Part shown: positions 1 through 64,000 of the stretch, piece after piece
Numbering within the stretch: position 1 is the first letter of the stretch
How the letters are laid out: each line of letters starts with the position of its first letter
From: Actinoplanes octamycinicus
GTDB taxonomy: Bacteria > Actinomycetota > Actinomycetes > Mycobacteriales > Micromonosporaceae
Assembly: GCF_014205225.1 (NCBI RefSeq)
Contig: NZ_JACHNB010000001.1
Coordinates: 4,383,501-4,447,500, forward strand
Length of the DNA stretch: 64,000 nucleotides
Direction of reading: 5' to 3'
Position numbers and translations under genes: made by a program
Notes under the pieces: model-generated
Told to the model about the DNA's origin: nothing
Seen by the model: the letters and a program-made list of their open reading frames with translations, nothing else
Database searches by the model: none

Positions 1-1
1 C

Positions 2-3000
2 GACTCCTGGACGAGGCATGCCCGTGGCATGGTCTCGTCGCAGCCGGCGGTCGTCTCGGCGGGTGCGACGGTGTGGCCGCCCGCCGACGCTGAGCCGATC
101 CAGATTGATGGGCTTTACGAGACGCTTGCCGACGCCGGGCTCGATTACGGGCCGGTGTTCCAGGGCGTGCGCGCGGCGTGGCGTACGCAAGATGCTGTTT
201 TCGCCGAGGTGGCCTTGCCGGACGGGACCGCGGTGACCGGTTTCGGTCTGCACCCGGCGCTGTTCGACGCGGCCCTGCACGCCATCGCTCTCGGTGGGTT
301 GATCGAGGCGACCGGGACCGGTCCGATGTTGCCGTTCGTGTGGAGTGGCGTCGACCTGCACGCTACCGGCGCCTCGGCGCTGCGGGTCCGGCTGACGTCG
401 GCCGGTCCGGACACGGTTTCGCTGACGATCACCGACCCGGCCGGTGCTCCGGTGCTGTCGGTGGGCTCGCTCGTGTTGCGCGCGGCCGACTTGAGCCAGG
501 CCTCGCGGGTCGGCGACGCGCTGTTCGCACTCGACTGGGCTGAGGTTGGCGGCGGGGTCTGGACCGGTGACTGGCGGTTGCTCGCCGATCTCGGTGAGGG
601 TCCGGTGCCGGGTGCGGTGGTCGTGCCGGTTCTGGCTGATCCGGCGGGTACCGCTTATGAGGCGTCTGTGGCCGCGTTGTCGTTGCTGCAGCGGTGGGTG
701 TCTGAGGGTCGGTTCGCCGAGTCGTTGCTGGTTTTCGTCGGTGCCGGTGCTGGTCCGGTCGAGGCCGCGGTGCGGGGTTTGGTGCGGTCGGCGCAGAGTG
801 AGAATCCGGACCGGTTCGTGCTGCTCGACCTGGGCGGCGCTGAGATCACCACGGAGTTGCTGGCCGAGGCGCTGGGCGCTGGTGAGCCGGAGTTGCGGTT
901 GCGTGATGGTGTTTGGCAGGCGCCGCGTCTGGTTCGTGCCGGGGGTGAGCCGGTGCCGGTGCCGAACGGCGGCACGGTGTTGATCACCGGTGGGACGGGT
1001 GCGCTGGGTGCGCTGCTGGCTCGGCATCTGGTGGCCGAGCATGGGGTGCGGAGTCTGGTGCTGACCAGTCGTCGTGGTCTGGCGGCGCCGGGTGCGCGGG
1101 AGTTGGTCGCGGAGCTGGACGCGGCGGTTGAGGTGGTGGCCTGTGATGTGGCGGATCGAGACGCGGTCGCCCAGCTTCTGGCCGGGATCTCTGATCTGCG
1201 CGGGGTCGTGCACACGGCCGGGGTGTTGGATGACGGGTTGATCTCGTCGTTGACGCCGGAGCGGTTGGATCGGGTGTTCGCGCCGAAGGCGGACGCGGCC
1301 AGGCATTTGAGCGAGCTGACCGCCGATCTCGACCTGGACATGTTCGTGGTGTTCTCGTCGGCGGCCGGTGTGGTGGGCAATGTCGGTCAGGGCAACTACG
1401 CGGCGGCGAACAGCTTCCTCGATGAGCTGATCCGGGAACGCAACACCGCTGGTCTGGTCGGAACGTCGCTGGCGTGGGGGTTGTGGGAGCAGCCCGGCGG
1501 GATGGGCGCCGGTGTCGAGGGGCTCGCCGGGTTGTCCGAGGCCGAGGGTCTGGCGCTGTTCGACGCGACCTGGGCACGCGGTGGGGTCCTCGTACCGATG
1601 CGGTTGGACCTGCCCGCACTCCGCAAGAGCGGAGACGTGCCGCCGATCCTCAGCTCCCTGGTCCGCAAGCCGCGCCCGGCGGCCCGACGCGGCAACTCGG
1701 CCTCCGGCTGGAGCGAGCAGATCACGGCGATGGCCGCCGTCGATCGCCGCGACGCGGTGCTGACTCTGGTGCGGGCGACCGCGGCCGGAGTGCTCGGCCA
1801 CGCCGGCCCGGACGCGGTCGGCTCGCAGGCCGCGTTCAAGGAGTTGGGCTTCGACTCGCTGACCGCGGTCGAGCTGCGCAACCAGCTCGCCGCGAAAACC
1901 GGGCTACGGCTGCCGGCGACGCTGGTCTTCGACTACCCGACCTCGGCGGCGGCCGCGGACTTCCTCCTCGGCCTGGTCGTCGGCGACGACGCGCCGATGG
2001 CGACCGGCGTCGTGCGACCGCGAGTCGAGGACCCGATCGTGGTGGTCGGGATGGCGTGCCGCTACCCGGGTGGGGTGAATTCGCCGGAGCAGCTGTGGGA
2101 TCTTGTCGCCGCGGGTGGTGACGGGATCGGGGCGTTCCCGGAGGATCGTGGCTGGGATGTCACGGATCTGCTGGACACCTCGGTTTACGAGTTGGCCGGT
2201 GGTTTCCTGTACGACGCGGCGAAGTTCGACCCGGGCTTCTTCGGGATCTCGCCGCGCGAGGCGCTGGCGATGGATCCGCAGCAGCGGCTGCTGCTGGAGG
2301 CGTCCTGGGAGGCGTTCGAATCGGCCGGGATCGACCCGGTGTCGGTGCGCGGTAGCCAGACCGGTGTCTTCGCTGGCGTGATGTACCACAACTACGGCGC
2401 TCGCATGGTCGACGTACCGGACGGAGTGGAGGCGTTCCTCGGTATCGGCAGTTCCAGCAGCGTGGTCTCCGGCCGGGTGTCCTATACGTTCGGTTTCGAG
2501 GGTCCGGCGGTCACTGTCGATACGGCCTGCTCGTCGTCGCTGGTGACCATGCATCTGGCGGCGCAGGCCCTGGCGCGTGGTGAGTGTGATCTGGCGCTGG
2601 CCGGCGGGGTGACGGTGATGCCGACGCCGGACACGTTCGCCAGCTTCGCGCAGCAGCAGGGTCTGGCGCACAACGGCCGGTGCAAGCCGTTCGCCGGTGC
2701 GGCGGACGGCACGGGCTGGTCCGAGGGTGTGGGCATGCTGGTGCTGGAGCGCCAGTCGGATGCGCAGCGCAACGGGCATCGGATCCTGGCGGTGGTGCGG
2801 GGTTCGGCGGTCAACCAGGACGGTGCGTCCAACGGCCTGACCGCCCCGAACGGCCCGTCGCAGCAACGCGTCATCCGGCAGGCGCTCGCGAACGCTGGAC
2901 TGAAGCCGGCCGACGTCGGTGCGGTGGAGGCGCATGGCACCGGGACGCGGTTGGGTGACCCGATCGAGGCGCAGGCGCTGCTGGCTACTTATGGGCAGGA

Positions 3001-6000
3001 TCGGTCGGAGCCGCTGTGGCTGGGGTCGGTCAAGTCGAACCTGGGTCACACGCAGGCCGCCGCGGGTGTGGCTGGTGTGATCAAGATGGTGCAGGCGATG
3101 CGGTACGAGGTGCTGCCGCGCACTCTGCACGTGGATGAGCCGACGCCGCACGTGGATTGGTCCGAGGGCGCGGTGTCGTTGTTGACCGAGCAGCGGCCGT
3201 GGCCGCGCGGTGAGCGTCCGCGGCGGGCGGGTGTGTCGTCGTTCGGGATCAGCGGCACGAATGCGCACGTCATCTTGGAGGAGCCGCCCGCGGTCGACGT
3301 GCCGGTGGCCTCGGTGACCGCTCCCGTCCCGTTCATCCTGTCCGCCAAGTCGGAGGCGGCCCTGCACGACCAGGCCGCCCGGCTGACGGAATATGTCGCC
3401 GAGCATCCGGAGATCTCTGACGTAGACATCGCATGGACGTTGGCGACGCGGACCCGGTTCGAGCACCGGGCGGTACTGCGGGATGGCCGGATCGATCCTC
3501 AGGTGGCGGGCGATGTGCGGCTGGGGGTGATGTTCACCGGTCAGGGCAGTCAGCGTCTGGGTATGGGCCGGGGCCTGTATGAGACGTTCCCGGTGTTCGC
3601 CGCCGCGTTTGACGAGGTGTGTGCGCTGCTGCCGGGTGATGTGCGGTCGGTGGTGTTCGGCGACGAGGCTGCTCTGCTGGATCAGACCGGACAGGCGCAG
3701 CCGGCGTTGTTCGCGGTTGAGGTGGCGTTGTATCGGCTGGTCGAATCGTGGGGTGTGCGGCCGCAGGTGCTGCTCGGTCATTCAGTCGGCGAGATCGTGG
3801 CCGCGCATGTGGCCGGTGTCCTGTCCCTGGCGGATGCGTGCACGCTGATCAGTGCTCGGGGCCGGTTGATGCAAGCCCTTCCCGTGGGTGGGGCGATGGC
3901 CGCGGTCAACCTGGACGAGGCCACGGTCGCGGCGGCGCTCGATGGTCGGGTGCAGATCGCGGCGGTCAACGGTCCCACCTCGGTGGTGATCTCCGGTGCC
4001 GAGGACGCGGTCGAGGCGCTGGTCGAGGGCTGGCGTGCCGACGGGGTGCGAGTGCGGCGGCTGGCGGTCAGTCACGCGTTCCATTCGCATCTGATGGAGC
4101 CGATGCTGACCGAGTTCGCCCAGGCCCTGGCAGGTTTGACGTTCCATGCCCCGCAGTTGCCGGTGATCTCGAATGTGACCGGCCGGGTGCAGGAGCAGGG
4201 CACGGTCGAGTACTGGGTGCGGCATGTGCGCGAGGCGGTCCGGTTCGCCGACGGTCTGGCCACGGCATCCGAGCTGGGCGTGACCGCGTGGCTGGAACTC
4301 GGCCCCGACGGGGTGTTGTCCGCGATGGCCGGCGATGTGCTTGCTGTTCCGGTGTTGCGGGAGGGTCGGGACGAGGCGGAAACGTTCACCGCCGCCCTGG
4401 CCCGACTGCACGAGGCCGGGATGGAGCTGGACTGGGCAGGCGTGTTCGCCGGCCGGGGCGCGAAGCTGGTCGATCTGCCCGGTTACGCCTTCCAGCACGA
4501 ACAGTTCTGGCTGCGCGGCACCGGCGGCACCGGCGACGCGACCGGCCTCGGTCAGTCCACGACCGGGCACCCGCTGCTCACCGCGGCCATCACCATCCCG
4601 GACAGCGACACCCTGGTGCTGACCGGCCGCCTGTCGCTGCAAAGCCACCCGTGGCTGGCCGAGCATCGGGTCGGTGACAGCGTTCTGTTTCCGGGTGCGG
4701 CGCTGGTCGAGTGCGCGGTTCATGCGGGGGACCAGGTGGGTGCGGGGTCGGTCGCGGAGTTGACGATCGAGGCGCCGCTGGTGCTGCCGGTTCACGGCGC
4801 GGTGGCGTTGCGGGTGACCGTGGACGAGGGCACCCAGGCGGTGGCGATCTACTCGCGGCCGGCCGACAGTGACGACCCCTGGACCCGGCACGCCCACGGC
4901 CTCCTCAGCCCGGATGCTCCCGCCCGGTCGACCGACCTGGCCGTCTGGCCGCCGGCCGACGCGGAACCACTGGACGTGAACGGCCTCTACGACACGCTGG
5001 CCGATGCCGGCCTCGACTACGGCCCGGTGTTCCAGGGCGTGCGCGCGGCCTGGCGTACGCAAGATGCTGTTTTCGCCGAGGTGGCCTTGCCGGACGGGAC
5101 CGCGGTGACCGGTTTCGGTCTGCACCCCGCCCTGTTCGACGCGGCCCTCCACGCGGCGTCCCTCGGCGGATTCGTCGACGCCGACCAGCCCGGCCCATGG
5201 CTGCCGTTCGCGTGGACCGGGGCGAGCCTGCACGCCGTCGGCGCCACTGCGTTGCGGGTCCGGCTCACCTCGGCGGGAAACGACGCGATCGCCTTGCTGG
5301 CCGCGGACGCCTCCGGCGCTCCGGTGCTGTCGGCCGACTCGCTGACGCTGCGCGCGGCCGATCTGACCCGGATGGCGGGCAGCGACAAGCTCTTCTCGGT
5401 CGACTGGGTGGAGGTGTCGCCGGTCGACGCGGATGTGGCGTTCGAGGTGGTGGACAGCATCGATGTGTACGAGGTGCTGGGCCGGTTGCAGTCTGCTGGT
5501 GACGACCGGTTGGTGTTCGTCGCTCACGGCATGGATCCGGCAGCGGCGGCGGTGTTCGGTCTGGTCCGGTCGGCGCAGAGTGAGCGCCCGGACCGGTTCG
5601 TGCTGCTGGACGTGGGCTCGGAGTCGTTGACGGACGATCTGGTGGCCGGTGTTCTGGGCGCTGGTGAGCCGGAGTTGCGGTTGCGTGATGGTGTTTGGCA
5701 GGCGCCACGTCTGGTTCGTGCCGGGGGCGAGCCGGCGCCGGTGCCGAACGGCGGCACGGTGCTGATCACCGGCGGGACCGGTGCGCTGGGCGCGCTGCTG
5801 GCCCGGCATCTGGTGGCCGAGCACGGGGTGCGGAGTCTGGTCTTGACCAGTCGTCGTGGTCTGCAGGCGCCGGGTGCGCGGGAGTTGGTCGCGGAGTTGG
5901 ACGCGGCGGTTGAGGTGGTGGCCTGTGATGTGGCGGATCGGGATGCGGTCGCCGAACTTCTGGCCGGGATCTCTGATCTGCGCGGGGTCGTGCACACGGC

Positions 6001-7012
6001 CGGGGTGTTGGATGACGGGTTGATTTCGTCGTTGACGCCGGAGCGGTTGGATCGGGTGTTCGCGCCGAAGGTGGACGCGGCCAGGCATTTGAGCGAGCTG
6101 ACCGCCGATCTCGACCTGGACATGTTCGTGGTGTTCTCGTCGGCGGCCGGTGTGGTGGGCAATGTCGGTCAGGGCAACTACGCGGCGGCGAACAGCTTCC
6201 TCGATGAGCTGATCCGGGAACGCAACACCGCTGGTCTGGTCGGAACGTCGCTGGCGTGGGGGTTGTGGGAGCAGCCCGGCGGGATGGGCGCCGGTGTCGA
6301 GGGGCTCGCCGGGTTGTCCGAGGCCGAGGGTCTGGCGCTGTTCGACGCGACCTGGGCACGCGGTGGGGTCCTCGTACCGATGCGGTTGGACCTGCCCGCA
6401 CTCCGCAAGAGCGGAGACGTGCCGCCACTGTTCCGCTCCCTGATTCGTAGTCGTCCCCGGAGGGCCGCGCAGGATGCGGACGCCGCCGACTGGGCGCGCA
6501 AGCTCGCGCCGATGACTCCGGAGGAGCGCTACGACACCCTGCTGCGACTGGTCCGCACGGCTGCGGCCGGAGTGCTCGGCCACAGCGGCGCGGAGGCGGT
6601 CGGCCCGCACGCGGCGTTCAAGGAGCTGGGCTTCGACTCGCTGACCGCGGTCGAGCTGCGCAACCAGCTCGCCGCCGCCACCGGCCTGCGGCTACCGGCC
6701 ACCCTGGTGTTCGACCAGCCGAGCCCGGCCGAGCTGGCCGAGCACCTGATCCCGGCCCTGCTGGGCGGCGCGGCCGGCCCCGACCTGGAGGTCGAGATCG
6801 ACGCGCTGGAGGCGTTGCTCGACGCCGCGGACGTCGACAGCGGACAGCGATCCCGGATCACCACCCGCCTGCAGACGCTGCTCAGCCGCTGGGCCGATCA
6901 GGGTCGCCCGGAACCGGCCGGGGACGGCGAGACGACCGTCTCCGAGCACCTGGAGCAGGCCAGCGACGACGAGATCTTCCAATTCATCGGGCGCGAATTC
7001 GGTATTTCCTGA
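2..7012 (+). CDS. Type I modular polyketide synthase (5' end outside window)
   Basis: The frame is open from base 2, which already encodes the DH region DSWTRHARG, so the first ATG at 29 is internal and the gene starts upstream. Order: DH C-terminal half (2-500, [11 protein letters not shown]), KR (about 510-1660; GGTGALG at 989, LDD motif, catalytic Tyr codon 1397), ACP (Ser codon 1856), KS (from 2027; Cys 2528, His 2933 and 3047), AT (GHSVGE with Ser 3782; HAFH at 4073-4084, the malonyl-CoA signature), DH (about 4567-5390), KR (about 5395-6470), ACP (Ser 6638) and a C-terminal docking tail ending in an acidic helix. Both KRs have the LDD motif of B-type reductases, and both carry Ser, Tyr and Asn. 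It adds a malonyl unit and passes the chain to the next PKS, 20 bp downstream. All visible active sites are intact; DH activity is inferred. Confidence 0.97.
872..1644 (+). repeat. Intragenic duplicated KR segment, copy 1
   Basis: This 773-bp stretch matches 5654-6426 at an offset of 4782. By eye, roughly 20 differences lie in the first 420 bp and none in the last 350 bp (from about 1293). It covers most of the catalytic KR and the linker to the ACP. Confidence 0.9.
5654..6426 (+). repeat. Intragenic duplicated KR segment, copy 2
   Basis: Partner of 872-1644. A second shared patch in the DH domain (about 165-265 against 5037-5137, offset 4872) is also nearly identical. The 90-bp offset change between patches reflects a shorter structural KR subdomain in the second module. 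Confidence 0.9.
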
Positions 7013-7032
7013 CTCGCTAGGAGAACACAGAC

Positions 7033-10000
7033 ATGTCCAACGAGGACAAGCTGCGGCATTTCCTCAAGCAGCTGACCAGTGATCTGCACCAGACCCGGGA
7101 GCAGCTGCGAAAAACTGAGGCCGACGCGCACGAGCCGATCGCGGTGATCGGTATGAGCTGCCGGTACCCCGGCGACGTGGACTCGCCCGAGGCGCTCTGG
7201 GAGATGGTGCGGGACGGCCGGGACGGGGTGTCCCAGGTTCCCGGCGACCGCGGGTGGGACCTACCCGAACCGGAGGACGGCTCGCCGCCGGGCGGCAGCG
7301 GCGGATTCCTGCGCGGCGCGGGCGACTTCGACTCGGCGTTCTTCGGCATCTCGCCGTGGGAGGCGCTCGCCATGGAGCCGCAACAGCGGCTGTTCCTCGA
7401 ATCGGCCTGGGAGGCGATCGAACACGCGGGCCTCGACCCGGCCCGGCTGCGTGGCAGCTCGACCGGTGTCTTCGCCGGTCTGATGAACAACACCGACTAC
7501 CTGGCCCAGGGCCCGCAGCTGCCGGAGGGCATCGGCGGATTCCTGAGCACCGGCACGTCGGGCAGTGTCGCCTCCGGCCGGATCGCGTACACCTTCGGCC
7601 TGGTCGGGCCGGCGCTGACAGTCGACACCGCCTGCTCGTCCTCGCTGGTGACGTTGCACCTGGCGGTCCAATCGCTGCGTCGCGGCGAGTGCAACCTGGC
7701 GCTGGCCGGCGGCGTCACGGTGATGTGCGCGCCGGGAACGTTCATCGAGGTCAGCAAGCAGCAGGGGCTGGCCGCCGACGGCCGGTGCAAGGCCTTCTCG
7801 GACGACGCCGACGGCGCCGGGTTCGCCGAGGGCGCCGGCATGCTGATGCTGGAACGGCTCTCCGACGCGGTTCGCAACGGTCGGCGGATCCTCGCCGTGG
7901 TCCGCGGCAGCGCGGTCAACCAGGACGGCGCCTCGAACGGGCTCACCTCTCCGCATGGGCCGTCGCAGCAGCGTGTCATCCGCGACGCGCTGGTCGACGC
8001 CCAGCTGACCGCGAAGCAGATCGACGCGGTCGAGGCGCACGGTACCGGCACACCGCTGGGCGACCCGATCGAGGCGCAGTCACTGATCGCGACGTATGGC
8101 CGGACCCGCGACTCCCGGTCACCCCTGTGGCTGGGCTCGTTCAAGTCGAACGTCGGTCACACCCAAGCCGCGGCCGGCGTCGGCGGCGTCATCAAGATGG
8201 TGATGGCGATGCGGGCCGGCGTCCTGCCGCCGACCCTGCACGTCGCTGTCCCGTCCACCAAGGTGGACTGGGAGGGCAGCGGGGTCGCGCTGCTCACCGA
8301 GACGCGGCCGTGGCCGGAGACCGGCGAGCCGCGCCGGGCGGCGGTCTCCTCGTTCGGCGTCAGCGGCACCAACGCCCACGTGCTGCTGGAGCAGGCCCCC
8401 GAACCGGTGCCGGCACCGCGTAAGCCCGGTACTCCGGAGCCGGCGCTGCCGGGCGGGCCGCTGCCGTGGATGCTCTCGGCCCGGACCGCCAAGGCCCTGC
8501 GCGCTCAAGCCGAGCGGCTGCACGGATTCCTCACCGCGCAGCCGGAGTTCGATCCGGCCGCCGTCGCCGCCACCCTGCTGACCCGCCGGGCCACCTTCGA
8601 GCACCGGGCCGCGATCACCGGTGGCGACCGCGAGTCGCTGCTGGCCGGCCTGGCCGGGCTGGCCGCCGGCGCCGACGCCGACAACCTGGTCCAGCACGAG
8701 GCGACGACCGAGGTGAAGACCGCGTTCGTCTTCCCCGGGCAGGGCTCGCAGTGGGCCGGCATGGCGGCCGAGCTGCTGGACACCTCACCGGTGTTCGCTC
8801 AGTCGGTCGCCGAGTGCGATGCGGCGCTGCGCGAGTTCCTCGACTGGTCGGTCGAGGACGCCCTGCGCGGCGTGCCCGGTGCGCCGACCGTCGAGCAGGT
8901 CGACGCCCTGCAGCCGATGCTGTTCGCCACCATGGTGTCGCTGGCCGAGCTGTGGCGCAGCTGCGGCATCCGGCCGTCCGCGGTGGTCGGGCACTCGCAG
9001 GGTGAGGTGGCCGCCGCGTACGTGGCGGGGATCCTGTCCCTGCGCGATGCCGCCCGGATCGTCGCGCTGCGCAGCAAGGCCCTGCTCGCCCTGATCGGCA
9101 CCGGCGCGATGGCCTCGGTGCTCGCCCCGGCGCCGTCGGTGCGGGAGCGGATCGCCGCCTGGGACGGCCGGCTCTCGGTCGCCGTCGTGAACGGCCCGGG
9201 TGCCTGCGTGGTGGCCGGTGAGACCGAGGCGATGGACGAGTTCATCGCCGCGCTGGAGGGCGACGAGGTCCGGGTGCGTCGCATCCCGGGCGCCCTCGGC
9301 GCCGGGCACTCGGCAAGTGTCGAGGTGCTGCGCGACCAGTTGCTGGCCGACCTGGCGCCGGTCCGGCCGGGCCCGGCTGAGATCCCGCTCTACTCGACCG
9401 TCACCGGCGAGCTGCTGGACACCCCGATGGATGCCGACTACTGGTACCGCAACATGCGGCAGACCGTTGAGTTCGAGCAGGCGGTCCGCGCGCTGCTGGC
9501 CGACGGCCACAACCTCTTCCTGGAGATGAGCGCCCACCCGGTCCTCACCGTGCCGGTACAGGGCATCCTCGACGACGCCGGATCGGCCGCCGGGGTGCAG
9601 GGCACGCTGCGCCGTGACCAGGGCGGCCCGCTGCGTTTCGTCGCCGCGCTGGCCGAGGCGCACGCCCGCGGCGCCGACCCGGACTGGACCGCCGCCCTGG
9701 ACCTGACCGGGGCGGGGTGGGCCGATCTGCCGACCTACGCGTTCCAGCGCAGCCGGTACTGGCTGGAGCCGGCCGTGGTGACCGGTGACGTCACCTCGGC
9801 CGGACTGGTGCCGGCCGGTCATGCCCTGCTGGCGGCGGCGGTCGAGCCGGCGCACTCGGGCGGGCTGATCCTCACCGGCCGGCTGTCCCTGCAGACCCAT
9901 CCCTGGCTGGCCGACCACGCCGCGCTGGACACTGTGCTGCTGCCCGGCACCGCCTTCGTCGAGCTGGCCCTGCACGCCGGTGCGATCGCCGGGCATCCGC

Positions 10001-13000
10001 GGCTGGTCGAACTCACCTTCGAGACGCCGATGGTGCTTCCGGCGGAGGGTGGCCTGGCCGTGCAGGTGGCGGTCGGTGAGCCGGACGACACCGGGCACCG
10101 GCCGATCGAGATCTACGCGCGTCCCGACGACCAAGACGTTTCCCAGCCGTGGACCCGGCACGCCGGCGGCACGCTGGCCACCGGCTCGGCTCCGGCCGCC
10201 GCCGATCTCTCCGCCTGGCCGCCGCCCGCGGCCGCTCCGGTCGACGTCAACGGGGTCTACGACCGATTCCACGCCGCCGGCATCGGGTACGGACCGGCGT
10301 TCCAAGGTCTGCGCCGGGTGTGGCGGCGCGGCGAGGAGATCTTCGCCGAAGTGGAGCTGCCGGCCGGCCAGCGCGACGACGTGGACGGCTTCGGCCTGCA
10401 CCCGGCGCTGCTGGACGCGGCCATGCACGCGGTCGCAGCCGGCGCCGACACGGGTGACGGCGCCGACGGCACCGGGGGAGGGCTGTGGCTTCCGTTCTCC
10501 TGGCGTGAGGTGAACCGGTACGCGACCGGGGCCACCACGCTACGGGTCCGGTTCGCCCCGGCCGGCCCGGAGGCGATGTCGCTGGTTGTCGCGGACGACA
10601 CCGGCGCGCCGGTGCTCTCGGCCGAGGGTCTGGTCGTCCGGCAGATCTCCGCCGACCGGCTCAGCGCCGCCGGCGGCCGCCACCGGCAGTCGCTGTTCCA
10701 GCTCGACTGGCCGCGGCAGCCGCTGCCGGCCGCCCCCGCGACGGCCGGGCACGCGGTGCTCGGCGAGGGGCTGGGTGCGATCGGGACCGGCTATCCGGAC
10801 CTGCGCTCGCTGGTCGCCGCCCTCTACACCGGGACGCAGCCGCCGGCGGTGGTCTTCACCGCGCTCGGCTCGGCGGCCACCGACGCGAGCCAGGAGCCGT
10901 CGGTGGAGCGTACGCACACCGCCGCCCAGGAGGCACTCGCCCTGGTGCAGGCCTGGCTGGGGGAGCGCCGCCTGGCCGACACCCGGCTGGTGGTGGTCAC
11001 CCGGGGCGCGGTCTCCACCGGCCCGGACGACGCGGTCACCGACCTCGCCTACGCACCGGTCTGGGGTCTTCTGCGCTCGGTGCAGTCGGAGAGCCTGGAC
11101 CGGTTCGTCCTGGTCGACCTCGACGGCAGCCCGGCCTCGCTGGCCGCGCTGCCGGCCGCGGTGGCCACCGGCGAACCCGAGCTGGCGCTGCGCGACGGTG
11201 TCCCGCATGCCCCGCGGCTGGCTCGGGCCAGTGTGCCGGTCGGCGCCCCGGCCGGGCTGGACCCGGACGGCACGGTTCTGATCACCGGTGGCGCCGGGAC
11301 CCTGGGCGCGCTGGTGGCCCGGCGTCTGGTCACCGGGCACGGTGTGCGCCACCTGCTGCTGACCAGCCGGCGCGGTCCGGCAGCCGAGGGCGCCGAGGCG
11401 CTGCGGGCCGAGCTGACCGAGCTGGGCGCGACGGTCACCGTGGTGGCCTGTGACGCCGCCGATCGGTCCGCGCTGGCCGCGGTCCTCGCCGACATCCCGG
11501 CCGAACACCCGCTGACCGCGGTCGTGCACAGCGCTGGTGTCCTGGACGACGGGGTGGTCGAGGGGCTCACCCCGGCCCGCCTGGACCGGGTGCTGCGCCC
11601 CAAGGTGGATGCCGCGCTGAACCTGGACGAGCTCACCCGAGACCGGGACCTGGCGGCGTTCGTGCTGTTCTCGTCGGCCGCCGGAGTGCTGGGCAACCTG
11701 GGCCAGTCGAACTACGCGGCGGCCAACAGCTTCCTGGACGCGTTCGCCCAGTACCGCCGTGACCGGGGCCGCCCCGCCGTCTCGCTGGCCTGGGGACTGT
11801 GGCTGGACAGCCTCGGCGCGATCGGCTCGATGGCCGGCGCGGCCGCCGGCGCACGGACCGCCGCACACATCCCCGGCCTGACCGCCGAGGAAGGGCTGGA
11901 TCTGTTCGACGCCGCCCTGCGCGGCGACCGGGCGGTGCTGCTGCCGATGCGCCTGGACCTGGGCGGCCTCTCGGCCGACGGTGCCACCCCGCACAAGCTG
12001 CGCGACCTGATGCCGAAGCCCCGCCGCGGGCCGGCGCAGGCCGAGCAGCAGTCGATGGCCGAGAGGCTCGCCGCCCTGCCGGTGGCCGAGCGCACCACGA
12101 TGCTGGTCGAACACGTGCGGGTGCAGGCCGCGTCGGTGCTCGGTTACCCGGACACCGAGACGATCGGCTCCGGTACGCGGTTCCTGCAGATGGGCTTCGA
12201 CTCGCTGACCGCACTCGAGCTGCGCAACCGGCTCAGCAAGGCCACCGGGGTCCGGCTGCCGGCCACGGTGGCGTTCGAAAACCCGACGCCGCAGGCGCTG
12301 GGAGCGTACCTGGCGACCGCGATGGCCGTGGCGCCGTCCGCGCCGGAGCCGGCCGAGACCGGCGCCGAACCCCTCCTGGACGAGGACGGGGGGCAGACGC
12401 TGGGCCGGATGCTGGGCGAGGCCGGGCGTACCGGCCGGGTCCCCGAGTTCCTGCACCTGCTGACCGCGGTTGCCGGCTTCCGGCCCACGTTCAGCGGACC
12501 GGCGGACGCCGGCGGCGCATTGGACGTGGTCCGGCTGGCCAAAGGCGACGCCGGCCCCGGCCTGGTGTGCATCCCGTCGGTCCTGCCGATGTCCGGAGCG
12601 CACGAGTACGCCCGGTTCGCCACCGCGCTGCGGGATCGCCGGGACGTGGCGGTACTTCCCGCGCCCGGATTCGGCCGCGGCGAACTGCTGCCGGCCGACC
12701 TCGAGGCACTAGCCGCCGCGCAGGCCGAGTCGCTGCTGGCATACGCCGACGGTCGCCCGTTCGTGCTGGTCGCCCACTCGTCCGGCGGGCTGCTGGCACA
12801 CCACCTGACCAGCCGGCTGGCCGAGCGCGGGATCCGTCCGGCGGCCCTGGTGCTGATCGACGTCTATCCCCTCGGTGACGAGGCCTTCTCCGGCGTGCGT
12901 GGCCGCATCGAGGGCCCGGGGCAGGGGAGCGGGACGGACGACGGCACGGGCACCGTGCTGGGCCCGCCGGACGACAACCGGCTGACCGCGATGGCGGGCT

Positions 13001-13230
13001 ACTTCCGGCTGTTCAGGGAGTGGGCGCCGGAGCCGATCGAGACGCCGGTCCTGCTGGTCCGCGCCTCCGAGCCGCTGCCGTCCTGGCGGGACAAACAGGA
13101 CTGGCGGTCCACCTGGGCACAGCCGCACAGCGAGCTGGACGCGCCCGGCGACCACTTCACCATGATGGAGACGCATGCCGGGGAGACCGCCCGGCTGATC
13201 CATGACTGGGTCGGCGGCCTGGCCCGCTGA
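7033..13230 (+). CDS. Type I PKS terminal module with thioesterase
   Basis: The ATG at 7033 opens an N-terminal coiled-coil docking segment ([13 protein letters not shown]) that fits the docking tail of the upstream PKS. Order: KS (about 7135-8390; Cys 7633), AT (about 8725-9770; GHSQGE Ser 8995), DH (about 9805-10665; HPWLADH and [11 protein letters not shown]), KR (about 10690-12060; GGAGTLG, LDD motif, FSSAAG, SNYAAAN), ACP (Ser 12202) and TE (about 12520-13227; AHSSGG with Ser 12778, His in GDHFTMM). The AT specificity motif is GAGH (9298-9309), an XAGH type tied to ethylmalonyl-CoA, not HAFH or YASH. The TE should release the chain, probably as a macrolactone. The first Gly of the usual GHSxG in the TE is Ala. 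A strong terminator follows 10 bp after the stop, so this ends the PKS transcript. Confidence 0.97.
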
Positions 13231-13239
13231 CGAGTCGGT

Positions 13240-13277
13240 AAAGGGGTGGACACGGCCCGCGCCGTGTCCACCCCTTT
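13240..13277 (+). terminator. Rho-independent terminator after the PKS operon
   Basis: A perfect 17-bp inverted repeat (13240-13256 with 13261-13277), 4-nt loop, ends in CCCTTTCTC. It lies 10 bp past the PKS stop. Confidence 0.9.
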
Positions 13278-13357
13278 CTCCATCCATCGGCCCAGGCGTG
13301 CCCCGGGTCGGTCCACCTAATCTGGCATTCAGACCTGAATTGACAGGAGAAGTTCGC

Positions 13358-13906
13358 ATGAGCGATCCGATGCGCGATGCGTTAATTTTCAGCGCCATCC
13401 TGATGACAATCGTGCTGTTCACTCAGGTAGGCCGGCACCGATTCGGTTTCATCAAGCTCACCCTTCCGCTGGTCCTGGTCGTACTGGTGGCCTTCCAGAT
13501 GCTCAGCAGCCTGGAATTCACTGCGCCGAACATGACCGCGGCCGGCACCGGCATCGCCATCGGCGCGGTGATCGGCATCGGCCTGCTGCGGACCATGCGG
13601 CTGGAGCGCGACGACAAGAACGGCCGCATCTACACCCGGGCCGGCCTCGTCTACCTGGCGATCTGGCTGACGGTGCTGGTCGGCCGCCTGATTTTCATCT
13701 GGTCGCTGGAGAACGTCGACGGGTTCGCCGTCGACTTCGGTAAGTGGATTATGGAGAACGAGATCGACCCGGACGGGGTGACCGCCTTCTTCGTGCTGAT
13801 GGCGATGGCCATGGTGCTGACCCGCACGGTCGGTGTCGCGATTCGCTGGATCAAGGCGCTGCGGGCCGGGAAATCCGCACCGGCCACGGTTGCCGTCAAG
13901 GCCTGA
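13358..13906 (+). CDS. Small integral membrane protein, CcdC/DUF1453-like
   Basis: The start is the ATG at 13358, with AGGAGA at 13345-13350 seven bases upstream; a longer reading from 13202 would run through the PKS terminator. The 182-residue product has about five hydrophobic segments (MRDALIFSAILM, PLVLVVLVAFQML, GTGIAIGAVIGIG, LVYLAIWLTVLV, VTAFFVLMAMAMVL). Its layout recalls small CcdC/DUF1453-type membrane proteins, but I see no catalytic motif. It sits between the PKS and the glycosyltransferase, behind its own RBS. Codon 9 is the rare TTA (13382), so expression may depend on the bldA tRNA. No function is assigned; a self-protection or transport-related role would only be a guess from position. 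Confidence 0.8.
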   Translation: MSDPMRDALIFSAILMTIVLFTQVGRHRFGFIKLTLPLVLVVLVAFQMLSSLEFTAPNMTAAGTGIAIGAVIGIGLLRTMRLERDDKNGRIYTRAGLVYLAIWLTVLVGRLIFIWSLENVDGFAVDFGKWIMENEIDPDGVTAFFVLMAMAMVLTRTVGVAIRWIKALRAGKSAPATVAVKA

Positions 13907-13973
13907 CGTCCACGATCCGGCGCCGGTCAGGGATATTCCCGAGAATTCCTGCGAATGCAATTCCAGGGGCGGG

Positions 13974-13981
13974 TAGGGGTT
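13974..13981 (+). promoter_or_regulatory. Cluster motif TAGGGGTT upstream of the glycosyltransferase
   Basis: TAGGGGTT ends 75 nt before the ATG of the glycosyltransferase. It matches sites upstream of several other units in the cluster and is probably an activator box. Confidence 0.6.
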
Positions 13982-14056
13982 TCTCCGCATCGGCACCGGG
14001 TCGAAAATGGCAGGCGAGTCGCTGTGGTGACAATGACGATTCTCCGGGAGTTCTGA

Positions 14057-15265
14057 ATGCGAATCTTCTGTACTATCACCGGCACCCAGGGACACGCGAA
14101 CGAGGTGCTGCCGATCGCCCGGGCCCTGCTGCTGGCCGGGCACGAGGTCGCGGTCGCGGTCCCGGAGGCGCTGACCGGGGTGTTCGACGGTACGCCGGTG
14201 CGACTGCATCCGGTGATGCCGAGCATCCCCGAGGTGATGCAGTCCATCTTCTCGATGCGTTTCGAACGGGAGCCGGGCGCCCCCGAGCCCGTGCTCGACA
14301 ATCGGATGGAAATGATCCTCTGGGGCGGCGGGCCGCACATCACCGGCACCTTCCACACCGTGCTGCCGCTGGCCCGGGAGTTCCGCCCCGACCTGATCCT
14401 GCGCGACGGTGGCGAGGTGACCGGCGTGCTGATCGCCGAGGCGCTCGGTGTCCCGCATGTGTCCTGCCCCTCCGGGCCGACCAACGTGATCGACCCGCAG
14501 GGCCTGCTCCCGCTGCTCAACAAGCGGCGGGCCGAGGTCGGGCTGCCGGCTCAGGACGACCCTTGGTCGATGTACCGGCACGGCCGGGTCGACTGTATGC
14601 CGGGCGCGTACTCTTTCGCTCGCTACCCGGTGCCGGAGGCGTTCGCCTACCGGCAGCCCGCCGCGCTCAACGAGGCTGAGGGCCTCCCGCCCGAGCTGGC
14701 CGCCCTGTCCGGTGACCGGCCGCTGGTGGTCGCCTCGGTAGGCAGCTCGCTGCCCACCGTGATGGCCATGCAGCAGATGGGCATTGACCCGCCGGAGGGG
14801 ATGATGCACCCGTCGGAGACGTTGCGGGCCATCGTCGGCGGCCTGTCCGCCCTGGACTGCCACGCCGTGGTCAGCACGGCCGGGTTCCCGGTCGAGGGCG
14901 TCGAGATCGGTCCGCACGTGCACGTCATGGACTGGATCCCGCAGATGCTGTTGCTGCAGTGCGCCCAGCTGTTCATCACCCACGCCGGATACAACAGCGT
15001 GCGGGAGTCGGTACGCCAAGGCGTACCGATGGTCTCCCTGCCGCAGTTCGGCGACATGCACCACAACGCGGTCCGGATCGAGGAACGCGACCTCGGCCGC
15101 ACGGTCACCGAGGTCACCGCGGAAGGCGTGGCCACGGCCTGCAAGCAGGTGCTCAACGACGACCGGATCACCGCCGGCATACGAGCCGCACACCGGCAGA
15201 TGCTCGGGTTGCCCGGTGTCGAGGCGGTCGTCGGACTGCTGGAACGGACCGTCGCCGCGCACTGA
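14057..15265 (+). CDS. Macrolide-type glycosyltransferase (GT1 / MGT family)
   Basis: The 402-residue length is normal for the family. The N-terminus MRIFCTITGTQGHANEVLP matches the Rossmann start of antibiotic and sterol-type GT1 enzymes. The nucleotide-sugar signature lies near residues 300-340: WIPQMLLLQ, then THAGYNSVRES and PMVSLPQFGDM, where most homologues have HGGxGS. It should move a sugar from an NDP-sugar onto the macrolactone, in the cytoplasm. The start is supported by GGGAG ten bases upstream. No deoxysugar genes occur in the window, so the sugar is either a common one or made elsewhere. It may instead inactivate the product by glycosylation, as some macrolide transferases do for self-resistance. 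Confidence 0.92.
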   Translation: MRIFCTITGTQGHANEVLPIARALLLAGHEVAVAVPEALTGVFDGTPVRLHPVMPSIPEVMQSIFSMRFEREPGAPEPVLDNRMEMILWGGGPHITGTFHTVLPLAREFRPDLILRDGGEVTGVLIAEALGVPHVSCPSGPTNVIDPQGLLPLLNKRRAEVGLPAQDDPWSMYRHGRVDCMPGAYSFARYPVPEAFAYRQPAALNEAEGLPPELAALSGDRPLVVASVGSSLPTVMAMQQMGIDPPEGMMHPSETLRAIVGGLSALDCHAVVSTAGFPVEGVEIGPHVHVMDWIPQMLLLQCAQLFITHAGYNSVRESVRQGVPMVSLPQFGDMHHNAVRIEERDLGRTVTEVTAEGVATACKQVLNDDRITAGIRAAHRQMLGLPGVEAVVGLLERTVAAH

Positions 15266-15331
15266 CCCCGGGGCTGGCTGGGCCCCGGCCGGTTCGTGTC
15301 TTTCCCCCGTGAGGCACGTTCCGGAAGCAGA

Positions 15332-15376
15332 GGTACGGAGGGCCGCCGCGGTTGCCCGCCGGTGGCCCTCCGTACC
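15332..15376. terminator. Bidirectional terminator between glycosyltransferase and LAL gene
   Basis: A 13-bp perfect inverted repeat (15332-15344 with 15364-15376) lies between two convergent genes, 66 bp after the glycosyltransferase stop. Confidence 0.75.
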
Positions 15377-15396
15377 CGAGTCGCAACCGTCGCCGA

Positions 15397-18216
15397 TCAG
15401 GCGGCCGCCCACGAGTCCACGGCCGACAGCTTCGCCGGAAGATCGCGGCGCCGCCGGACGTCGAGCTTGCGATAGATCCGGGTCAGGTGCTGCTCGACCG
15501 TACTGACGGTGACGAACAACTGGGCTGCGATCTCGCGGTTGGTATGGCCCTCGGCGGCCAGCGTGGCCACCCGAGCCTCTGCCTCGGTCAGCGGCTCGGA
15601 CTCCGGCACCTGCCGAATCGTGGCCCGCGCCGACGGGGCCGCCTCGGTCTCCGAGTACCCGGGAATCAGCTGCTCGCACACCGGTTCCGCGCCGCACGAC
15701 TTGGCCAGGTGCCAGGCCTTGCGGACCAGCATGCGCGCCTGGTTGACGTCCCCGGCGGCCTGCTGGCAGCGGCCCAGTTCACCGAGAGCGATCGCCAGCT
15801 GCAGCCGGCTGCCGTGGTCCTCGAGGATCTTGACCGCCTCACGCAGCATCGGCAGCCGCCGCGGCCCGGTCTCGACGGCGCCGAGAATCCGCAGCAGCAC
15901 TGCGCGGCGCCGGCGGGAGCCGGGACCGGAGCGGTTCAGCTGCGATTCGGCCAACTCCTTCGCCCGCTTCGGCTCGCCGAGCGCCAGCCAGGCCTCGGCG
16001 GCGTCGATGTGCCACGACACGACCTGAGGGTTGTCGGTCCCGAAGGCCTCCATCGACTTGCCGATCGCGAGGAAGGTCTCCAACGCGGCGTGCGGCCGGC
16101 CGGTCGCCAGGTACCACCGCCCACGGGCCTGCCGGTAGTGCAGCCCGGCGATGGTGTGTGGCATCGCCGGCGGCACCGCCTGGTCCAGCAGCCGACCGGC
16201 CTCCTCGTAGCGGCCCATCATGGTGCAGGCCTGCACGAGGATCGCCAGCGGATGGGCGATGGCGATGCCCCAACTCTGTACCGACATCTGGTCCAGCGCG
16301 GCCCGGGCGTGGCTCTCCGCCCCACCGAGGTCGCCCTGGCGCAGCGCGATCTCGGCCCGCACCACGGTCAGCAGGGCCCGCCAGGACGGGGTGTCGCGGC
16401 TCGAGCACTCGTCGAGCAGCCGCTCGCACCAGGACAGCGCCAGGTCCAGCCGGTCGGCGTAGATCAGCGCCCAGAGCACCGACACCAGCGGCTGAACGGC
16501 ACTGTCGGTGAGGTGGTAGCGCTGCAGGATCCGAATCGCCTCGTCGACCGGCGCTTCCGCCTCCGAGTCACCGGTGACTGCCGCGGTGTAGGTCGCCGCC
16601 GCGTGCAGGTAGGGCAGAGCTTCGGACGCGCCGGCGACCGCCCCGGCCGGCTCCGGCTCCGGTTCGGTCTCCGGCGCCGTGCCCGCCGCGTCCGGGCCGT
16701 GCAAGCGCGGTCGCAGATGCGGGATGAAGGCGGTCAGCCAGTTGCGCGCCGCCGCGATCGCGGTCAGGTCCGACGGCTCTGACGTCTGCGGGGTCTCGGT
16801 CAGCTCCTCGACGATGCCGGCTGCGCGGTCCACCTGGCCGTCCCAGGCCAGGTAGGCCACCGACATCGGGAGATTCCGGTACACCGCGCGGTCCGGCGCC
16901 GCCTCGGCGGTGAGCCGGGCCAGGTAACCGCCGGCCGCGGCCGGCGCGGTACGCCACGTCGCCAGGATCAGCTGGCTGTTGATCTCGGCACGTTCCCGTT
17001 CGTCGGCACACACCCGGTAGGCCAGCTCCAGGCACCGGCGGGCGAAGGTGTTGTCGTCGTTGACCATGGCGTACTCGGCCGCTTTGCGCAGCACCGGCAG
17101 GGTCCACGCGTCGGCCTCGCCGCCGCGCGCCACGACCTGCTGGGCCACCTCGGTCGCCGAAGCGCCCGAGTCGAACAGCAGCCGGGCCGTTCGGTCGCGC
17201 AGGCGCACGACGACGTCGGCCGGGGCGTGGTCGAGGATGGCGGTCCGTGCCGCCGGGTCCCTGAACTGCCCGTCGCTGAGCAACCCGCTGTGCCCGAGGT
17301 CCTCGATCGCCTGCAGCACGGTGCGTGCCGGCAGGTCCACCAGCTGGCTGATCGTCTGGGGCGTGGCGGCCGGACCGAACGCCGCGATGGCCCGGGCCAC
17401 GGTCAGCATCTCCGAGTCGCCGCGGTGCAGGCAGTCGAGCACACCCTGGATGTACGTCTCGGCACGCACCAGCGGCACGCCGCTGGCCGCGGTGCTCTCC
17501 GCGGTGGCACGCGCGTCGTCGATCAGGGCCTGGACCAGCATCGGGTTGCCGCCGGTGACCGTGTGCACCTCGTCGGCGAGCCGGTTCGCGGCGTGCGGGC
17601 TCAGCTGTCCGCTGATCAGATGGCTGGTTCCGGAGCGGGACAGCAGTCGTAACCGCAGCCTGGTGTGGTGTGGCTGGCGCTGCAACTCGGAGTAGAAATC
17701 GGTCTGGTCGCGTGGTGTTCGATTCGACGTGGTGAGCAGCAGCAGCACCTTGGCCCGCCGGGTCCGCCGGGCCAGATGCAGCAGGAACTGCTTGGACGCG
17801 GGATCCGCGCGGTGCACGTCGTCGACCGCGATGACCACCGGTTGCCGCTCCGCCAGGCGCAGCAGCGTGGTGGACAGACAGACCATGAAGCCGACCCCGG
17901 CGCTGGCCGGATCACCGGCCTCCTCCATGAGGCGCAGGATCATCGCGGTGGCCTCGGGAGCGATCGGGAGGCTCGCGATGATTTTTCGTACGATGCCGAA
18001 GCGCACCCCGTGCTCGGCTCGTGAGGCGACGGCGTCCACTACCACGGCGCCGCCGGCGACCGCCCGGTCCGAGGCGGTCACGAGCAGTTCGGACTTGCCG
18101 CTGGCCACCGCTCCACTGATGGTGGCGATCCGGCCGTTTCCCTCTGCTGTGCTGTTCAGCAGGTCTTCCAGTACTGCCAAGTGGTTTTCACGCTCGATCA
18201 GCGTCGTTGTCGACAC
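15397..18216 (-). CDS. LAL-family LuxR transcriptional regulator (first copy)
   Basis: A large ATP-binding LuxR regulator of about 939 residues. The N-terminal NTPase has Walker A GAVASGKSE and Walker B-like PVVIAVDDVHRAD; a long alpha-helical TPR-like middle follows. The C-terminal LuxR helix-turn-helix reads LTEAEARVATLAAEGHTNREIA, then FVTVSTVEQHLTRIYRKL. I chose the GTG at 18216, with GGGGA about six bases upstream, over an in-frame TTG at 18258. It lies 70 bp after the type II thioesterase on the same strand and probably shares its transcript. LAL proteins are usually cluster activators, so this is a prime candidate to bind the TAGGGGT boxes. A paralogue lies at 27934-30702. Confidence 0.93.
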   Translation of the reverse strand: MSTTTLIERENHLAVLEDLLNSTAEGNGRIATISGAVASGKSELLVTASDRAVAGGAVVVDAVASRAEHGVRFGIVRKIIASLPIAPEATAMILRLMEEAGDPASAGVGFMVCLSTTLLRLAERQPVVIAVDDVHRADPASKQFLLHLARRTRRAKVLLLLTTSNRTPRDQTDFYSELQRQPHHTRLRLRLLSRSGTSHLISGQLSPHAANRLADEVHTVTGGNPMLVQALIDDARATAESTAASGVPLVRAETYIQGVLDCLHRGDSEMLTVARAIAAFGPAATPQTISQLVDLPARTVLQAIEDLGHSGLLSDGQFRDPAARTAILDHAPADVVVRLRDRTARLLFDSGASATEVAQQVVARGGEADAWTLPVLRKAAEYAMVNDDNTFARRCLELAYRVCADERERAEINSQLILATWRTAPAAAGGYLARLTAEAAPDRAVYRNLPMSVAYLAWDGQVDRAAGIVEELTETPQTSEPSDLTAIAAARNWLTAFIPHLRPRLHGPDAAGTAPETEPEPEPAGAVAGASEALPYLHAAATYTAAVTGDSEAEAPVDEAIRILQRYHLTDSAVQPLVSVLWALIYADRLDLALSWCERLLDECSSRDTPSWRALLTVVRAEIALRQGDLGGAESHARAALDQMSVQSWGIAIAHPLAILVQACTMMGRYEEAGRLLDQAVPPAMPHTIAGLHYRQARGRWYLATGRPHAALETFLAIGKSMEAFGTDNPQVVSWHIDAAEAWLALGEPKRAKELAESQLNRSGPGSRRRRAVLLRILGAVETGPRRLPMLREAVKILEDHGSRLQLAIALGELGRCQQAAGDVNQARMLVRKAWHLAKSCGAEPVCEQLIPGYSETEAAPSARATIRQVPESEPLTEAEARVATLAAEGHTNREIAAQLFVTVSTVEQHLTRIYRKLDVRRRRDLPAKLSAVDSWAAA

Positions 18217-18286
18217 GGCTTGTCCCCGTTCGTTGCCATACTCGACTTCCTGTCCCAAGCTCAGGTGTCAGCGGCGCGGATGCGCA

Positions 18287-19069
18287 TCACCTCGCCATCC
18301 GGGGCGGAGCGCCGGCCGCGTCGGCGCCGGTCAGCCGATCCGCCACCAGGTCGTTGATCGCGTTCTGATGGTTCGCCAGGAAGAAGTGCCCGCCGGCGAA
18401 GGTGTGCAGGGTGAACCGGCCGGTGGTGTGCGCCTGCCAAGCGGTGACTTCGGCCAGGCTCGACCGCGGGTCGGCGTCGCCGGTCAGCGCGGTGATCGGG
18501 GCGTCGACGACGGCGCCGGGCTCGGCCCGGTACCGCTCGATCGCGGTGTAGTCGCTGCGGATCGCGGGCATCGCCATGCGCAGCAGCTCCTCGTCGGCGA
18601 GAATGCGGGCGTCGGTGCCGCTGAGCTCGCGCATCTCGGCGACGATGCCATGGTCGTCCCGCCGGTGCACGTTCTCGTCGCGCGTGGTCGACGGGGCCCG
18701 CCGGCCGGAGACGAACACCTCGGACACCGGCACGCCGTGTTTCTCGAGTCGCCGGGTCACCTCGAAGGCGAGCACGGCGCCCATGCTGTGGCCGAACAGC
18801 GCCACCGGGCCCCGCAGGCGGGGCCGCACTGCGGCGGTGATCTCGTCGGCCAGCTCACCGATGTCCTCGATCCGCGGGTCGGCGCGTCGGTCTTGTCGTC
18901 CGGGGTACTGCACCGCCAGCACGGCGATCCGCGGCGCCAGGGCGCGCGACACCGGGAAGTAGAACGACGCCGACCCGCCCGCGTGGGGCAGGCAGACCAG
19001 CTGCACGGCGTCCGGGTCGGCGGGGTGGTAGGTGCGAATCCAGATGTTGTCTGCTGACGTCTCACTCAC
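18287..19069 (-). CDS. Type II thioesterase
   Basis: A 260-residue alpha/beta hydrolase of the RifR/GrsT type that clears misprimed or stalled acyl groups from PKS carrier proteins. Visible motifs are LVCLPHAGGSASFYFP near residue 25, the nucleophile elbow LFGHSMGAVLAFE near 95, LTGDADP with the catalytic Asp, and AGGHFFL with the catalytic His. The start is GTG at 19069. A TAGGGGTG box lies 76 nt upstream and a TATCGT -10-like element 22 nt beyond that box. The LAL gene follows, so the regulator and editing enzyme are probably co-expressed. Confidence 0.95.
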   Translation of the reverse strand: MSETSADNIWIRTYHPADPDAVQLVCLPHAGGSASFYFPVSRALAPRIAVLAVQYPGRQDRRADPRIEDIGELADEITAAVRPRLRGPVALFGHSMGAVLAFEVTRRLEKHGVPVSEVFVSGRRAPSTTRDENVHRRDDHGIVAEMRELSGTDARILADEELLRMAMPAIRSDYTAIERYRAEPGAVVDAPITALTGDADPRSSLAEVTAWQAHTTGRFTLHTFAGGHFFLANHQNAINDLVADRLTGADAAGAPPRMAR

Positions 19070-19117
19070 GGCGGTTCCGTTCTGCTGCGTCTGGCCAAAT
19101 CGGACTGAACCGGGCCC

Positions 19118-19174
19118 ACGATAGGCAGTAGGGGTTCGGGCGGAGCACCCCTATTTCGCCGCTAGGTAGGGGTT
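19118..19174 (-). promoter_or_regulatory. Promoter region of thioesterase-LAL operon with three cluster motifs
   Basis: Read on the minus strand, TAGGGGTG (19153-19146) is followed after 22 nt by TATCGT (19123-19118), giving a predicted start near 19111 and a leader of about 41 nt. Two more copies, TAGGGGTT at 19129-19136 and 19167-19174, face the opposite way. Confidence 0.6.
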
Positions 19175-19287
19175 CCGGTGTCGGCGATCCGACGCGGTTG
19201 TCCGGAGTCCGGAAGTAGGTGAACACGCAAATTCCAATAGGTGTGCCAATGGCTGCCCGGATGAACCTCGGGTAATTGGTTGCATCG

Positions 19288-19315
19288 AAGATAATCTATC
19301 GTAAATGTTTGACAA
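19288..19315 (-). promoter_or_regulatory. Candidate sigma-70-type promoter, distal
   Basis: On the minus strand TTGTCA (19315-19310) and TATCTT (19293-19288) are 16 nt apart in a locally AT-rich patch. It could be a second promoter for the thioesterase-LAL operon, about 210 nt further upstream. The rest of 19175-19495 shows no gene. Confidence 0.4.
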
Positions 19316-19495
19316 TGATCCCCGGCGGCTCGCTGTGCGCGCTGTGCGTCCTGAGTCGGTCCGCGCGGTAGCCGGAGCGCCGATGCGCTGGCACATCGTC
19401 GTCTGACCCCCGTCCTGGTCCGCCGGGCCGGATCCATTCGAGGTTCCGGATCCCCCTAATGAGCCGGGCGCGGGAAGCGTCCGTGCTTCGGGATC

Positions 19496-19503
19496 TAGGG
19501 GCG
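19496..19503 (+). promoter_or_regulatory. Degenerate cluster motif TAGGGGCG
   Basis: TAGGGGCG ends 72 nt before the ATG at 19576. This matches the spacing of the exact copies ahead of the glycosyltransferase and ABC genes, although the last two bases differ. Confidence 0.4.
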
Positions 19504-19575
19504 GTTAAGGGTGTCGTGTCGAAAAACTCGTCAATAGCGTTGCGTGACGACGAGTCTTTCGTATTGGAGGGCGTC

Positions 19576-19821
19576 ATGAGTGATACGACCAGCAGGCTGC
19601 CGCAATCCGCCCGCAACGTTGCGGGCGAGGCCTTTCTCCAGGCCCGGCTCGAGGGCGGCCCGGCGGACTTCCCCGCCGATCTGCGCGACCAGGCGGTGCC
19701 TCGCGACCAGGACCGGGTCAAGGTTCCGTACTGCGGCGGGTACGAGCACTTCGAGCGGAGCGCCGGCGACGTCGAACCCGTCGCGTTCCGCTGGGTCGGG
19801 CGCACCTGGGTCGCCGAGTAG
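19576..19821 (+). CDS. Small DUF5988-like protein
   Basis: The ATG at 19576 follows GGAGG at 19566-19570; the frame opens earlier but no upstream start has an RBS. The 81-residue product has the pattern of small proteins found in actinomycete biosynthetic clusters and labelled DUF5988: an LEGGPADFP segment, DRVKVPY, GGYEHFER and a C-terminal FRWVGRTWVAE. There is no signal peptide or membrane helix. Its biochemical role is not known to me. Its place beside the thioesterase-LAL unit, with a degenerate TAGGGGCG box at the usual distance, suggests it belongs to the cluster. Confidence 0.8.
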   Translation: MSDTTSRLPQSARNVAGEAFLQARLEGGPADFPADLRDQAVPRDQDRVKVPYCGGYEHFERSAGDVEPVAFRWVGRTWVAE

Positions 19822-19931
19822 TCAGAGGTGTCGACCGGTTTGCCCGGGGAGATCCCGGGCCGGCCGGTACCGTGCGCAGAGCGCGTGACGGAAGTGGCGT
19901 TGTTGGGATGGGGTTTCGGTAGGTGGGGGCT

Positions 19932-20357
19932 ATGGCGTCGGTGGGCAAGGTCATTCGGTACGACGAGGTCCGTGGGTACGGATTCATCGCGCCGGCGGAG
20001 GGTGGCGAGGACGTCTTCGTCCATGCCAACGACTTCGGAGACCAGCGTGGTCTGGTGCATTCCGGGATGCGGGTGGAATACGAGGTGGAGGTCGGTGATC
20101 GCGGTCTGAAGGTGGCCTCGTTGCGGGTCTTGGAGCCGGCCACGCCGGCTCGGTCCGAGCGGGACGCGGCCACGGTCCGGGCCGGCGTGCCCGGCGACGA
20201 CGAGGGCATGTGCGACGTGCTGTCCGGCCGCGAGCTGATGGTCGAGGTGACCGAGGCGCTGATCGGCAAGGTCCCGGCGCTGACCGGGGCGCAGATCGCC
20301 GCGATCCGGCAGACCGTGGTCGACCTGGCCCGGTCGCACGGCTGGGTGGAGAGCTGA
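19932..20357 (+). CDS. Cold-shock-domain protein with C-terminal extension
   Basis: I chose the ATG at 19932 over an in-frame GTG at 19923 because AGGTGGGGG sits directly upstream. Residues 1-65 form a cold-shock domain with RNP-1 GYGFIAP and RNP-2 EDVFVHANDF, which binds single-stranded RNA or DNA. A further 75 residues contain a helical segment (LTGAQIAAIRQTVVDLARSHGWVES), so the protein is about twice the usual CspA length of 65-70. It may be a host stress protein captured between cluster genes, as nothing visible links it to polyketide synthesis. Confidence 0.9.
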   Translation: MASVGKVIRYDEVRGYGFIAPAEGGEDVFVHANDFGDQRGLVHSGMRVEYEVEVGDRGLKVASLRVLEPATPARSERDAATVRAGVPGDDEGMCDVLSGRELMVEVTEALIGKVPALTGAQIAAIRQTVVDLARSHGWVES

Positions 20358-20376
20358 CCCGGTAACACGAGCGGAG

Positions 20377-20414
20377 GGCTCGTCGTCGCGCCGTGACCGG
20401 TGCGACGGCGAGCC
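20377..20414. terminator. Terminator hairpin between convergent genes
   Basis: A 13-bp stem, 20377-20389 with 20402-20414, containing one G-U pair, lies between the cold-shock gene and the convergent membrane-protein gene. Confidence 0.7.
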
Positions 20415-20428
20415 TGTTCGCTGTGCGA

Positions 20429-20902
20429 TCACCGGCGCTCCGGCGCGAACCGGACGCCGAGCGCGAGGCCCTGGCGGGTGACGGCCAGAGCCTCGCCGAT
20501 GAAGCTGATCCCGATGGAGAGCTGGATCGGGCGCGCCTCGGGTCGCATCCCGAGCTTGTCGGCGAGCAGCGCGTAGGCGAACATCACCAGCAACGAGCCG
20601 ATGATCGCCACGAAGGTCCGGCCGCGGTAGCGCTGCCAGAGGAAACCGCGCTTCTCGTACACCACGACGAACGAGCCGCGCAGGTAACCGAGGGCGAGAC
20701 CGAGGATGATGCCGCCGGCCAGCCAGGCGTAGTCGCCGGGACGGAGGCCGTCGGTCTTCCAGAGGGTGTAGCTGCCGATGGCGGTCAGGATGACCGGCGC
20801 CGCCCACAGGTCGCGGCCGTTGAGTGGCTCGCCGAGCAGCCGTTTGACCACAATGACGACCAGGACCACCGCGATGATCGACGCCAGGACCCAGCTGTTC
20901 AC
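20429..20902 (-). CDS. Multi-spanning membrane protein, unknown function
   Basis: I chose the GTG at 20902 because GGGAGGT lies six to ten bases upstream; an in-frame ATG at 20926 would overlap the operator-like repeats. The product of about 157 residues has some five hydrophobic segments (SWVLASIIAVVLVVIVV, WAAPVILTAIGSYTLW, WLAGGIILGLALGYL, TFVAIIGSLLVMFAYALL and a weaker one near the end). It resembles small CcdC/DUF1453-like membrane proteins in size and layout, as does the product at 13358. It is divergent from the TetR gene, 68 bp away, with paired palindromes between them, so it is the likely target of that repressor. Function unknown; an efflux or sensing role is possible. Confidence 0.8.
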   Translation of the reverse strand: MNSWVLASIIAVVLVVIVVKRLLGEPLNGRDLWAAPVILTAIGSYTLWKTDGLRPGDYAWLAGGIILGLALGYLRGSFVVVYEKRGFLWQRYRGRTFVAIIGSLLVMFAYALLADKLGMRPEARPIQLSIGISFIGEALAVTRQGLALGVRFAPERR

Positions 20903-20919
20903 TGCCGTACCTCCCGTAT

Positions 20920-20961
20920 TTGGCATTGCCGTGCCAACTTATCATGGCATAGCTGTGCTAT
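20920..20961. promoter_or_regulatory. Two operator-like palindromes and a -10 box between divergent genes
   Basis: TTGGCA-N6-TGCCAA (20920-20937) is perfect and ATGGCA-N6-TGCTAT (20944-20961) has one mismatch; both share a 6-6-6 layout and sit 24 bp apart. TATAAA at 20959-20964 lies 6 nt before the TetR ATG, which would make that mRNA leaderless. Confidence 0.6.
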
Positions 20962-20970
20962 AAAAGCCGC

Positions 20971-21621
20971 ATGCCAAAGATCGTTGATCCGTTGGAGCGG
21001 CGCCGCGCTGTGGCCGACGCCGTCCACGCCGTCGTCGCCCGGGAGGGTCTGGAGGCGGCGTCGCTGCGCAACGTCGCCGAGGAGGCCGGCCTCGCGATCG
21101 GATCGATCCGGCACTACTTCGCCGGCCACGACGAGCTGATCATCTTCGCGCTGCAGGAGCTCGGCCGGCGGGTCGGCGAGCGGGTCTGGGCGCACGCGGA
21201 GCGGCTGCTGGAGGAGCCCGGCGGCAGTCGCGAGGACCGGCGCCGGCGCACCGAGGACCTGCTCGCCGAGTTCCTGCCGCTGGACTCGGTGCGCCGGGAC
21301 GAGCTGGTGCTCTGGCACGAGTTCGCGGTCGCAGCCCGGACCCACCCGTCGTTGTTCGGGCACGCTGACGCGATCCAGCAGACCCTCTACGGCTTGGTGT
21401 TGCGTACCCTTCAGGGCGCGCAGCAGGCCGGCGGCCTACCCGCGGCCCTCGACGTGGAGCTGGAGAGCATCCGGCTGCGTGCCCTGCTCGACGGGCTGGG
21501 CATGCAGGCCGCGCTGTTCGCCGAGCGGTTCCCGGTGGAGTTGCAGCGTGCGGTGGTCCGCCGTCATCTGGACTCGCTGGTGGGCGCGGTCCCCGCCGTG
21601 CCGGCGGCGGACGCGCCGTAA
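20971..21621 (+). CDS. TetR-family transcriptional regulator
   Basis: A 216-residue protein with an N-terminal TetR DNA-binding domain: RRRAVADAVHAVVAREGLEAASLRNVAEEAGLAIGSIRHYF at residues 8-50. The larger C-terminal domain is a variable ligand-binding region. The ATG at 20971 has no Shine-Dalgarno sequence, and the nearby TATAAA suggests a leaderless message. It probably represses itself and the divergent membrane-protein gene through the two palindromes. Its 3' end overlaps the convergent amidohydrolase gene by 58 bp. The ligand is unknown; the cluster product or an intermediate would be plausible. Confidence 0.92.
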   Translation: MPKIVDPLERRRAVADAVHAVVAREGLEAASLRNVAEEAGLAIGSIRHYFAGHDELIIFALQELGRRVGERVWAHAERLLEEPGGSREDRRRRTEDLLAEFLPLDSVRRDELVLWHEFAVAARTHPSLFGHADAIQQTLYGLVLRTLQGAQQAGGLPAALDVELESIRLRALLDGLGMQAALFAERFPVELQRAVVRRHLDSLVGAVPAVPAADAP

Positions 21622-22397
21622 AGGCCGGGCCGCAGGTCACTCAGATAGGTGGTTTCCCGGCGCGCCGCGGCGATGATCTCCGGATAGATCTCGCCGGTCA
21701 GCAGGGTCTCCACCCCCGGTTCGGCGACGATCGTACGGCCGTCCGGCGCGGCGATCGTGCTCAGGCCGCAGAACCGCAGCGCCTGCCGGTCGCCGATCCA
21801 GTTCGTGTAGGCGATGTAGAGCTGGCTCTCGAAGGCGCGGGCGGGCACCAGAGTACGGGCGACGATCTGCCACGGCTCCATCAGCGCGGTCGGCACCACC
21901 AGCAACTGCGTCCCGGCCAGCGCGTGTGCCCGGACCAGCTCGGGGAACTCGACGTCGTAGCAGACCAGCAGGCCGATCCGGAGGCCGTCCACGGCGGCCT
22001 GCACGACCGGGACGTCGCCCGCGGTGAACCAGGCCCGGTCGATCTCGCCGAACAGGTGTGTCTTGCGGTAAACGACCTCCTCCCGGCTCTGCGCCGAGAC
22101 GAGGCGCACCGAGTTGTAGACGGTCTCGGCGTCCCGTTCCGGCCAGCCGTAGACGATGGCCACGCCGGTGCGCCGGGCGATGCTCCGCACCGCTTCGTGC
22201 CAGCGGCCGTCGACCGGCTCGGCGGCCTCGGCCAGGCCGGCAGCGTGCAGCGGGTAGCCGGCCAGCGACATCTCCGGGGTCACCAGCAGCCGGGCGCCAC
22301 CGGCCGCGGCCCGATCCGCGGCCGACTCCAGCCGGCGCAGGAAGTCCGGCACCCCACCCGGGCGGCAGGCCGCCTGCCAGCACGCGATCCGGGTCAT
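21564..22397 (-). CDS. Carbon-nitrogen hydrolase (nitrilase superfamily), probable 4-guanidinobutanamide amidohydrolase
   Basis: The start is the ATG at 22397, which overlaps the stop of the acyl-CoA ligase in an ATGA, so the two are translationally coupled; longer readings run into the ligase gene. The 277-residue product has the complete nitrilase triad: Glu in TPEMSLAGYP (about residue 41), Lys in YRKTHLFGEID (about 108) and Cys in LVCYDVEFPE (about 142). It hydrolyses a carbon-nitrogen bond, most likely an amide. In azalomycin-, desertomycin- and ECO-02301-type pathways an enzyme of this family makes 4-guanidinobutyrate from 4-guanidinobutanamide, and an acyl-CoA ligase then activates it. 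The pairing here fits that scheme. The arginine monooxygenase that would supply the amide is not in the window. Confidence 0.88.
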   Translation of the reverse strand: MTRIACWQAACRPGGVPDFLRRLESAADRAAAGGARLLVTPEMSLAGYPLHAAGLAEAAEPVDGRWHEAVRSIARRTGVAIVYGWPERDAETVYNSVRLVSAQSREEVVYRKTHLFGEIDRAWFTAGDVPVVQAAVDGLRIGLLVCYDVEFPELVRAHALAGTQLLVVPTALMEPWQIVARTLVPARAFESQLYIAYTNWIGDRQALRFCGLSTIAAPDGRTIVAEPGVETLLTGEIYPEIIAAARRETTYLSDLRPGLYGASAAGTAGTAPTSESR

Positions 22398-23812
22398 GGC
22401 GCCGCCGGCCCGGACGCGGCCAGCTCCGCCATCCGCCGCTTGTCCGGCTTGCCGTTGCGGTTCAGCGGAAACTCCGGCAGGACCAGCACCCGATTCGGAC
22501 GCTCGTACTGCGCGAGGGCGTCGTTGAGCCGGCTCCACCAGTACGCCGGATCGCGCTGCTCCTCGTCCTCGACGAAGAACACCAGGCGGGCCTCGAGGCG
22601 CTCGTCCTGCTGCGCCACCACACGTACTGAGCAGCCGGCCGCGGCCGCCTTGCGCTCGATCAGCTCCGGATAGAGGGTGTAGCCCAGCCGGTGCACCGCG
22701 AGCTTGCGGCCCAGCACGGTGAGGTTGCCGTTCTCGTCCAGATGTCCCAGGTCACCGGTCTGCTGCCAGCCGCCGGGCAGCGGGATCAGCGTGCCGTCCT
22801 CGGCCAGGTGGCCCTGCATCGCGTCCGGGGTGTCGACCTCGACCTCGCCGGCCACACCCGGGCCGTTCTCGTGTCCCTCGTCGTCGACGATCCGGACCCG
22901 GATGCCGTCCATCGCCCGGCCGCAGGCGACCGGGTTGTCCAGGGTGGCGAACGAGATGTTGCCCAGTTCGGTGCTGCCGTAGCTGTCCAGCAGCGGCATC
23001 CCGAACTCGGTGGTGTACCGGTCGACCAGGGCACTGTCCAGGGGAGCCGCGCCGACGCAGAACATCCGGACCCGGTCCAGGCAGGAACGCAGCTCGGGGT
23101 TGCGGGTCACCAGGTTCAGCATGCTGCGGTAGCTGGCGGGGGTGGCGTCGATGACCGTGGCGCCGCTGATCCCGGCCAGCAGCAGCGAGCGGTCCAGCCG
23201 CCAGTACGGTGCGACGACCAGCGAGCACCGGCGCAGCCAGGCGATCAGGACCATGGACAGGCCGTACTGGTGGGCGAACGGCAGCAGGGGGAGCAGGACG
23301 TCGCCGGAGTGGTGTCCCACCTGGTCGGCGTTGCGCTCCAGGTTGCGCAGGAAGCTGCGGCCGGTTTTCACCGCGCCCTTCGGCGAGCCGGTCGAGCCGG
23401 ACGTCCACATGATCAGGCCGTCGTCGAGAGAGCGCCAGATGCCGGCGTCCACCCGGTCGCCGAGCACCGTCCGGCCCGCGCCGGCGACGAGGAGTTCGGT
23501 CAGAGTGATCGGCTGAAGCGCGGGGTCGACCGGCGCGTCGTTGTCGACCAGGACCACCTTCACCCGGGCGCGTTGCGCGATCCGAGTGGTGGCCTCGACC
23601 TGCTCGCGCTGGTCGGCCAGGACGATCGAGGCGCCGACGTGCATCAGTCCGAGCAGGGTGGCGACCCAGGCCGGCGAGTTGCCGGCCTTGAGCATCACCC
23701 GGTCGCCCGGACCGACGCCGTAGTCCTGCAGGACCGCGGCGATGCGCAGCGCCTCCAGCTCGAACGCCGCCATGGCCTGTGCCGAATCAGGGCTGATGAT
23801 GGATGCGGTCAT
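22394..23812 (-). CDS. Acyl-CoA ligase / AMP-dependent synthetase
   Basis: A 472-residue adenylate-forming enzyme with the usual core motifs in order: TSGSTGSPKGAVK near residue 135, LDSYGSTELGN near 275, QTGDLG near 350, GRKLAVHRLGY near 370 and NRNGKPDKR at the C-terminus, with the catalytic Lys. It activates a carboxylate as an acyl-adenylate and transfers it to CoA or a carrier protein. Coupled by ATGA to the amidohydrolase, it is likely to activate 4-guanidinobutyrate or a related amino acid as the PKS starter. The N-terminus is shorter than in most family members (about 500-550), so some of the first subdomain is reduced. A TAGGGGTT box lies 124 nt upstream. Confidence 0.92.
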   Translation of the reverse strand: MTASIISPDSAQAMAAFELEALRIAAVLQDYGVGPGDRVMLKAGNSPAWVATLLGLMHVGASIVLADQREQVEATTRIAQRARVKVVLVDNDAPVDPALQPITLTELLVAGAGRTVLGDRVDAGIWRSLDDGLIMWTSGSTGSPKGAVKTGRSFLRNLERNADQVGHHSGDVLLPLLPFAHQYGLSMVLIAWLRRCSLVVAPYWRLDRSLLLAGISGATVIDATPASYRSMLNLVTRNPELRSCLDRVRMFCVGAAPLDSALVDRYTTEFGMPLLDSYGSTELGNISFATLDNPVACGRAMDGIRVRIVDDEGHENGPGVAGEVEVDTPDAMQGHLAEDGTLIPLPGGWQQTGDLGHLDENGNLTVLGRKLAVHRLGYTLYPELIERKAAAAGCSVRVVAQQDERLEARLVFFVEDEEQRDPAYWWSRLNDALAQYERPNRVLVLPEFPLNRNGKPDKRRMAELAASGPAAP

Positions 23813-23936
23813 CGGTGGCGAGATTCCTCTCCTGCCCGGCCCGCCGGGACGGCGCGCACGGCTGTGCCGCCGGCTCCGGCTGCGCGGCTCCGCGTTCGTC
23901 GAGAGACCAGCGTCGCGGCGACGGCCAGCACCCGGT

Positions 23937-23944
23937 AACCCCTA
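23937..23944 (-). promoter_or_regulatory. Cluster motif TAGGGGTT upstream of the ligase-amidohydrolase operon
   Basis: Within GGTAGGGGTT on the minus strand, ending 124 nt before the ligase ATG. A GACGCT stretch lies 22 nt downstream, a weak -10 match. The rest of 23813-24024 contains no gene. Confidence 0.5.
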
Positions 23945-24024
23945 CCGTCCCTTGCCCGGACCCGTGACCGGCGCCGCATCGGCGGAGTCGCGACTGCGTG
24001 TGCCGGGTCGGCTACTGTGACCGG

Positions 24025-24078
24025 ATGTTTGGTTTGCCGCCGTCCCGAATGTCCGCACTTTTCCGGCCGGCGCGGTGA
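24025..24078 (+). CDS. Possible 17-codon leader ORF ahead of the sensor kinase
   Basis: ATG at 24025 opens 17 codons whose TGA (24076-24078) overlaps the GTG start of the kinase gene. TACTGT at 24013-24018 sits 6 nt upstream, so the ORF may be read from a leaderless transcript. It could couple translation to the kinase. There is no homology evidence. Confidence 0.3.
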   Translation: MFGLPPSRMSALFRPAR

Positions 24079-25262
24079 GCCGGAGCGCTGCCGACAGCCC
24101 ACCCCCGCCGGCCGGTGGTGACGCGCGGGCCCACCTGATCGACCGCCTCGCGCCCAGCTGGCTGGTCATGCAGCTGTTCGGCACGGTGGTCCTGCTCGGC
24201 GCGCTGGCGACCAGCAGGGAAAGCCGGTTCTGGATGTGGTCGCTGTACTGCGCCAGCCTGGTGTGCTGGCTGGTCTACCTGGTCAGCGGCCGGCGTTTCC
24301 CCCGCTTCGCCTGGATCGAGCTGGCCGTCGGCACGCTGCTCGCGGCGGCCACCCTCGGGCACGCCGACGACGTCACCGCGAGCGTGCTGGCCAGCGTCTT
24401 GATCGGACGATTCACCGCGCTGGCCGGACCACCGGCACGGGTCATCACGATGGTGGTGATCCTGGCCGTCAGCATCCCGGCGGTCACCACGCTGGCCACC
24501 GGCCGATCCACCTCGGAGCTGATCACCTACGTGGCGCTGTTACTGACCGCGGCCCTGCTCGGGCTCAACCGTCGGCAGTACCTGCTGCGCCTGGTGCAGA
24601 CCGAGGAACTGCTGGCCGAGACCCGGCAGCGACGGGCCGAGGAGGAGCGGGCCGCCGCGCTGGGAGAACGAGCCCGGATCGCCCGGGAGATCCACGACGT
24701 GCTGGCCCACTCGCTCGGCGCGCTCGGCGTCCAGCTGCAGGTGGTGGAGACGCTGCTGGAGCAGAACCGGGACGTCGACACGGCGCTGGTCCGGGTCCGC
24801 CGATCGCAGGAACTGGCCCGTGAGGGGGTGAACGAGGCGCGGCGGGCGGTCGCGGTGCTGCGCGGCGACGTTCCGGAGCTGTCCAGCGCGCTCGCCGAAC
24901 TGGTCGCCGCGCACCGGCACGATCACCTGGTGGCCGTCCGTGCGGAGGTCGAGGGGCTGGCCCGGGCGCTGCCCAAGGAGGTGGCGACTTCGCTGATCAT
25001 GGTGGCCCGGGAGGCGCTGACCAACGCCGCCCGGCACGCGCCCGGCGCCGAGGTCACGATCACCCTGAGCTATCGGCCGGGTAGCGTACGACTGCGGGTC
25101 CGCAACGGCATCCCGGCCGCGCCGGGCAGGACCGCGGTGCCGCGCACCCACGGGTACGGGTTGGTCGGCATGCGGGAACGGGTGGCGCTGGTCGGCGGCA
25201 CGCTGACCGCCGGCCCGCTGGCCGGCCAGGCCTGGCAGGTGGAGGCCGAACTGCCCGGCTGA
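24075..25262 (+). CDS. NarL-type sensor histidine kinase
   Basis: A 395-residue membrane kinase. Four or five hydrophobic segments fill residues 30-170, followed by a coiled linker (LLAETRQRRAEEERAAALGER). The HisKA_3 dimerisation domain has its phospho-acceptor at His207 (ARIAREIHDVLAHSLG), and the HATPase domain shows ALTNAARHAPGA and GYGLVGMRERVALVGG. It should autophosphorylate in response to an unknown signal in or near the membrane and pass the phosphate to a NarL/LuxR-type regulator. The obvious partner is the response regulator at 25275-25961, which is convergent rather than co-transcribed. A TTA codon occurs at 24540, so synthesis could depend on bldA. Confidence 0.93.
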   Translation: MSRSAADSPPPPAGGDARAHLIDRLAPSWLVMQLFGTVVLLGALATSRESRFWMWSLYCASLVCWLVYLVSGRRFPRFAWIELAVGTLLAAATLGHADDVTASVLASVLIGRFTALAGPPARVITMVVILAVSIPAVTTLATGRSTSELITYVALLLTAALLGLNRRQYLLRLVQTEELLAETRQRRAEEERAAALGERARIAREIHDVLAHSLGALGVQLQVVETLLEQNRDVDTALVRVRRSQELAREGVNEARRAVAVLRGDVPELSSALAELVAAHRHDHLVAVRAEVEGLARALPKEVATSLIMVAREALTNAARHAPGAEVTITLSYRPGSVRLRVRNGIPAAPGRTAVPRTHGYGLVGMRERVALVGGTLTAGPLAGQAWQVEAELPG

Positions 25263-25274
25263 GTCCGGCGCCGG

Positions 25275-25961
25275 CTATCGCCCGAGGTGGTGGTCGTTGG
25301 CGTAGCGCGCCGCCTCGACCCGGTTACGCACACCGGTCTTGGCGTACGCGTTGTTGAGGTGTGTCTTGACCGTCGCCTCGCTGATGAACAACTGCCCGGC
25401 GATCTCGGCGTTGCTGAGACTGCGCGCCACCATGCTCAGTACCTGGGCCTCGCGCCTGGTCAGGCCGTCCGGCAGCGGGCCGTCGGCCGGTGCCTCGTCC
25501 CGAGCGACCGGCGAGTGTTGCCGGGCGGTCAGCGCGTCGATCACGGTCCGTGACACGTTGGCGTCGAGCGTCCAGTTGCCGGCCGTCGCCGAGCGGATCG
25601 CCGCCAGGATCTCCTGCCGCCCGGAGTTCTTGGTCAGGTAGCCGCGGGCCCCGGCTCGCAGCGCGTCGGCGACCGACGCGTCGTCGGCGAAGGTGGACAG
25701 CACGACCACCGCGACACCAGGGCAGGTCTCGGTGATCACTGAGGTGGCCGCGACCCCGTCCATCACCGGCATCCGCAAGTCCATCAGCATCACGTCCGGC
25801 GCGGCCTCACGGGCCAGCCGCACCGCCTGCTCGCCGTCGGTCGCCTCGCCGACCACCTCGACACCGTCGAGCAGTTCGGCCAGCGCCACCAATCCTTCCC
25901 GGATGGTCTGCTGATCGTCGACAATGGCCAGCCGGACGACCGGCGTCTGGTGCTCCTGCAC
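25275..25961 (-). CDS. NarL/LuxR-family response regulator
   Basis: 228 residues. The receiver domain has the acidic pair DD at 15-16, phospho-acceptor Asp61 (VMLMDLRMPVMDG), the Thr/Ser switch in VLSTFAD and Lys in YLTKNSG. The C-terminal HTH reads LTRREAQVLSMVARSLSNAEIA, then ISEATVKTHLNNAYAKTGV. It pairs by type with the kinase ending 12 bp away on the other strand. It is divergent from the ABC exporter at 26141, so the exporter promoter is a possible target. Confidence 0.95.
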   Translation of the reverse strand: MQEHQTPVVRLAIVDDQQTIREGLVALAELLDGVEVVGEATDGEQAVRLAREAAPDVMLMDLRMPVMDGVAATSVITETCPGVAVVVLSTFADDASVADALRAGARGYLTKNSGRQEILAAIRSATAGNWTLDANVSRTVIDALTARQHSPVARDEAPADGPLPDGLTRREAQVLSMVARSLSNAEIAGQLFISEATVKTHLNNAYAKTGVRNRVEAARYANDHHLGR

Positions 25962-26037
25962 GGATGTCCCTCGGGGGTTCGAGAAGCGGGTACCGGCTGT
26001 CAGGGTAGCGGTTACGCCTGATCCGTCCCGATCTCCG

Positions 26038-26093
26038 GCCGCCCCTCACTGGGGCGGCTAGGGGTTGTTGGCCGATCCCGGCGCTTCCTACGG
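26038..26093 (+). promoter_or_regulatory. Inverted repeat, cluster motif and -10 box before the ABC exporter
   Basis: GCCGCCCC-N5-GGGGCGGC (26038-26058) directly abuts TAGGGGTT (26059-26066), which is followed after 21-22 nt by TACGGT (26088-26093). The motif ends 74 nt before the ATG at 26141. The palindrome may be a separate operator, for instance for the divergent response regulator. Confidence 0.6.
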
Positions 26094-26140
26094 TTTGACC
26101 CACCGGCTCGCCGGCAGCCGCTTTCAGACAGGGTGCATTG

Positions 26141-27103
26141 ATGATCAAAGTGCGGGGCCTGGCGAAGACGTTCAAGACCCGGGGCCGGACGGTCCCGGCG
26201 GTCCAAGGCGTCGACATCGACGTCGCCGAGGGCGAGATGGTGGGTTTCCTCGGCCCCAACGGCGCGGGCAAGAGCACCACTCTGCGGATGCTCGCGACAC
26301 TGCTGCGGCCGTCCGCGGGGGAAGCCGTGGTGGCCGGCTGCGATCTGCTCTCCGACCCCTCCGGGGTACGCCGCCGGATCGGCTACGTCGGGCAGGGCAA
26401 CGGCGCCGGCGCCGGTCAGCGGGTCGCCGAGGAGTTGATCACTCAAGCCCGGCTCTACGGCATGCCGGCCGCAGCCGCCCGCGAACGGGTCGGCGAGCTG
26501 CTCGAACGCTTCGACCTGGCGGCGCTGGGCGAGCGTACGGCCGGAACGCTCTCCGGTGGCCAGCGGCGCCGCCTCGACATCGTGATGGGCGTGCTGCACC
26601 AGCCCCGGCTGATCTTCCTCGACGAGCCGTCCACGGCGCTCGACCCGCAGAGTCGAAACAACCTCTGGCAGCACATCCGGTCGTTGCGCGACGAGCACAA
26701 CTGCACCGTCTTCCTCACCACGCACTATCTCGACGAGGTGGACGCGCTGTGCGAGCGGATCCTGATCATTGACGCCGGCCGGATCATCGCCGAGGGCAGC
26801 CCGGACGTCCTGAAAGCGGAGATCTCCGGCGACCAAGTCACGCTGGGCGTGAGCGATCCGGCGGAAGCCGCGGCGACGGTCACCCGCGAGCCGGAGGTGC
26901 AGGACCTGACCACGCACGGCACGCACCTGAGCTTCCGGGTGCCGGGCGGGGACACCGTGGTGCCCGTGCTGATGCGTGCCCTGGACGCGGCCGGCGTCAC
27001 CGTCACCTCGGTGCAGATCCAGCGGCCGACCCTCGACGACGTCTTTCTCACCCTCACCGGCCGCAGTCTGCGCGAAGCCGGCCCGACTCCCGACCCGGCG
27101 TAG
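26141..27103 (+). CDS. ABC transporter ATP-binding protein (DrrA type)
   Basis: The ATG at 26141 is preferred over the TTG immediately before it. The 320-residue ATPase has Walker A GPNGAGKSTT (about residue 40), the signature LSGGQRRR (about 138), Walker B LIFLDEPSTALD and the switch His in TTHYLDE. The C-terminal part (DQVTLGVSDPAEAAATVTREPE to IQRPTLDDVFLTLTGR) is typical of daunorubicin-resistance ATPases. With the permease 35 bp downstream it forms an exporter, probably for the polyketide, giving self-resistance. Confidence 0.95.
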   Translation: MIKVRGLAKTFKTRGRTVPAVQGVDIDVAEGEMVGFLGPNGAGKSTTLRMLATLLRPSAGEAVVAGCDLLSDPSGVRRRIGYVGQGNGAGAGQRVAEELITQARLYGMPAAAARERVGELLERFDLAALGERTAGTLSGGQRRRLDIVMGVLHQPRLIFLDEPSTALDPQSRNNLWQHIRSLRDEHNCTVFLTTHYLDEVDALCERILIIDAGRIIAEGSPDVLKAEISGDQVTLGVSDPAEAAATVTREPEVQDLTTHGTHLSFRVPGGDTVVPVLMRALDAAGVTVTSVQIQRPTLDDVFLTLTGRSLREAGPTPDPA

Positions 27104-27138
27104 GCCGGGTCCCGACCCCTGGCCCAAGAGGGATGACC

Positions 27139-27882
27139 ATGCAACTAGTGCGGCAGACCGGCCTGATCCTGCGGCGCACGGCGCGTACCTGGTATCGCAG
27201 CCCCGTCGCGATCTTCGTTGGGTTCTCCGGTCCACTCATCTATCTCGTTCTGTTCGGGCCGCTGCTGGAGGGCAGCCTCGGCGGTGACCCGTGGCAGTGG
27301 TTCGTCCCGGGCATGCTGATGCAACTCACCGTCTTCGGTGCGGCCTACGCCGGTTTCTCCCTGACGCCCGAACTGCGCAACGGCGTGATGGAGCGACTGT
27401 GGGTCGCCCCGGTCAGCCGCATGGCTCTCCTGCTCGGCCGGGTGCTCAGCGACGTGGCCCAGCTGACGCTGCAGGGTGTGCTTCTCCTGGCGGTGGCGGT
27501 GGCGCTGGGCTTCCGCACCTCGCTGCCAGCGATGATCTGCGCGTTGGCGCTGGCCGCTCTGCTCGGCGCCGGGCTGAGCGCGGCTTCGTACGCGATGGCC
27601 CTGCGGATCCGGGAGGAGAATCGCTTCGCGCCGCTGCTGAGCATGCTGCTGCTGCCGTTGATGCTCCTCTCCGGGGTGCTGCTGCCGATGGAGTCGGCGC
27701 CGGGCTGGCTGCACGCGCTGTCGCTGGCCAACCCGCTGACGTATGTCGTTGACGCGTTGCGGGCCATCACCGCGCAGCAATACGCCACCGACGACACGCT
27801 GACCGGCCTGGCGGTCACCGCCGGGCTCGGGGTGCTCTGCACGTTCTGGGGCCTGCGGGCGATGGCCCGCGAGCAGACCTGA
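27139..27882 (+). CDS. ABC-2 type transporter permease (DrrB type)
   Basis: An in-frame ATG lies at 27133, but AAGAGGG at 27126-27132 fits the ATG at 27139 better. About six membrane helices are visible (SPVAIFVGFSGPLIYLVLFG, WFVPGMLMQLTVFGAAYAG, LQGVLLLAVAVALGF, ICALALAALLGAGLSAA, LLSMLLLPLMLLSGVLLP, LTGLAVTAGLGVLCTFWG). The ABC-2 pattern LSGVLLPMESAPGWL precedes the last helix. It forms the channel partner of the ATPase just upstream. Confidence 0.93.
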   Translation: MQLVRQTGLILRRTARTWYRSPVAIFVGFSGPLIYLVLFGPLLEGSLGGDPWQWFVPGMLMQLTVFGAAYAGFSLTPELRNGVMERLWVAPVSRMALLLGRVLSDVAQLTLQGVLLLAVAVALGFRTSLPAMICALALAALLGAGLSAASYAMALRIREENRFAPLLSMLLLPLMLLSGVLLPMESAPGWLHALSLANPLTYVVDALRAITAQQYATDDTLTGLAVTAGLGVLCTFWGLRAMAREQT

Positions 27883-27898
27883 TCGGTGTCGGCTCGGC

Positions 27899-27926
27899 CG
27901 GCCCCGTTCGTCACCGGACGGGGCCG
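27899..27926. terminator. Terminator between convergent exporter and second LAL gene
   Basis: A 9-bp stem, 27899-27907 with 27918-27926, lies in the 51-bp gap between two convergent genes. Confidence 0.65.
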
Positions 27927-27933
27927 CTCCATG

Positions 27934-30702
27934 TCAGCCGCGGGCGACCAGGCGGTCGAAGGCGGCCGGCAAGGCGTTGCGGCCGCTGAGGTTCAGTTTT
28001 CGATACACCCTGGTCAGATGCTGTTCTACGGTGCTCATCGTGATGTAGAGCTTGGTAGCGATCTCCCGGTTGGTGTGCCCGGCCGCGGCGAGGGTGGCGA
28101 CTCGGTGTTCCGCGTAGCTGAGGGCCGGATGCCCGTCGAGCTCGGTCACCGGGCCCTCGTGGGTGGCCCCGTCCGAGCCGGAGGACTCCGCCACCAGTCG
28201 TTCGAGCAAGGGGATCACCCGCGGCTCCTCGCCCGGGCGGTCCGCCTGCCGGGACGTGGTCCGTATCCGGCGATGCTCCCGGATCGACCGGTACGCCTCC
28301 CCGAGATCGGACAGCGTGCACGACAGTTCGGCCCGGTCCGTATCCGGAGCCGGTCGTGCCGGGGCCGGGCGATAGCGGCTGTCGGAGACCGGGCTGTGAT
28401 GCCTCAGCATGGTGCCGAACCCGCGAGCCGGCTGTGCGCCGGTCCGGCGGCTCTGTTGCGGCCGGTTCAGCCGTGCGTTGGCCCGGCTCGCGGCGGCCCG
28501 CCAGGGAACCAGTGTGGCCAGGTCGATGCCCCAAGCCCGCATCAGCTCACCGCAGCGGAGAAAATCGGCGAGCGCGGCCTGCGGGCGGTCGGCGGCCAGG
28601 TGGAACTCACCTCGGGCGTACAGGTAGTGCAGGCCGTATCGCGTCCCGAGCATCTCCTGGGGAAGCGGGCGGCCGGCGTACTCGGCAGCCGCGGTCAGGT
28701 CACCGCTGATGGTGGCGGCGAGCAGCAGCACCGAGATCGGACCGGCCACGGCGACTCCCCAAGCCGGCTCCGGCAGGTGCCGCAGGGCGAGCCGCGCTTG
28801 GGTCACCGCCGTGGTGAGGTCGCCGTGTCGCAGCGCTGTCTCGGCATGCAGCCCGGCAAGCCGCGCCCGCCACGCCGCGCTGCCGGTGCGCGCGGCCCGG
28901 TCCAGCATGACCTCACCGGCCGCCGCGGCCCGGCCCAGCTCATCTGAATAGATCAGGGCGAGTAGAGCGGATTCGACGTCCTCGAAGGCAGCCGACGTCG
29001 GCTCCGCGGCCTGCAGCAGGCGCTCGGCGGCGATCGGGTCTTGACTGTCGGCCTGCTGGGTGAGCACCCGGTGCAGGATCGCCGGGCCGGTCCGCTGATA
29101 CGCCCGCGGGCCGGGCTCGGGATAGCCCAGGTGGTCGACCAGTGCGGGGTAGGAGACCGCGATCAGCAGGCGCAGGTCCTGGAGATCCGCCGGGTGGAGG
29201 TCGCCGGTGCGTTCGCCGACAAGCGTGACTGCCTCCACCGCGTCCGCGTAGTGGCTCTGCCGCAGCAGGTAACGCAGCATGGCAGCGGTGTACGCGCCGC
29301 CGGAGCGGATCTCTTGCAGCGCGCCGCGCACGTTGGCCGTGCACCTGGCCATGCTGAATGCGGCGAGCTGCCACTCGACCCCGGTCAACCGAACCAGGAT
29401 GCCGGCCAGTCGCCGGTCGTCGGCGCCCTGTGCCCGGGCCTGTTCCAGGCAGCGGTGCGCGAAGTCGGCGTCGTCGGCGATCGCCTCGTCGGCGGCCTGG
29501 CACAGGACATCGACCATCGGATCCGGCCCGGATCCGGCAGCCAGCAGGTGCCGGGCGACCCGCCGGGCGCTCGCGCCCCGAGTGTGCAGCAGCTGCGCAG
29601 CCCGGCGGTTGAGCCCGGCGGTTTCGCTGGTCGCCACATCGTCCAGGACGGCGTCGCGGACGGCGGGGGACACCGGCTTGTCGTGCCGGGTGAGCCCGGC
29701 CCGGTCGAGCTCGGCGAGCAGACGCACCACCCGGTCCGGGGCGAGACCGATCAGATGCGAGACCAACTCCGTCGAGCTGGACTCGCCGAGCACGGCTGCG
29801 GCCCGGGCAGCCCGGGTGACCGTCTCGTCGTAGCGGCCCAGGCAGGTCAGCACAGCGTGCTGGAAACGATCGCCGTACCCCAGCGTGGCCCGGTGGGCCA
29901 CGTCAGGGCTGTCGGCCGGCGCCGCCTCGCAGTCGTCGAGCAGCGCCTGCAGCAGGGTCGGGTTGCCGCCGCTGACGCTGTGGCACCGAGCGCTCAGGGC
30001 GTCATCGGGCGTGCCCGTCCGTTGCGCCACGACCCGGCCCACGCCGGCGCGGGACAGCAGCTCGAGCTGGATGCGTTGGTCGGCGGCTCCTCGCAGCCGG
30101 CTGCCGAGCGAGCCGTCCTGGGCGGTCGGCAGATCGCTGACTACCAGGAGGATGCGGCGTCCGTCGAGTCGCCGGGCGAGCGCCACCAGACACTCCAGCG
30201 ACTCGGTGTCGGCCTGGCCGATGTCGTCGACGCAGATCAGCAGCGGGGCTTGGACGGCCAGTTCGAGCAGGATCGTGCTGAGGTCCTCGGACGACGGCCG
30301 GCTCTCGACGGGCGGTCCGGCATCACAGTCCGTATCGGTCAGGTACGGAACAGCGAACCGTGGAGTGGCCGGCCCGGCGAAGGCCTCGGTCATCAGCTGG
30401 CCGAGCACGCCCAGCGGGAAATCGGCCTCGCTGCTTGAGCTCGCGGCGAACAGCACGGTCGCGCCGGAATCGGCGGCGTCGGCGCACAGGGCGGCCAGCA
30501 GGGCGGTCCGGCCACTACCGGCCGGACCGGTGACCGCGACCAGGCTGCCACGTCCCCGGCCGGCCGCGGCGAGCCGATCGCGGAGCGCCCGGCCCGGGTC
30601 CTCTCGTTCGACCAGTACATGCAAGTGTGACAACTGATCCCCCGTACCATGAACTTCTCTCGGCCTTGCCTTTTGGGCGCGACCATTGCCAAATGTTTCC
30701 AT
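27934..30702 (-). CDS. LAL-family LuxR transcriptional regulator (second copy)
   Basis: The start is uncertain: ATG at 30702 is shown; the frame is open to 30828, and a TTG at 30633 has GGGGGA four bases upstream. From 30702 it has about 922 residues: an AAA-like NTPase, a TPR-like middle and a C-terminal LuxR HTH (LSYAEHRVATLAAAGHTNREIA, then ITMSTVEQHLTRVYRKL). The Walker A motif reads GPAGSGRTA, with Arg (codon 30508-30510) in place of the essential Lys; Walker B LICVDDIGQAD is present. ATP use may therefore be altered. Its HTH resembles that of the first LAL, so they may share target boxes or compete for them. The stretch near residues 780-840 diverges from the first copy but stays in frame. 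Confidence 0.9.
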   Translation of the reverse strand: METFGNGRAQKARPREVHGTGDQLSHLHVLVEREDPGRALRDRLAAAGRGRGSLVAVTGPAGSGRTALLAALCADAADSGATVLFAASSSSEADFPLGVLGQLMTEAFAGPATPRFAVPYLTDTDCDAGPPVESRPSSEDLSTILLELAVQAPLLICVDDIGQADTESLECLVALARRLDGRRILLVVSDLPTAQDGSLGSRLRGAADQRIQLELLSRAGVGRVVAQRTGTPDDALSARCHSVSGGNPTLLQALLDDCEAAPADSPDVAHRATLGYGDRFQHAVLTCLGRYDETVTRAARAAAVLGESSSTELVSHLIGLAPDRVVRLLAELDRAGLTRHDKPVSPAVRDAVLDDVATSETAGLNRRAAQLLHTRGASARRVARHLLAAGSGPDPMVDVLCQAADEAIADDADFAHRCLEQARAQGADDRRLAGILVRLTGVEWQLAAFSMARCTANVRGALQEIRSGGAYTAAMLRYLLRQSHYADAVEAVTLVGERTGDLHPADLQDLRLLIAVSYPALVDHLGYPEPGPRAYQRTGPAILHRVLTQQADSQDPIAAERLLQAAEPTSAAFEDVESALLALIYSDELGRAAAAGEVMLDRAARTGSAAWRARLAGLHAETALRHGDLTTAVTQARLALRHLPEPAWGVAVAGPISVLLLAATISGDLTAAAEYAGRPLPQEMLGTRYGLHYLYARGEFHLAADRPQAALADFLRCGELMRAWGIDLATLVPWRAAASRANARLNRPQQSRRTGAQPARGFGTMLRHHSPVSDSRYRPAPARPAPDTDRAELSCTLSDLGEAYRSIREHRRIRTTSRQADRPGEEPRVIPLLERLVAESSGSDGATHEGPVTELDGHPALSYAEHRVATLAAAGHTNREIATKLYITMSTVEQHLTRVYRKLNLSGRNALPAAFDRLVARG

Positions 30703-30971
30703 CCCGTTAAGCGGGACCTGGGCTTCGCCTTCCTTGCGGTGTGAGGAATGGCGGAACGACCAGGAACCTAGCACGCGAATAGTTCGTTCGGGTGATCCAG
30801 AACATTTGACAGAGTGATGCCACGGCAAGATCGAGATTGCGATTCGACTGCACAGAGTGGGTCTGGGGCGCGGTCGCTGCTCGCATCGCTATTCACTGTG
30901 ATGAATAGCACTCCTGTGTCCGGCCTCCTCGCGGCGCCGCTGAGCAGGCGCTCTGTCGGCGTTCCGGCCGG

Positions 30972-30979
30972 TAGGGGTT
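30972..30979 (+). promoter_or_regulatory. Cluster motif TAGGGGTT in the gap before the second LAL gene
   Basis: An exact TAGGGGTT lies in the 30829-31097 gap, facing away from the LAL gene. No convincing plus-strand gene follows; a 12-codon ORF (31040-31078) is the only candidate. It could act on the LAL gene in reverse. The rest of the gap shows no gene. Confidence 0.45.
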
Positions 30980-31097
30980 GCCTCGCGAAGCGAGTTGTGA
31001 TTAGCGGCCGCGCGGAGCCTGCGGATGCTCGGCGAGAGCATGAATTTGTTCCGCAAGACAATCATCGTGGGCGATTGATAATGGCACGATGCAAATT

Positions 31098-31757
31098 TCA
31101 GGCGTGGACCGTCACCGCGGTCAGCATGAGATCTCCGCGGACCAGCCAGCGCCCCGTGAAACCGGTCAGAGCGGGCCCGCCGTCGAGCCGATCTCCCGGG
31201 ACGCGCAGACGCGCGGAGAACTCCGCGGCGAACGGGTCGATGCTCAGCTCCGCCTCGTCGAATCCGAGCATCCGCCCGGTCAATGGGAACCATGCCTTGA
31301 ACACGGACTCCTTGGCGCTGAACAGTAGCCGGTCCCAGCGGATCGCTGGATACCGCAGGGCGAGCCCGGCCAGCCGGCGCCGTTCGGCGGGCAGCGACAC
31401 CGCCTCCAGGATCCCCTCGGGCAGCGGCGCGTGCGGCTCGGCGTCGATACCCAGCGAGGTCAGATCGGTGCGGGCGGCCACGGCGGCACCCCGGTACCCG
31501 GCACAGTGCGTGATGCTGCCGATCACCCCGGACGGCCACACCGGATCGCGCCCCGGCCCGGCCGGGATCGGCACGGGCGCGAAGCCCAACTGGGTCAACG
31601 CCTCACGGGCACAACGCCGGGCGGTCACGAACTCGCGCCGCCGAGACTCCACGGACCGGCCGACCGACGCCTCCTCGCCGGGGAACACCGGTTCGCCGGT
31701 CCGATCGGAGAACGCTTCGGCGACGCACACATCGGCCGGAAGGATCTCGCCGATCAT
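31098..31757 (-). CDS. 4'-phosphopantetheinyl transferase (Sfp/EntD type)
   Basis: The ATG at 31757 overlaps the stop of the metallophosphoesterase (ATGA), so they are translationally coupled; readings that extend upstream lie within that gene. The 219-residue product shows the family motifs in order: GSITHCAGYRGAAVA (78-93), LGIDAEPHAPLPEG (102-115) with the Mg-binding Asp and Glu, and FSAKESVFKAW (146-156). It transfers the phosphopantetheine arm of CoA to the carrier-protein Ser (such as those at 1856, 6638 and 12202) and would be needed to activate the PKS. Adjacency to a metallophosphoesterase is common for this subfamily in actinomycetes. Confidence 0.95.
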   Translation of the reverse strand: MIGEILPADVCVAEAFSDRTGEPVFPGEEASVGRSVESRRREFVTARRCAREALTQLGFAPVPIPAGPGRDPVWPSGVIGSITHCAGYRGAAVAARTDLTSLGIDAEPHAPLPEGILEAVSLPAERRRLAGLALRYPAIRWDRLLFSAKESVFKAWFPLTGRMLGFDEAELSIDPFAAEFSARLRVPGDRLDGGPALTGFTGRWLVRGDLMLTAVTVHA

Positions 31758-32602
31758 GACGCGTACTCCGGCGCCGCCAGGACGGTGCGCAGCACGGTGG
31801 GGTGCTCGCCCCGGCGGGGCAGCCACTCCCGCGGATAGCCCAGCGAGACCTCCTCGAACCGAACACCGTCGTAGTGGGTGGTCCGCGGGATGTGCAGATG
31901 GCCGTAGACGGCGACCTCGGCACGGAACCGCACGTGCCAGTCCGCGGTCCGTTCGGTGCCGCACCACTGCGCGAACTCGGGATGGCGCAGCACCGCGGTG
32001 GGCTGCCGGACCAGCGGCCAGTGGCTGACCAGGACGGTCCGCATCCCCGGATCGCAGGCTTGGAGCCGGCGTTCGGTCGCGGCGAGACGGGCCCGGCACC
32101 ACGCCTCGCGGCTGGGGTACGGATCCGGGTGCAGCATCATCTCGTCGCTGCAGACCACCCCGGTCTGGTACGCGTACCGCAGCGACTCGGCCTTGGTCCG
32201 CGTTCCCGGCGCCCGGAAGGTGTAGTCGTAGAGCAGGAAGAGCGGTGCGATCACCAGCGGACCATCCGGGCCTGGCCAGACGGCATAGTCGTCCTCGGGC
32301 GTCAGCACACCCCATTCCTGCACGGCGGCCACCAACGCGCGATACCGGCCTTCGCCCCGCAACGTCACCGGATCCTGCGGGTGCGTCCAAAGCTCGTGGT
32401 TGCCCGGAGTCCAGATCACCCGGGCGAAGCGCCGGCTGAGCATCCGCAGCACATCCACCACGTCGTCGAACAGCTCGCCGACGTCACCGGCGACGAGCAG
32501 CCAGTCCTGATCGGACCGCGGCTGCAGCGCGTCGGCGAGCCGGCGGTTCTGCGGGTACGTCACGTGCAGGTCGCTGACGGCGAACAGCGTTCCGGCGCTC
32601 AT
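31754..32602 (-). CDS. Metallophosphoesterase (calcineurin-like)
   Basis: The ATG at 32602 is chosen over a GTG at 32611 because TACGGT lies 7 nt upstream and would give a leaderless message starting at this ATG; no Shine-Dalgarno is visible. The 282 residues carry the five metal-binding blocks: SDLHVTYP (about 11), AGDVGE (about 39), PGNHELW (about 67), LVSHWPL (about 176) and VYGHLHIPRTTHY (about 233). The substrate is unknown. The ATGA coupling to the phosphopantetheinyl transferase hints at a CoA- or carrier-protein-related phosphate ester, but this is inference. Confidence 0.93.
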   Translation of the reverse strand: MSAGTLFAVSDLHVTYPQNRRLADALQPRSDQDWLLVAGDVGELFDDVVDVLRMLSRRFARVIWTPGNHELWTHPQDPVTLRGEGRYRALVAAVQEWGVLTPEDDYAVWPGPDGPLVIAPLFLLYDYTFRAPGTRTKAESLRYAYQTGVVCSDEMMLHPDPYPSREAWCRARLAATERRLQACDPGMRTVLVSHWPLVRQPTAVLRHPEFAQWCGTERTADWHVRFRAEVAVYGHLHIPRTTHYDGVRFEEVSLGYPREWLPRRGEHPTVLRTVLAAPEYAS

Positions 32603-32604
32603 GG

Positions 32605-32701
32605 CGGACACCGTAGGCAGCCACCGGCACCGACGGCCATCACCCCTACCCGGGTCAGGGGTTCACACCGGGTGAGATGTGGCTCGGCCCGCCGTTATGT
32701 T
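32605..32701. promoter_or_regulatory. Divergent promoters with an inverted pair of cluster motifs
   Basis: TAGGGGTG on the minus strand (32648-32641) is followed after about 25 nt by TACGGT, which ends 7 nt before the metallophosphoesterase ATG. CAGGGGTT on the plus strand (32656-32663) precedes TATGTT (32696-32701), which ends 6 nt before the mutA ATG. Both messages look leaderless. Confidence 0.55.
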
Positions 32702-32707
32702 CGGCCC

Positions 32708-34564
32708 ATGATCGTGCCGTCGCCGGAGTCCCCGGGCCGGACCACCGCCACGCCGCAGTTTCCGCCCCGTACCACCGCGGACTGGCGCCGGACCGCCCTG
32801 CTCGTGCTGCAGCGCGCCGGCCGAGCGGACGAGCGAACGAGCGCCGACCAGGTCGACGCATTGCTGGCCACGACCAGCCCGGAGGGCATCCGGTCGGCGC
32901 CGCTCTACACCGTGGCCGACGCGCTGCCGGACCCCGGGATTCCCGGGCGGTTCCCGTTCGTGCGGGGCGGCCGGCCGGTGGACCAGAGCGTCGGCGGCTG
33001 GGATGTCCGGCAGCGGTACGCCGACCCGGACCCGGCCAGCACGCGCGACGCACTGCTAGCCGATCTGCGGCACGGCGTGACCTCGCTGTGGCTGGTGCTG
33101 GGCGAGGCCGGCCTGCCGGTTGACGCTCTCAGCGAGGTGCTGGCCCCGGTTCAGCTCGACCAGGCCGGCCTGGTGCTGGACGCCGGGAACGAGGCTGCCG
33201 AGGCGGTCGAAGCCTGGCTACGGATCGCTCCGGCCGGCGCCCACGGCAGCCTGGGACTCGACCCGCTCGGTGTCCGGGCCCGGCTCGGCCGGCCGGCCCG
33301 GACCGATCCGGCAGAGGCCGCGGCCCTGGCGCTGCGCTGCGCGACCAGGCACCCCGGGATGCGCACGTTCACCGTCGATGCGACCGTCCACCATGACGCC
33401 GGCGCCGGTGACGCCGAGGAGCTGGGGTTCGCGCTGGCCACCGGTGTGGAGTACCTGCGGGCGCTGACCGCGGCCGGGTTCGACGTCGCTTCGGCTCTCG
33501 ACCGGCTGGAGTTCCGGTACGCGGCTACCGCCGACCAGTTCGCCACCATCGCCAAGTTTCGCGCCGCCCGCCGGTTGTGGGCCCGGGTCGCGCAGGTCTG
33601 CGGGGTGCCCGCCGCCGGAGCACAGCGGCAGCACGCGGTCACGTCGGCAGCGATGATGACCGTCCGTGCCCCGTGGTCGAACCTGCTGCGCACCACGATC
33701 GCCACCTTCGCCGCCGGGATCGGCGGCGCTGACGCGATCACCGTCCAGCCGTTCGACCTCAGCCTCGGCCTGCCCGGCGCGGACGCCCGTCGGCTGGCCC
33801 GCAACACACACGCCGTGCTCCTGGACGAGGCCGGCTTGGCGCGGGTCGCCGACCCTGCCGGAGGCTCCTGGTATGTCGAGCGGCTGACCGCTGACCTGGC
33901 CGCCGCGGCCTGGGATCGGTTCACCGAGATCGAACGGGCCGGTGGTATGGAGGCCGCCCTGGACAGCGGGATGATCGCCGACCGGCTGGCAGAGACCTGG
34001 GATCGCCGGCACGTCGCCATCAGCAGCCGAGCCGCGCCGATCATCGGGGTGACCGAGTTCCCGGACCTCGACGAGCAGCTACCGCTGCGCGTTCCGGCCC
34101 CGGCCGGGCTCGCCGGCGGGCTGCCTCGGCACCGCTACGCCGAGACGTTCGAGGCGCTGCGCGACCGGGCCGAGATGCACACCGCGGCGACCGGGCGGCG
34201 ACCCACCGTCTTCCTGGCCACGCTGGGCCCACCGGCGGTGCACAACGCCCGGGCGGCCTTCGCGGCCGGCCTGTTCGCCGCCGGTGGCATCGCGGTACTG
34301 CGCGACGAGACCGGCGACGCCCCGGCGGACCTGGCCGCCGCGTTCCGCGCCAGTGGCCTCTCGATCGTCTGCCTGTGCTCTTCGGACAAGCGGTACGCCG
34401 AGGACGCCGGCCGGGTCGCGGCCGCCCTCGCCGCAGCCGGCGCGCGGCGGGTCTGGATGGCCGGGCGACCCGGCCCCTACGAGGCCGTCAATTCTTACTT
34501 GTACGCGGGATGCGACGCCGTGGACGTGCTGCGCACCACGCTGAGCGACCTCGAGGTGGCCTGA
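32708..34564 (+). CDS. mutA: Methylmalonyl-CoA mutase small subunit
   Basis: The ATG at 32708 gives 618 residues, the usual size of the beta chain. The mutase TIM-barrel half is recognisable ([77 protein letters not shown]). The C-terminal Rossmann part lacks the DxHxxG cobalamin motif, as expected for the non-catalytic chain. It pairs with MutB to interconvert succinyl-CoA and methylmalonyl-CoA, an extender-unit source. It has no Shine-Dalgarno sequence and probably starts a leaderless mutA-mutB-meaB transcript. Its stop overlaps the mutB start (TGATG). Confidence 0.95.
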
Positions 34565-36735
34565 TGATCCCGGATTTCTCCACCGTCGGCCTGGGCGAGC
34601 CCCGTTCCGAGGATGCCGCGCCGTCGGCGGTGCCGGCCCGGCCGACGCCCGAGGGCATCCCGGTCAAGCCCTTGTACACCGCGGACGACCTGGCCGGGAT
34701 CGACTTCCTGGATTCGCTGCCCGGCTTCGCCCCGTTCGTTCGCGGCCCCTACCCGACGATGTACACCACCCGCCCGTGGACGATCCGGCAGTACGCCGGC
34801 TTCTCCACCGCGGAAGAGTCCAACCAGTTCTACCGCCGCAACCTGGCCGGCGGTCAGAAAGGTCTGTCGGTCGCCTTCGATCTGGCCACCCACCGCGGTT
34901 ACGACTCCGACCACCCGCGGGTCAGCGGTGACGTCGGCATGGCCGGAGTCGCCATCGACTCCATCCTCGACATGCGTGAGCTGTTCGACGGCATCCCGCT
35001 GGACCGGATGAGCGTCTCGATGACCATGAACGGCGCGGTCCTGCCGATCCTGGCGCTGTACATTGTGGCGGCTGAGGAGCAGGGAGTGGCGCCGGAGCAG
35101 CTGTCCGGAACCATCCAGAACGACATCCTCAAGGAGTTCATGGTCCGCAACACTTACATCTACCCGCCCGGGCCGTCGATGCAGGTGGTCTCGGACATCT
35201 TCGCCTATACGTCGGCCAGGATGCCGCGGTACAACTCGATCTCCATCTCCGGGTACCACATGCAGGAGGCCGGGGCCACCGCCGACCTGGAGCTGGCGTA
35301 CACGCTCGCCGACGGTCTGGAATACCTGCGCGCCGGGATCGCCGCCGGGCTGGACGTCGACGCGTTCGCGCCCCGCCTGTCGTTCTTCTGGGGTGTCGGG
35401 ATGAACTACTTCATGGAGGTCGCCAAGCTGCGCGCCGCCCGGCTGCTCTGGGCTGGGCTGGTCCAGCAGTTCGGGGCCACCGATCCGAAATCGCTGAGCC
35501 TTCGCGCGCATTGCCAGACCTCGGGCTGGTCACTGACCGCCCAGGACCCCTGGAACAACGTGATCCGGACCGGTCTGGAGGCGATGGCCGCGGTGCAGGG
35601 TCAGACCCAGTCGCTGCACACCAACGCGCTCGACGAGGCGCTCGCTCTGCCGACCGATTTCTCCGCCCGGATCGCGCGCAACACCCAGTTGCTGCTGCAA
35701 CAGGAATCCGGCGCGACCAGCGTGATCGATCCGTGGGGCGGCAGCTACTACGTCGAGCGACTCACCCACGATCTGGCGCGCCGGGCCACCACACATCTGG
35801 ACGAGATCGCCGCGGCCGGCGGAATGACGCAAGCGATCTCCGAAGGCATCCCGAAGCTGCGGATCGAGGAGGCCGCGGCCCGTACCCAGGCTCGCATCGA
35901 CTCCGGCCGGCAGCCGGTCATCGGGGTCAACAAGAATCTCGCCCCGGAGGAGAGGCGGCTCGACGTTCTCAAGGTCGACAACGCGGCGGTGCGAGCCGGT
36001 CAGCTGGCGAAACTACGACGGCTGCGCTCGGAACGAGACGGTGCCGCGGTCACCGCAGCGCTCGGAGCGCTCGCTGACGCGGCCCGCGCGGCTCTTGCGA
36101 ATCGGCGTGGGTCCGGGCTCGACCAGAACCTGCTCGCCCTGGCGATCGACGCGGCCCGGAACAAGGCCACGGTCGGGGAGATCTCCGCGGCTCTGGAGGA
36201 GGTCTTCGGACGTTACGCCGCCAACCCGCGTACTGTCTCCGGCGTCTATCGATCCGAGGCCGGACCCGAGGCCGGCCTGGAGCGGACCCGGTCCGCGGCG
36301 GACGCGTTCGCCGCGGCCGAAGGCCGCCGGCCGCGGATCCTGATCGCCAAGATGGGCCAGGACGGGCACGACCGCGGCCAGAAGGTGATCGCCTCCGCGT
36401 TCGCCGACCTTGGTTTCGACGTGGACGTCGGCCCGCTGTTCAGCACCCCCGCCGAGGTCGCGCGCCAGGCCATCGACGCGGACGTGCACATCGTCGGGGT
36501 CAACTCGCTCGCCGCCGGCCATCTCACCCTGGTGCCGGCGCTGCGCGACGAACTGGCCGCCCTCGGCCGGGGCGACATCATGATCGTGGTCGGTGGCGTC
36601 ATCCCGCCGCAGGACGTCGACGCTCTGGTCGAGGCCGGGGCGACTGCGGTCTTCGGCCCCGGTACTGTCCTCGGCACGGCCGCCGGCGACCTGCTCACCG
36701 CATTGGCTCGATCACTCGGACACCCGGCGGGATGA
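34564..36735 (+). CDS. mutB: Methylmalonyl-CoA mutase large (catalytic) subunit
   Basis: 723 residues from the ATG overlapping the mutA stop; in-frame readings further upstream lie inside mutA. The TIM barrel is highly conserved ([96 protein letters not shown]). The C-terminal cobalamin domain has [13 protein letters not shown], containing DxHxxG with the lower-axial His, then [14 protein letters not shown] and [12 protein letters not shown]. It uses adenosylcobalamin to rearrange succinyl-CoA and (R)-methylmalonyl-CoA. Cytoplasmic; partner of MutA, with MeaB as its protective GTPase. Confidence 0.97.
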
Positions 36736-37748
36736 CCAGCGGCCGGCCCGTCGATGTCGAGCAGTACGCGGCCGGGGTGCGAGCCGGCGCCCCGGCATGG
36801 GTCTCCCGCGCCATCACGCTCGTGGAGTCGGTCCGACCGGATCACCGCTCCGCCGCGCAACGGCTGCTGACGCTTCTACAAGCCACACCCGCCGCCGCCG
36901 TCCGGGTCGGCGTGACCGGTGTCCCCGGCGCCGGCAAGTCGACCTTCATCGACGCGCTCGGCAGCCGACTGGTCGAGAACGGCCACCGGGTCGCGGTACT
37001 CGCGGTGGACCCGTCGTCGACCCGCACCGGCGGAAGCGTCTTGGGGGACCGGACCCGGATGGCGCGGTTGAGTGCGCATCCCGCGGCGTTCGTCCGGCCG
37101 TCACCCTCCGGCGGTACTCTGGGTGGCGTCGCCCGGGCGACCCGTGAGGCGATGGTCGTCGTGGAGGCGGCCGGCTACGACGTGGTGCTGGTCGAAAGCG
37201 TCGGCGTCGGGCAATCGGAGGTCGACCTGGCCGGGATGGTCGACACCATGCTACTGCTGACCCTGGCCGGCACCGGTGACCAGCTGCAGGGGATCAAGAG
37301 GGGGATCCTGGAGTCGGCCGACATCATCGCGGTGAACAAGTCCGACGGACCCAACCTGGCCGGCGCGCGCCTGGCGGCCCGTGAACTGGCGGTGGCGTTG
37401 CGTCTGCTCACCAACCACACCACCAGCTCCTGGCGGCCACCGGTCCTCACCTGCAGCGCTCGGGAGAACACCGGCATCGCGGAGATCTGGCGATCAGTGA
37501 CCGAGCATCATGCCCGATCCGCCGCCTCGGGTGAGCTCTCCGCTCGACGCGAACGCCAGCGGGTGGACTGGTTGTGGGCCTTGGTCCGCGACGGACTCGC
37601 TGAGCTGCTGACCGAAAATCCCGTTGTCCGACGCGAGGCTAGCGCCATGGAATCCGAGGTGGCCGCGGGCAAGTTGCCTCCGGCGACAGCGGCCGAGCGG
37701 ATCCTGGCAGCGCTCCACGGCAACTACCGCGCTGACGACGGCGAATGA
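36732..37748 (+). CDS. meaB: MeaB/ArgK-family G-protein chaperone of methylmalonyl-CoA mutase
   Basis: 338 residues, start overlapping the mutB stop (ATGA). The P-loop is [18 protein letters not shown] (about 57-74), followed by [19 protein letters not shown], the G3-like [16 protein letters not shown] and the G4 motif VNKSDG. This GTPase gates adenosylcobalamin loading and protects the mutase from inactivation. It completes the three-gene operon. Confidence 0.96.
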
Positions 37749-37892
37749 ACGGGTGGGCCGCGGTTGCAACAGCCGTGAGCGGCGGCGTTGTTGGGGACGG
37801 CCCAGCTGCGGTTCTCTGCGGTTCGCCTTCCGATGCTGACCGGATGGGCGCGAGTCCCGAATCAGAAGAAGCCCGACCGGAGGCGAGAAACA

Positions 37893-37938
37893 AACCCCCA
37901 TCGAGATCCACAGAATGTGAACGATCTCTTTGGGGGTT
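37893..37938 (-). terminator. Terminator hairpin at the left island junction
   Basis: Minus-strand hairpin with outer arms AACCCCCA/TGGGGGTT (37893-37900 with 37931-37938) and an inner perfect GAGATC/GATCTC stem, followed by TTTGTTT. It is probably the original terminator of the tRNA-Leu gene, now separated from it by the island. Confidence 0.65.
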
Positions 37939-37951
37939 AACGTGTCCGGAG
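37930..37951. other. Left attachment-site repeat (attL/attR-like)
   Basis: These 22 bp are identical to 47061-47082, whose last nine bases belong to the 3' end of tRNA-Leu. Here no tRNA body follows, so this is a displaced copy. The rest of 37749-38134 shows only a palindrome (38048-38073) and no convincing gene. Confidence 0.8.
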
Positions 37952-38047
37952 CCCAACACGTCGGATACGCACACCATTATTGCGGTCAGAGATCTGATCA
38001 TCGCAAGTTGAGGACGATCGCCTCCGGCGCTGTTCAATGCTGATGGT

Positions 38048-38073
38048 CGGCATGGCCTGCGGTTACCATGCCG
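38048..38073. promoter_or_regulatory. Perfect 8-bp palindrome upstream of the island membrane protein
   Basis: CGGCATGG (38048-38055) and CCATGCCG (38066-38073) flank a 10-nt spacer, 62 bp before the GTG at 38135. It could be an operator; no regulator is nearby. Confidence 0.35.
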
Positions 38074-38134
38074 TGTTAGGTGCAGACGCATACTGATATC
38101 CACGGGCCTCGCCGGATTCGCTGCACTGTGGCAG

Positions 38135-38908
38135 GTGCGCTGTACCGTTTCGATCATGCTCTTCGATGAATCGGTGGATGACAAGCTGAGAAGGTTTGAG
38201 CACGACGTTCTCCACAAGCCCGGTAGAGCACGGAAGACCCTGTCGCAGTGGGCCGGTTCGGTTTGGTATCAAGATAGGTACGGCGAGCGATACGGCGTCG
38301 TAACTCCAGAATCAGCGGAAACAGCCATGACCCGTCAGCGCCTCCTGTCGGTGATTGCAGCTAGGCTGCCGTATGTCGCCCCTACGAGGAGATGTATCGG
38401 AAGATCATGCGAGTGCCGCTATCTCCGGCTGGCCTTATCGGCGTTTGACCGCGAGCGACTGGCGATGATCCGGCGACGTCGACTGACTACTTCCTCAACT
38501 GCGGTGAGCAGCGTATTCGCGGCATTCGCACTGATCCTGGCCTTCTGGTTCCTTGGCAACGCGAACACGCTGCCTTCAGACCGGGCTTTCGGCTTCATAG
38601 CGGGAATCTCCGGCGGACTCGTCGTGGCCACCATCCAGATGATCTTTGCGATCACAACTCTGCTGACGGACCGTGTCGCGGAGACGGTTGAGTGGCGCTG
38701 GTACCACCCGGACAGTGACTGGCAGCTTCTCGGCCTCTTGAACCCCCGCCATCGTCGGCGACTGCGGCATGCTCACCTACGTCGGGCCGCGAGCGTCGTA
38801 CTGGGGCCGGTGGCGAGGGAGTCGGCAAACCCAACGCCAGCTCCTGGTTTCGTTGCACGGTTGAGCCGCGCCTACCGAGCATTCAAAGCCGGTAGCGAGC
38901 CCTCGTGA
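38135..38908 (+). CDS. Hypothetical protein with two membrane helices
   Basis: 257 residues from GTG 38135; ATG 38156 is equally possible, as neither has a clear RBS. I do not recognise the family. Residues 1-120 are hydrophilic, with a cluster RRCIGRSCECRYLRLALSAFDRERLAMIRRRR just before two helices (AVSSVFAAFALILAFWFLG and FGFIAGISGGLVVATIQMIFAITTLL). The C-terminal 80 residues are basic and cytoplasmic in a hairpin topology. It is the first gene inside the left island boundary. Two-helix proteins with a soluble N-terminal domain are common among defence effectors, but nothing here proves that. Confidence 0.6.
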   Translation: MRCTVSIMLFDESVDDKLRRFEHDVLHKPGRARKTLSQWAGSVWYQDRYGERYGVVTPESAETAMTRQRLLSVIAARLPYVAPTRRCIGRSCECRYLRLALSAFDRERLAMIRRRRLTTSSTAVSSVFAAFALILAFWFLGNANTLPSDRAFGFIAGISGGLVVATIQMIFAITTLLTDRVAETVEWRWYHPDSDWQLLGLLNPRHRRRLRHAHLRRAASVVLGPVARESANPTPAPGFVARLSRAYRAFKAGSEPS

Positions 38909-39095
38909 CCTCCGAAACAACTCACTGGGTGCATCCGTCCCCCTCCTGGCAATCGGGAGCAGACTTGCCTGACGATGTGGCCGAAAGCCAAGTGCGTCAC
39001 CGCGACCGGTTGCCGGCCGGTTCAAGGCTGGCGATGGCGTGATCGCCGGCAGGTGATCACGCCATCTGCTGGGTCAAACGCACCGGTTCATTCAG

Positions 39096-39356
39096 ATGAT
39101 CTCCGCGCACTGGCTCCGGCACACGACACTGACGTGGGTTGAGCGGGTCTACGGTTACGCGGTCGCGCTTGCGTATGCCGGCCACGCCGAAACACCTAAC
39201 GACGCTGGCACTACCGCCCGGTACGTGGAGGCGACCTTGCAGGAGATCGCGACGGCGCTGTCCAGGCTGACGGGTGAGCCGCACCCGCTCGCGTTGCCGG
39301 GCAACCTGCCGGTACTCGATCTTCCTGGTGATGCTCTGGTCGGCGACTACGACTGA
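39096..39356 (+). pseudogene. C-terminal fragment of a tyrosine recombinase (integrase)
   Basis: The 86-residue reading keeps the integrase C-terminus: SAHWLRHTTLTWVERVYGY with the HxxR pair, AYAGHAETP with the second His, and ARYVEATLQEIATALSRLTGEPHPLA with the nucleophilic Tyr. The upstream sequence (LGQTHRFIQ in frame) shows no match to the catalytic first Arg or core-binding domain, so about three quarters of the gene is missing. Tyrosine integrases typically insert at tRNA genes, and this is a candidate for the enzyme that placed the island. A terminator hairpin follows 10 bp after the stop. Confidence 0.75.
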
Positions 39357-39366
39357 CCGAGAGTGA

Positions 39367-39400
39367 GGCCTGGCGGCGGACTTCGGTCCGCCGCCAGGCC
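39367..39400 (+). terminator. Terminator hairpin after the integrase fragment
   Basis: A perfect 15-bp stem (39367-39381 with 39386-39400) with a TTCG tetraloop. There is no U-run, but it is very stable. Confidence 0.75.
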
Positions 39401-39448
39401 GGAGTGCCGAGGCGCTTCTTCGCCATCCCGAAGACCTCCTTCGCTTAA

Positions 39449-40396
39449 GAGGGCGTCTGATCCTCTAAGGGGATAGTTCACGTTTGCGCACGTCATAGGC
39501 CGTGATCGTTCGTTGGTCAGGCATGGGGATGGAGCGACTTCCATATCGAACGGATCTGTCGGATGCCCGGTGGGCGTTGATCGAGCCCGTGCTGGTGCAG
39601 TGGCGTGAGGCCCGGCGGGGTCTAGGGATCAAGCCGCCAGTGCACGATCTGCGGGAGATCGTCAACGCGATCTTGTACGTGGCGAGGACCGGCATGGCGT
39701 GGGAGTACCTACCGCACGACTTTCCGCCAGCGAAAACCGTCTATGACTACTACGCCAAGTGGGAGTCCGATGGCACGACGGCTCGCATCCACGACCTTCT
39801 GCGGTCTCGGGTGCGCGAGACGATGGGCCGAGATGCTGAGCCGAGCGCTGCGGTGCTGGACGCTCAGAGCGTCAAAACGTCCTGCAACGTAAGGGAATCC
39901 GAGCAGGGCATCGACGCGGCGAAGAAGATCAAAGGGCGGAAAAGGCACATCGCGACCGACACCCTTGGACTACTGCTGGCGGTAGTGGTCACGGCGGCGT
40001 CGGTATCCGACTCGGCCGCCGGCAAGGGCCTGCTGAGCACGCTGGCCGCCGAGCATCCGACGGTGAGCAAGGTCTGGGTCGACGGCGGCTACCAGAACAC
40101 GGTGCTGCGCCACGGGGCAGGACTCGGCATCGACGTCGAGGTGGTGCCACGCCGTGCCGAGCGGGGATTTCATGTCCTTCCGCGTCGATGGGTGGTCGAG
40201 CGGACGTTTGGATGGCTGATGCAGCACCGGCGCCTGGTCCGCGACTACGAGGCACTCCCGCGCCGTTCGGCGGCGATGGTCCAATGGGCGATGTCTAACA
40301 CGATCATGCTCAGACTGACCGGAGAATCCGCCCAATCCTGGCGCTGAGTGACTCATATTTCGCTGCCGAACGGACATGTCGGGATCAGATGCCCTC
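39449..40396. mobile_element. IS5-family insertion sequence, complete
   Basis: A 948-bp element with imperfect terminal inverted repeats beginning GAGGGCGTCTGATCC (39449) and, read inward on the other strand, GAGGGCATCTGATCC (40396); one mismatch. TAA flanks both ends (39446-39448 and 40397-40399), a 3-bp target duplication of the TNA type known for the IS1031 group. One transposase gene fills it. Confidence 0.9.
39523..40347 (+). CDS. IS5-family transposase
   Basis: About 274 residues; ATG 39523 is chosen, with 39529 and a GTG at 39502 as alternatives. The N-terminal DUF4096-like domain (RTDLSDARWALIEPVL, ILYVARTGMAWEYLPHDFPP) leads to the DDE domain: first Asp in AAVLDAQSVKTS, second in VWVDGGYQN, and Glu in PRRWVVERTFGWLMQHRRLVRDYE. 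The frame is uninterrupted, so the enzyme could still be active. Confidence 0.95.
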   Translation: MGMERLPYRTDLSDARWALIEPVLVQWREARRGLGIKPPVHDLREIVNAILYVARTGMAWEYLPHDFPPAKTVYDYYAKWESDGTTARIHDLLRSRVRETMGRDAEPSAAVLDAQSVKTSCNVRESEQGIDAAKKIKGRKRHIATDTLGLLLAVVVTAASVSDSAAGKGLLSTLAAEHPTVSKVWVDGGYQNTVLRHGAGLGIDVEVVPRRAERGFHVLPRRWVVERTFGWLMQHRRLVRDYEALPRRSAAMVQWAMSNTIMLRLTGESAQSWR

Positions 40397-40663
40397 TAAG
40401 ACCGGATGTAGATGAACCGACCTGGGGTGCATCGAGGCCGTCTGTGGGGCACCCCACGTTGATGGTGGTTAGAGGCGGGCCGGCTGGATGATGAGCGGGA
40501 TCAGCGCGCCGGTGAGTTGTTCGGTGTCCATGCGTCAGCTGGCGTAGCAGTTCGTTCTACATATTGCTACGCGAACTAGATGTCGCAACGCTGACAGTGA
40601 CTACCTTCAAACCGCTTGTTTAGCATGCGAGTACGTTCAGGTCGGGTCTGGGGGTAATAGGCG

Positions 40664-41329
40664 TTGGATACGAAAACCCTCGTCAAGCAGTTCGCAGACG
40701 ACCATGGAGCCGTATTCCTTGAGGTGATCCGAACTTCGCCTGAGCCGATCCGCGCGCAAGCCATCAAGGCGCTGCTGGTCGAGGCCGGTGTCAAGAAGGC
40801 AGATGTCGATCGCCGTTGGACGGCTTTTCAGCGTGTCCTCAAGCTGCATCCACAGATCACCGCCGTCAATGGCAAGTACGGCTGGTCTGTCGGGCGGAAG
40901 CCCGCCCGGGACTCCCTCGATGTGCTGGCAGGAAACCTGCTCGCGAAGCTGCCGCCGTGGTTGGTTCAACCTCTCGTGCACAATGTGGCGGCTGCTCTCG
41001 ATGCCGGCGAGATGACCGTCTCCGGGCCGACGAGTCACGACTTCGAGGAGGCCAGGCTGGTTGCCGATCTCGCCGTGGCTGTTGAGGTCCTGCAGTCTCG
41101 CGGCGACACCATTGCTGAGGTGGCGAAGCTCTTGATGGATGAGACGCGCCGCAAGCGGCTGTGGCCGCTGGGCCGGCCCGGCGAGACGGTCCCGTTCGAC
41201 CCGGACTCTCACGAGGCCGAAGTGACGATGCCCAGTCCCGGGACCGTTGTCCGGGTTGTGCGCCCCGGCTACCTCTGGCGTGGCGGCGGTGAACCGGTGG
41301 TGGCCGCCAAAGCGGTCGTGGCCCTGTAG
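40664..41329 (+). CDS. Hypothetical partner of the DUF262 protein (wHTH-like and GrpE-like ends)
   Basis: 221 residues from TTG 40664, with GGGGG about ten bases upstream. The N-terminal 70 residues look like a winged-helix module (QAIKALLVEAGVKKADVDRRW, then HPQITAVNGKYGWSV). The C-terminus (PSPGTVVRVVRPGYLWRGGGEP, then VVAAKAVVAL) recalls the beta domain of GrpE-like proteins. The middle has helices with LVADLAVAVEVLQSRGD. It lies 11 bp upstream of the DUF262 gene in what is almost certainly one operon. I infer a DNA-binding or regulatory subunit; these assignments are by eye and could be wrong. No gene is visible in 40397-40663. Confidence 0.7.
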   Translation: MDTKTLVKQFADDHGAVFLEVIRTSPEPIRAQAIKALLVEAGVKKADVDRRWTAFQRVLKLHPQITAVNGKYGWSVGRKPARDSLDVLAGNLLAKLPPWLVQPLVHNVAAALDAGEMTVSGPTSHDFEEARLVADLAVAVEVLQSRGDTIAEVAKLLMDETRRKRLWPLGRPGETVPFDPDSHEAEVTMPSPGTVVRVVRPGYLWRGGGEPVVAAKAVVAL

Positions 41330-41340
41330 TCGGGGCTGTC

Positions 41341-43506
41341 ATGGCCAGGAGTCGCGGTGGCAAGAAGCTGGTCAGTGCCCGCGAGCAGTCCGTTGACGCG
41401 TTGTTTGGTACGGAGTCGTTCGGTCTCGACTACTACCAGCGTGAGTATGTCTGGGAGGAGCCGCAGGTCGCGCGGCTGATGAACGATCTCTCCCGAAAGT
41501 TTCTCGACCAGTTGAGTGATGAGCATTCGCTGGGCGACGTGAAGTCCTACGATCCGTACTTCCTCGGTCCGTACATCATCTGCACCGCGGACGGACGGAC
41601 CTCGCTGGTTGACGGCCAGCAGCGCATCATCACGCTACTGCTGTTGTTGATCTATCTCCATCGGCAGGCGGTGGCGGCGCCGAAGGCGAGGAGCAAGGCC
41701 GGCCAGCTTTTGACCTTGATCATGTCCGAGCGGTTCGGCAGGCGCACGTTCCGCGTGGATGTCGACGAGTACGACGCCTGCTTCAACGCTTTGCTGAACG
41801 GGCGTGGGTTCGATGTTGCCGGTGCCCGGCCATCGGTCCGGCGTATCTGGCAGGCGTACCAGTACATCGATCTTCATTACCCGGCACAGCTGCGCGGCGA
41901 TGTCCTGATCATGTTCATTGACTGGCTGCTCTACCGGGTCTCCCTGGTCGTGATGGATGCGGGGGACCGGGAACGTGCCGAGGAGATGTTCCAGTCGATC
42001 AACGACTGCGGCGTTCGTCTCTCGCCGATGGATCATCTCAAGCGTTTTCTGCTCAGTGATGCCGAAGAGGATCCGCGTGAGATCGAAGGCGCGTGGACCA
42101 CGATGGTGTCGGCTCTGGAGGACGTCGAGAAAGGTGCCGCGTTCGCCTATTTGCGCGCCGTCTTCCGGGCGAGGTTCCCCGAGGCCGTGGGAAGGCCGGG
42201 GCCGAGCCTGAACGATGCGACTCACGAGTGGGTGCGGGCGCACGAGCGCGAGATCTGGCCCAACCGCAAGAGCGGCGATCGGGCCCGCCTGGTGACCGAG
42301 GTGCTCTACCCATTCCACACCACGTACGTCACGATGCTACGCGCGCGATCCGAGATCAACCGGGGTCTGCGGGCGGTGCGGTACAACGCTTTCAACGGCA
42401 TTGCCGAACAGTTCGATCTCACCCTTGCCGCGCTGAGGTCTGGCGATTCGGAGATCGAGCGAGAGCAGAAGGCCGGTCTTGTAGCCAATTTTCTGGACCT
42501 TTTCTATGTGACGCAGACGCTTGGTGACGAATCGGTCGAGCAACGGCACGTCGATGAGCTTGTCTCCTCTGTCATGCCCGCAGTACGGCTGTCCGAGTCG
42601 GTTCAGGAGCTCGGCCGTGTACTCGGGGACCAGGCCGCAGACTGGCCAGTCCGGCTGGACCTCATCTCGGAACTGCGCTACGACACCAAGCGAAGATTCG
42701 TGCATTACGTGCTGACCCGTCTGACCGCGTGGGTCGAGATGGGCGCGACCAATGGGGAAACGGATCCCACCGACCGCTTCCTGCTGCGTCGGCACCATGA
42801 CCGCGACTTCGAGATCGAGCATCTCTTCACCAAAACGGCGTCGAAGTATGCACACAAGGTGTCGGACGCTCGCTACTACGGCTTCCTGCGGAACCGGATC
42901 GGGGCGCTTCTGCTACTGGACGGCCTGGACAACGGAAGCTATGGCGGGATGCTGTTGGAGGACAAGCTCGCGTTGTACCGGAAGGACACGCGATTGGCCG
43001 GGATGCTCAACCCGGACTTCTTCCAACGAGGCAACGTCCGGCTCCGGAGGTTCCTCACCAACGAAGGCCTGTTCACCATGATCGCCACCTATGACCCGAG
43101 CACCGCGTTGGAGCCGTTCATCGACGCTCGCGGTCGTTTCTACCGCGAAATCGCCAAGAAGATCTGGAGCCTGGATGCGATCGGACTGGCGCCGCCACCG
43201 GCGCCCGGACCGGTGGCGACTGGGAGGCGCACCCGCTACGGAGTCCGGTTCCAGGACTTGGTCCAGACCGGTTTGCTGAGCGCGGGAGACAGGCTCTTCG
43301 GCAGCCGACGTGGCCAGATGTACTACGCCCGGGTCCGCCCGGACGGGCGGATCGAGACCGCCGCCGGCGTCGCAAGCGCGCCCAGTAAGGCGATGGAGGA
43401 CGCGGTGGGCGTTGCCGGCAACGGCTGGGCCTTCTGGTCGGCCGAAGGTACCAAGGAGCGGCTCGATGCGATTCGGCAGCAGTACCTCGAACAGTTCGGG
43501 CGATAG
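41341..43506 (+). CDS. DUF262-DUF1524 protein with RAMA-like C-terminus (candidate GmrSD-type defence nuclease)
   Basis: 721 residues. The N-terminal DUF262 domain has the hallmark YQREYVWEEPQ (about 32) and LVDGQQRIITLLLLL (about 90), the NTP-binding DGQQR motif of GmrS, and SspE-like proteins. Near residue 500 DFEIEHLFTKT matches the His of the HNH-like DUF1524 nuclease of GmrD. The C-terminal 85 residues (VRFQDLVQTGLLSAGDRLFGS, RGQMYYARV, SPSKAMEDAVG-type, NGWAFWS) fit a RAMA/DUF4357-like module linked to modified-DNA recognition. Such fusions cut modified or unmodified phage DNA after nucleotide hydrolysis. The frame is intact while its neighbours are decayed, which suggests selection. 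Confidence 0.85.
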   Translation: MARSRGGKKLVSAREQSVDALFGTESFGLDYYQREYVWEEPQVARLMNDLSRKFLDQLSDEHSLGDVKSYDPYFLGPYIICTADGRTSLVDGQQRIITLLLLLIYLHRQAVAAPKARSKAGQLLTLIMSERFGRRTFRVDVDEYDACFNALLNGRGFDVAGARPSVRRIWQAYQYIDLHYPAQLRGDVLIMFIDWLLYRVSLVVMDAGDRERAEEMFQSINDCGVRLSPMDHLKRFLLSDAEEDPREIEGAWTTMVSALEDVEKGAAFAYLRAVFRARFPEAVGRPGPSLNDATHEWVRAHEREIWPNRKSGDRARLVTEVLYPFHTTYVTMLRARSEINRGLRAVRYNAFNGIAEQFDLTLAALRSGDSEIEREQKAGLVANFLDLFYVTQTLGDESVEQRHVDELVSSVMPAVRLSESVQELGRVLGDQAADWPVRLDLISELRYDTKRRFVHYVLTRLTAWVEMGATNGETDPTDRFLLRRHHDRDFEIEHLFTKTASKYAHKVSDARYYGFLRNRIGALLLLDGLDNGSYGGMLLEDKLALYRKDTRLAGMLNPDFFQRGNVRLRRFLTNEGLFTMIATYDPSTALEPFIDARGRFYREIAKKIWSLDAIGLAPPPAPGPVATGRRTRYGVRFQDLVQTGLLSAGDRLFGSRRGQMYYARVRPDGRIETAAGVASAPSKAMEDAVGVAGNGWAFWSAEGTKERLDAIRQQYLEQFGR

Positions 43507-43583
43507 TGCGTCGCATGCCGCACTGCTCGTGGCGCGTTCCTGCTTGAACAAGGCGCAGGCGCCGGGTCATGTCTTGCGCCTTT

Positions 43584-43838
43584 TCATCCTGCGTAGCGGT
43601 TGTCTTCGACGTGGTGCAGAACGAGGATGGCCTGCACGATCGCGATCGCTCGGCGGGGGCAGCAGCGTAGCTTGGTCAGTAGTTTCCAGGTCTTCAAGGT
43701 GGCGATGGCTCGTTCGCCGCAGGCGCGGATCCGGCGTGCTGGCGGTTGTAGCGCTTCTGCCAGCGCTGGAGTACGGCCGATCCCAGGCATCCCGCAACCG
43801 ACGGCGAACCCGTGGGGCCGTATGGCACCCCCTGACAC
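43584..43838 (-). pseudogene. Transposase C-terminal fossil (DDE_Tnp_4 type)
   Basis: The minus strand retains RIRACGERAIATLKTWKLL and KLRCCPRRAIAIVQAILVLHHVEDNRYAG, the conserved end of an IS5-related transposase. The expected preceding part (RWQKRYNRQHA) appears in another frame just upstream, so there is a frameshift. The rest of the gene is missing. The remainder of 43839-44219 shows no gene I recognise. Confidence 0.75.
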
Positions 43839-44219
43839 CGGTCGGCCAGCCGTGGTGGATGAACGAGATGACGGCCATGTTTGTCGGCTTCGTAGCGCCA
43901 GCTGTGGTCGTCGGCATCGTCGTGAGCGGACCGGAAGTGGCCGGGGCGCGGCTGGAGCTGGTGTTGTGACCGGTTTGCGGCCTGCTTTTGGGCAAGATTC
44001 CCGACATGAGTTTGGTCCGGGATATGTGCCGAGGTCGGCAGGAGGCTGGCTGACCTCGGCGTACAGCCGAGGTACGAATGAGGTTACCTGTGCCCGGCGA
44101 GCGTGGCGACGCGATCTTCGTCGACCCGCAGCGGAAGCAGTCCGGTCTACCCGATGTGGAAGAGTTCATGGTGGTCCTCACTCACCATCTAAGCAGGTAG
44201 CCGGAAGTTCGGTACGTAA

Positions 44220-45302
44220 CGCGCTCGGTTAGAGGGACATACCAACACAGGCCGCTTCCTCAGCCGCGACCCGCTCGGCCTCGCCTCCGGCGACACCAAC
44301 CCCTACACCTACGTGCTCAACCAGCCCACCGGCCTGGTCGATCCGATGGGCACCAAACCTCAGTCGTCGGACTGCGTCAGCAACAGCTTCGTCGCAGGCA
44401 CACCAGTGCTCATGGCCGACGGCACCACCAAACCGATCGAACAGATCCAACCCGGCGACCGGGTCATGGCCGGCACCCCGAACTCGACCCGGCTCACCCC
44501 CGAGCCGGTATCCGCCACCATCGTCGGCAACGGCGACAAAAACCTTGTCGACATCGACGTCGAAACCGCCGACGGCACCCCCACCACCATCACCGCCACC
44601 GACGGCTACCCCTTCTGGACCGACGACGACGGCTCACCCCAAACCCCCGGCGGCGACTGGATCAACGCCGCCGAACTCCGCCAAGGCAGCTGGCTCAAAA
44701 CCTCCACCGGCACCCTCGTCCGCGTTGCCGGAGCCCACGCACACGCACAACACGCCAAGGTCTACAACCTTACCGTCGAAAATCTTCAAACGTATTATGT
44801 GCTTGCGGCTAATGAGCCGGTACTCGTGCATAACTGTGTTGCAGGAAAGGCCGGCGGGCATGACATTGTCGAGGACCAGGATTGTGTCCATGTATGCCTC
44901 GGAGTGAATCCGTATTCCGATAGACTGGCTGCCCGGCTCGGCTCGCACACATTCAACGGGAATCCGTGGGGAAGTGCGAATGCCGCGTCTGGATCCCCGC
45001 TGTGGATGGAAGGAGTCAGTCGTGTGGTTCGTAACGGAAGGATCAGACTTTCTATCACGTTGGACGATTTATTTGGCGAGGATGGCAGAAATCCGGCTGA
45101 TTCTGCTCAGGAAGCATTTGAGGTGAACTATGCTCGGGGTTCGCAGATGGACAGGGTCAGCGGATGTATGGGTGGTAATCAGACTGCTTGGGAAATTGGT
45201 GAGGTTGGAAAGGCTGTGATATTTGGACATCGCGACTGGGAATCAATCGATTGGTATTGGGGCGGAGGGCGGGTTGATGTAGCGAATCCTTTCGGTGGAT
45301 AG
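44220..45302 (+). CDS. Truncated Rhs tip with HINT domain and C-terminal toxin candidate
   Basis: The frame is open from 44220 after a TAA at 44217; no start has an RBS, so this is the 3' end of a larger gene. It begins with the Rhs core end GRFLSRDPLGLASGDTNPYTYVLNQPTGLVDPMG (44250-44347). A HINT autoprotease follows: NSFVAGTPVLMADG, IQPGDRVMAG, ITATDGYPFWT and NLTVENLQTYYVLAANEPVLVHNC, ending in the intein-like His-Asn-Cys. The last 155 residues are the toxin candidate (VAGKAGGHDIVEDQDC, VNPYSDRLAARLG, LDDLFGEDG, VIFGHRDWESIDWYWGG). I do not recognise this fold. From about 44765 the DNA becomes more AT-rich and uses TTA, marking a swapped tip. Confidence 0.8.
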   Translation, partial: RARLEGHTNTGRFLSRDPLGLASGDTNPYTYVLNQPTGLVDPMGTKPQSSDCVSNSFVAGTPVLMADGTTKPIEQIQPGDRVMAGTPNSTRLTPEPVSATIVGNGDKNLVDIDVETADGTPTTITATDGYPFWTDDDGSPQTPGGDWINAAELRQGSWLKTSTGTLVRVAGAHAHAQHAKVYNLTVENLQTYYVLAANEPVLVHNCVAGKAGGHDIVEDQDCVHVCLGVNPYSDRLAARLGSHTFNGNPWGSANAASGSPLWMEGVSRVVRNGRIRLSITLDDLFGEDGRNPADSAQEAFEVNYARGSQMDRVSGCMGGNQTAWEIGEVGKAVIFGHRDWESIDWYWGGGRVDVANPFGG

Positions 45303-45397
45303 CATGAATATCGACGGTGCGCAGGTGCCGGTTGACCCGTTAGAATAGAGGCGTCCATCAGCTCCTGATCGGGAGTGGCTGAAAGGGTGGTGCATCG

Positions 45398-46006
45398 GTG
45401 ACGCTGGTTGAAGAAATAATAAAGAATGCTGCGTTGTCCGGTGCTTCGCTGGATGGCCTGTACAGCGGCAACGATCGATTCGGTTCCGCCGACGCTCTCT
45501 TGCCGACAGTCGACGGACACGTCACTGTGCGGCTAGGTTGCGACACTAGCTATGAATTATCGGTCTGGGTGCGCGACGAAATCGTCGCAGAGGGCAAAAC
45601 GTGCATCTTAAATCAATTGGTGAGCACCATGATCGGCATTCAGAACGGGGTTTCGGTCGGGGAGCTCTGCCTGCGTCACGGCTACCTTAGCGTCACCGAT
45701 GCTGAAGCCGCTAATGACGCGTTGTGGCACCTTCTGATCGAGCACGGCGAGGAGCACCTTCGTGCAGAGGCCGCCGTGGTTGGTGCGAACCCGGTACTAC
45801 GCCGGCTGCGGCCATGGGTCAGTCACGGCACCTTGCATTTAATCCATCCTCGCGACCGAGTCGAAGCGGTGCGGTACGGATTGGTGTTCTATCCGACCGT
45901 CGACAACATGTTTCAGCTCAACGTCTACAATGAGTCGCTTGGGCCAGCCGAACCGCTTGGCTCCGCCGTTGCCAGAGCTGCAGCGGTGGCCGAAGGTTGG
46001 CACTGA
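45398..46006 (+). CDS. Candidate immunity protein for the HINT toxin
   Basis: 202 residues from GTG 45398, with AAAGGGTGG seven bases upstream. It follows the toxin by 95 bp on the same strand and shares its lower GC and TTA codons (ELSVW, CILNQL). I do not recognise the family. It is a soluble acidic protein with no signal peptide; HVTVRLGCDTSYELSVWVRDE and TLHLIHPRDRVEAVRYGLVFY suggest beta strands, with helices in the middle. Position and composition are the only evidence for an immunity role; a stand-alone cargo gene remains possible. Confidence 0.65.
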   Translation: MTLVEEIIKNAALSGASLDGLYSGNDRFGSADALLPTVDGHVTVRLGCDTSYELSVWVRDEIVAEGKTCILNQLVSTMIGIQNGVSVGELCLRHGYLSVTDAEAANDALWHLLIEHGEEHLRAEAAVVGANPVLRRLRPWVSHGTLHLIHPRDRVEAVRYGLVFYPTVDNMFQLNVYNESLGPAEPLGSAVARAAAVAEGWH

Positions 46007-46154
46007 AGGCTATCGTTGACGCGCGTTCTCGAGTCTGATCAAGCCGTACCCGCGCTTACTGGCAGCCATGGTGCGAACGCAGCGGCTCCAGTCACAGTCT
46101 GAAGATGTTCGGTCGTGCGGAGGAGCGCGCTCGTAGGGCGAGATGCCTTCGTAG

Positions 46155-47020
46155 GTGCTTTCGCAAGGATCCTCGTGTTGCAGCTGCACCCATGGGCACG
46201 TGCGGTGGATCTTCGCCAGGCGTCGCGAGGGGATGAGTGCCGCGGCGATCGCCCGCGCGCTCAACGATCGCGGTGTCGCGTCGCCGGGAGCGTATGACCG
46301 GGTGCGGAATCGGCATCGGTCGATTCGGTGTGGACGGTGCGGACGGTGGCGGCGATTCTGGCCAATCCGCGGTACACCGGCCGGCAGGTGTGGAGCCGGC
46401 AGTTCACCGATCACCGGGAGGCGGTGCCGGGCGACAAACGTTCAGCCTCGGTCCGGTCCGGGTGTGGAACCAGCGCTCGGACTGGGTGGTGTCGGACGAA
46501 CGAACTCATCCGCCGCTGATCAGCGACGATGAGTTCCTGGCCATCCAGCGGGTCACCGCGCTGAGCGTGCCGGGGGATGGGCAGCAGCGGCGGTACGCGT
46601 TCACCGGTCTACTGGTGTGCGGGCGCCGGCTGGAAGGCCATTGGGTGAACCAGCAGCCGGTTTACCGATGCCGGCACGGGCACACCAGCGCGCGTCCCTC
46701 CGGCGAGGCGGGGGCCGCGGTGGGTGTACCGGTCGCAGGCGCGCCTGGGCCGGGAACTGGCGGCGACCTATCCGGAACTCGCGGCAGTCGACAACGTCGA
46801 GGAGATGGCGTCATTCCTGCGGGCGCGGGACCTGGTCGTCGTGTGCGCGGCGGACCGGTTGAGGATCGAGGCAGCCATTCCCGATGGCGGCAGCCCGGCG
46901 ATCGAGGCGAGCGACGTACAGCTCGCACTGCCGATGCCGGCGATGGGCCGGCGCCGTGGCCGGAAGAAGGCCCGCACGCCGAAGAGCCGAACTCCGGGAC
47001 GGCGCCGGAAAAGCAAAAAA
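46155..47020 (+). pseudogene. Frameshifted serine recombinase (recombinase plus zinc-ribbon part)
   Basis: Pieces of a large serine recombinase appear in order but in different frames. RWIFARRREGMSAAAIARALNDRG is followed by AYDRVRNRHRS; then, one frame over, WTVRTVAAILANPRYTGRQVWSRQ; then VWNQRSDWVVSDERTHPPLISDDEF with the zinc-ribbon-like FTGLLVCGRRLEG and YRCRHGHTSARP; then a C-terminal helical and basic tail. The catalytic N-terminal domain is missing. It ends beside the tRNA-Leu gene and the right repeat. Confidence 0.75.
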
Positions 47021-47069
47021 CCCCCGGTCAGGCCGTACCTAGAAACCGTGCGATGCCCTCTTGGGGGTT
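47015..47069 (-). terminator. Rho-independent terminator of tRNA-Leu
   Basis: On the minus strand AACCCCC (47069-47063) pairs with GGGGGTT (47025-47019), followed by six T. The inner stem is weak. It overlaps the right attachment repeat. Confidence 0.6.
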
Positions 47070-47082
47070 AACGTGTCCGGAG
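47061..47082. other. Right attachment-site repeat overlapping tRNA-Leu 3' end
   Basis: 22 bp identical to 37930-37951; 47074-47082 is the 3' end of the tRNA gene and the rest is just downstream of it. Integration here would regenerate an intact tRNA. Confidence 0.8.
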
Positions 47083-47156
47083 GGGGACTTGAACCCCCAT
47101 GCCCTTGCGGGCACTAGCACCTCAAGCTAGCGCGTCTGCCATTCCGCCACCCGGAC
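47074..47156 (-). tRNA. tRNA-Leu (anticodon GAG)
   Basis: 83 nt. The acceptor stem is GTCCGGG paired with TCCGGAC (one G-U), with discriminator A; the anticodon loop TTGAGGT sits on a CTAGC/GCTAG stem and the T-arm is GGGGGTTCAAGTCCCCC. The anticodon GAG is at 47121-47123 and reads CUC/CUU. A long variable arm (TGCCCGCAAGGGCA) is typical of leucine tRNAs. CCA is not encoded. Confidence 0.97.
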
Positions 47157-47356
47157 TTGCCTGTCTAAGCCTAGCGGCATCCTTGGCCCGGGTTCCACCT
47201 GGGTCTTGGCTGCCTCGTCGGCCTGACAGGTGAGAACAGTACACGGTCCTCGGGGCGGGCTGCGGGAGGGGGTGGGGGAGAGGACATTGCGGCGGATATG
47301 GGGACGGAAGGGGATGCGGCCTGGTTTCTCGGGGGAGGAGCGGGCAGCATGGCGGG

Positions 47357-50350
47357 GTGTCCCACCCCTCCCCGTTGACTCCGGCCCTGGAAAGGGCGCA
47401 CTCGCTGGTCGCCGCTGGTGATCTGGCGGGGGCTGCCGAGATGCTGGAACGTGCTGTTGAAATCGGTCAGGCGACGCTCAGTCAGGGTGATCCTGACGTG
47501 TTGGCCACGCAGCGGGAGCTGGCTGCGGTGCACCACCAGCGCGGGGATGCGGCGGCGGCTCGTGGGGTGCTGGAGGCGGCCTACGGGGTGGGGCGGTTCA
47601 GCCTGGGGGACGACGACCCGCTGATGCTGCAGATCTCCTATGACCTCGGGGTGGTCGCGGAGGAGCTGGGGCAGCGGGACGAGGCTCGGGCGGCGTTCGG
47701 GCGGGTTGCCGACCACGGGCCGATGATGCTCGGGGCCGGGCACTGGGCGGTGACGCGTGCACAGGCCTATCTCGGACAGGACCCGACAACGCCGTTCCGG
47801 GTCGAGCCAGCACACCAGATGCCGCAGGGCGGGTTGACCATTCCGGCAGTGCCCGCCGCGGAGCCGCAGCAGCCGCTGGTCACCCCGCCGGACGCGCAGC
47901 CGACGGTCATCTGGCCGGCCCAGCCCGGGCCCGCCAACGCGTGGACTTCGACCCAGCCACCCGCGGCGGAGTCTCAGTCACCCCCGGCTGAGGCATGGCC
48001 AGCCGCGACGGAGGCACAGGCGCCGGCGGCAGAGGCGCGGTCACACCCGGCTGAGGCGTGGCCAGCCGCGACGGAGACACAGGCACCGGCGGCAGAGGCG
48101 CGGTCACACCCGGCTGAGGCATGGCCAGCCGCGACGGAGACACAGGCACCGGCGGCAGAGGCGCGGTCACGCCCGGCTGAGGCATGGCCAGCCGCGACGG
48201 AGGCGCGGTCAGCCACGACCGACCAGCCCGTGGCGTCGATCCCCGCGCAGGCACAGCGGACCCAGGAGCCGTCGGGCCACGGTGACCAGCCGCCTCGCAC
48301 GCTTCCGGCGCCTGCCGAACTCCCGGCCTGGCTCCAGAAGCCGGAGGCAGCCCATGGCGCAGAGCGGGCAGACCAGGCCGAACCGCGCATGGCGACGACC
48401 GGAGAGTCAGCCACGTCACAGGTGACGGAGCGGCGGACGGCCGAGGGCCGCCCTTCGACGCCGACAGAGCCGGCGATCCCGGCGCAGCGGCAGCCGGAGG
48501 TGCAGCAGCGAGAGGTGCAGCAGCACTCGGAGGTGCAGCAGCGAGAGGTGCAGCAGCACCCGGAGGTGCTGCAGCAGCGAGAGGTGCAGCAGCACCCGGA
48601 GGTGCCGCAGCAGCGAGAGGTGCAGCAGCCCGGGGTACAGCAGCAGCCCGAAGAGCAGCAGCAGTCGGAGGTGCGGCGGCAGCAGCCGGCAGCGCCCGCG
48701 CCGCCGAGCCCGTTCGGGCTGTTGCCGCCGCCCAGCGCGCTGAGTTTTCCGCCGGCCGGGCAGGGCGGCTCGGTGCTGCCCCCTCCGCTCAACCCACCAC
48801 GGGCCGACGCGGACCGCGCCCAGGGGACGGCGCAGGATGGTCCCGAATCGTTCCGGCCGGAGTCTCCGTGGGGCCCCGCTCCGCGGACCGGCAAGGAGCC
48901 GGAGGAAAGCCCGTTCCAGCAGTTCAAGCCGGAAACGCCCGAGACCGCGGCGCCGCCCGCGCTCTATCACCGTGGCGCCAATGATTCCGTGGTCGTCCAG
49001 CGCCCCGATCCGGTGATCATGCCGCTCGGAAACGAGCCGGACGCCGGGCCGCGGGCCCGACCGGATTCGATCACCGCAGGCGATCCGGTTCCGGGTCAGA
49101 GCCCTTTTCCGGTACGACCCGAGCACCCGCCCGTAACCCGACCAGAATCGGTCACGCCGGGCGTGTCGGCTCCTCCTGGCTCGGCCACTGCGGAATCAGG
49201 CGTCCCCGATCGGGTGACCGCCCCTGCGGACGCCAAGCCGGCGGCACCCGGCCCGTGGAGCGGTGAGCCGCAGACCAGGCACCCGCAGCCGCCGTCCCCG
49301 CTGACCGAGCCCACGGCGAAGCAGCACACCATCACGCCCGCCCGCGTCGACGACCAGCCCGCCGCCGATGGTCCGGCGGCGAAGCGGCAGCCCACCAGCC
49401 AGGCGGGCGTCTACCGGACCGGCGACGTCCAGCAGCACGTCGGTGGACAGCCCGGCACCGTCCAGCCGCCGACCCCGCAGCGCGCGGACCTCGGCCACCA
49501 GGGCGGCGTTCCGGAGCGGCCGGTCAGCGGCGCCGCCCGCGTCTACCAGAGCGGCGAAACAAGGCAACCGGTCAGCGGCCCGCCCGGCATCCAGTCGCAG
49601 CCGGTCAGCCCTCCGCCCGGCGTCTACCGCACCGGCGACCTTCCGCACCAGGTCAGCGCCGCCCCGAGTCAGCCCGTCGGCTACCAGCCGATCCAGCCCG
49701 GCGTCTACCAGCAGGGTCACGCTGCCGGTCAGCAGGCGTTCCCGTACGGACCGTCCGCCCACCAGGCCGGATACCAGCAGTCCGGCACGGCCGGTGTCTA
49801 CGAGCAGGGCCAGCAGGGCGTCTACCACCAGGGTGAGGGCGGCGTCTGGCAGCACGGCCCGGGCGGCAATGCCACGGCGAGCGCGCTCAGCTCGTACGAG
49901 AAAAGTCAGGAAGCGCAACCGGCGGCGAACCGGAAGCGAGGGATGGCGCTGTTCGCGGTGATCGCGGCGACCCTGGCGGCGGTCGTCGCGGTGGCGGCGA
50001 TGGTTTTCACGCTGGCGCAGCGCACCCAGGAGGGTGAGGAAGGCGACACCGGCGGGAACTCGCCGGCGCTGGCCGGGAACCCGCCGACCGGGGTGAAACT
50101 GAGCGATCTGGGCACCAAGATCGACGTGTCCTGGACCGATCCGGCGAACGCCACGGCGAGCTTCATGGTGACCATGGCGCACCCGGGTGAGCAGTTGAAA
50201 CCGGTCAGCACGGTGGGTCCCGGACAGACCTCGCGGCGGATCGAGGGGCTCAGCTCGTCGCTCGAATACTGCTTCGCGGTGGTGGCCGTTTATGCGACCA
50301 ACAAGTTCGCCACTTCGGCGCAGGTCTGCACCGATCGCGGCAAAAAGTGA
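47357..50350 (+). CDS. TPR - Pro/Gln-rich - transmembrane - FN3 protein
   Basis: 997 residues from GTG 47357. Residues 1-140 are TPR-like helices (ALERAHSLVAAGDLAGAAEMLERAVEIG, LAAVHHQRGDAAAARGVLEAAYG). Residues 150-860 are low-complexity Pro, Ala, Gln and Glu, including two tandem-repeat blocks. A single membrane helix lies near 862-890 (MALFAVIAATLAAVVAVAAMVF), followed by an external fibronectin type III domain (PPTGVKLSDLGTKIDVSWTDP to YCFAVVAVYATNKFATSAQVC). The topology places the TPR and disordered region inside and FN3 outside. It precedes the FN3-MoxR-DUF58-transglutaminase operon by 113 bp and may be functionally linked. Function unknown. Confidence 0.85.
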   Translation: MSHPSPLTPALERAHSLVAAGDLAGAAEMLERAVEIGQATLSQGDPDVLATQRELAAVHHQRGDAAAARGVLEAAYGVGRFSLGDDDPLMLQISYDLGVVAEELGQRDEARAAFGRVADHGPMMLGAGHWAVTRAQAYLGQDPTTPFRVEPAHQMPQGGLTIPAVPAAEPQQPLVTPPDAQPTVIWPAQPGPANAWTSTQPPAAESQSPPAEAWPAATEAQAPAAEARSHPAEAWPAATETQAPAAEARSHPAEAWPAATETQAPAAEARSRPAEAWPAATEARSATTDQPVASIPAQAQRTQEPSGHGDQPPRTLPAPAELPAWLQKPEAAHGAERADQAEPRMATTGESATSQVTERRTAEGRPSTPTEPAIPAQRQPEVQQREVQQHSEVQQREVQQHPEVLQQREVQQHPEVPQQREVQQPGVQQQPEEQQQSEVRRQQPAAPAPPSPFGLLPPPSALSFPPAGQGGSVLPPPLNPPRADADRAQGTAQDGPESFRPESPWGPAPRTGKEPEESPFQQFKPETPETAAPPALYHRGANDSVVVQRPDPVIMPLGNEPDAGPRARPDSITAGDPVPGQSPFPVRPEHPPVTRPESVTPGVSAPPGSATAESGVPDRVTAPADAKPAAPGPWSGEPQTRHPQPPSPLTEPTAKQHTITPARVDDQPAADGPAAKRQPTSQAGVYRTGDVQQHVGGQPGTVQPPTPQRADLGHQGGVPERPVSGAARVYQSGETRQPVSGPPGIQSQPVSPPPGVYRTGDLPHQVSAAPSQPVGYQPIQPGVYQQGHAAGQQAFPYGPSAHQAGYQQSGTAGVYEQGQQGVYHQGEGGVWQHGPGGNATASALSSYEKSQEAQPAANRKRGMALFAVIAATLAAVVAVAAMVFTLAQRTQEGEEGDTGGNSPALAGNPPTGVKLSDLGTKIDVSWTDPANATASFMVTMAHPGEQLKPVSTVGPGQTSRRIEGLSSSLEYCFAVVAVYATNKFATSAQVCTDRGKK
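47990..48210 (+). repeat. 63-bp coding tandem repeat, about 3.5 copies
   Basis: Units begin at 47990, 48053, 48116 and 48179 and encode a 21-residue PAEAWPAATE-type repeat. Copies differ by only a few bases, so the array is young or homogenised. Confidence 0.9.
48497..48680 (+). repeat. Gln/Glu/Val-rich coding tandem repeat
   Basis: Repeats of about 30-36 bp encode VQQREVQQHPE-type units in a disordered cytoplasmic region of the TPR-FN3 protein. Confidence 0.75.
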
Positions 50351-50463
50351 TCTAGCTGGTTGTCCACAGGCGGGAACGGTGGGTATCGACGCCTGCCGCA
50401 ATCCCCCTATGATGGCCTGCGTCCTGGACACGCCAAGCTCTGCTGAACGGGGGGACAGCCGCA

Positions 50464-53124
50464 GTGAGCAGCGCAGACGCCGCACCGACGACGGCTAGCA
50501 AGCGCCGGTTACCGAGTCGTGGTTACCTGGTCACGATCGGTACGGTGCTGGCCCTGACCGCCGGTCTCGGCCTGACGGTGCTCGGGCTCGGCGCCGCCGA
50601 CGAGGCGGTGGCCAGCTTCGACGCGGCCTCCTGGGTGTGGAGCCGGGGCAAGGGCGAGGTGTCCCGGGTCAACGGCGTGACCGCGAAGATCGACACCCGG
50701 GTCGACATCGGGCAGGCCCGCGGGCACAGCCTCGAGGTCAGCCAGAGCGACCGGTTCGTCATCCTGCGTGACGTCAACACCGGCGCGATCGCGTCGATGG
50801 ACCTCACCCAGCTGCAGGCGTTCTGGAACCAGCAGACCTCCCCGGGCGTCGGCGTCAGCGTCGCGCTGCACGACGACTCGGCGTTCATCGTCGACTCGGT
50901 GCAGGGCAAGGTGCAGCAGGTCGACCCGGCCAGCCTGCAGGCGATCGGGCAGCCGATCAACTTCCCGCCGGGGATCACCGGCGGCGCCTTCGACGGCAAG
51001 GGCCGGCTCTGGATCGTCGCGCCCAGCGAGGGCACCGCGACCGCGATCACCCCCGCGCCGAAACCGACCGAGGGCGGCGGCGGGCAGGGCGGCAGCGCCA
51101 CCGGCGAGCCGCAGCGGGTGCGCACCGAGTCGGTCGGCGGCCCGAGCCACGACTTCAAGGTGACCACCCTGGGCGACGGCATCGCGGTCCTCGACCGCAC
51201 CACGAACGAGCTGGTGCGGGTCACCGACGCGCCGACCACGCGGACCACGCTGCCGCTGACCGGGCCGGGCACACTGCCGGAGCACACCGCCGGCGGCACC
51301 GTCGCGGTCACCGTGCCGGACTCGCGCCAGGTGCTCGGCGTCGACCCGCAGGGCGGGGTCAAGGCGAAGTTCACCGTGCCGCCCGGCGCCGCCCAGTCCG
51401 AGCTGCAGCCGGCGGTCGCCTACGAGGGCTTCTACTACGTCGCCGACGCCGACGGCGGCACGGTGCACGTCTTCGACCAGGCCGGTCAGGCGCAGAAACC
51501 GATCACCTTCGCCAACCCGGGCGGCTCGCTGGAGCTCGAGGTCCGGGAGAACTACCTGTTCATCAACGCGCCCGGCTCGCCGGTCGCCCAGGTGGTGGAC
51601 AACCAGCACGGCGTCCGGCCGGTCGACAAGTACGCCGACGACGTGCTCGGCGGCGACCCGCCGCCGGTGAAGACGCCGCCGGCCACCCCGCCGAAGCAAA
51701 AGAAGAAGAAGCCGCAGAAGCCGGCGATCAGCAAGCCCGGCCCGCCGCGCAACGTGAAGGCCGCGGCCGGCAACGCCGAGGCCCGGGTGACCTGGCAGGC
51801 CGCCGCCAACAACGGCGCCCCGATCACGAAGTACGTGGTGGCCGGCAACAACCAGACCTTCCAGGTCGGCGCGGACCAGCGGTCCCTGGTGGTGACCGGG
51901 CTGACCAACGGCGAGACGTACCAGTTCCAGGTCCACGCGGTGAACTCCAAGGGCGACGGCCCGGCCCGGGCCAGCAACCCGGTCAAGCCGACCGCCGAGG
52001 TGCCGGACCCGCCGGGCACCCCGGCCGCCGAGGCCAAGCCGGACGGCTCGGTCACGGTCACCTGGCCGGCGGCGAACGGGCAGGGCCTGGCGATCGAGCG
52101 GTACACGGTGACCGCGATCGCCGAGGGCGGCACCGCGCCGATCGGCGACGCCAAGGAGACGTCGCTGACCATCCCGGCCGGCCAGTTGGAGTACGGCAAG
52201 CAGTACGCCTTCACCGTTGTCGCCGTCAACGAGCGCGGCGCCGGGTCGAAGGTGTCCGCGGTGAGCAACAGCGTCGTGCCGTTCACCAAGCCCGGCAAGC
52301 CGGAGAACGTCGAGGCGGCCACGGTCGGCACCAAGGCCGGCACGATCAAGGTCACCTGGGCCGCGCCGGCCGACAACGGCCGCCCGATCAGCAAGTACGT
52401 GGTGAAGGCCGGCGGCAGGAGCACCGACGTGACCGGCGGCACCTCGGTCACCCTGGACGGCTTCGGCGCGGGCGAGAACGTGACCGTCGAGGTCATCGCG
52501 GTCAACGAGGGCGGCGAGAGCGAGGCGGGGTCGGCGACGGCCCGCACGGTGGCCAAGCCGACGATCACCGTCACCGGGGTGGACACCACCTTCAACACCG
52601 CCACCGTCAAGCTCAGCGTGGACGCCGGTGGTGGCACGGCCACCTGCGCGCTGGCCGTCTCCGGCGGCACCGGGTCGAACGGCAGCTGCAGCAGCCTCAA
52701 GGCGACCAAGCTGGCGCCGAGCACCAAGTACACGTTCACGGTGAAGGCGTCGAACGCGGCCGGCGAGGTGACCAAGACCGCCACCGGCACCACGGAGGCG
52801 CTCTACGGCACCGCGACCTGCATCAACGGCAGCACCGGCGACCAGAAGACGTACTGCAACAAGGACGTCGACGGGCGGAACGGCAACGAGATCTTCAAGG
52901 TCACCAAGCAGGACGACGACCAGCAGGCCGGATGGGTGGCCAACGGCACCCGGTTGCAGACCTACTGCAAGAAGTCGGGCGAAGAGGTCTACGCGTACGT
53001 CTACAACAACGACAAGCGCAGCACCTGGTGGATCCAGATCGACTACAAGGGGAAGACCTACATCCCGTGGGCGTGGCTGAACCTCGACGGCGGCGACGAC
53101 CTGGACAACCTGCCCACCTGCTGA
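50464..53124 (+). CDS. Secreted or membrane-anchored FN3-repeat protein with beta-propeller-like N-terminus
   Basis: 886 residues from GTG 50464, with GGGGGG about ten bases upstream and TATGAT at 50408-50413 as a possible -10. A signal anchor lies at 20-43 (GYLVTIGTVLALTAGLGLTVLGLG). Residues 45-410 form repeated beta segments (VAVTVPDSRQVLGVDPQG, FYYVADADGGTVHVFDQ) like a beta-propeller. FN3 domains start near 425, 515, 608 and 697. The C-terminal module (about 783-886) has paired Cys (ATCINGSTG, TYCNKD, TYCKKSG, NLPTC). It is probably exported and cell-surface; the MoxR, DUF58 and transglutaminase-like genes follow in the same operon. Confidence 0.85.
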   Translation: MSSADAAPTTASKRRLPSRGYLVTIGTVLALTAGLGLTVLGLGAADEAVASFDAASWVWSRGKGEVSRVNGVTAKIDTRVDIGQARGHSLEVSQSDRFVILRDVNTGAIASMDLTQLQAFWNQQTSPGVGVSVALHDDSAFIVDSVQGKVQQVDPASLQAIGQPINFPPGITGGAFDGKGRLWIVAPSEGTATAITPAPKPTEGGGGQGGSATGEPQRVRTESVGGPSHDFKVTTLGDGIAVLDRTTNELVRVTDAPTTRTTLPLTGPGTLPEHTAGGTVAVTVPDSRQVLGVDPQGGVKAKFTVPPGAAQSELQPAVAYEGFYYVADADGGTVHVFDQAGQAQKPITFANPGGSLELEVRENYLFINAPGSPVAQVVDNQHGVRPVDKYADDVLGGDPPPVKTPPATPPKQKKKKPQKPAISKPGPPRNVKAAAGNAEARVTWQAAANNGAPITKYVVAGNNQTFQVGADQRSLVVTGLTNGETYQFQVHAVNSKGDGPARASNPVKPTAEVPDPPGTPAAEAKPDGSVTVTWPAANGQGLAIERYTVTAIAEGGTAPIGDAKETSLTIPAGQLEYGKQYAFTVVAVNERGAGSKVSAVSNSVVPFTKPGKPENVEAATVGTKAGTIKVTWAAPADNGRPISKYVVKAGGRSTDVTGGTSVTLDGFGAGENVTVEVIAVNEGGESEAGSATARTVAKPTITVTGVDTTFNTATVKLSVDAGGGTATCALAVSGGTGSNGSCSSLKATKLAPSTKYTFTVKASNAAGEVTKTATGTTEALYGTATCINGSTGDQKTYCNKDVDGRNGNEIFKVTKQDDDQQAGWVANGTRLQTYCKKSGEEVYAYVYNNDKRSTWWIQIDYKGKTYIPWAWLNLDGGDDLDNLPTC

Positions 53125-53146
53125 CTGCTGTGATGAGGATCGAACT

Positions 53147-54121
53147 GTGACCCCGGAACCGCTGCCACCGTCGTACGTCACCGGCTTCGCCCAGGTGGCC
53201 GGCCAGCTCGCCGATCGGATCGGCTCGGTCGTGCTGGGCAAGCCGGAGGTGGTCCGGCTGGCCCTGACCGCGCTCTTCGCCCAGGGCCACGTGCTGCTCG
53301 AGGATGTCCCCGGGGTCGGCAAGACCACGCTGGCCCGGGCGCTGGCGGCGTCCATCCGCGGGCAGTGGCGGCGGATCCAGTTCACCCCGGACCTGCTGCC
53401 CTCGGACGTCTCCGGCGTCACGATCTTCAATCAGGGCAGCCGGGCGTTCGAGTTCCACCCCGGCCCGGTGTTCGCCAACATCGTGATCGCCGACGAGATC
53501 AACCGGGCCTCGCCGAAAACCCAGTCGGCGCTGCTCGAGGTGATGGAGGAGCGCCGGGTCACCGTCGACGGCGTGCCGCACCCGGTGCCGCAGCCGTTCC
53601 TGGTGGTCGCCACGCAGAACCCGGTCGAGATGGACGGCACCTACCGCCTGCCCGAGGCGCAGCTGGACCGCTTCCTGGTCAAGCTGTCGGTCGGCTATCC
53701 CGACGAGGAGGTCGAGATCGAGGTGCTGCGCGGCGCCGCCGGTCGCTCGCCGGACACGCTGGAGCCGGTCACCGACACCGCCACGATCGGCGAGATGGTC
53801 AAGATGGCGCTCCAGGTCCACGTCGCCGACCCGCTCTACGCGTACGCGGTCCGCCTCGCCGCCGCGACCCGCAACCACCCGCAGGTCCGGGTCGGGGTCA
53901 GCCCCCGCGGCGTGATCGCGCTGACCCGCGCGGCGTGCGCCTACGCGCTGATCAACGGCCGCGGCTACGTCCTCCCGGAGGACCTGAAAGCGCTGGTCGA
54001 GCCGGTCTTCGCGCACCGCGTGCTGCTGTCCCCGGACGCCCAGCTGCGCGGCGTCACGGCCGCCGAGGTGCTGGCCGACGCGATCGGCGCGGTGCCGGTC
54101 CCGCTGCCGGCCGGCACGTGA
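53147..54121 (+). CDS. MoxR-family AAA+ ATPase
   Basis: 324 residues starting 23 bp after the FN3 gene. Walker A EDVPGVGKTTLARAL (about 50), Walker B VIADEINRASPKTQSALLEVMEE (about 115), sensor 1 VVATQNPVEMDGTYRLPEAQLDRF and the C-terminal lid are all present. MoxR proteins act as chaperones for a partner VWA- or DUF58-containing protein; that partner is the next gene, coupled by a GTGA overlap. Cytoplasmic. Confidence 0.96.
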   Translation: MTPEPLPPSYVTGFAQVAGQLADRIGSVVLGKPEVVRLALTALFAQGHVLLEDVPGVGKTTLARALAASIRGQWRRIQFTPDLLPSDVSGVTIFNQGSRAFEFHPGPVFANIVIADEINRASPKTQSALLEVMEERRVTVDGVPHPVPQPFLVVATQNPVEMDGTYRLPEAQLDRFLVKLSVGYPDEEVEIEVLRGAAGRSPDTLEPVTDTATIGEMVKMALQVHVADPLYAYAVRLAAATRNHPQVRVGVSPRGVIALTRAACAYALINGRGYVLPEDLKALVEPVFAHRVLLSPDAQLRGVTAAEVLADAIGAVPVPLPAGT

Positions 54122-55227
54122 CCGCTCGCGGCATCGGCCTGCTGGTCGCCGCGGTCGCCCTGCTCGCCGCCGGCTTCACCTTCGGCTACCCGGATCTCGC
54201 CCTGCTCGGCGCGGCCGCCCTGGTCGCGGCCGGGTGCGCGCTGGCCTTCGCCTTCTGGCGGCCGCGGCTGGGCGTGCAGCGCGTCGCCGAGCCGGATCGG
54301 GTGGCCCGCGGCGAGCCGGCCCAGATGCGGCTCACCGTCAGCAACACCAGCCGGCTCCGCGCGGCCAGCCTGATCGCCACCGACCGGTGCGGCAGCACGA
54401 CCGTCCCGGTCCCGCTGCTGCGGCTGCGGCCCGGCAACGACACCACGGTCGAGTACCCGGTGCCGACCAGCCGCCGCGGCGTCGTCCCGATCGGCCCGCT
54501 CCGGGTCACCCGGGGCGACCCGCTCGGCCTGGTCACCCTGGCCCGGACGTACGGCGAGGTGGCCCAGGTCTGGGTGCACCCGCGGATCCACCTGCTGCGG
54601 GCCAACCCGGCCGGGATGGCGCGCAGCCTGGACGGCCGGATCGACAAGGTGCCGCACGGCACGATCACCTTCGACGCGCTGCGCGAGTACGTGGTCGGCG
54701 ACGAGCTGCGGCGGGTGCACTGGCGCAGCTCGGCCAAGGTGGGCGAGCTGATGGTCCGGGAGCAGCTGGACACCTCGGAGCCGACGATCGTGGTGCTGCT
54801 CGACGACCGGGACACCGCCTATCCGGACCCGGAGGCGTTCGAGTCGGCGTGCGAGGCGGCGGCGTCGATCGTCGCGGCGGCGGTGCGCGAGGACCTGCCG
54901 GTCGGGCTGCACCTGGTGACGTCGGTGGCGACCGGGCCGTACCTGGACGTGCTCACCGAGGTGGTCCCGCGGCCCGGCGACCTGGACGCGACGCTGCGGC
55001 GGCTGCGGGCGCAGCGGCTCGGCGACACCCTGGTCTTCCTCACCGGGCCGGGTGGGCGCGCCGACCTGGCCACGGTCAGCTCGCTGCGCGGGACGTACCC
55101 GGTGGTGCTGGCCGGGCTGTTCGGCGACCGGGACGCCGCGCCGGTGGCCGGCGACCGGTTGATCGTCATCGAGGCCGCGGACGGGACCGAGTTCGCCGCC
55201 GCGTGGGACGGGGTGCGCGGATGGTGA
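54118..55227 (+). CDS. DUF58 membrane protein (MoxR partner)
   Basis: 369 residues from GTG 54118 overlapping the MoxR stop. Two N-terminal helices (GIGLLVAAVALLAAGFTFG and LALLGAAALVAAGCALAFAFW) precede a Pro-rich extracytoplasmic-like region. The DUF58 signature follows (FDALREYVVGDELRRVHWRSSAKVGELMVREQ, about 180-211), then a VWA-like fold (PTIVVLLDDRDTAYPD) with a MIDAS-type Asp. In this family MoxR remodels the DUF58 protein for assembly of a surface or membrane complex. The stop overlaps the next start. Confidence 0.94.
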   Translation: MTARGIGLLVAAVALLAAGFTFGYPDLALLGAAALVAAGCALAFAFWRPRLGVQRVAEPDRVARGEPAQMRLTVSNTSRLRAASLIATDRCGSTTVPVPLLRLRPGNDTTVEYPVPTSRRGVVPIGPLRVTRGDPLGLVTLARTYGEVAQVWVHPRIHLLRANPAGMARSLDGRIDKVPHGTITFDALREYVVGDELRRVHWRSSAKVGELMVREQLDTSEPTIVVLLDDRDTAYPDPEAFESACEAAASIVAAAVREDLPVGLHLVTSVATGPYLDVLTEVVPRPGDLDATLRRLRAQRLGDTLVFLTGPGGRADLATVSSLRGTYPVVLAGLFGDRDAAPVAGDRLIVIEAADGTEFAAAWDGVRGW

Positions 55228-57548
55228 GACTGCTCCGCGCGGCCGTGGTCCCGGTGGCGCTGATCGGCATGCTGGCGCTGTCCGGCGTGGTGCTCGGCCG
55301 GATCTACGCCGACGACCTGCTGTTCCGGCTGGTCGCCGGGGCCGCTGTCGGCTCGATCGGGGCCGGGCTGGCGACCAGGCGGCTGCCGTCGTGGAGCGCC
55401 GCGCCGGTCTCCGCGGTGCTGCTGGCCGGCTACACCGCGCTCGCGCTGAAACTGGCCGCCGGGCACGCCGGGATGACCACGCCGTTCCCGGCGATGGTCC
55501 GGGAGGCGCTGGTCAACGGCATCCCGCGGCTGCTGACCGCGATGATCCCGGTGGAGTCCACACCGGACACCGTGGTGGTGCCGGTGGTGGCCACCTGGCT
55601 GGCCGGGCTGGCGGCGGCCGAGGTCGGCGTGCGGGCCCGGCGGGTGCTGCTCGGGTCGCTGACCCCGGTGCTGCTCTACGTGGGTGCGCTCTACGTGGTG
55701 GGGCCGAACGCGGGGGCGGCAGTCGGACCGACACTCGGGTTCGCCGCGCTGGTGGTGGTGGCGCTGGCGGTTTCCGCTCGGCAGCCCGACCAGGCGTACC
55801 AGAAGATGTCCGCGAAAATCCGGGCACGATCACTGGCTGGCGCGGCGGGCGGATTGGTCGCGGTGCTGGCCCTCGGGGCGGTGGTCGGCCCGTGGATCAG
55901 CGGCCAGGTCGGCGCCGACCCGGTCGACCCGCGTAAATACGTCGAGCCGCCGCAGGTGGACAGCCTCGACGAGAGCCCGCTGAACCGGATCTCCGGCTGG
56001 ATGCTCGCGCCGAAACAGCAGCTCTTCGCCTACCAGCCGGAGACCGCGCCGACCGGCAAGGCGCCGACCGTCAAGGTGCGGCTCGCGGTGCTCTCCGACT
56101 ACGACGGCGTGACCTGGAAGGTCGGCGGCGTCTACCGCAACGCCGGGCGGGTGCTGCCGGACCAGGCCGCGCTCTCCGGCGCGGAGACGGCGGAGGTACG
56201 CCAGCGGATCACCGTGTCCGGCCTGACCGGGCGGCTGCTGCCCGCCGTGGCCACACCGGCCGAGGTGTCCGGCGCCCGGGTCGCCTACGACGCGAGCACC
56301 GGCACCCTGATCCGGCCGGAGGGACTGAGCAGCGGCCTGACCTACACGGTCACCTCCCGGGTGCAGTCGCCCGACCTGAACATGCTGCCCACCGCCCAGT
56401 CGCCGGCCGGTGACGCGGTGGTCCGCTACCTGGCGCTCGGCTCCAACGTGCCGGAGCCCATCCAGCGGCTCGCCGAGCACCTCGCCGACGGCAACGGCGG
56501 CTCCTACGACCGGGCCGTGGCGATCGAGCAGTTCCTCGCCGAGCACTACCGGGAGACCCCGGAGGCGCCCAGCGGGCACGCCTACCTGAACCTGCAGTAC
56601 TTCCTCTTCGGGCCGCGCGGCCAGGGCGGCCAGGAGGGCACGTCGGAGCAGTTCGCCGCGTCGTTCGCGCTGCTCGCCCGGCTGACCGGGCTGCCCAGCC
56701 GGGTGGTGGTGGGGTTCGAGGCGCCGGCCAAGGGCGGCGAGGTGACCGGGGGGAACGCGGTCGCCTGGCCGGAAGTGCTCTTCGACGGACTGGGCTGGGT
56801 GGCGTTCGACCCGATGCCGACGACCGACGATCCGACGCCGGTCGAGCAGGACTTCTCCCCGAAACCGACCACGCCGCCCACCACGCCGCCCGAGACGGCC
56901 ACGCCCTCGACCTCGGCGGCGCCGTCGGTGCCGGCCGCGGCCGCACCGGCCGAAAAGGACGGTGGCGTGCCGGCCGGGGTGGTGGCCGGCGGGACCTCCG
57001 GTTCGCTGCTGGTGCTGCTCGGGATCGGGGCGCTGGTGGTGGCGCGGCTGCGGCAGGCGCAGCGACGCCGTCGGCTGTATGACGGCAGCCCGGACGAGCG
57101 GATCACCGGGGCGTGGCTGGAGTTCACCGACGCGTTGCGGCTGGCCGGGCAGCCGGTGCCGGACCACCTGTCGGCGACCGAGATGGCCCGCTACGCGGCG
57201 GAGCCGCCCGCGCCCCGGCGCGGTGGGCTGCTGCGGCGTGCGGTCCCCCCGGCGGACTCCGCCGCGGCCGGCTCGCCGTCCGGTGCGCCGGGTTCGGTCG
57301 CCGTTCTGGACGGTGCGCCGGAGGCGACCGGGGATCGGCCCGGCGACGGTGGCCCGCTGCCGCCGCTGGACGAACTGGTCGGCGCGCTGAACACGGTCGG
57401 TTTCGCGCCGGGCGCGGCCGACACCGGGCAGGCGGACCGCGCCGGGGCACAGGCTTTGGCGTACGCCGCCGCGCTCCGCGAACGCCGCTCCTGGTGGCGC
57501 AAGGCGTGGTGGAGCGTCCACCCCGGCCCGTTGCGCTGGCACCGCTGA
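55221..57548 (+). CDS. Transglutaminase-fold membrane protein with substituted catalytic residues
   Basis: 775 residues from ATG 55221. About six to seven membrane helices lie in 1-215, then a large extracytoplasmic region with the transglutaminase-like core (about 450-535), a Thr/Pro-rich linker, a final helix near 590 (GVVAGGTSGSLLVLLGIGALVVARL) and a cytoplasmic DUF4129-like tail. In active relatives the core reads G-C-E-x-F and AHAW; here they are TSEQFAASF (Ser475) and NAVAWPEV (Val514). So both Cys and His are absent, although the Asp in FDPMP remains. I expect a structural or binding role rather than cross-linking. It closes the FN3-MoxR-DUF58 operon. Confidence 0.93.
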   Translation: MVRLLRAAVVPVALIGMLALSGVVLGRIYADDLLFRLVAGAAVGSIGAGLATRRLPSWSAAPVSAVLLAGYTALALKLAAGHAGMTTPFPAMVREALVNGIPRLLTAMIPVESTPDTVVVPVVATWLAGLAAAEVGVRARRVLLGSLTPVLLYVGALYVVGPNAGAAVGPTLGFAALVVVALAVSARQPDQAYQKMSAKIRARSLAGAAGGLVAVLALGAVVGPWISGQVGADPVDPRKYVEPPQVDSLDESPLNRISGWMLAPKQQLFAYQPETAPTGKAPTVKVRLAVLSDYDGVTWKVGGVYRNAGRVLPDQAALSGAETAEVRQRITVSGLTGRLLPAVATPAEVSGARVAYDASTGTLIRPEGLSSGLTYTVTSRVQSPDLNMLPTAQSPAGDAVVRYLALGSNVPEPIQRLAEHLADGNGGSYDRAVAIEQFLAEHYRETPEAPSGHAYLNLQYFLFGPRGQGGQEGTSEQFAASFALLARLTGLPSRVVVGFEAPAKGGEVTGGNAVAWPEVLFDGLGWVAFDPMPTTDDPTPVEQDFSPKPTTPPTTPPETATPSTSAAPSVPAAAAPAEKDGGVPAGVVAGGTSGSLLVLLGIGALVVARLRQAQRRRRLYDGSPDERITGAWLEFTDALRLAGQPVPDHLSATEMARYAAEPPAPRRGGLLRRAVPPADSAAAGSPSGAPGSVAVLDGAPEATGDRPGDGGPLPPLDELVGALNTVGFAPGAADTGQADRAGAQALAYAAALRERRSWWRKAWWSVHPGPLRWHR

Positions 57549-57740
57549 CCGCCGCCCGGCCGGGCTGGCCGGTAAACGAGTCGGGGAGCGGGGCATTTCG
57601 GCTGGTCACCCGCGGGGTGGGAAGGAACGCTCGGGTGGGTGTGTCGAAGATCTAACGCCCGCACTGTCGGGGCTGGACGGTGGATAGTGAACCCGCCCGG
57701 ATGCTGATCATGGCGTCCACGGAGGGGGAGTGGACCACAC

Positions 57741-59537
57741 ATGCAGAGCACCGACTTGAACCCGCGCCGGATCGGGGCCGCGCTGGGTGCGGCGCTGTTG
57801 ATGACCGTCGCCGGGTGCACCGGGGACGACGAGAAGCCGTTCGCGGGTGAGCTGGCGCCGCCCGGCGCGAGCTGGGAGCCGCTGGAGCCGGCCCAGCCGG
57901 ACATCGCGGACGGCGGCGGCGCCGAGGTGCCGGACACCACCGATCAGGACCAGACCGACGCGACCAGCGGTGGCGGGAACGGCACGGCCGATGGCGGCGG
58001 CATCGGTACGGCGGCCGGCGACGGCCCGTCCGCGACGAACTCCGGTGGAACCCGGGCGCTGGGCCCGGCCGGTACGGTGGTCGCCACTCCCGGGACGGAC
58101 CGCAAGGGTCTCGGGGTCGGCGGGGCGGTGGTCGACAACCCGCGCATGCTGATGCCGGCGGGTCCCGGTGTCGGTGGGCCCGGGCTCGGCGGTCACCACG
58201 CTGTCGAAGTGCCCATTGCTGGCGGTGCTGGTGGAACGAATCCCGCGGGTCCGGCAACGGCCGGCGCGGGAGCGGCCGGCGGGGGAGCGGCCGGTGCGGT
58301 GACGCCCGGCGCGGGAACAGCCGGCCAGGCCACCGGCCAAGGCGCGCCGGGCCAGGGATCCGGCCAGGGCACCGGTCCGGGCGCGACCGATCAGGGAGCC
58401 GGCCAGACCGGCCCGGGCGCCGGACAGAGCACCGCGGGCCAGGGCACGACCGGTGCGGGCGGCACGCAGGGAACCGGCCACGGCGCCACCGGGACGGACC
58501 AGCCCGGACCGCCCCCGGCCCAGGCCGGCGGCGGGCAGCCGCCCACCGTCGCCCAGCCGATCGTGGCCCACAACCCGCCGCCCGGCGAGCCGCCCTTCGT
58601 CGCCGACCCGGCCGACCGCCCGGCCGCCGGCCAGCAACCGGCGGTCCAGACCCACACCCAGACCCGCCCGATCCGGAAACCCGCGCAGGTCAAACGCCCG
58701 GCCACCGTGCACCGCCCGACCCGGCAGCGCCCGGCCTGGGTCCGCGACCTGGACGCCCCGATCTCGGCGAACCGGAACTGCGACACGTTCCACGGCGGGA
58801 TCACCGACGTGACCCTGAGCCACGGCTGGCTGGACAACTCGCGGCTGTGCTTCGACACCGACCGCGGGGACCTGGACTCGCAGATCTACCTGCTCACCCA
58901 CGCCGGCATGCCGATCGCCCTGCCGCGGTCGGACCCCTACGCCCGCTGGCACCGCCGCGACCACGTGCTGGCCCGGATCAACGATGACGCGTTCCCGTTC
59001 GGCGACGACGAGGGCGACTGGAACGGCGGGGACCGCTGGGACCAGGGCTTCGACGAGTGGAACGACCTCGACGACCTCGACGACCTGACCGACTTCGGCT
59101 TCGGCTTCGGCCGCAAGGCGAACCAGAGGCACGCGGCAAGCCAGAGGCACGCGGCAAGCCAGAGGGACGCGGCAAGCCAGAGGCACGCGGCAGGTCAGAG
59201 GGACGCGGCAGGTCAGAGGCACACGGCGGATCAGAGGCACTCGGCAGACCGCAGCGGAGCGGCGAGCCCGGGAGACACGGCGAGCTGGGAAGACACCGGA
59301 AGCCGGACCGGAAAGGCGAGCCGGGAAGACGCCGGAAGCAGGACCGGCGAAAGGAACTCGGAAGACAAGACGGGCTGGGAAGACGCGTCGAGCAGCGACG
59401 ACGCGGGCACCTGGGAGAAGACAGCCGAGCAGGGGACCGACCTCAGCGACACCTACTCCGAGGAAGGCGAAACGCCCGACGAAACCGGCGTCGAAAGCGA
59501 CTTCCAGGCCGAAATGATCGACCTCACCGGCGACTAG
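57741..59537 (+). CDS. Repeat-rich lipoprotein
   Basis: 598 residues. The signal sequence ends in lipobox MTVAGC (Cys near 26), so it is lipidated and exported. Residues 40-215 are Gly/Ala/Gln/Thr-rich (GQGAPGQGSGQGTG) and a Pro-rich part follows. A compact domain near 340-430 (NRNCDTFHGGITDVTLSHGW, RLCFDTDRGDLDSQIYLLTHAG) has two Cys and may be the functional unit. Then come an acidic WNDLDDLDDLTDF stretch, a Q-R-H-A-A-S hexapeptide array and an acidic tail. The family is unknown. Its 5' region (57549-57740) shows no gene. Confidence 0.8.
   Translation: MQSTDLNPRRIGAALGAALLMTVAGCTGDDEKPFAGELAPPGASWEPLEPAQPDIADGGGAEVPDTTDQDQTDATSGGGNGTADGGGIGTAAGDGPSATNSGGTRALGPAGTVVATPGTDRKGLGVGGAVVDNPRMLMPAGPGVGGPGLGGHHAVEVPIAGGAGGTNPAGPATAGAGAAGGGAAGAVTPGAGTAGQATGQGAPGQGSGQGTGPGATDQGAGQTGPGAGQSTAGQGTTGAGGTQGTGHGATGTDQPGPPPAQAGGGQPPTVAQPIVAHNPPPGEPPFVADPADRPAAGQQPAVQTHTQTRPIRKPAQVKRPATVHRPTRQRPAWVRDLDAPISANRNCDTFHGGITDVTLSHGWLDNSRLCFDTDRGDLDSQIYLLTHAGMPIALPRSDPYARWHRRDHVLARINDDAFPFGDDEGDWNGGDRWDQGFDEWNDLDDLDDLTDFGFGFGRKANQRHAASQRHAASQRDAASQRHAAGQRDAAGQRHTADQRHSADRSGAASPGDTASWEDTGSRTGKASREDAGSRTGERNSEDKTGWEDASSSDDAGTWEKTAEQGTDLSDTYSEEGETPDETGVESDFQAEMIDLTGD
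59124..59249 (+). repeat. 18-bp coding tandem repeat, seven copies
   Basis: Units start every 18 bp from 59124 to 59232 and encode QRHAAS, drifting to QRHTAD and QRHSAD at the end. They stay in frame. Confidence 0.92.
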
Positions 59538-59585
59538 CCCGAGGGAGCGGCTGCCGCCCACGACCCCGGGCGGCAGCCGGCCCCG

Positions 59586-60293
59586 TCACGCCAGCGTCGC
59601 GAAGACCAGATCCATCGCCCGCACGACCGCCGCCCGCGACTCCTCGGTGTGGTCCACCACGTCGAACGAGTGATGCCCGCCCGGCACGTCCACGATCGCC
59701 AGGTTCGCCTTCCCGGCCGCCTCGACGAACGCCTCCACCGTCCCGGCGATCCCGGCGTCCTCCTGACCGACCCGGGTCAGCACGATCGGCAGCTCGCCGG
59801 CCTGCGCCACCGCCCCGATCGGGTCGAACCGCGGCTCCACCGGCCACCCCGGGAACGGCGCCAGCAGCGGATAGTTGAACGCCAGCGCGCGCAGCCAGGA
59901 CGGCGGCTCGCGCAGCCAGTCGGCGGCGAGCAGGCTGCCGCCGGAGAAGAACCACAGCGCCAGCCGCGTCTCGTCCACCCGCTCGTCGCTGCGCAGGCTC
60001 TCCAGCGCCGCCTCCACCTGGGCGGCGCCCACCGCGTACTGATCAGGGCTGTCCATGTGGTGGTCGACCACCGCGCCCACCGCCCCGCGGCTCGCCGCGA
60101 GCGCGCCGTAACCCCGGAACATCGGCCAGTCGCGCTGCCCGGGCCGGACCTCGGCGGGCAGCGGGCCACCCGGCACGAAGAGGATGGCCGGGCGCGGGGC
60201 GGCGATGTCGTCGGGCAGATAGAGATCGAGCGCGTCGTGGCGCTCGGGGTCGTGGGCTTCGACTGGCAGAACGAACGGCTTCCGGAAGTCCAT
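59586..60293 (-). CDS. Alpha/beta hydrolase, dienelactone-hydrolase-like
   Basis: 235 residues. AILFVPGGPLP (oxyanion region, about 34) and ALWFFSGGSLLAADWL (nucleophile elbow, about 115) lead to VPGGHHSFDVVDH with the catalytic His near 210. The elbow is FSGGS, not GxSxG, so the nucleophile would be the Ser in FSG. There is no signal peptide; substrate unknown. It stands alone between the lipoprotein gene and the divergent sensor gene. Confidence 0.8.
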   Translation of the reverse strand: MDFRKPFVLPVEAHDPERHDALDLYLPDDIAAPRPAILFVPGGPLPAEVRPGQRDWPMFRGYGALAASRGAVGAVVDHHMDSPDQYAVGAAQVEAALESLRSDERVDETRLALWFFSGGSLLAADWLREPPSWLRALAFNYPLLAPFPGWPVEPRFDPIGAVAQAGELPIVLTRVGQEDAGIAGTVEAFVEAAGKANLAIVDVPGGHHSFDVVDHTEESRAAVVRAMDLVFATLA

Positions 60294-60345
60294 TGACCGA
60301 CCTTAACGTCCTCAGCAACCGGGCGGAACGGACGAACAGGGAAGG

Positions 60346-61512
60346 GTGGAACAGGAGCGGCTTGCCGCGCTGCACGAGTACCGCCTGCGGGACACCCCGC
60401 CGGATCCGGAACTTCAGGCGGTGCTGCGGATCGCGGCCGAGGTCGCCGGCGTTGCCTCGGCCAGCCTGAACCTGATCGACGAACATCGCCAGGTGCAACT
60501 GACCGCGATCAACTCGGCGGCCTCCGACTGCTCCCGGGACGACTCGATGTGCGCGGTCAGCTTCCAGTCCGGCGCCGTCACGCACGTCCCGGACGCCCGG
60601 CTGGATCCGCGGTACCGGGACAACCCGTGGGTGACCGGACGGCTCGGGCGGATCCGGTTCTACGCCGCGGCCCCGCTGATCACCCCGGACGGGCACGCCC
60701 TGGGCACGCTCTGCGTCTTCGACACCGTGCCGCGCGAGCTGACCGCCACCCAGCTGGCCCAGCTCGCCGACCTGGCCGGGATCGTGGTCGCCTTCTTCGA
60801 ACGGCGTCGGCAGGGCCGGGTCACCGCCGAGCTGGCCGCCGCCGTGCGGGCCAAGCAGCAGTGGACCGACACCCTGCTGGACACGGTCGACGCCGCGGTG
60901 ATCGCCTGCGACGAGAACTACCGGGTGACGCTCTGGAACCGGGCGGCCCGGCAGATGCACGGGCAGAGCGGGGCCGGCGATCTGGCGCCGGTCGACGAGG
61001 CCGGCCGGTTCCGGCTGTTCGAGCCGGACGGGCGGACCCCGCTGCCGGAGAACGAGCTGCCGCTGCGCGCGGCGGTCCGCCAGGGTGTCACGGTCAGCGG
61101 CCGGGAACTGATGATCCGCCGCCCGGGCGGCGAGCCGGTGTACGTGCGGGTCAACGCCAGCCCGCTGCGCGGCCCGGACGGGCAGGCGGCCGGCGCCGTG
61201 ATGGCGCAGATCGACATCACCGCCGAGCGCACCCGGCGGGAGCTGATCGAGCAGGCCCGGGAGCGGCTCGCCGAGGCGAACGCCGAGCTGGAACGCTCGA
61301 ACGCGGACCTGACCAACTTCGCCGCCGCGGTCGGCCACGACCTGATCGCCCCGCTCTCCGCGGTCGGCGGCTTCCTGGAGCTGCTGGCGATGGACGGCTT
61401 CGAGGCGGCGGCTGCCGGATCGGCCGAGGTGGCCCGGATGCGGGACGTGATCGACGGCCTGCTGGCGGACGCGCTGGCGGCACGTTCAGGACCGGCCGCG
61501 GAAGGCCGATAG
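60346..61512 (+). CDS. GAF-PAS sensor with HisKA-like helix but no ATPase domain
   Basis: 388 residues from GTG 60346, after AGGGAAG. The GAF domain spans about 15-160 (MCAVSFQSG, NPWVTGRLGRIRFYAAAPL). A PAS domain spans about 165-300 (VDAAVIACDENYRVTLWNRAA). A coiled linker follows (EANAELERSNADLTNFAAAVGHDLIAPLSAVGGF), with the phospho-acceptor-like His in GHDL. It stops about 55 residues later, where the paralogue next door continues into HATPase. The two genes are a tandem duplication with an 8-bp gap. It may be a phosphorelay receiver of phosphate from the neighbour's ATPase, or a signal-only protein. Confidence 0.85.
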   Translation: MEQERLAALHEYRLRDTPPDPELQAVLRIAAEVAGVASASLNLIDEHRQVQLTAINSAASDCSRDDSMCAVSFQSGAVTHVPDARLDPRYRDNPWVTGRLGRIRFYAAAPLITPDGHALGTLCVFDTVPRELTATQLAQLADLAGIVVAFFERRRQGRVTAELAAAVRAKQQWTDTLLDTVDAAVIACDENYRVTLWNRAARQMHGQSGAGDLAPVDEAGRFRLFEPDGRTPLPENELPLRAAVRQGVTVSGRELMIRRPGGEPVYVRVNASPLRGPDGQAAGAVMAQIDITAERTRRELIEQARERLAEANAELERSNADLTNFAAAVGHDLIAPLSAVGGFLELLAMDGFEAAAAGSAEVARMRDVIDGLLADALAARSGPAAEGR

Positions 61513-61519
61513 GGAAGAG

Positions 61520-63163
61520 GTGGGTCTCGTCACGGGTCTGGATGAGCGGGAGCAGCGGCGGCTCGCCGCGCTGCACGAGTACCGCCTGCTCGACTCGCCG
61601 GCCGGGGACGAGCTGGAGGCGGTCGTCCGGGTCGCCGCGACGGTGGCCGGGGTGCCGACCGCCACCCTCAACCTGATCGACGAGAACCGGCAGTGCCAGC
61701 TCACCACGGTCGGCTTCGAGGGCGGCGACTCGGCCCGCTCCGACTCGATGTGCGCCATCCGGTTCGAGACCGGCGAGTTCACCTATCTCCCGGACGCCAG
61801 CCTGGACCCGACCTTCCAGGTCAACCCGTGGGTGACCGGGCTCTACGCGAACGTCCGGCTGTACGCGTCGGCGCCGCTGATCACCCCGGACGGGTACGCG
61901 CTGGGCTCGCTCTGCGTCTTCCACGACCGGCCCGGGACGCTCACCGGCGAGCAGATCGCCCGGCTCAAGGACCTGGCCCAGGTGATCGTGGCGCTGTTCG
62001 AGCGCCGCCGGCAGGCCCGGCTGAACGGCGAGATCGCCGCGATCGCCGAGGCCCGGCAACGCTGGACCGACACCCTGCTGGACACCATCGACGTGGCGGT
62101 GGTCGCCTGCGACCAGGCCGGCCGGCTCACCCTGTTCAACCGGGCCGCCCGGGAGTGGCACGGCCTGGACGCCGACCCGGCGGTGGACCCGAGCCACTTC
62201 GCCGACCGCTACGCGCTGTTCGACTCCGACGGCGTCACCCCACTGCCGCCGGACCGGATCCCGCTGCTCCGGGCGCTGCGCGAGGGCACGGTCAGCCACG
62301 TCGAAATAATCATCCGGCCGGGGAACGGCGATCCACGGCACGTCAGCGTCAACGGCCGGGCGCTGATCGCGCCGGACGGCACCCCGCTCGGCGCGGTGAT
62401 CGCGATGAACGACGTCACCACCGACCGGGCCCAGCAGCGGGTGATCGAGCAGGCCCGGTCCGAGCTGGCCGCGGCCAACGAGGAGCTGCGCCGGTCGAAC
62501 ACCGACCTGACCAACTTCGCCGGCGCGGTCAGCCACGACCTGGTCGCCCCGCTCGGCGCGGTCGGCGGCTACCTGGAGCTGCTCGAGGACGAGGTGGAGG
62601 GGCAGCCGCGGGCCTGGGTGGACGCCGCGTCCCGGGCGGTGACCCGGATGCGCGACCTGATCAGCTCGCTGCTCGGCTACGCCCGGGCGGGCAGCGCGCC
62701 GGTGCGGTGGATGACCGCGGACCTCGGCGACGTCTTCGCCAGCGTGGTCGCCGACCTGGGCGCCGAGATCAAGTCGGCGGAGGCCGAGGTGACCACGCAG
62801 GGACCGCTGCCGTCCGTCTCCTGCGACCCGGTGCTGGCCCGCCAGCTGCTGCAGAACCTGATCGCCAACGCGATCAAATACCGGCATCCGGACCGGCCGC
62901 CCCGGGTGCGGGTGTCCGCCCGGCACGAGGGCTCGTGCTGGGCGATCACGGTTGCCGACAACGGCCTGGGCATCCCGCCGGAGCAGCGCCAGCGGGTCTT
63001 CGACATGTTCACCCGCCTCGACGGCACGAAGGCTTCCGGTCACGGCATCGGCCTGTCCAGCTGCCTGCGGATCGTCGACCGGCACGGCGGCACGATCCGG
63101 GTGGCCGACAACGACGGTGGCGGAACCCGGGTGATCTTCACACTCCCGGACCAACCGGCCTGA
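61520..63163 (+). CDS. GAF-PAS sensor histidine kinase
   Basis: 547 residues from GTG 61520, after GGAAGAG. The GAF domain (MCAIRFETG, NPWVTGLYANVRLYASAPL), a PAS domain (IDVAVVACDQAGRLTLFNRAA), HisKA (TNFAGAVSHDLVAPLGAVGGYLELL, His near 340) and a complete HATPase (NLIANAIKYRHPDRPP, VADNGLGIPPEQRQRVFDMFTRLDG, GHGIGLSSCLRIVDRHGGTI) are in order. It has no membrane helix, so it is a soluble kinase. No response regulator is nearby. Its N-terminal half is closely similar to the preceding gene. Confidence 0.94.
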   Translation: MGLVTGLDEREQRRLAALHEYRLLDSPAGDELEAVVRVAATVAGVPTATLNLIDENRQCQLTTVGFEGGDSARSDSMCAIRFETGEFTYLPDASLDPTFQVNPWVTGLYANVRLYASAPLITPDGYALGSLCVFHDRPGTLTGEQIARLKDLAQVIVALFERRRQARLNGEIAAIAEARQRWTDTLLDTIDVAVVACDQAGRLTLFNRAAREWHGLDADPAVDPSHFADRYALFDSDGVTPLPPDRIPLLRALREGTVSHVEIIIRPGNGDPRHVSVNGRALIAPDGTPLGAVIAMNDVTTDRAQQRVIEQARSELAAANEELRRSNTDLTNFAGAVSHDLVAPLGAVGGYLELLEDEVEGQPRAWVDAASRAVTRMRDLISSLLGYARAGSAPVRWMTADLGDVFASVVADLGAEIKSAEAEVTTQGPLPSVSCDPVLARQLLQNLIANAIKYRHPDRPPRVRVSARHEGSCWAITVADNGLGIPPEQRQRVFDMFTRLDGTKASGHGIGLSSCLRIVDRHGGTIRVADNDGGGTRVIFTLPDQPA

Positions 63164-63287
63164 CCCGATCGGCTCCACCCGGCTCGGTCACCCGTTCAGG
63201 ATCCCGCACCAGCTCTCTGACCAGGGCTGACGCGCTGGGTAGGCTCGCCCGGCCGTCGGTCGAGTCGCGCGGGAGCACAGCTTGTCA

Positions 63288-64000
63288 GTGGTGAAACTCA
63301 AGGAACGGCCGGTCACCGCCGACCTGAGCTGGATTCCGGCGCCGCGGTCCGGGGACGGCGACGTACCGTCAGCATCGGTCAGCTATCCGGCGGCGCACCG
63401 TCGGGTCGGTCTCCGGGCGGCCTGGCCGGCCCTGGCCGGCTATGCGCTGCTGCGGGCCGTCGGACTGGTCACGCTCTGGTACTTCGCCGCCGCGAAGCAC
63501 CGCGGGATGGCGTTCATTCTCGGACGCTACGACGCCAACTGGTATGCCGGCATCGCCACCCGGGGCTACGACCCGGCCATCCCGCTGCACCCGGACGGCT
63601 CGCTCGCCACCACCAATGTGGCGTTCTTCCCGCTCTACCCCGGCCTGATCGCGCTCGCCGACCCGATCGTGCCGGGTGACGCGCACGCGGCCGGCATCGC
63701 CGTCGCCTGGCTGGCCGGCCTCGCCGCCGCCTGGGGCCTCTACGCGGTCGGCACCCACCTGCGCGGCCGCCGCACCGGCGTGCTGCTCGCCTCGCTCTGG
63801 GCGGTCGTCCCGCACGGCCTGGTCGAGTCGATGGGTTACACCGAGACGCTGTTCACCGCGCTCGCCGCCTGGTCGCTGTTCGCCGTGCTGCGCCGCCACT
63901 GGCTCACCGCCGGCCTGCTCTGCGCGCTGGCCGGCCTGACCCGCCCGACCGGCGCCGCCCTGGCCGCCGCGGTCGGGATCGCCGCGCTCGTCGCGGTCCT
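63288..64000 (+). CDS. PIG-V-like membrane mannosyltransferase (3' end outside window)
   Basis: The frame runs without a stop from the GTG at 63288 (or 63291), with GGGAG about 12 nt upstream, to the window end. RYDANWYAGIATRGYDP (about 85) and FFPLYPGLIALADP (about 118) match the PIG-V/GT-C type, with the acidic residue of the first loop in RYDAN. Several membrane helices follow (AAGIAVAWLAGLAAAWGLYAVG, GVLLASLWAVVPHGLVE, LFTALAAWSLFAVL, AGLLCALAGLTRPTG). Such actinobacterial enzymes use polyprenyl-phosphate mannose to modify cell-envelope glycans. About 238 residues are visible. Confidence 0.85.
   Translation, partial: MVKLKERPVTADLSWIPAPRSGDGDVPSASVSYPAAHRRVGLRAAWPALAGYALLRAVGLVTLWYFAAAKHRGMAFILGRYDANWYAGIATRGYDPAIPLHPDGSLATTNVAFFPLYPGLIALADPIVPGDAHAAGIAVAWLAGLAAAWGLYAVGTHLRGRRTGVLLASLWAVVPHGLVESMGYTETLFTALAAWSLFAVLRRHWLTAGLLCALAGLTRPTGAALAAAVGIAALVAV

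Follow-up and report, generated by a model that had tools for sequence, protein, structure and literature searches.

A candidate LAL operator, TAGGGGT(T/G), upstream of −10-like elements in a polyketide gene cluster of Actinoplanes octamycinicus

The window analysed here, the whole 64,000-nt stretch of Actinoplanes octamycinicus DNA, holds part of a very large, antibiotic-type gene cluster that reaches 67 kb upstream of the window start. Its genes include a glycosyltransferase (UDPGT/EryCIII-like; 14057–15265, + strand), a type II thioesterase (TEII; 18287–19069, −) that probably shares one operon with the regulator gene LAL1 (15397–18216, −) across a 70-bp gap, a DUF5988 gene (19576–19821, +), AMP-ligase and carbon-nitrogen hydrolase genes, a LuxR-type response regulator (25275–25961, −) with its histidine kinase, ABC ATPase and membrane genes (26141–27882, +; individually 26141–27103 and 27148–27882), a second regulator gene, LAL2 (27934–30624, −), a 4′-phosphopantetheinyl transferase (PPTase; 31098–31757) and a metallophosphoesterase (31754–32611), together spanning 31098–32611 on the − strand, and mutA, mutB and meaB (32708–37748, +). 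The 939-aa LAL1 combines an AAA_16 domain (E 8.5e-15) with an intact Walker A motif, GAVASGKS, at residue 35, a MalT-type TPR region and a C-terminal GerE HTH (residues 875–926, E 2.3e-12). LAL2 has an AAA_16 match (E 1.8e-15) and a C-terminal LuxR/GerE HTH (GerE E 1.1e-10), yet its P-loop, GPAGSGRT, carries arginine in place of the lysine.

The initial annotation described an eight-base motif, TAGGGGT(T/G), across this cluster, and a search of the window recovered all eight sites that it listed as exact matches (13974+, 19129+, 19146−, 19167+, 23937−, 26059+, 30972+ and 32641−), along with the variants CAGGGGTT at 32656 and TAGGGGCG at 19496. Its statement that no copy lies beyond 33 kb was wrong by one: a ninth exact match at 44298(−) lies in what looks, by eye, like RHS-type coding sequence of the + strand (NPYTYV) and is probably a coding coincidence. 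Nine exact copies in the window compare with 1.01 expected (sd 1.04), and none of 100 shuffled windows reached nine. Upstream of the window we found five further exact boxes (in window coordinates, −65115(−), −65051(+), −64016(+), −27993(+) and −27974(−)), and boxes precede PKS genes 1 and 4 there. A whole-genome search for TAGGGGT[TG] returned 128 exact copies in 10.28 Mb, from which 1.30 would be expected in the 104.6-kb cluster; 13 were present (Poisson 1.5e-9, the region having been picked post hoc). All 13 lie in non-coding DNA, where 0.12 were expected; by our gene calls this DNA makes up 3,203 of 104,628 bp (3%), and its commonest 7-mer is TAGGGGT (13 occurrences vs 12 for the next). 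With one mismatch allowed in the bare 8-mer there was no enrichment (44 found vs 43.4 expected); the signal is carried only by the exact word, or by the word plus a −10. Finally, a weight matrix built from other genomes only placed eight intergenic sites of this genome (scores 15.0 to 21.7) above the best score in 240 kb of control DNA from the same genome (13.87).

The motif had also been placed at a fixed distance from start codons. By our gene calls four copies do end 72–76 nt before one (glycosyltransferase, 75 nt; TEII, 76; DUF5988, 72, for the TAGGGGCG variant; ABC ATPase, 74), but the other sites stand 29 to 187 nt, or about 400–440 nt (boxes 19129 and 19167), from the next gene, and we rejected start-codon distance as the rule. 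The box is a promoter element whose constant quantity is the 22 nt to the −10, the start-codon distance being a by-product. The −10-like hexamers reported 22 nt after two boxes are indeed there: the TEII–LAL1 box TAGGGGTG (19146–19153, −) is followed by TATCGT (19118–19123, −), and TAGGGGTT before the ABC transporter genes (26059–26066, +) by TACGGT (26089–26094, +). TAGGGGTK-22 nt-TANSGT occurs at 5 of the 13 cluster sites, against no TANNNT at 20–24 nt in 85 other sites of the genome (Fisher 1.9e-5, with 100 of the 128 sites read); one of these 85 controls has TAGCGT at 32 nt. At the five TANSGT sites, hexamers 15–19 nt from the −10 agree with TTGACA at four of six positions at most, and the 22-nt spacing in these 5 of 13 would put the 3′ end of the box near −35 of the inferred transcription start site (TSS).

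The canonical −10 at 22 nt is absent from 8 of the 13 exact boxes. At −65051 a degenerate proximal box occupies that position instead, and the boxes at 19129, 19167 and −27974 are inverted partners, the first (19129–19136, +) inside the TEII promoter spacer and the second (19167–19174, +), a third box at this promoter, upstream of the TEII box. Neither TAGGGGTT before the glycosyltransferase gene (13974–13981, +), which has CAGGGGCG 10 bp upstream, nor TAGGGGTT facing the AMP-ligase and carbon-nitrogen hydrolase genes (23937–23944, −) has a canonical −10 at 22 nt; the box at 30972–30979 (+) has TAGCGG after 22 nt and no called gene in its direction. Before the metallophosphoesterase–PPTase genes, TAGGGGTG (32641–32648, −) is followed by TACGGT 25 nt on (32610–32615), and before mutA-mutB-meaB the variant CAGGGGTT (32656–32663, +) is followed, after 32 nt, by TATGTT, which immediately precedes ATG 32708. 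The metallophosphoesterase–PPTase transcript would be leaderless if translation begins at ATG 32602. Tandem variant boxes, TAGGGGCG and TAAGGGTG, lie 10 bp apart (19496–19513, +) before the DUF5988 gene, with TAGCGT 21 nt after the proximal one (19535–19540, +). Such a 10-bp direct repeat is a weak feature (rank test of 13 boxes vs 81 controls, p=0.008; 5/6 matches in 2/13 cluster boxes vs 1/81 controls). No box in the cluster was found oriented toward the LAL2, TetR, histidine kinase or response regulator genes.

Box and spacing, read directly from the DNA, are conserved beside related regulators. In Kitasatospora mediocidica, boxes at 22 nt (N22) precede the arginine monooxygenase gene (TAGCGT) and the ABC ATPase gene (TACATT), and an N23 box precedes the LAL1 orthologue; a LAL paralogue (40%) at 10.166 Mb of the A. 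octamycinicus genome has boxes at N22 and N21 with TAGCGT; three of three related clusters (G091, G112 and G057) have one box each, N22 from TA[GC]CGT; and boxes at N21 and N22 also occur in another genome of the same genus (LAL, 43%). Searched de novo, the flanks of 37 LAL1-homologue loci gave TAGGGGT as the top 7-mer before N21–23-TANNNT (5/37 loci), the runners-up being the overlapping TTAGGGG at 4 and then 3, and five of the six −10 spacings of TAGGGGT within 8 to 49 nt fell at 21 or 22. The strict box-N21–23-TANNNT is absent from 32 of these 37 distant flanks, and with the spacing fixed at 22 nt TAGGGGT does no better than two further 7-mers (3 loci each); the code is thus either not universal or degenerate. 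The closest named relative of LAL1 is from Micromonospora parathelypteridis (72%), whose cluster was not recovered by a family search of 200 genomes at E 1e-180, which returned this genome and one other; a plasmid collection yielded 31 records, all below 60% identity.

The two LAL regulators had been singled out as the obvious proteins to bind the box, and comparison supports the idea that a LAL does so. LAL1, LAL2 and the LAL of the second locus in this genome share the recognition helix STVEQHLTR-x-YRKL, present in 47 of the 56 LAL rows aligned, and the same box stands beside LAL1 relatives in other genera; six loci of this genome whose LALs have other helices contain one TAGGGGT in 120 kb and none with a −10 at 20–24 nt. 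The 128 genome-wide copies could speak for a regulator encoded outside the cluster, but this is unlikely: the other copies lack the −10 spacing (0/85 at 20–24 nt), and the spaced box occurs near LAL loci in other genera. Slightly less probable still is binding by the NarL-type response regulator (25275–25961) with its histidine kinase. It too has a LuxR-type HTH, and of 10 named loci with a LAL1 relative, 6 have a response regulator gene next to it, five of these together with the histidine kinase; some of the remaining loci are short. Its recognition helix differs, however, and the stretches fetched from K. mediocidica, from around the second LAL of this genome and from the three further clusters have no response regulator or histidine kinase match at E 1e-8, while all five carry boxes at 21–23 nt; we therefore rejected the response regulator as a necessary binder. 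The fixed spacing would also suit a −35 element of an alternative sigma factor, a very improbable reading, since 22 nt exceeds the usual −35/−10 spacing of 16–19 nt and tandem and inverted copies better suit a bound regulator. Chance or base composition, for which the lack of enrichment with one mismatch might be cited, can practically be dismissed: the shuffles and the non-coding distribution reject plain composition, and the −10 spacing, the matrix ranking and the conservation at orthologous promoters in Kitasatospora contradict chance.

Between the LAL proteins, we propose LAL1 as the main binder of the predicted operator, and LAL2 may share the predicted sites. The near-identity of their recognition helices leaves the two indistinguishable as binders, and separating them through homologue loci failed, as the LAL2 search returned mostly the same loci (of 18 scanned, four had a box with its −10 spaced by 21 or 22 nt, and two of the four had already been counted for LAL1).

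Taken together, these comparisons make it very probable that TAGGGGT(T/G) is a MalT-type operator for a LAL-type activator. The box, ending 22 nt before a TANSGT −10 and spanning about −42 to −35, would stand in for the −35 element. We infer that LAL1, probably after binding ATP and a ligand, binds the box as an oligomer and recruits RNA polymerase to promoters that lack a usable −35. Some promoters have a further box at a distance of 10 bp, or an inverted one within or next to the spacer, and this arrangement would allow oligomers to form. The predicted targets are the arginine-monooxygenase supply genes, a discrete acyltransferase, PKS genes 1 and 4, the glycosyltransferase, TEII–LAL1 (implying positive autoregulation), DUF5988, a second ligase/hydrolase, the ABC exporter, the PPTase and mutAB-meaB. 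The earlier suggestion of a readable pathway regulon, with boxes before the putative mutAB and PPTase operons, is strongly supported at the sequence level, and the predicted regulon is wider than first claimed, as it also takes in PKS genes outside the window.

NemR, a LAL of Streptomyces cyaneogriseus, reportedly recognizes a consensus of two G-rich repeats spaced by about one helical turn. As a cluster activator with a conserved binding motif (Li et al., 2019, cited in the available text of PMC12858678) it resembles the regulator proposed here, although it serves a different pathway. MalT of E. coli and Klebsiella, an activator of the same protein class, binds a G-rich asymmetric box, GGGGA(T/G)GAGG, that overlaps the −35 region (as cited in the accessible part of PMC7567727); the box described here is likewise G-rich and asymmetric, but its core is TAGGGGT and its targets are of antibiotic type, not maltose genes. 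According to the same excerpts, the motif of Actinoplanes sp. SE50/110 MalT, TCATCC-5-GGATGA, ends (3′) 34.4 ± 1.0 nt from the TSS, the place that our box would take relative to the inferred TSS. Its palindrome was rejected as the cluster operator, being absent from this cluster within 2 mismatches, and the box matches neither GGGGA(T/G)GAGG nor GGATGA. SCO6993, a LAL of S. coelicolor with DNA sites of its own, differs in that it represses, its footprinted sites being short palindromes that share no consensus and are not TAGGGGT (available sections of PMC9628970), so not all LALs work by activation from such a box. The operator of PimM-type PAS-LuxR proteins, CTVGGGAWWTCCCBAG (PMC6448028, in part), shares a LuxR-type HTH reader and a half-site, CTVGGG, resembling CTAGGGG, but is a 16-nt palindrome; we rejected it as matching only at chance level (no match in the cluster under 3 mismatches; at 3, 3 found in the window vs 3.1 expected). 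The geldanamycin PKS cluster also encodes two LAL activators and needs both of them (GdmRI/GdmRII; PMC6784220). The available text of that source gives no LAL operator, nor do the accessible portions of PMC10100954, PMC7105598, PMC7670052 and PMC3282765, and the open-access PMC passages searched contain no TAGGGGT as a LAL operator.

Operators of the MalT kind are already known; what appears to be new is the predicted variant TAGGGGT. LAL activators are frequent in antibiotic clusters, and the literature surveyed gives, in the parts available, few DNA sites for them. We lean, by a narrow margin, towards TAGGGGT at N21–22 before a −10 being a general operator code for the clade of actinomycete LALs that carries the STVEQHLTR-x-YRKL helix; so far this genome and Kitasatospora show it, as do Streptomyces, where the −10 differs slightly, and genomes from at least two additional families. 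If the box is an operator, regulon members, including precursor supply (mutAB), the PPTase and the exporter, could be predicted from sequence, cluster borders could be delimited, and the prospects of activating a cluster by overexpressing its LAL could be judged beforehand. Should the code prove general, one could read the targets of many orphan LALs straight from sequence.

The eight copies of TAGGGGTK and the two variant boxes that the initial annotation placed in the window were all recovered, and a ninth exact copy lies at 44298(-), past the 33-kb point beyond which none had been seen; judged by eye, it reads as part of the reading frame of an RHS-like protein. Nine copies in 64 kb compare with 1.01 expected (sd 1.04), and none of 100 shuffles gave nine or more. 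Tolerating one mismatch abolished the enrichment (44 window matches versus 43.4 expected), indicating that the signal depends on the exact word. The whole 10.28 Mb genome holds 128 copies, and 226 of a mirror-image control word. The suggestion that the box is concentrated in this cluster was borne out genome-wide: 13 copies fall between -66879 and 37748 (negative positions lie upstream of the window) versus 1.30 expected (Poisson 1.5e-9, computed for a region picked after the fact). All 13 occupy non-coding DNA, which by our own gene calls makes up 3,203 of 104,628 bp and where a first-order model expects 0.12; TAGGGGT is the top 7-mer by count in this non-coding DNA.

The cluster reaches beyond the window, its upstream neighbours holding further cluster genes and boxes. 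The window occupies 4,383,501-4,447,500 of the genome, which is a single contig, and the cluster is reported with neighbouring DNA included; genes were called by codon usage, starts and operons rest on those calls, and Pfam was used to name 28 of the called genes in the cluster area and two more to the right of it. From -63922 to 13230 run six large genes, 25,596 aa altogether. Pfam, applied to two complete proteins and the N-terminal part of a third, revealed modular type I PKS domains, and the sixth gene ends in a thioesterase; active-site patterns in the remaining three likewise indicate type I PKS. To their left, minus-strand genes encode an amine-oxidase-type enzyme (read as an arginine monooxygenase), an AMP ligase, a carboxyltransferase, a biotin carboxylase and an arginase-family protein, and a plus-strand VinK-like acyltransferase separates these supply genes from the PKS genes. 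To the right of the PKS genes follow those noted in the initial annotation. We infer as product a clethramycin/mediomycin-type polyketide with a guanidino or aminobutyryl starter. Five exact boxes lie upstream of the window, at -65115(-), -65051(+), -64016(+), -27993(+) and -27974(-); they stand ahead of the supply genes, the acyltransferase and PKS genes 1 and 4, with -27993 and -27974 as an inverted pair in front of PKS gene 4. Right of the cluster, 37749-49213 has sparse gene calls together with an IS4/5-type transposase and a GmrSD-N + RAMA protein, and may be a hotspot for insertions or a defence island.

The constant feature of the boxes is their distance to the -10. TANSGT lies exactly 22 nt past the box at 5 of the 13 cluster sites: -65115 (TAGCGT), -64016 (TAACGT), -27993 (TACGGT), 19146 (TATCGT) and 26059 (TACGGT), the last two sharpening an earlier estimate of about 22 nt to TA(T/C)(C/G)GT. 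By contrast, TANNNT at 20-24 nt was found at none of 85 other own-genome box sites (17 nt in one, 32 nt in one; Fisher 1.9e-5 for a -10 at 22 nt), a control set that excludes the two TAGGGGTK copies at this genome's second LAL locus (one N22, one not) and 28 of the 128 genome copies. A canonical -10 at 22 nt is absent at eight of the 13 cluster boxes. The box at -65051 is followed, beginning 10 bp downstream, by a degenerate one, TGGGGGTG, that sits exactly 22 nt from the -10; the tandem variant boxes 19496/19506 lie 31 and 21 nt from theirs, and box 32641 lies 25 nt away. The -10-like hexamers of 32641 and 32656 are 7 and 6 nt ahead of ATG 32602 and 32708 (by eye), distances at which both promoters would yield leaderless messages. 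Box 30972-30979 has a -10-like TAGCGG at 22 nt and no called gene in its direction, both flanking genes being opposite; it possibly drives an unannotated small transcript. The sole control site with TAGCGT (L095, G000:C1:1812606) has it at 32 nt, as for -65051, and is a possible target outside the cluster.

Similar arrangements occur at other loci. Kitasatospora mediocidica has a related cluster (LAL1 56%, arginine monooxygenase 75%, ABC ATPase 74%) with seven TAGGGGTN copies in 140 kb, three with a -10 at 22 nt (TAGCGT ahead of the monooxygenase, TACATT ahead of the ABC ATPase, TAACCT ahead of another gene) and one at 23 nt (TAACAT, ahead of LAL1). A second LAL stands beside the LAL1 orthologue there (L033, L072-L078), adjoining a metallophosphoesterase and a PPTase; thus the two-LAL arrangement recurs. 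At 10.166 Mb, this genome's second LAL locus (40% to LAL1) carries N22 TAGCGT, N21 TAGCGT and two further copies without such a -10. Three clusters from another genus within the family (G091, G112, G057) each have one box with N22 TA[GC]CGT, at the thioesterase-carboxyltransferase junction beside an LAL and overlapping or touching the thioesterase gene end; no such box lies within 1.5 kb of their orthologous monooxygenase genes. A same-genus genome (L200, 43% LAL) has N21 TAGCAT, and N22 TAGGGT behind TAGGGGAT. In Streptomyces thioesterase promoters, TAGGGGTA precedes TAGACA or TAGAAC by 21-22 nt at eight of nine named loci, with a second TAGGGG closely upstream in seven of those eight (both by eye), and the ninth, L028, has AAGGGGTA instead; these hexamers do not fit TANNNT, so the scripted test fails there.

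De novo, in 1.5-kb flanks of 37 LAL1-homologue loci (two sets of 29 and 8, three of the eight from the G091, G112 and G057 clusters), TAGGGGT was the leading 7-mer ahead of N21-23-TANNNT, in five loci including two that are closely related; with the spacing held to 22 nt it equals two other 7-mers (3 loci each). Within 8-49 nt, 5 of 6 of its -10 spacings were 21 or 22. With a matrix built solely from other genomes (n=13, one site entered twice), eight own intergenic sites ranked first, all above the best score of 240 kb of own control; because rows were picked for N22, the matrix tests the own genome and not the spacing.

As a rival binder, the cluster has a LuxR-type response regulator (25275..25961, minus strand). 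Of 10 named loci with LAL1 relatives, 6 have a response regulator next to the LAL, but five other stretches that carry boxes gave no match at E 1e-8 to either the cluster's regulator or its kinase. The recognition helix STVEQHLTR-x-YRKL is common to LAL1 (15397..18216, minus strand), LAL2 (27934-30624) and the second-locus LAL, and occurs in 47 of 56 aligned LAL rows, some genes being entered twice, the others deviating at one to three residues. Six own 20-kb loci with differently-helixed LALs hold one TAGGGGT in total, with no -10 at 20-24 nt. Judged from these comparisons, the common factor across box-bearing loci is an LAL of the STVEQHLTR-x-YRKL clade. LAL2 has GPAGSGRT as its P-loop, not GxxxxGK[ST], and a canonical P-loop lies within the first 420 residues of 50 of the 56 rows; with GRT at the expected lysine position, LAL2 may handle ATP abnormally or be ATP-blind. 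Its own promoter has no TAGGGG box oriented toward it.

Searches of an open-access paper library turned up no report of TAGGGGT as an LAL operator. A PimM-like palindrome, CAGGGATATTCCCGAG, lies at 13928-13943, with the glycosyltransferase box 30 bp downstream of it; it has 3 mismatches to the PimM consensus, and such matches are no commoner than chance overall. If the -10 occupies -12 to -7, the 22-nt spacing would put the box at about -42 to -35. The MalT box lies in this position, as does the MalT site of Actinoplanes, for which PMC7567727 gives a distance of 34.4 +/- 1.0 nt between 3' end and TSS. The presence of a second box at 10 bp (rank test p=0.008 versus 81 controls) and inverted partner boxes (19129/19146/19167 and -27993/-27974) weakly suggest oligomers, as for MalT. 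LAL1 would act by class II activation at promoters lacking a good -35 and, through the box at the promoter it probably shares with the type II thioesterase gene (18287..19069, minus strand), would regulate its own expression.
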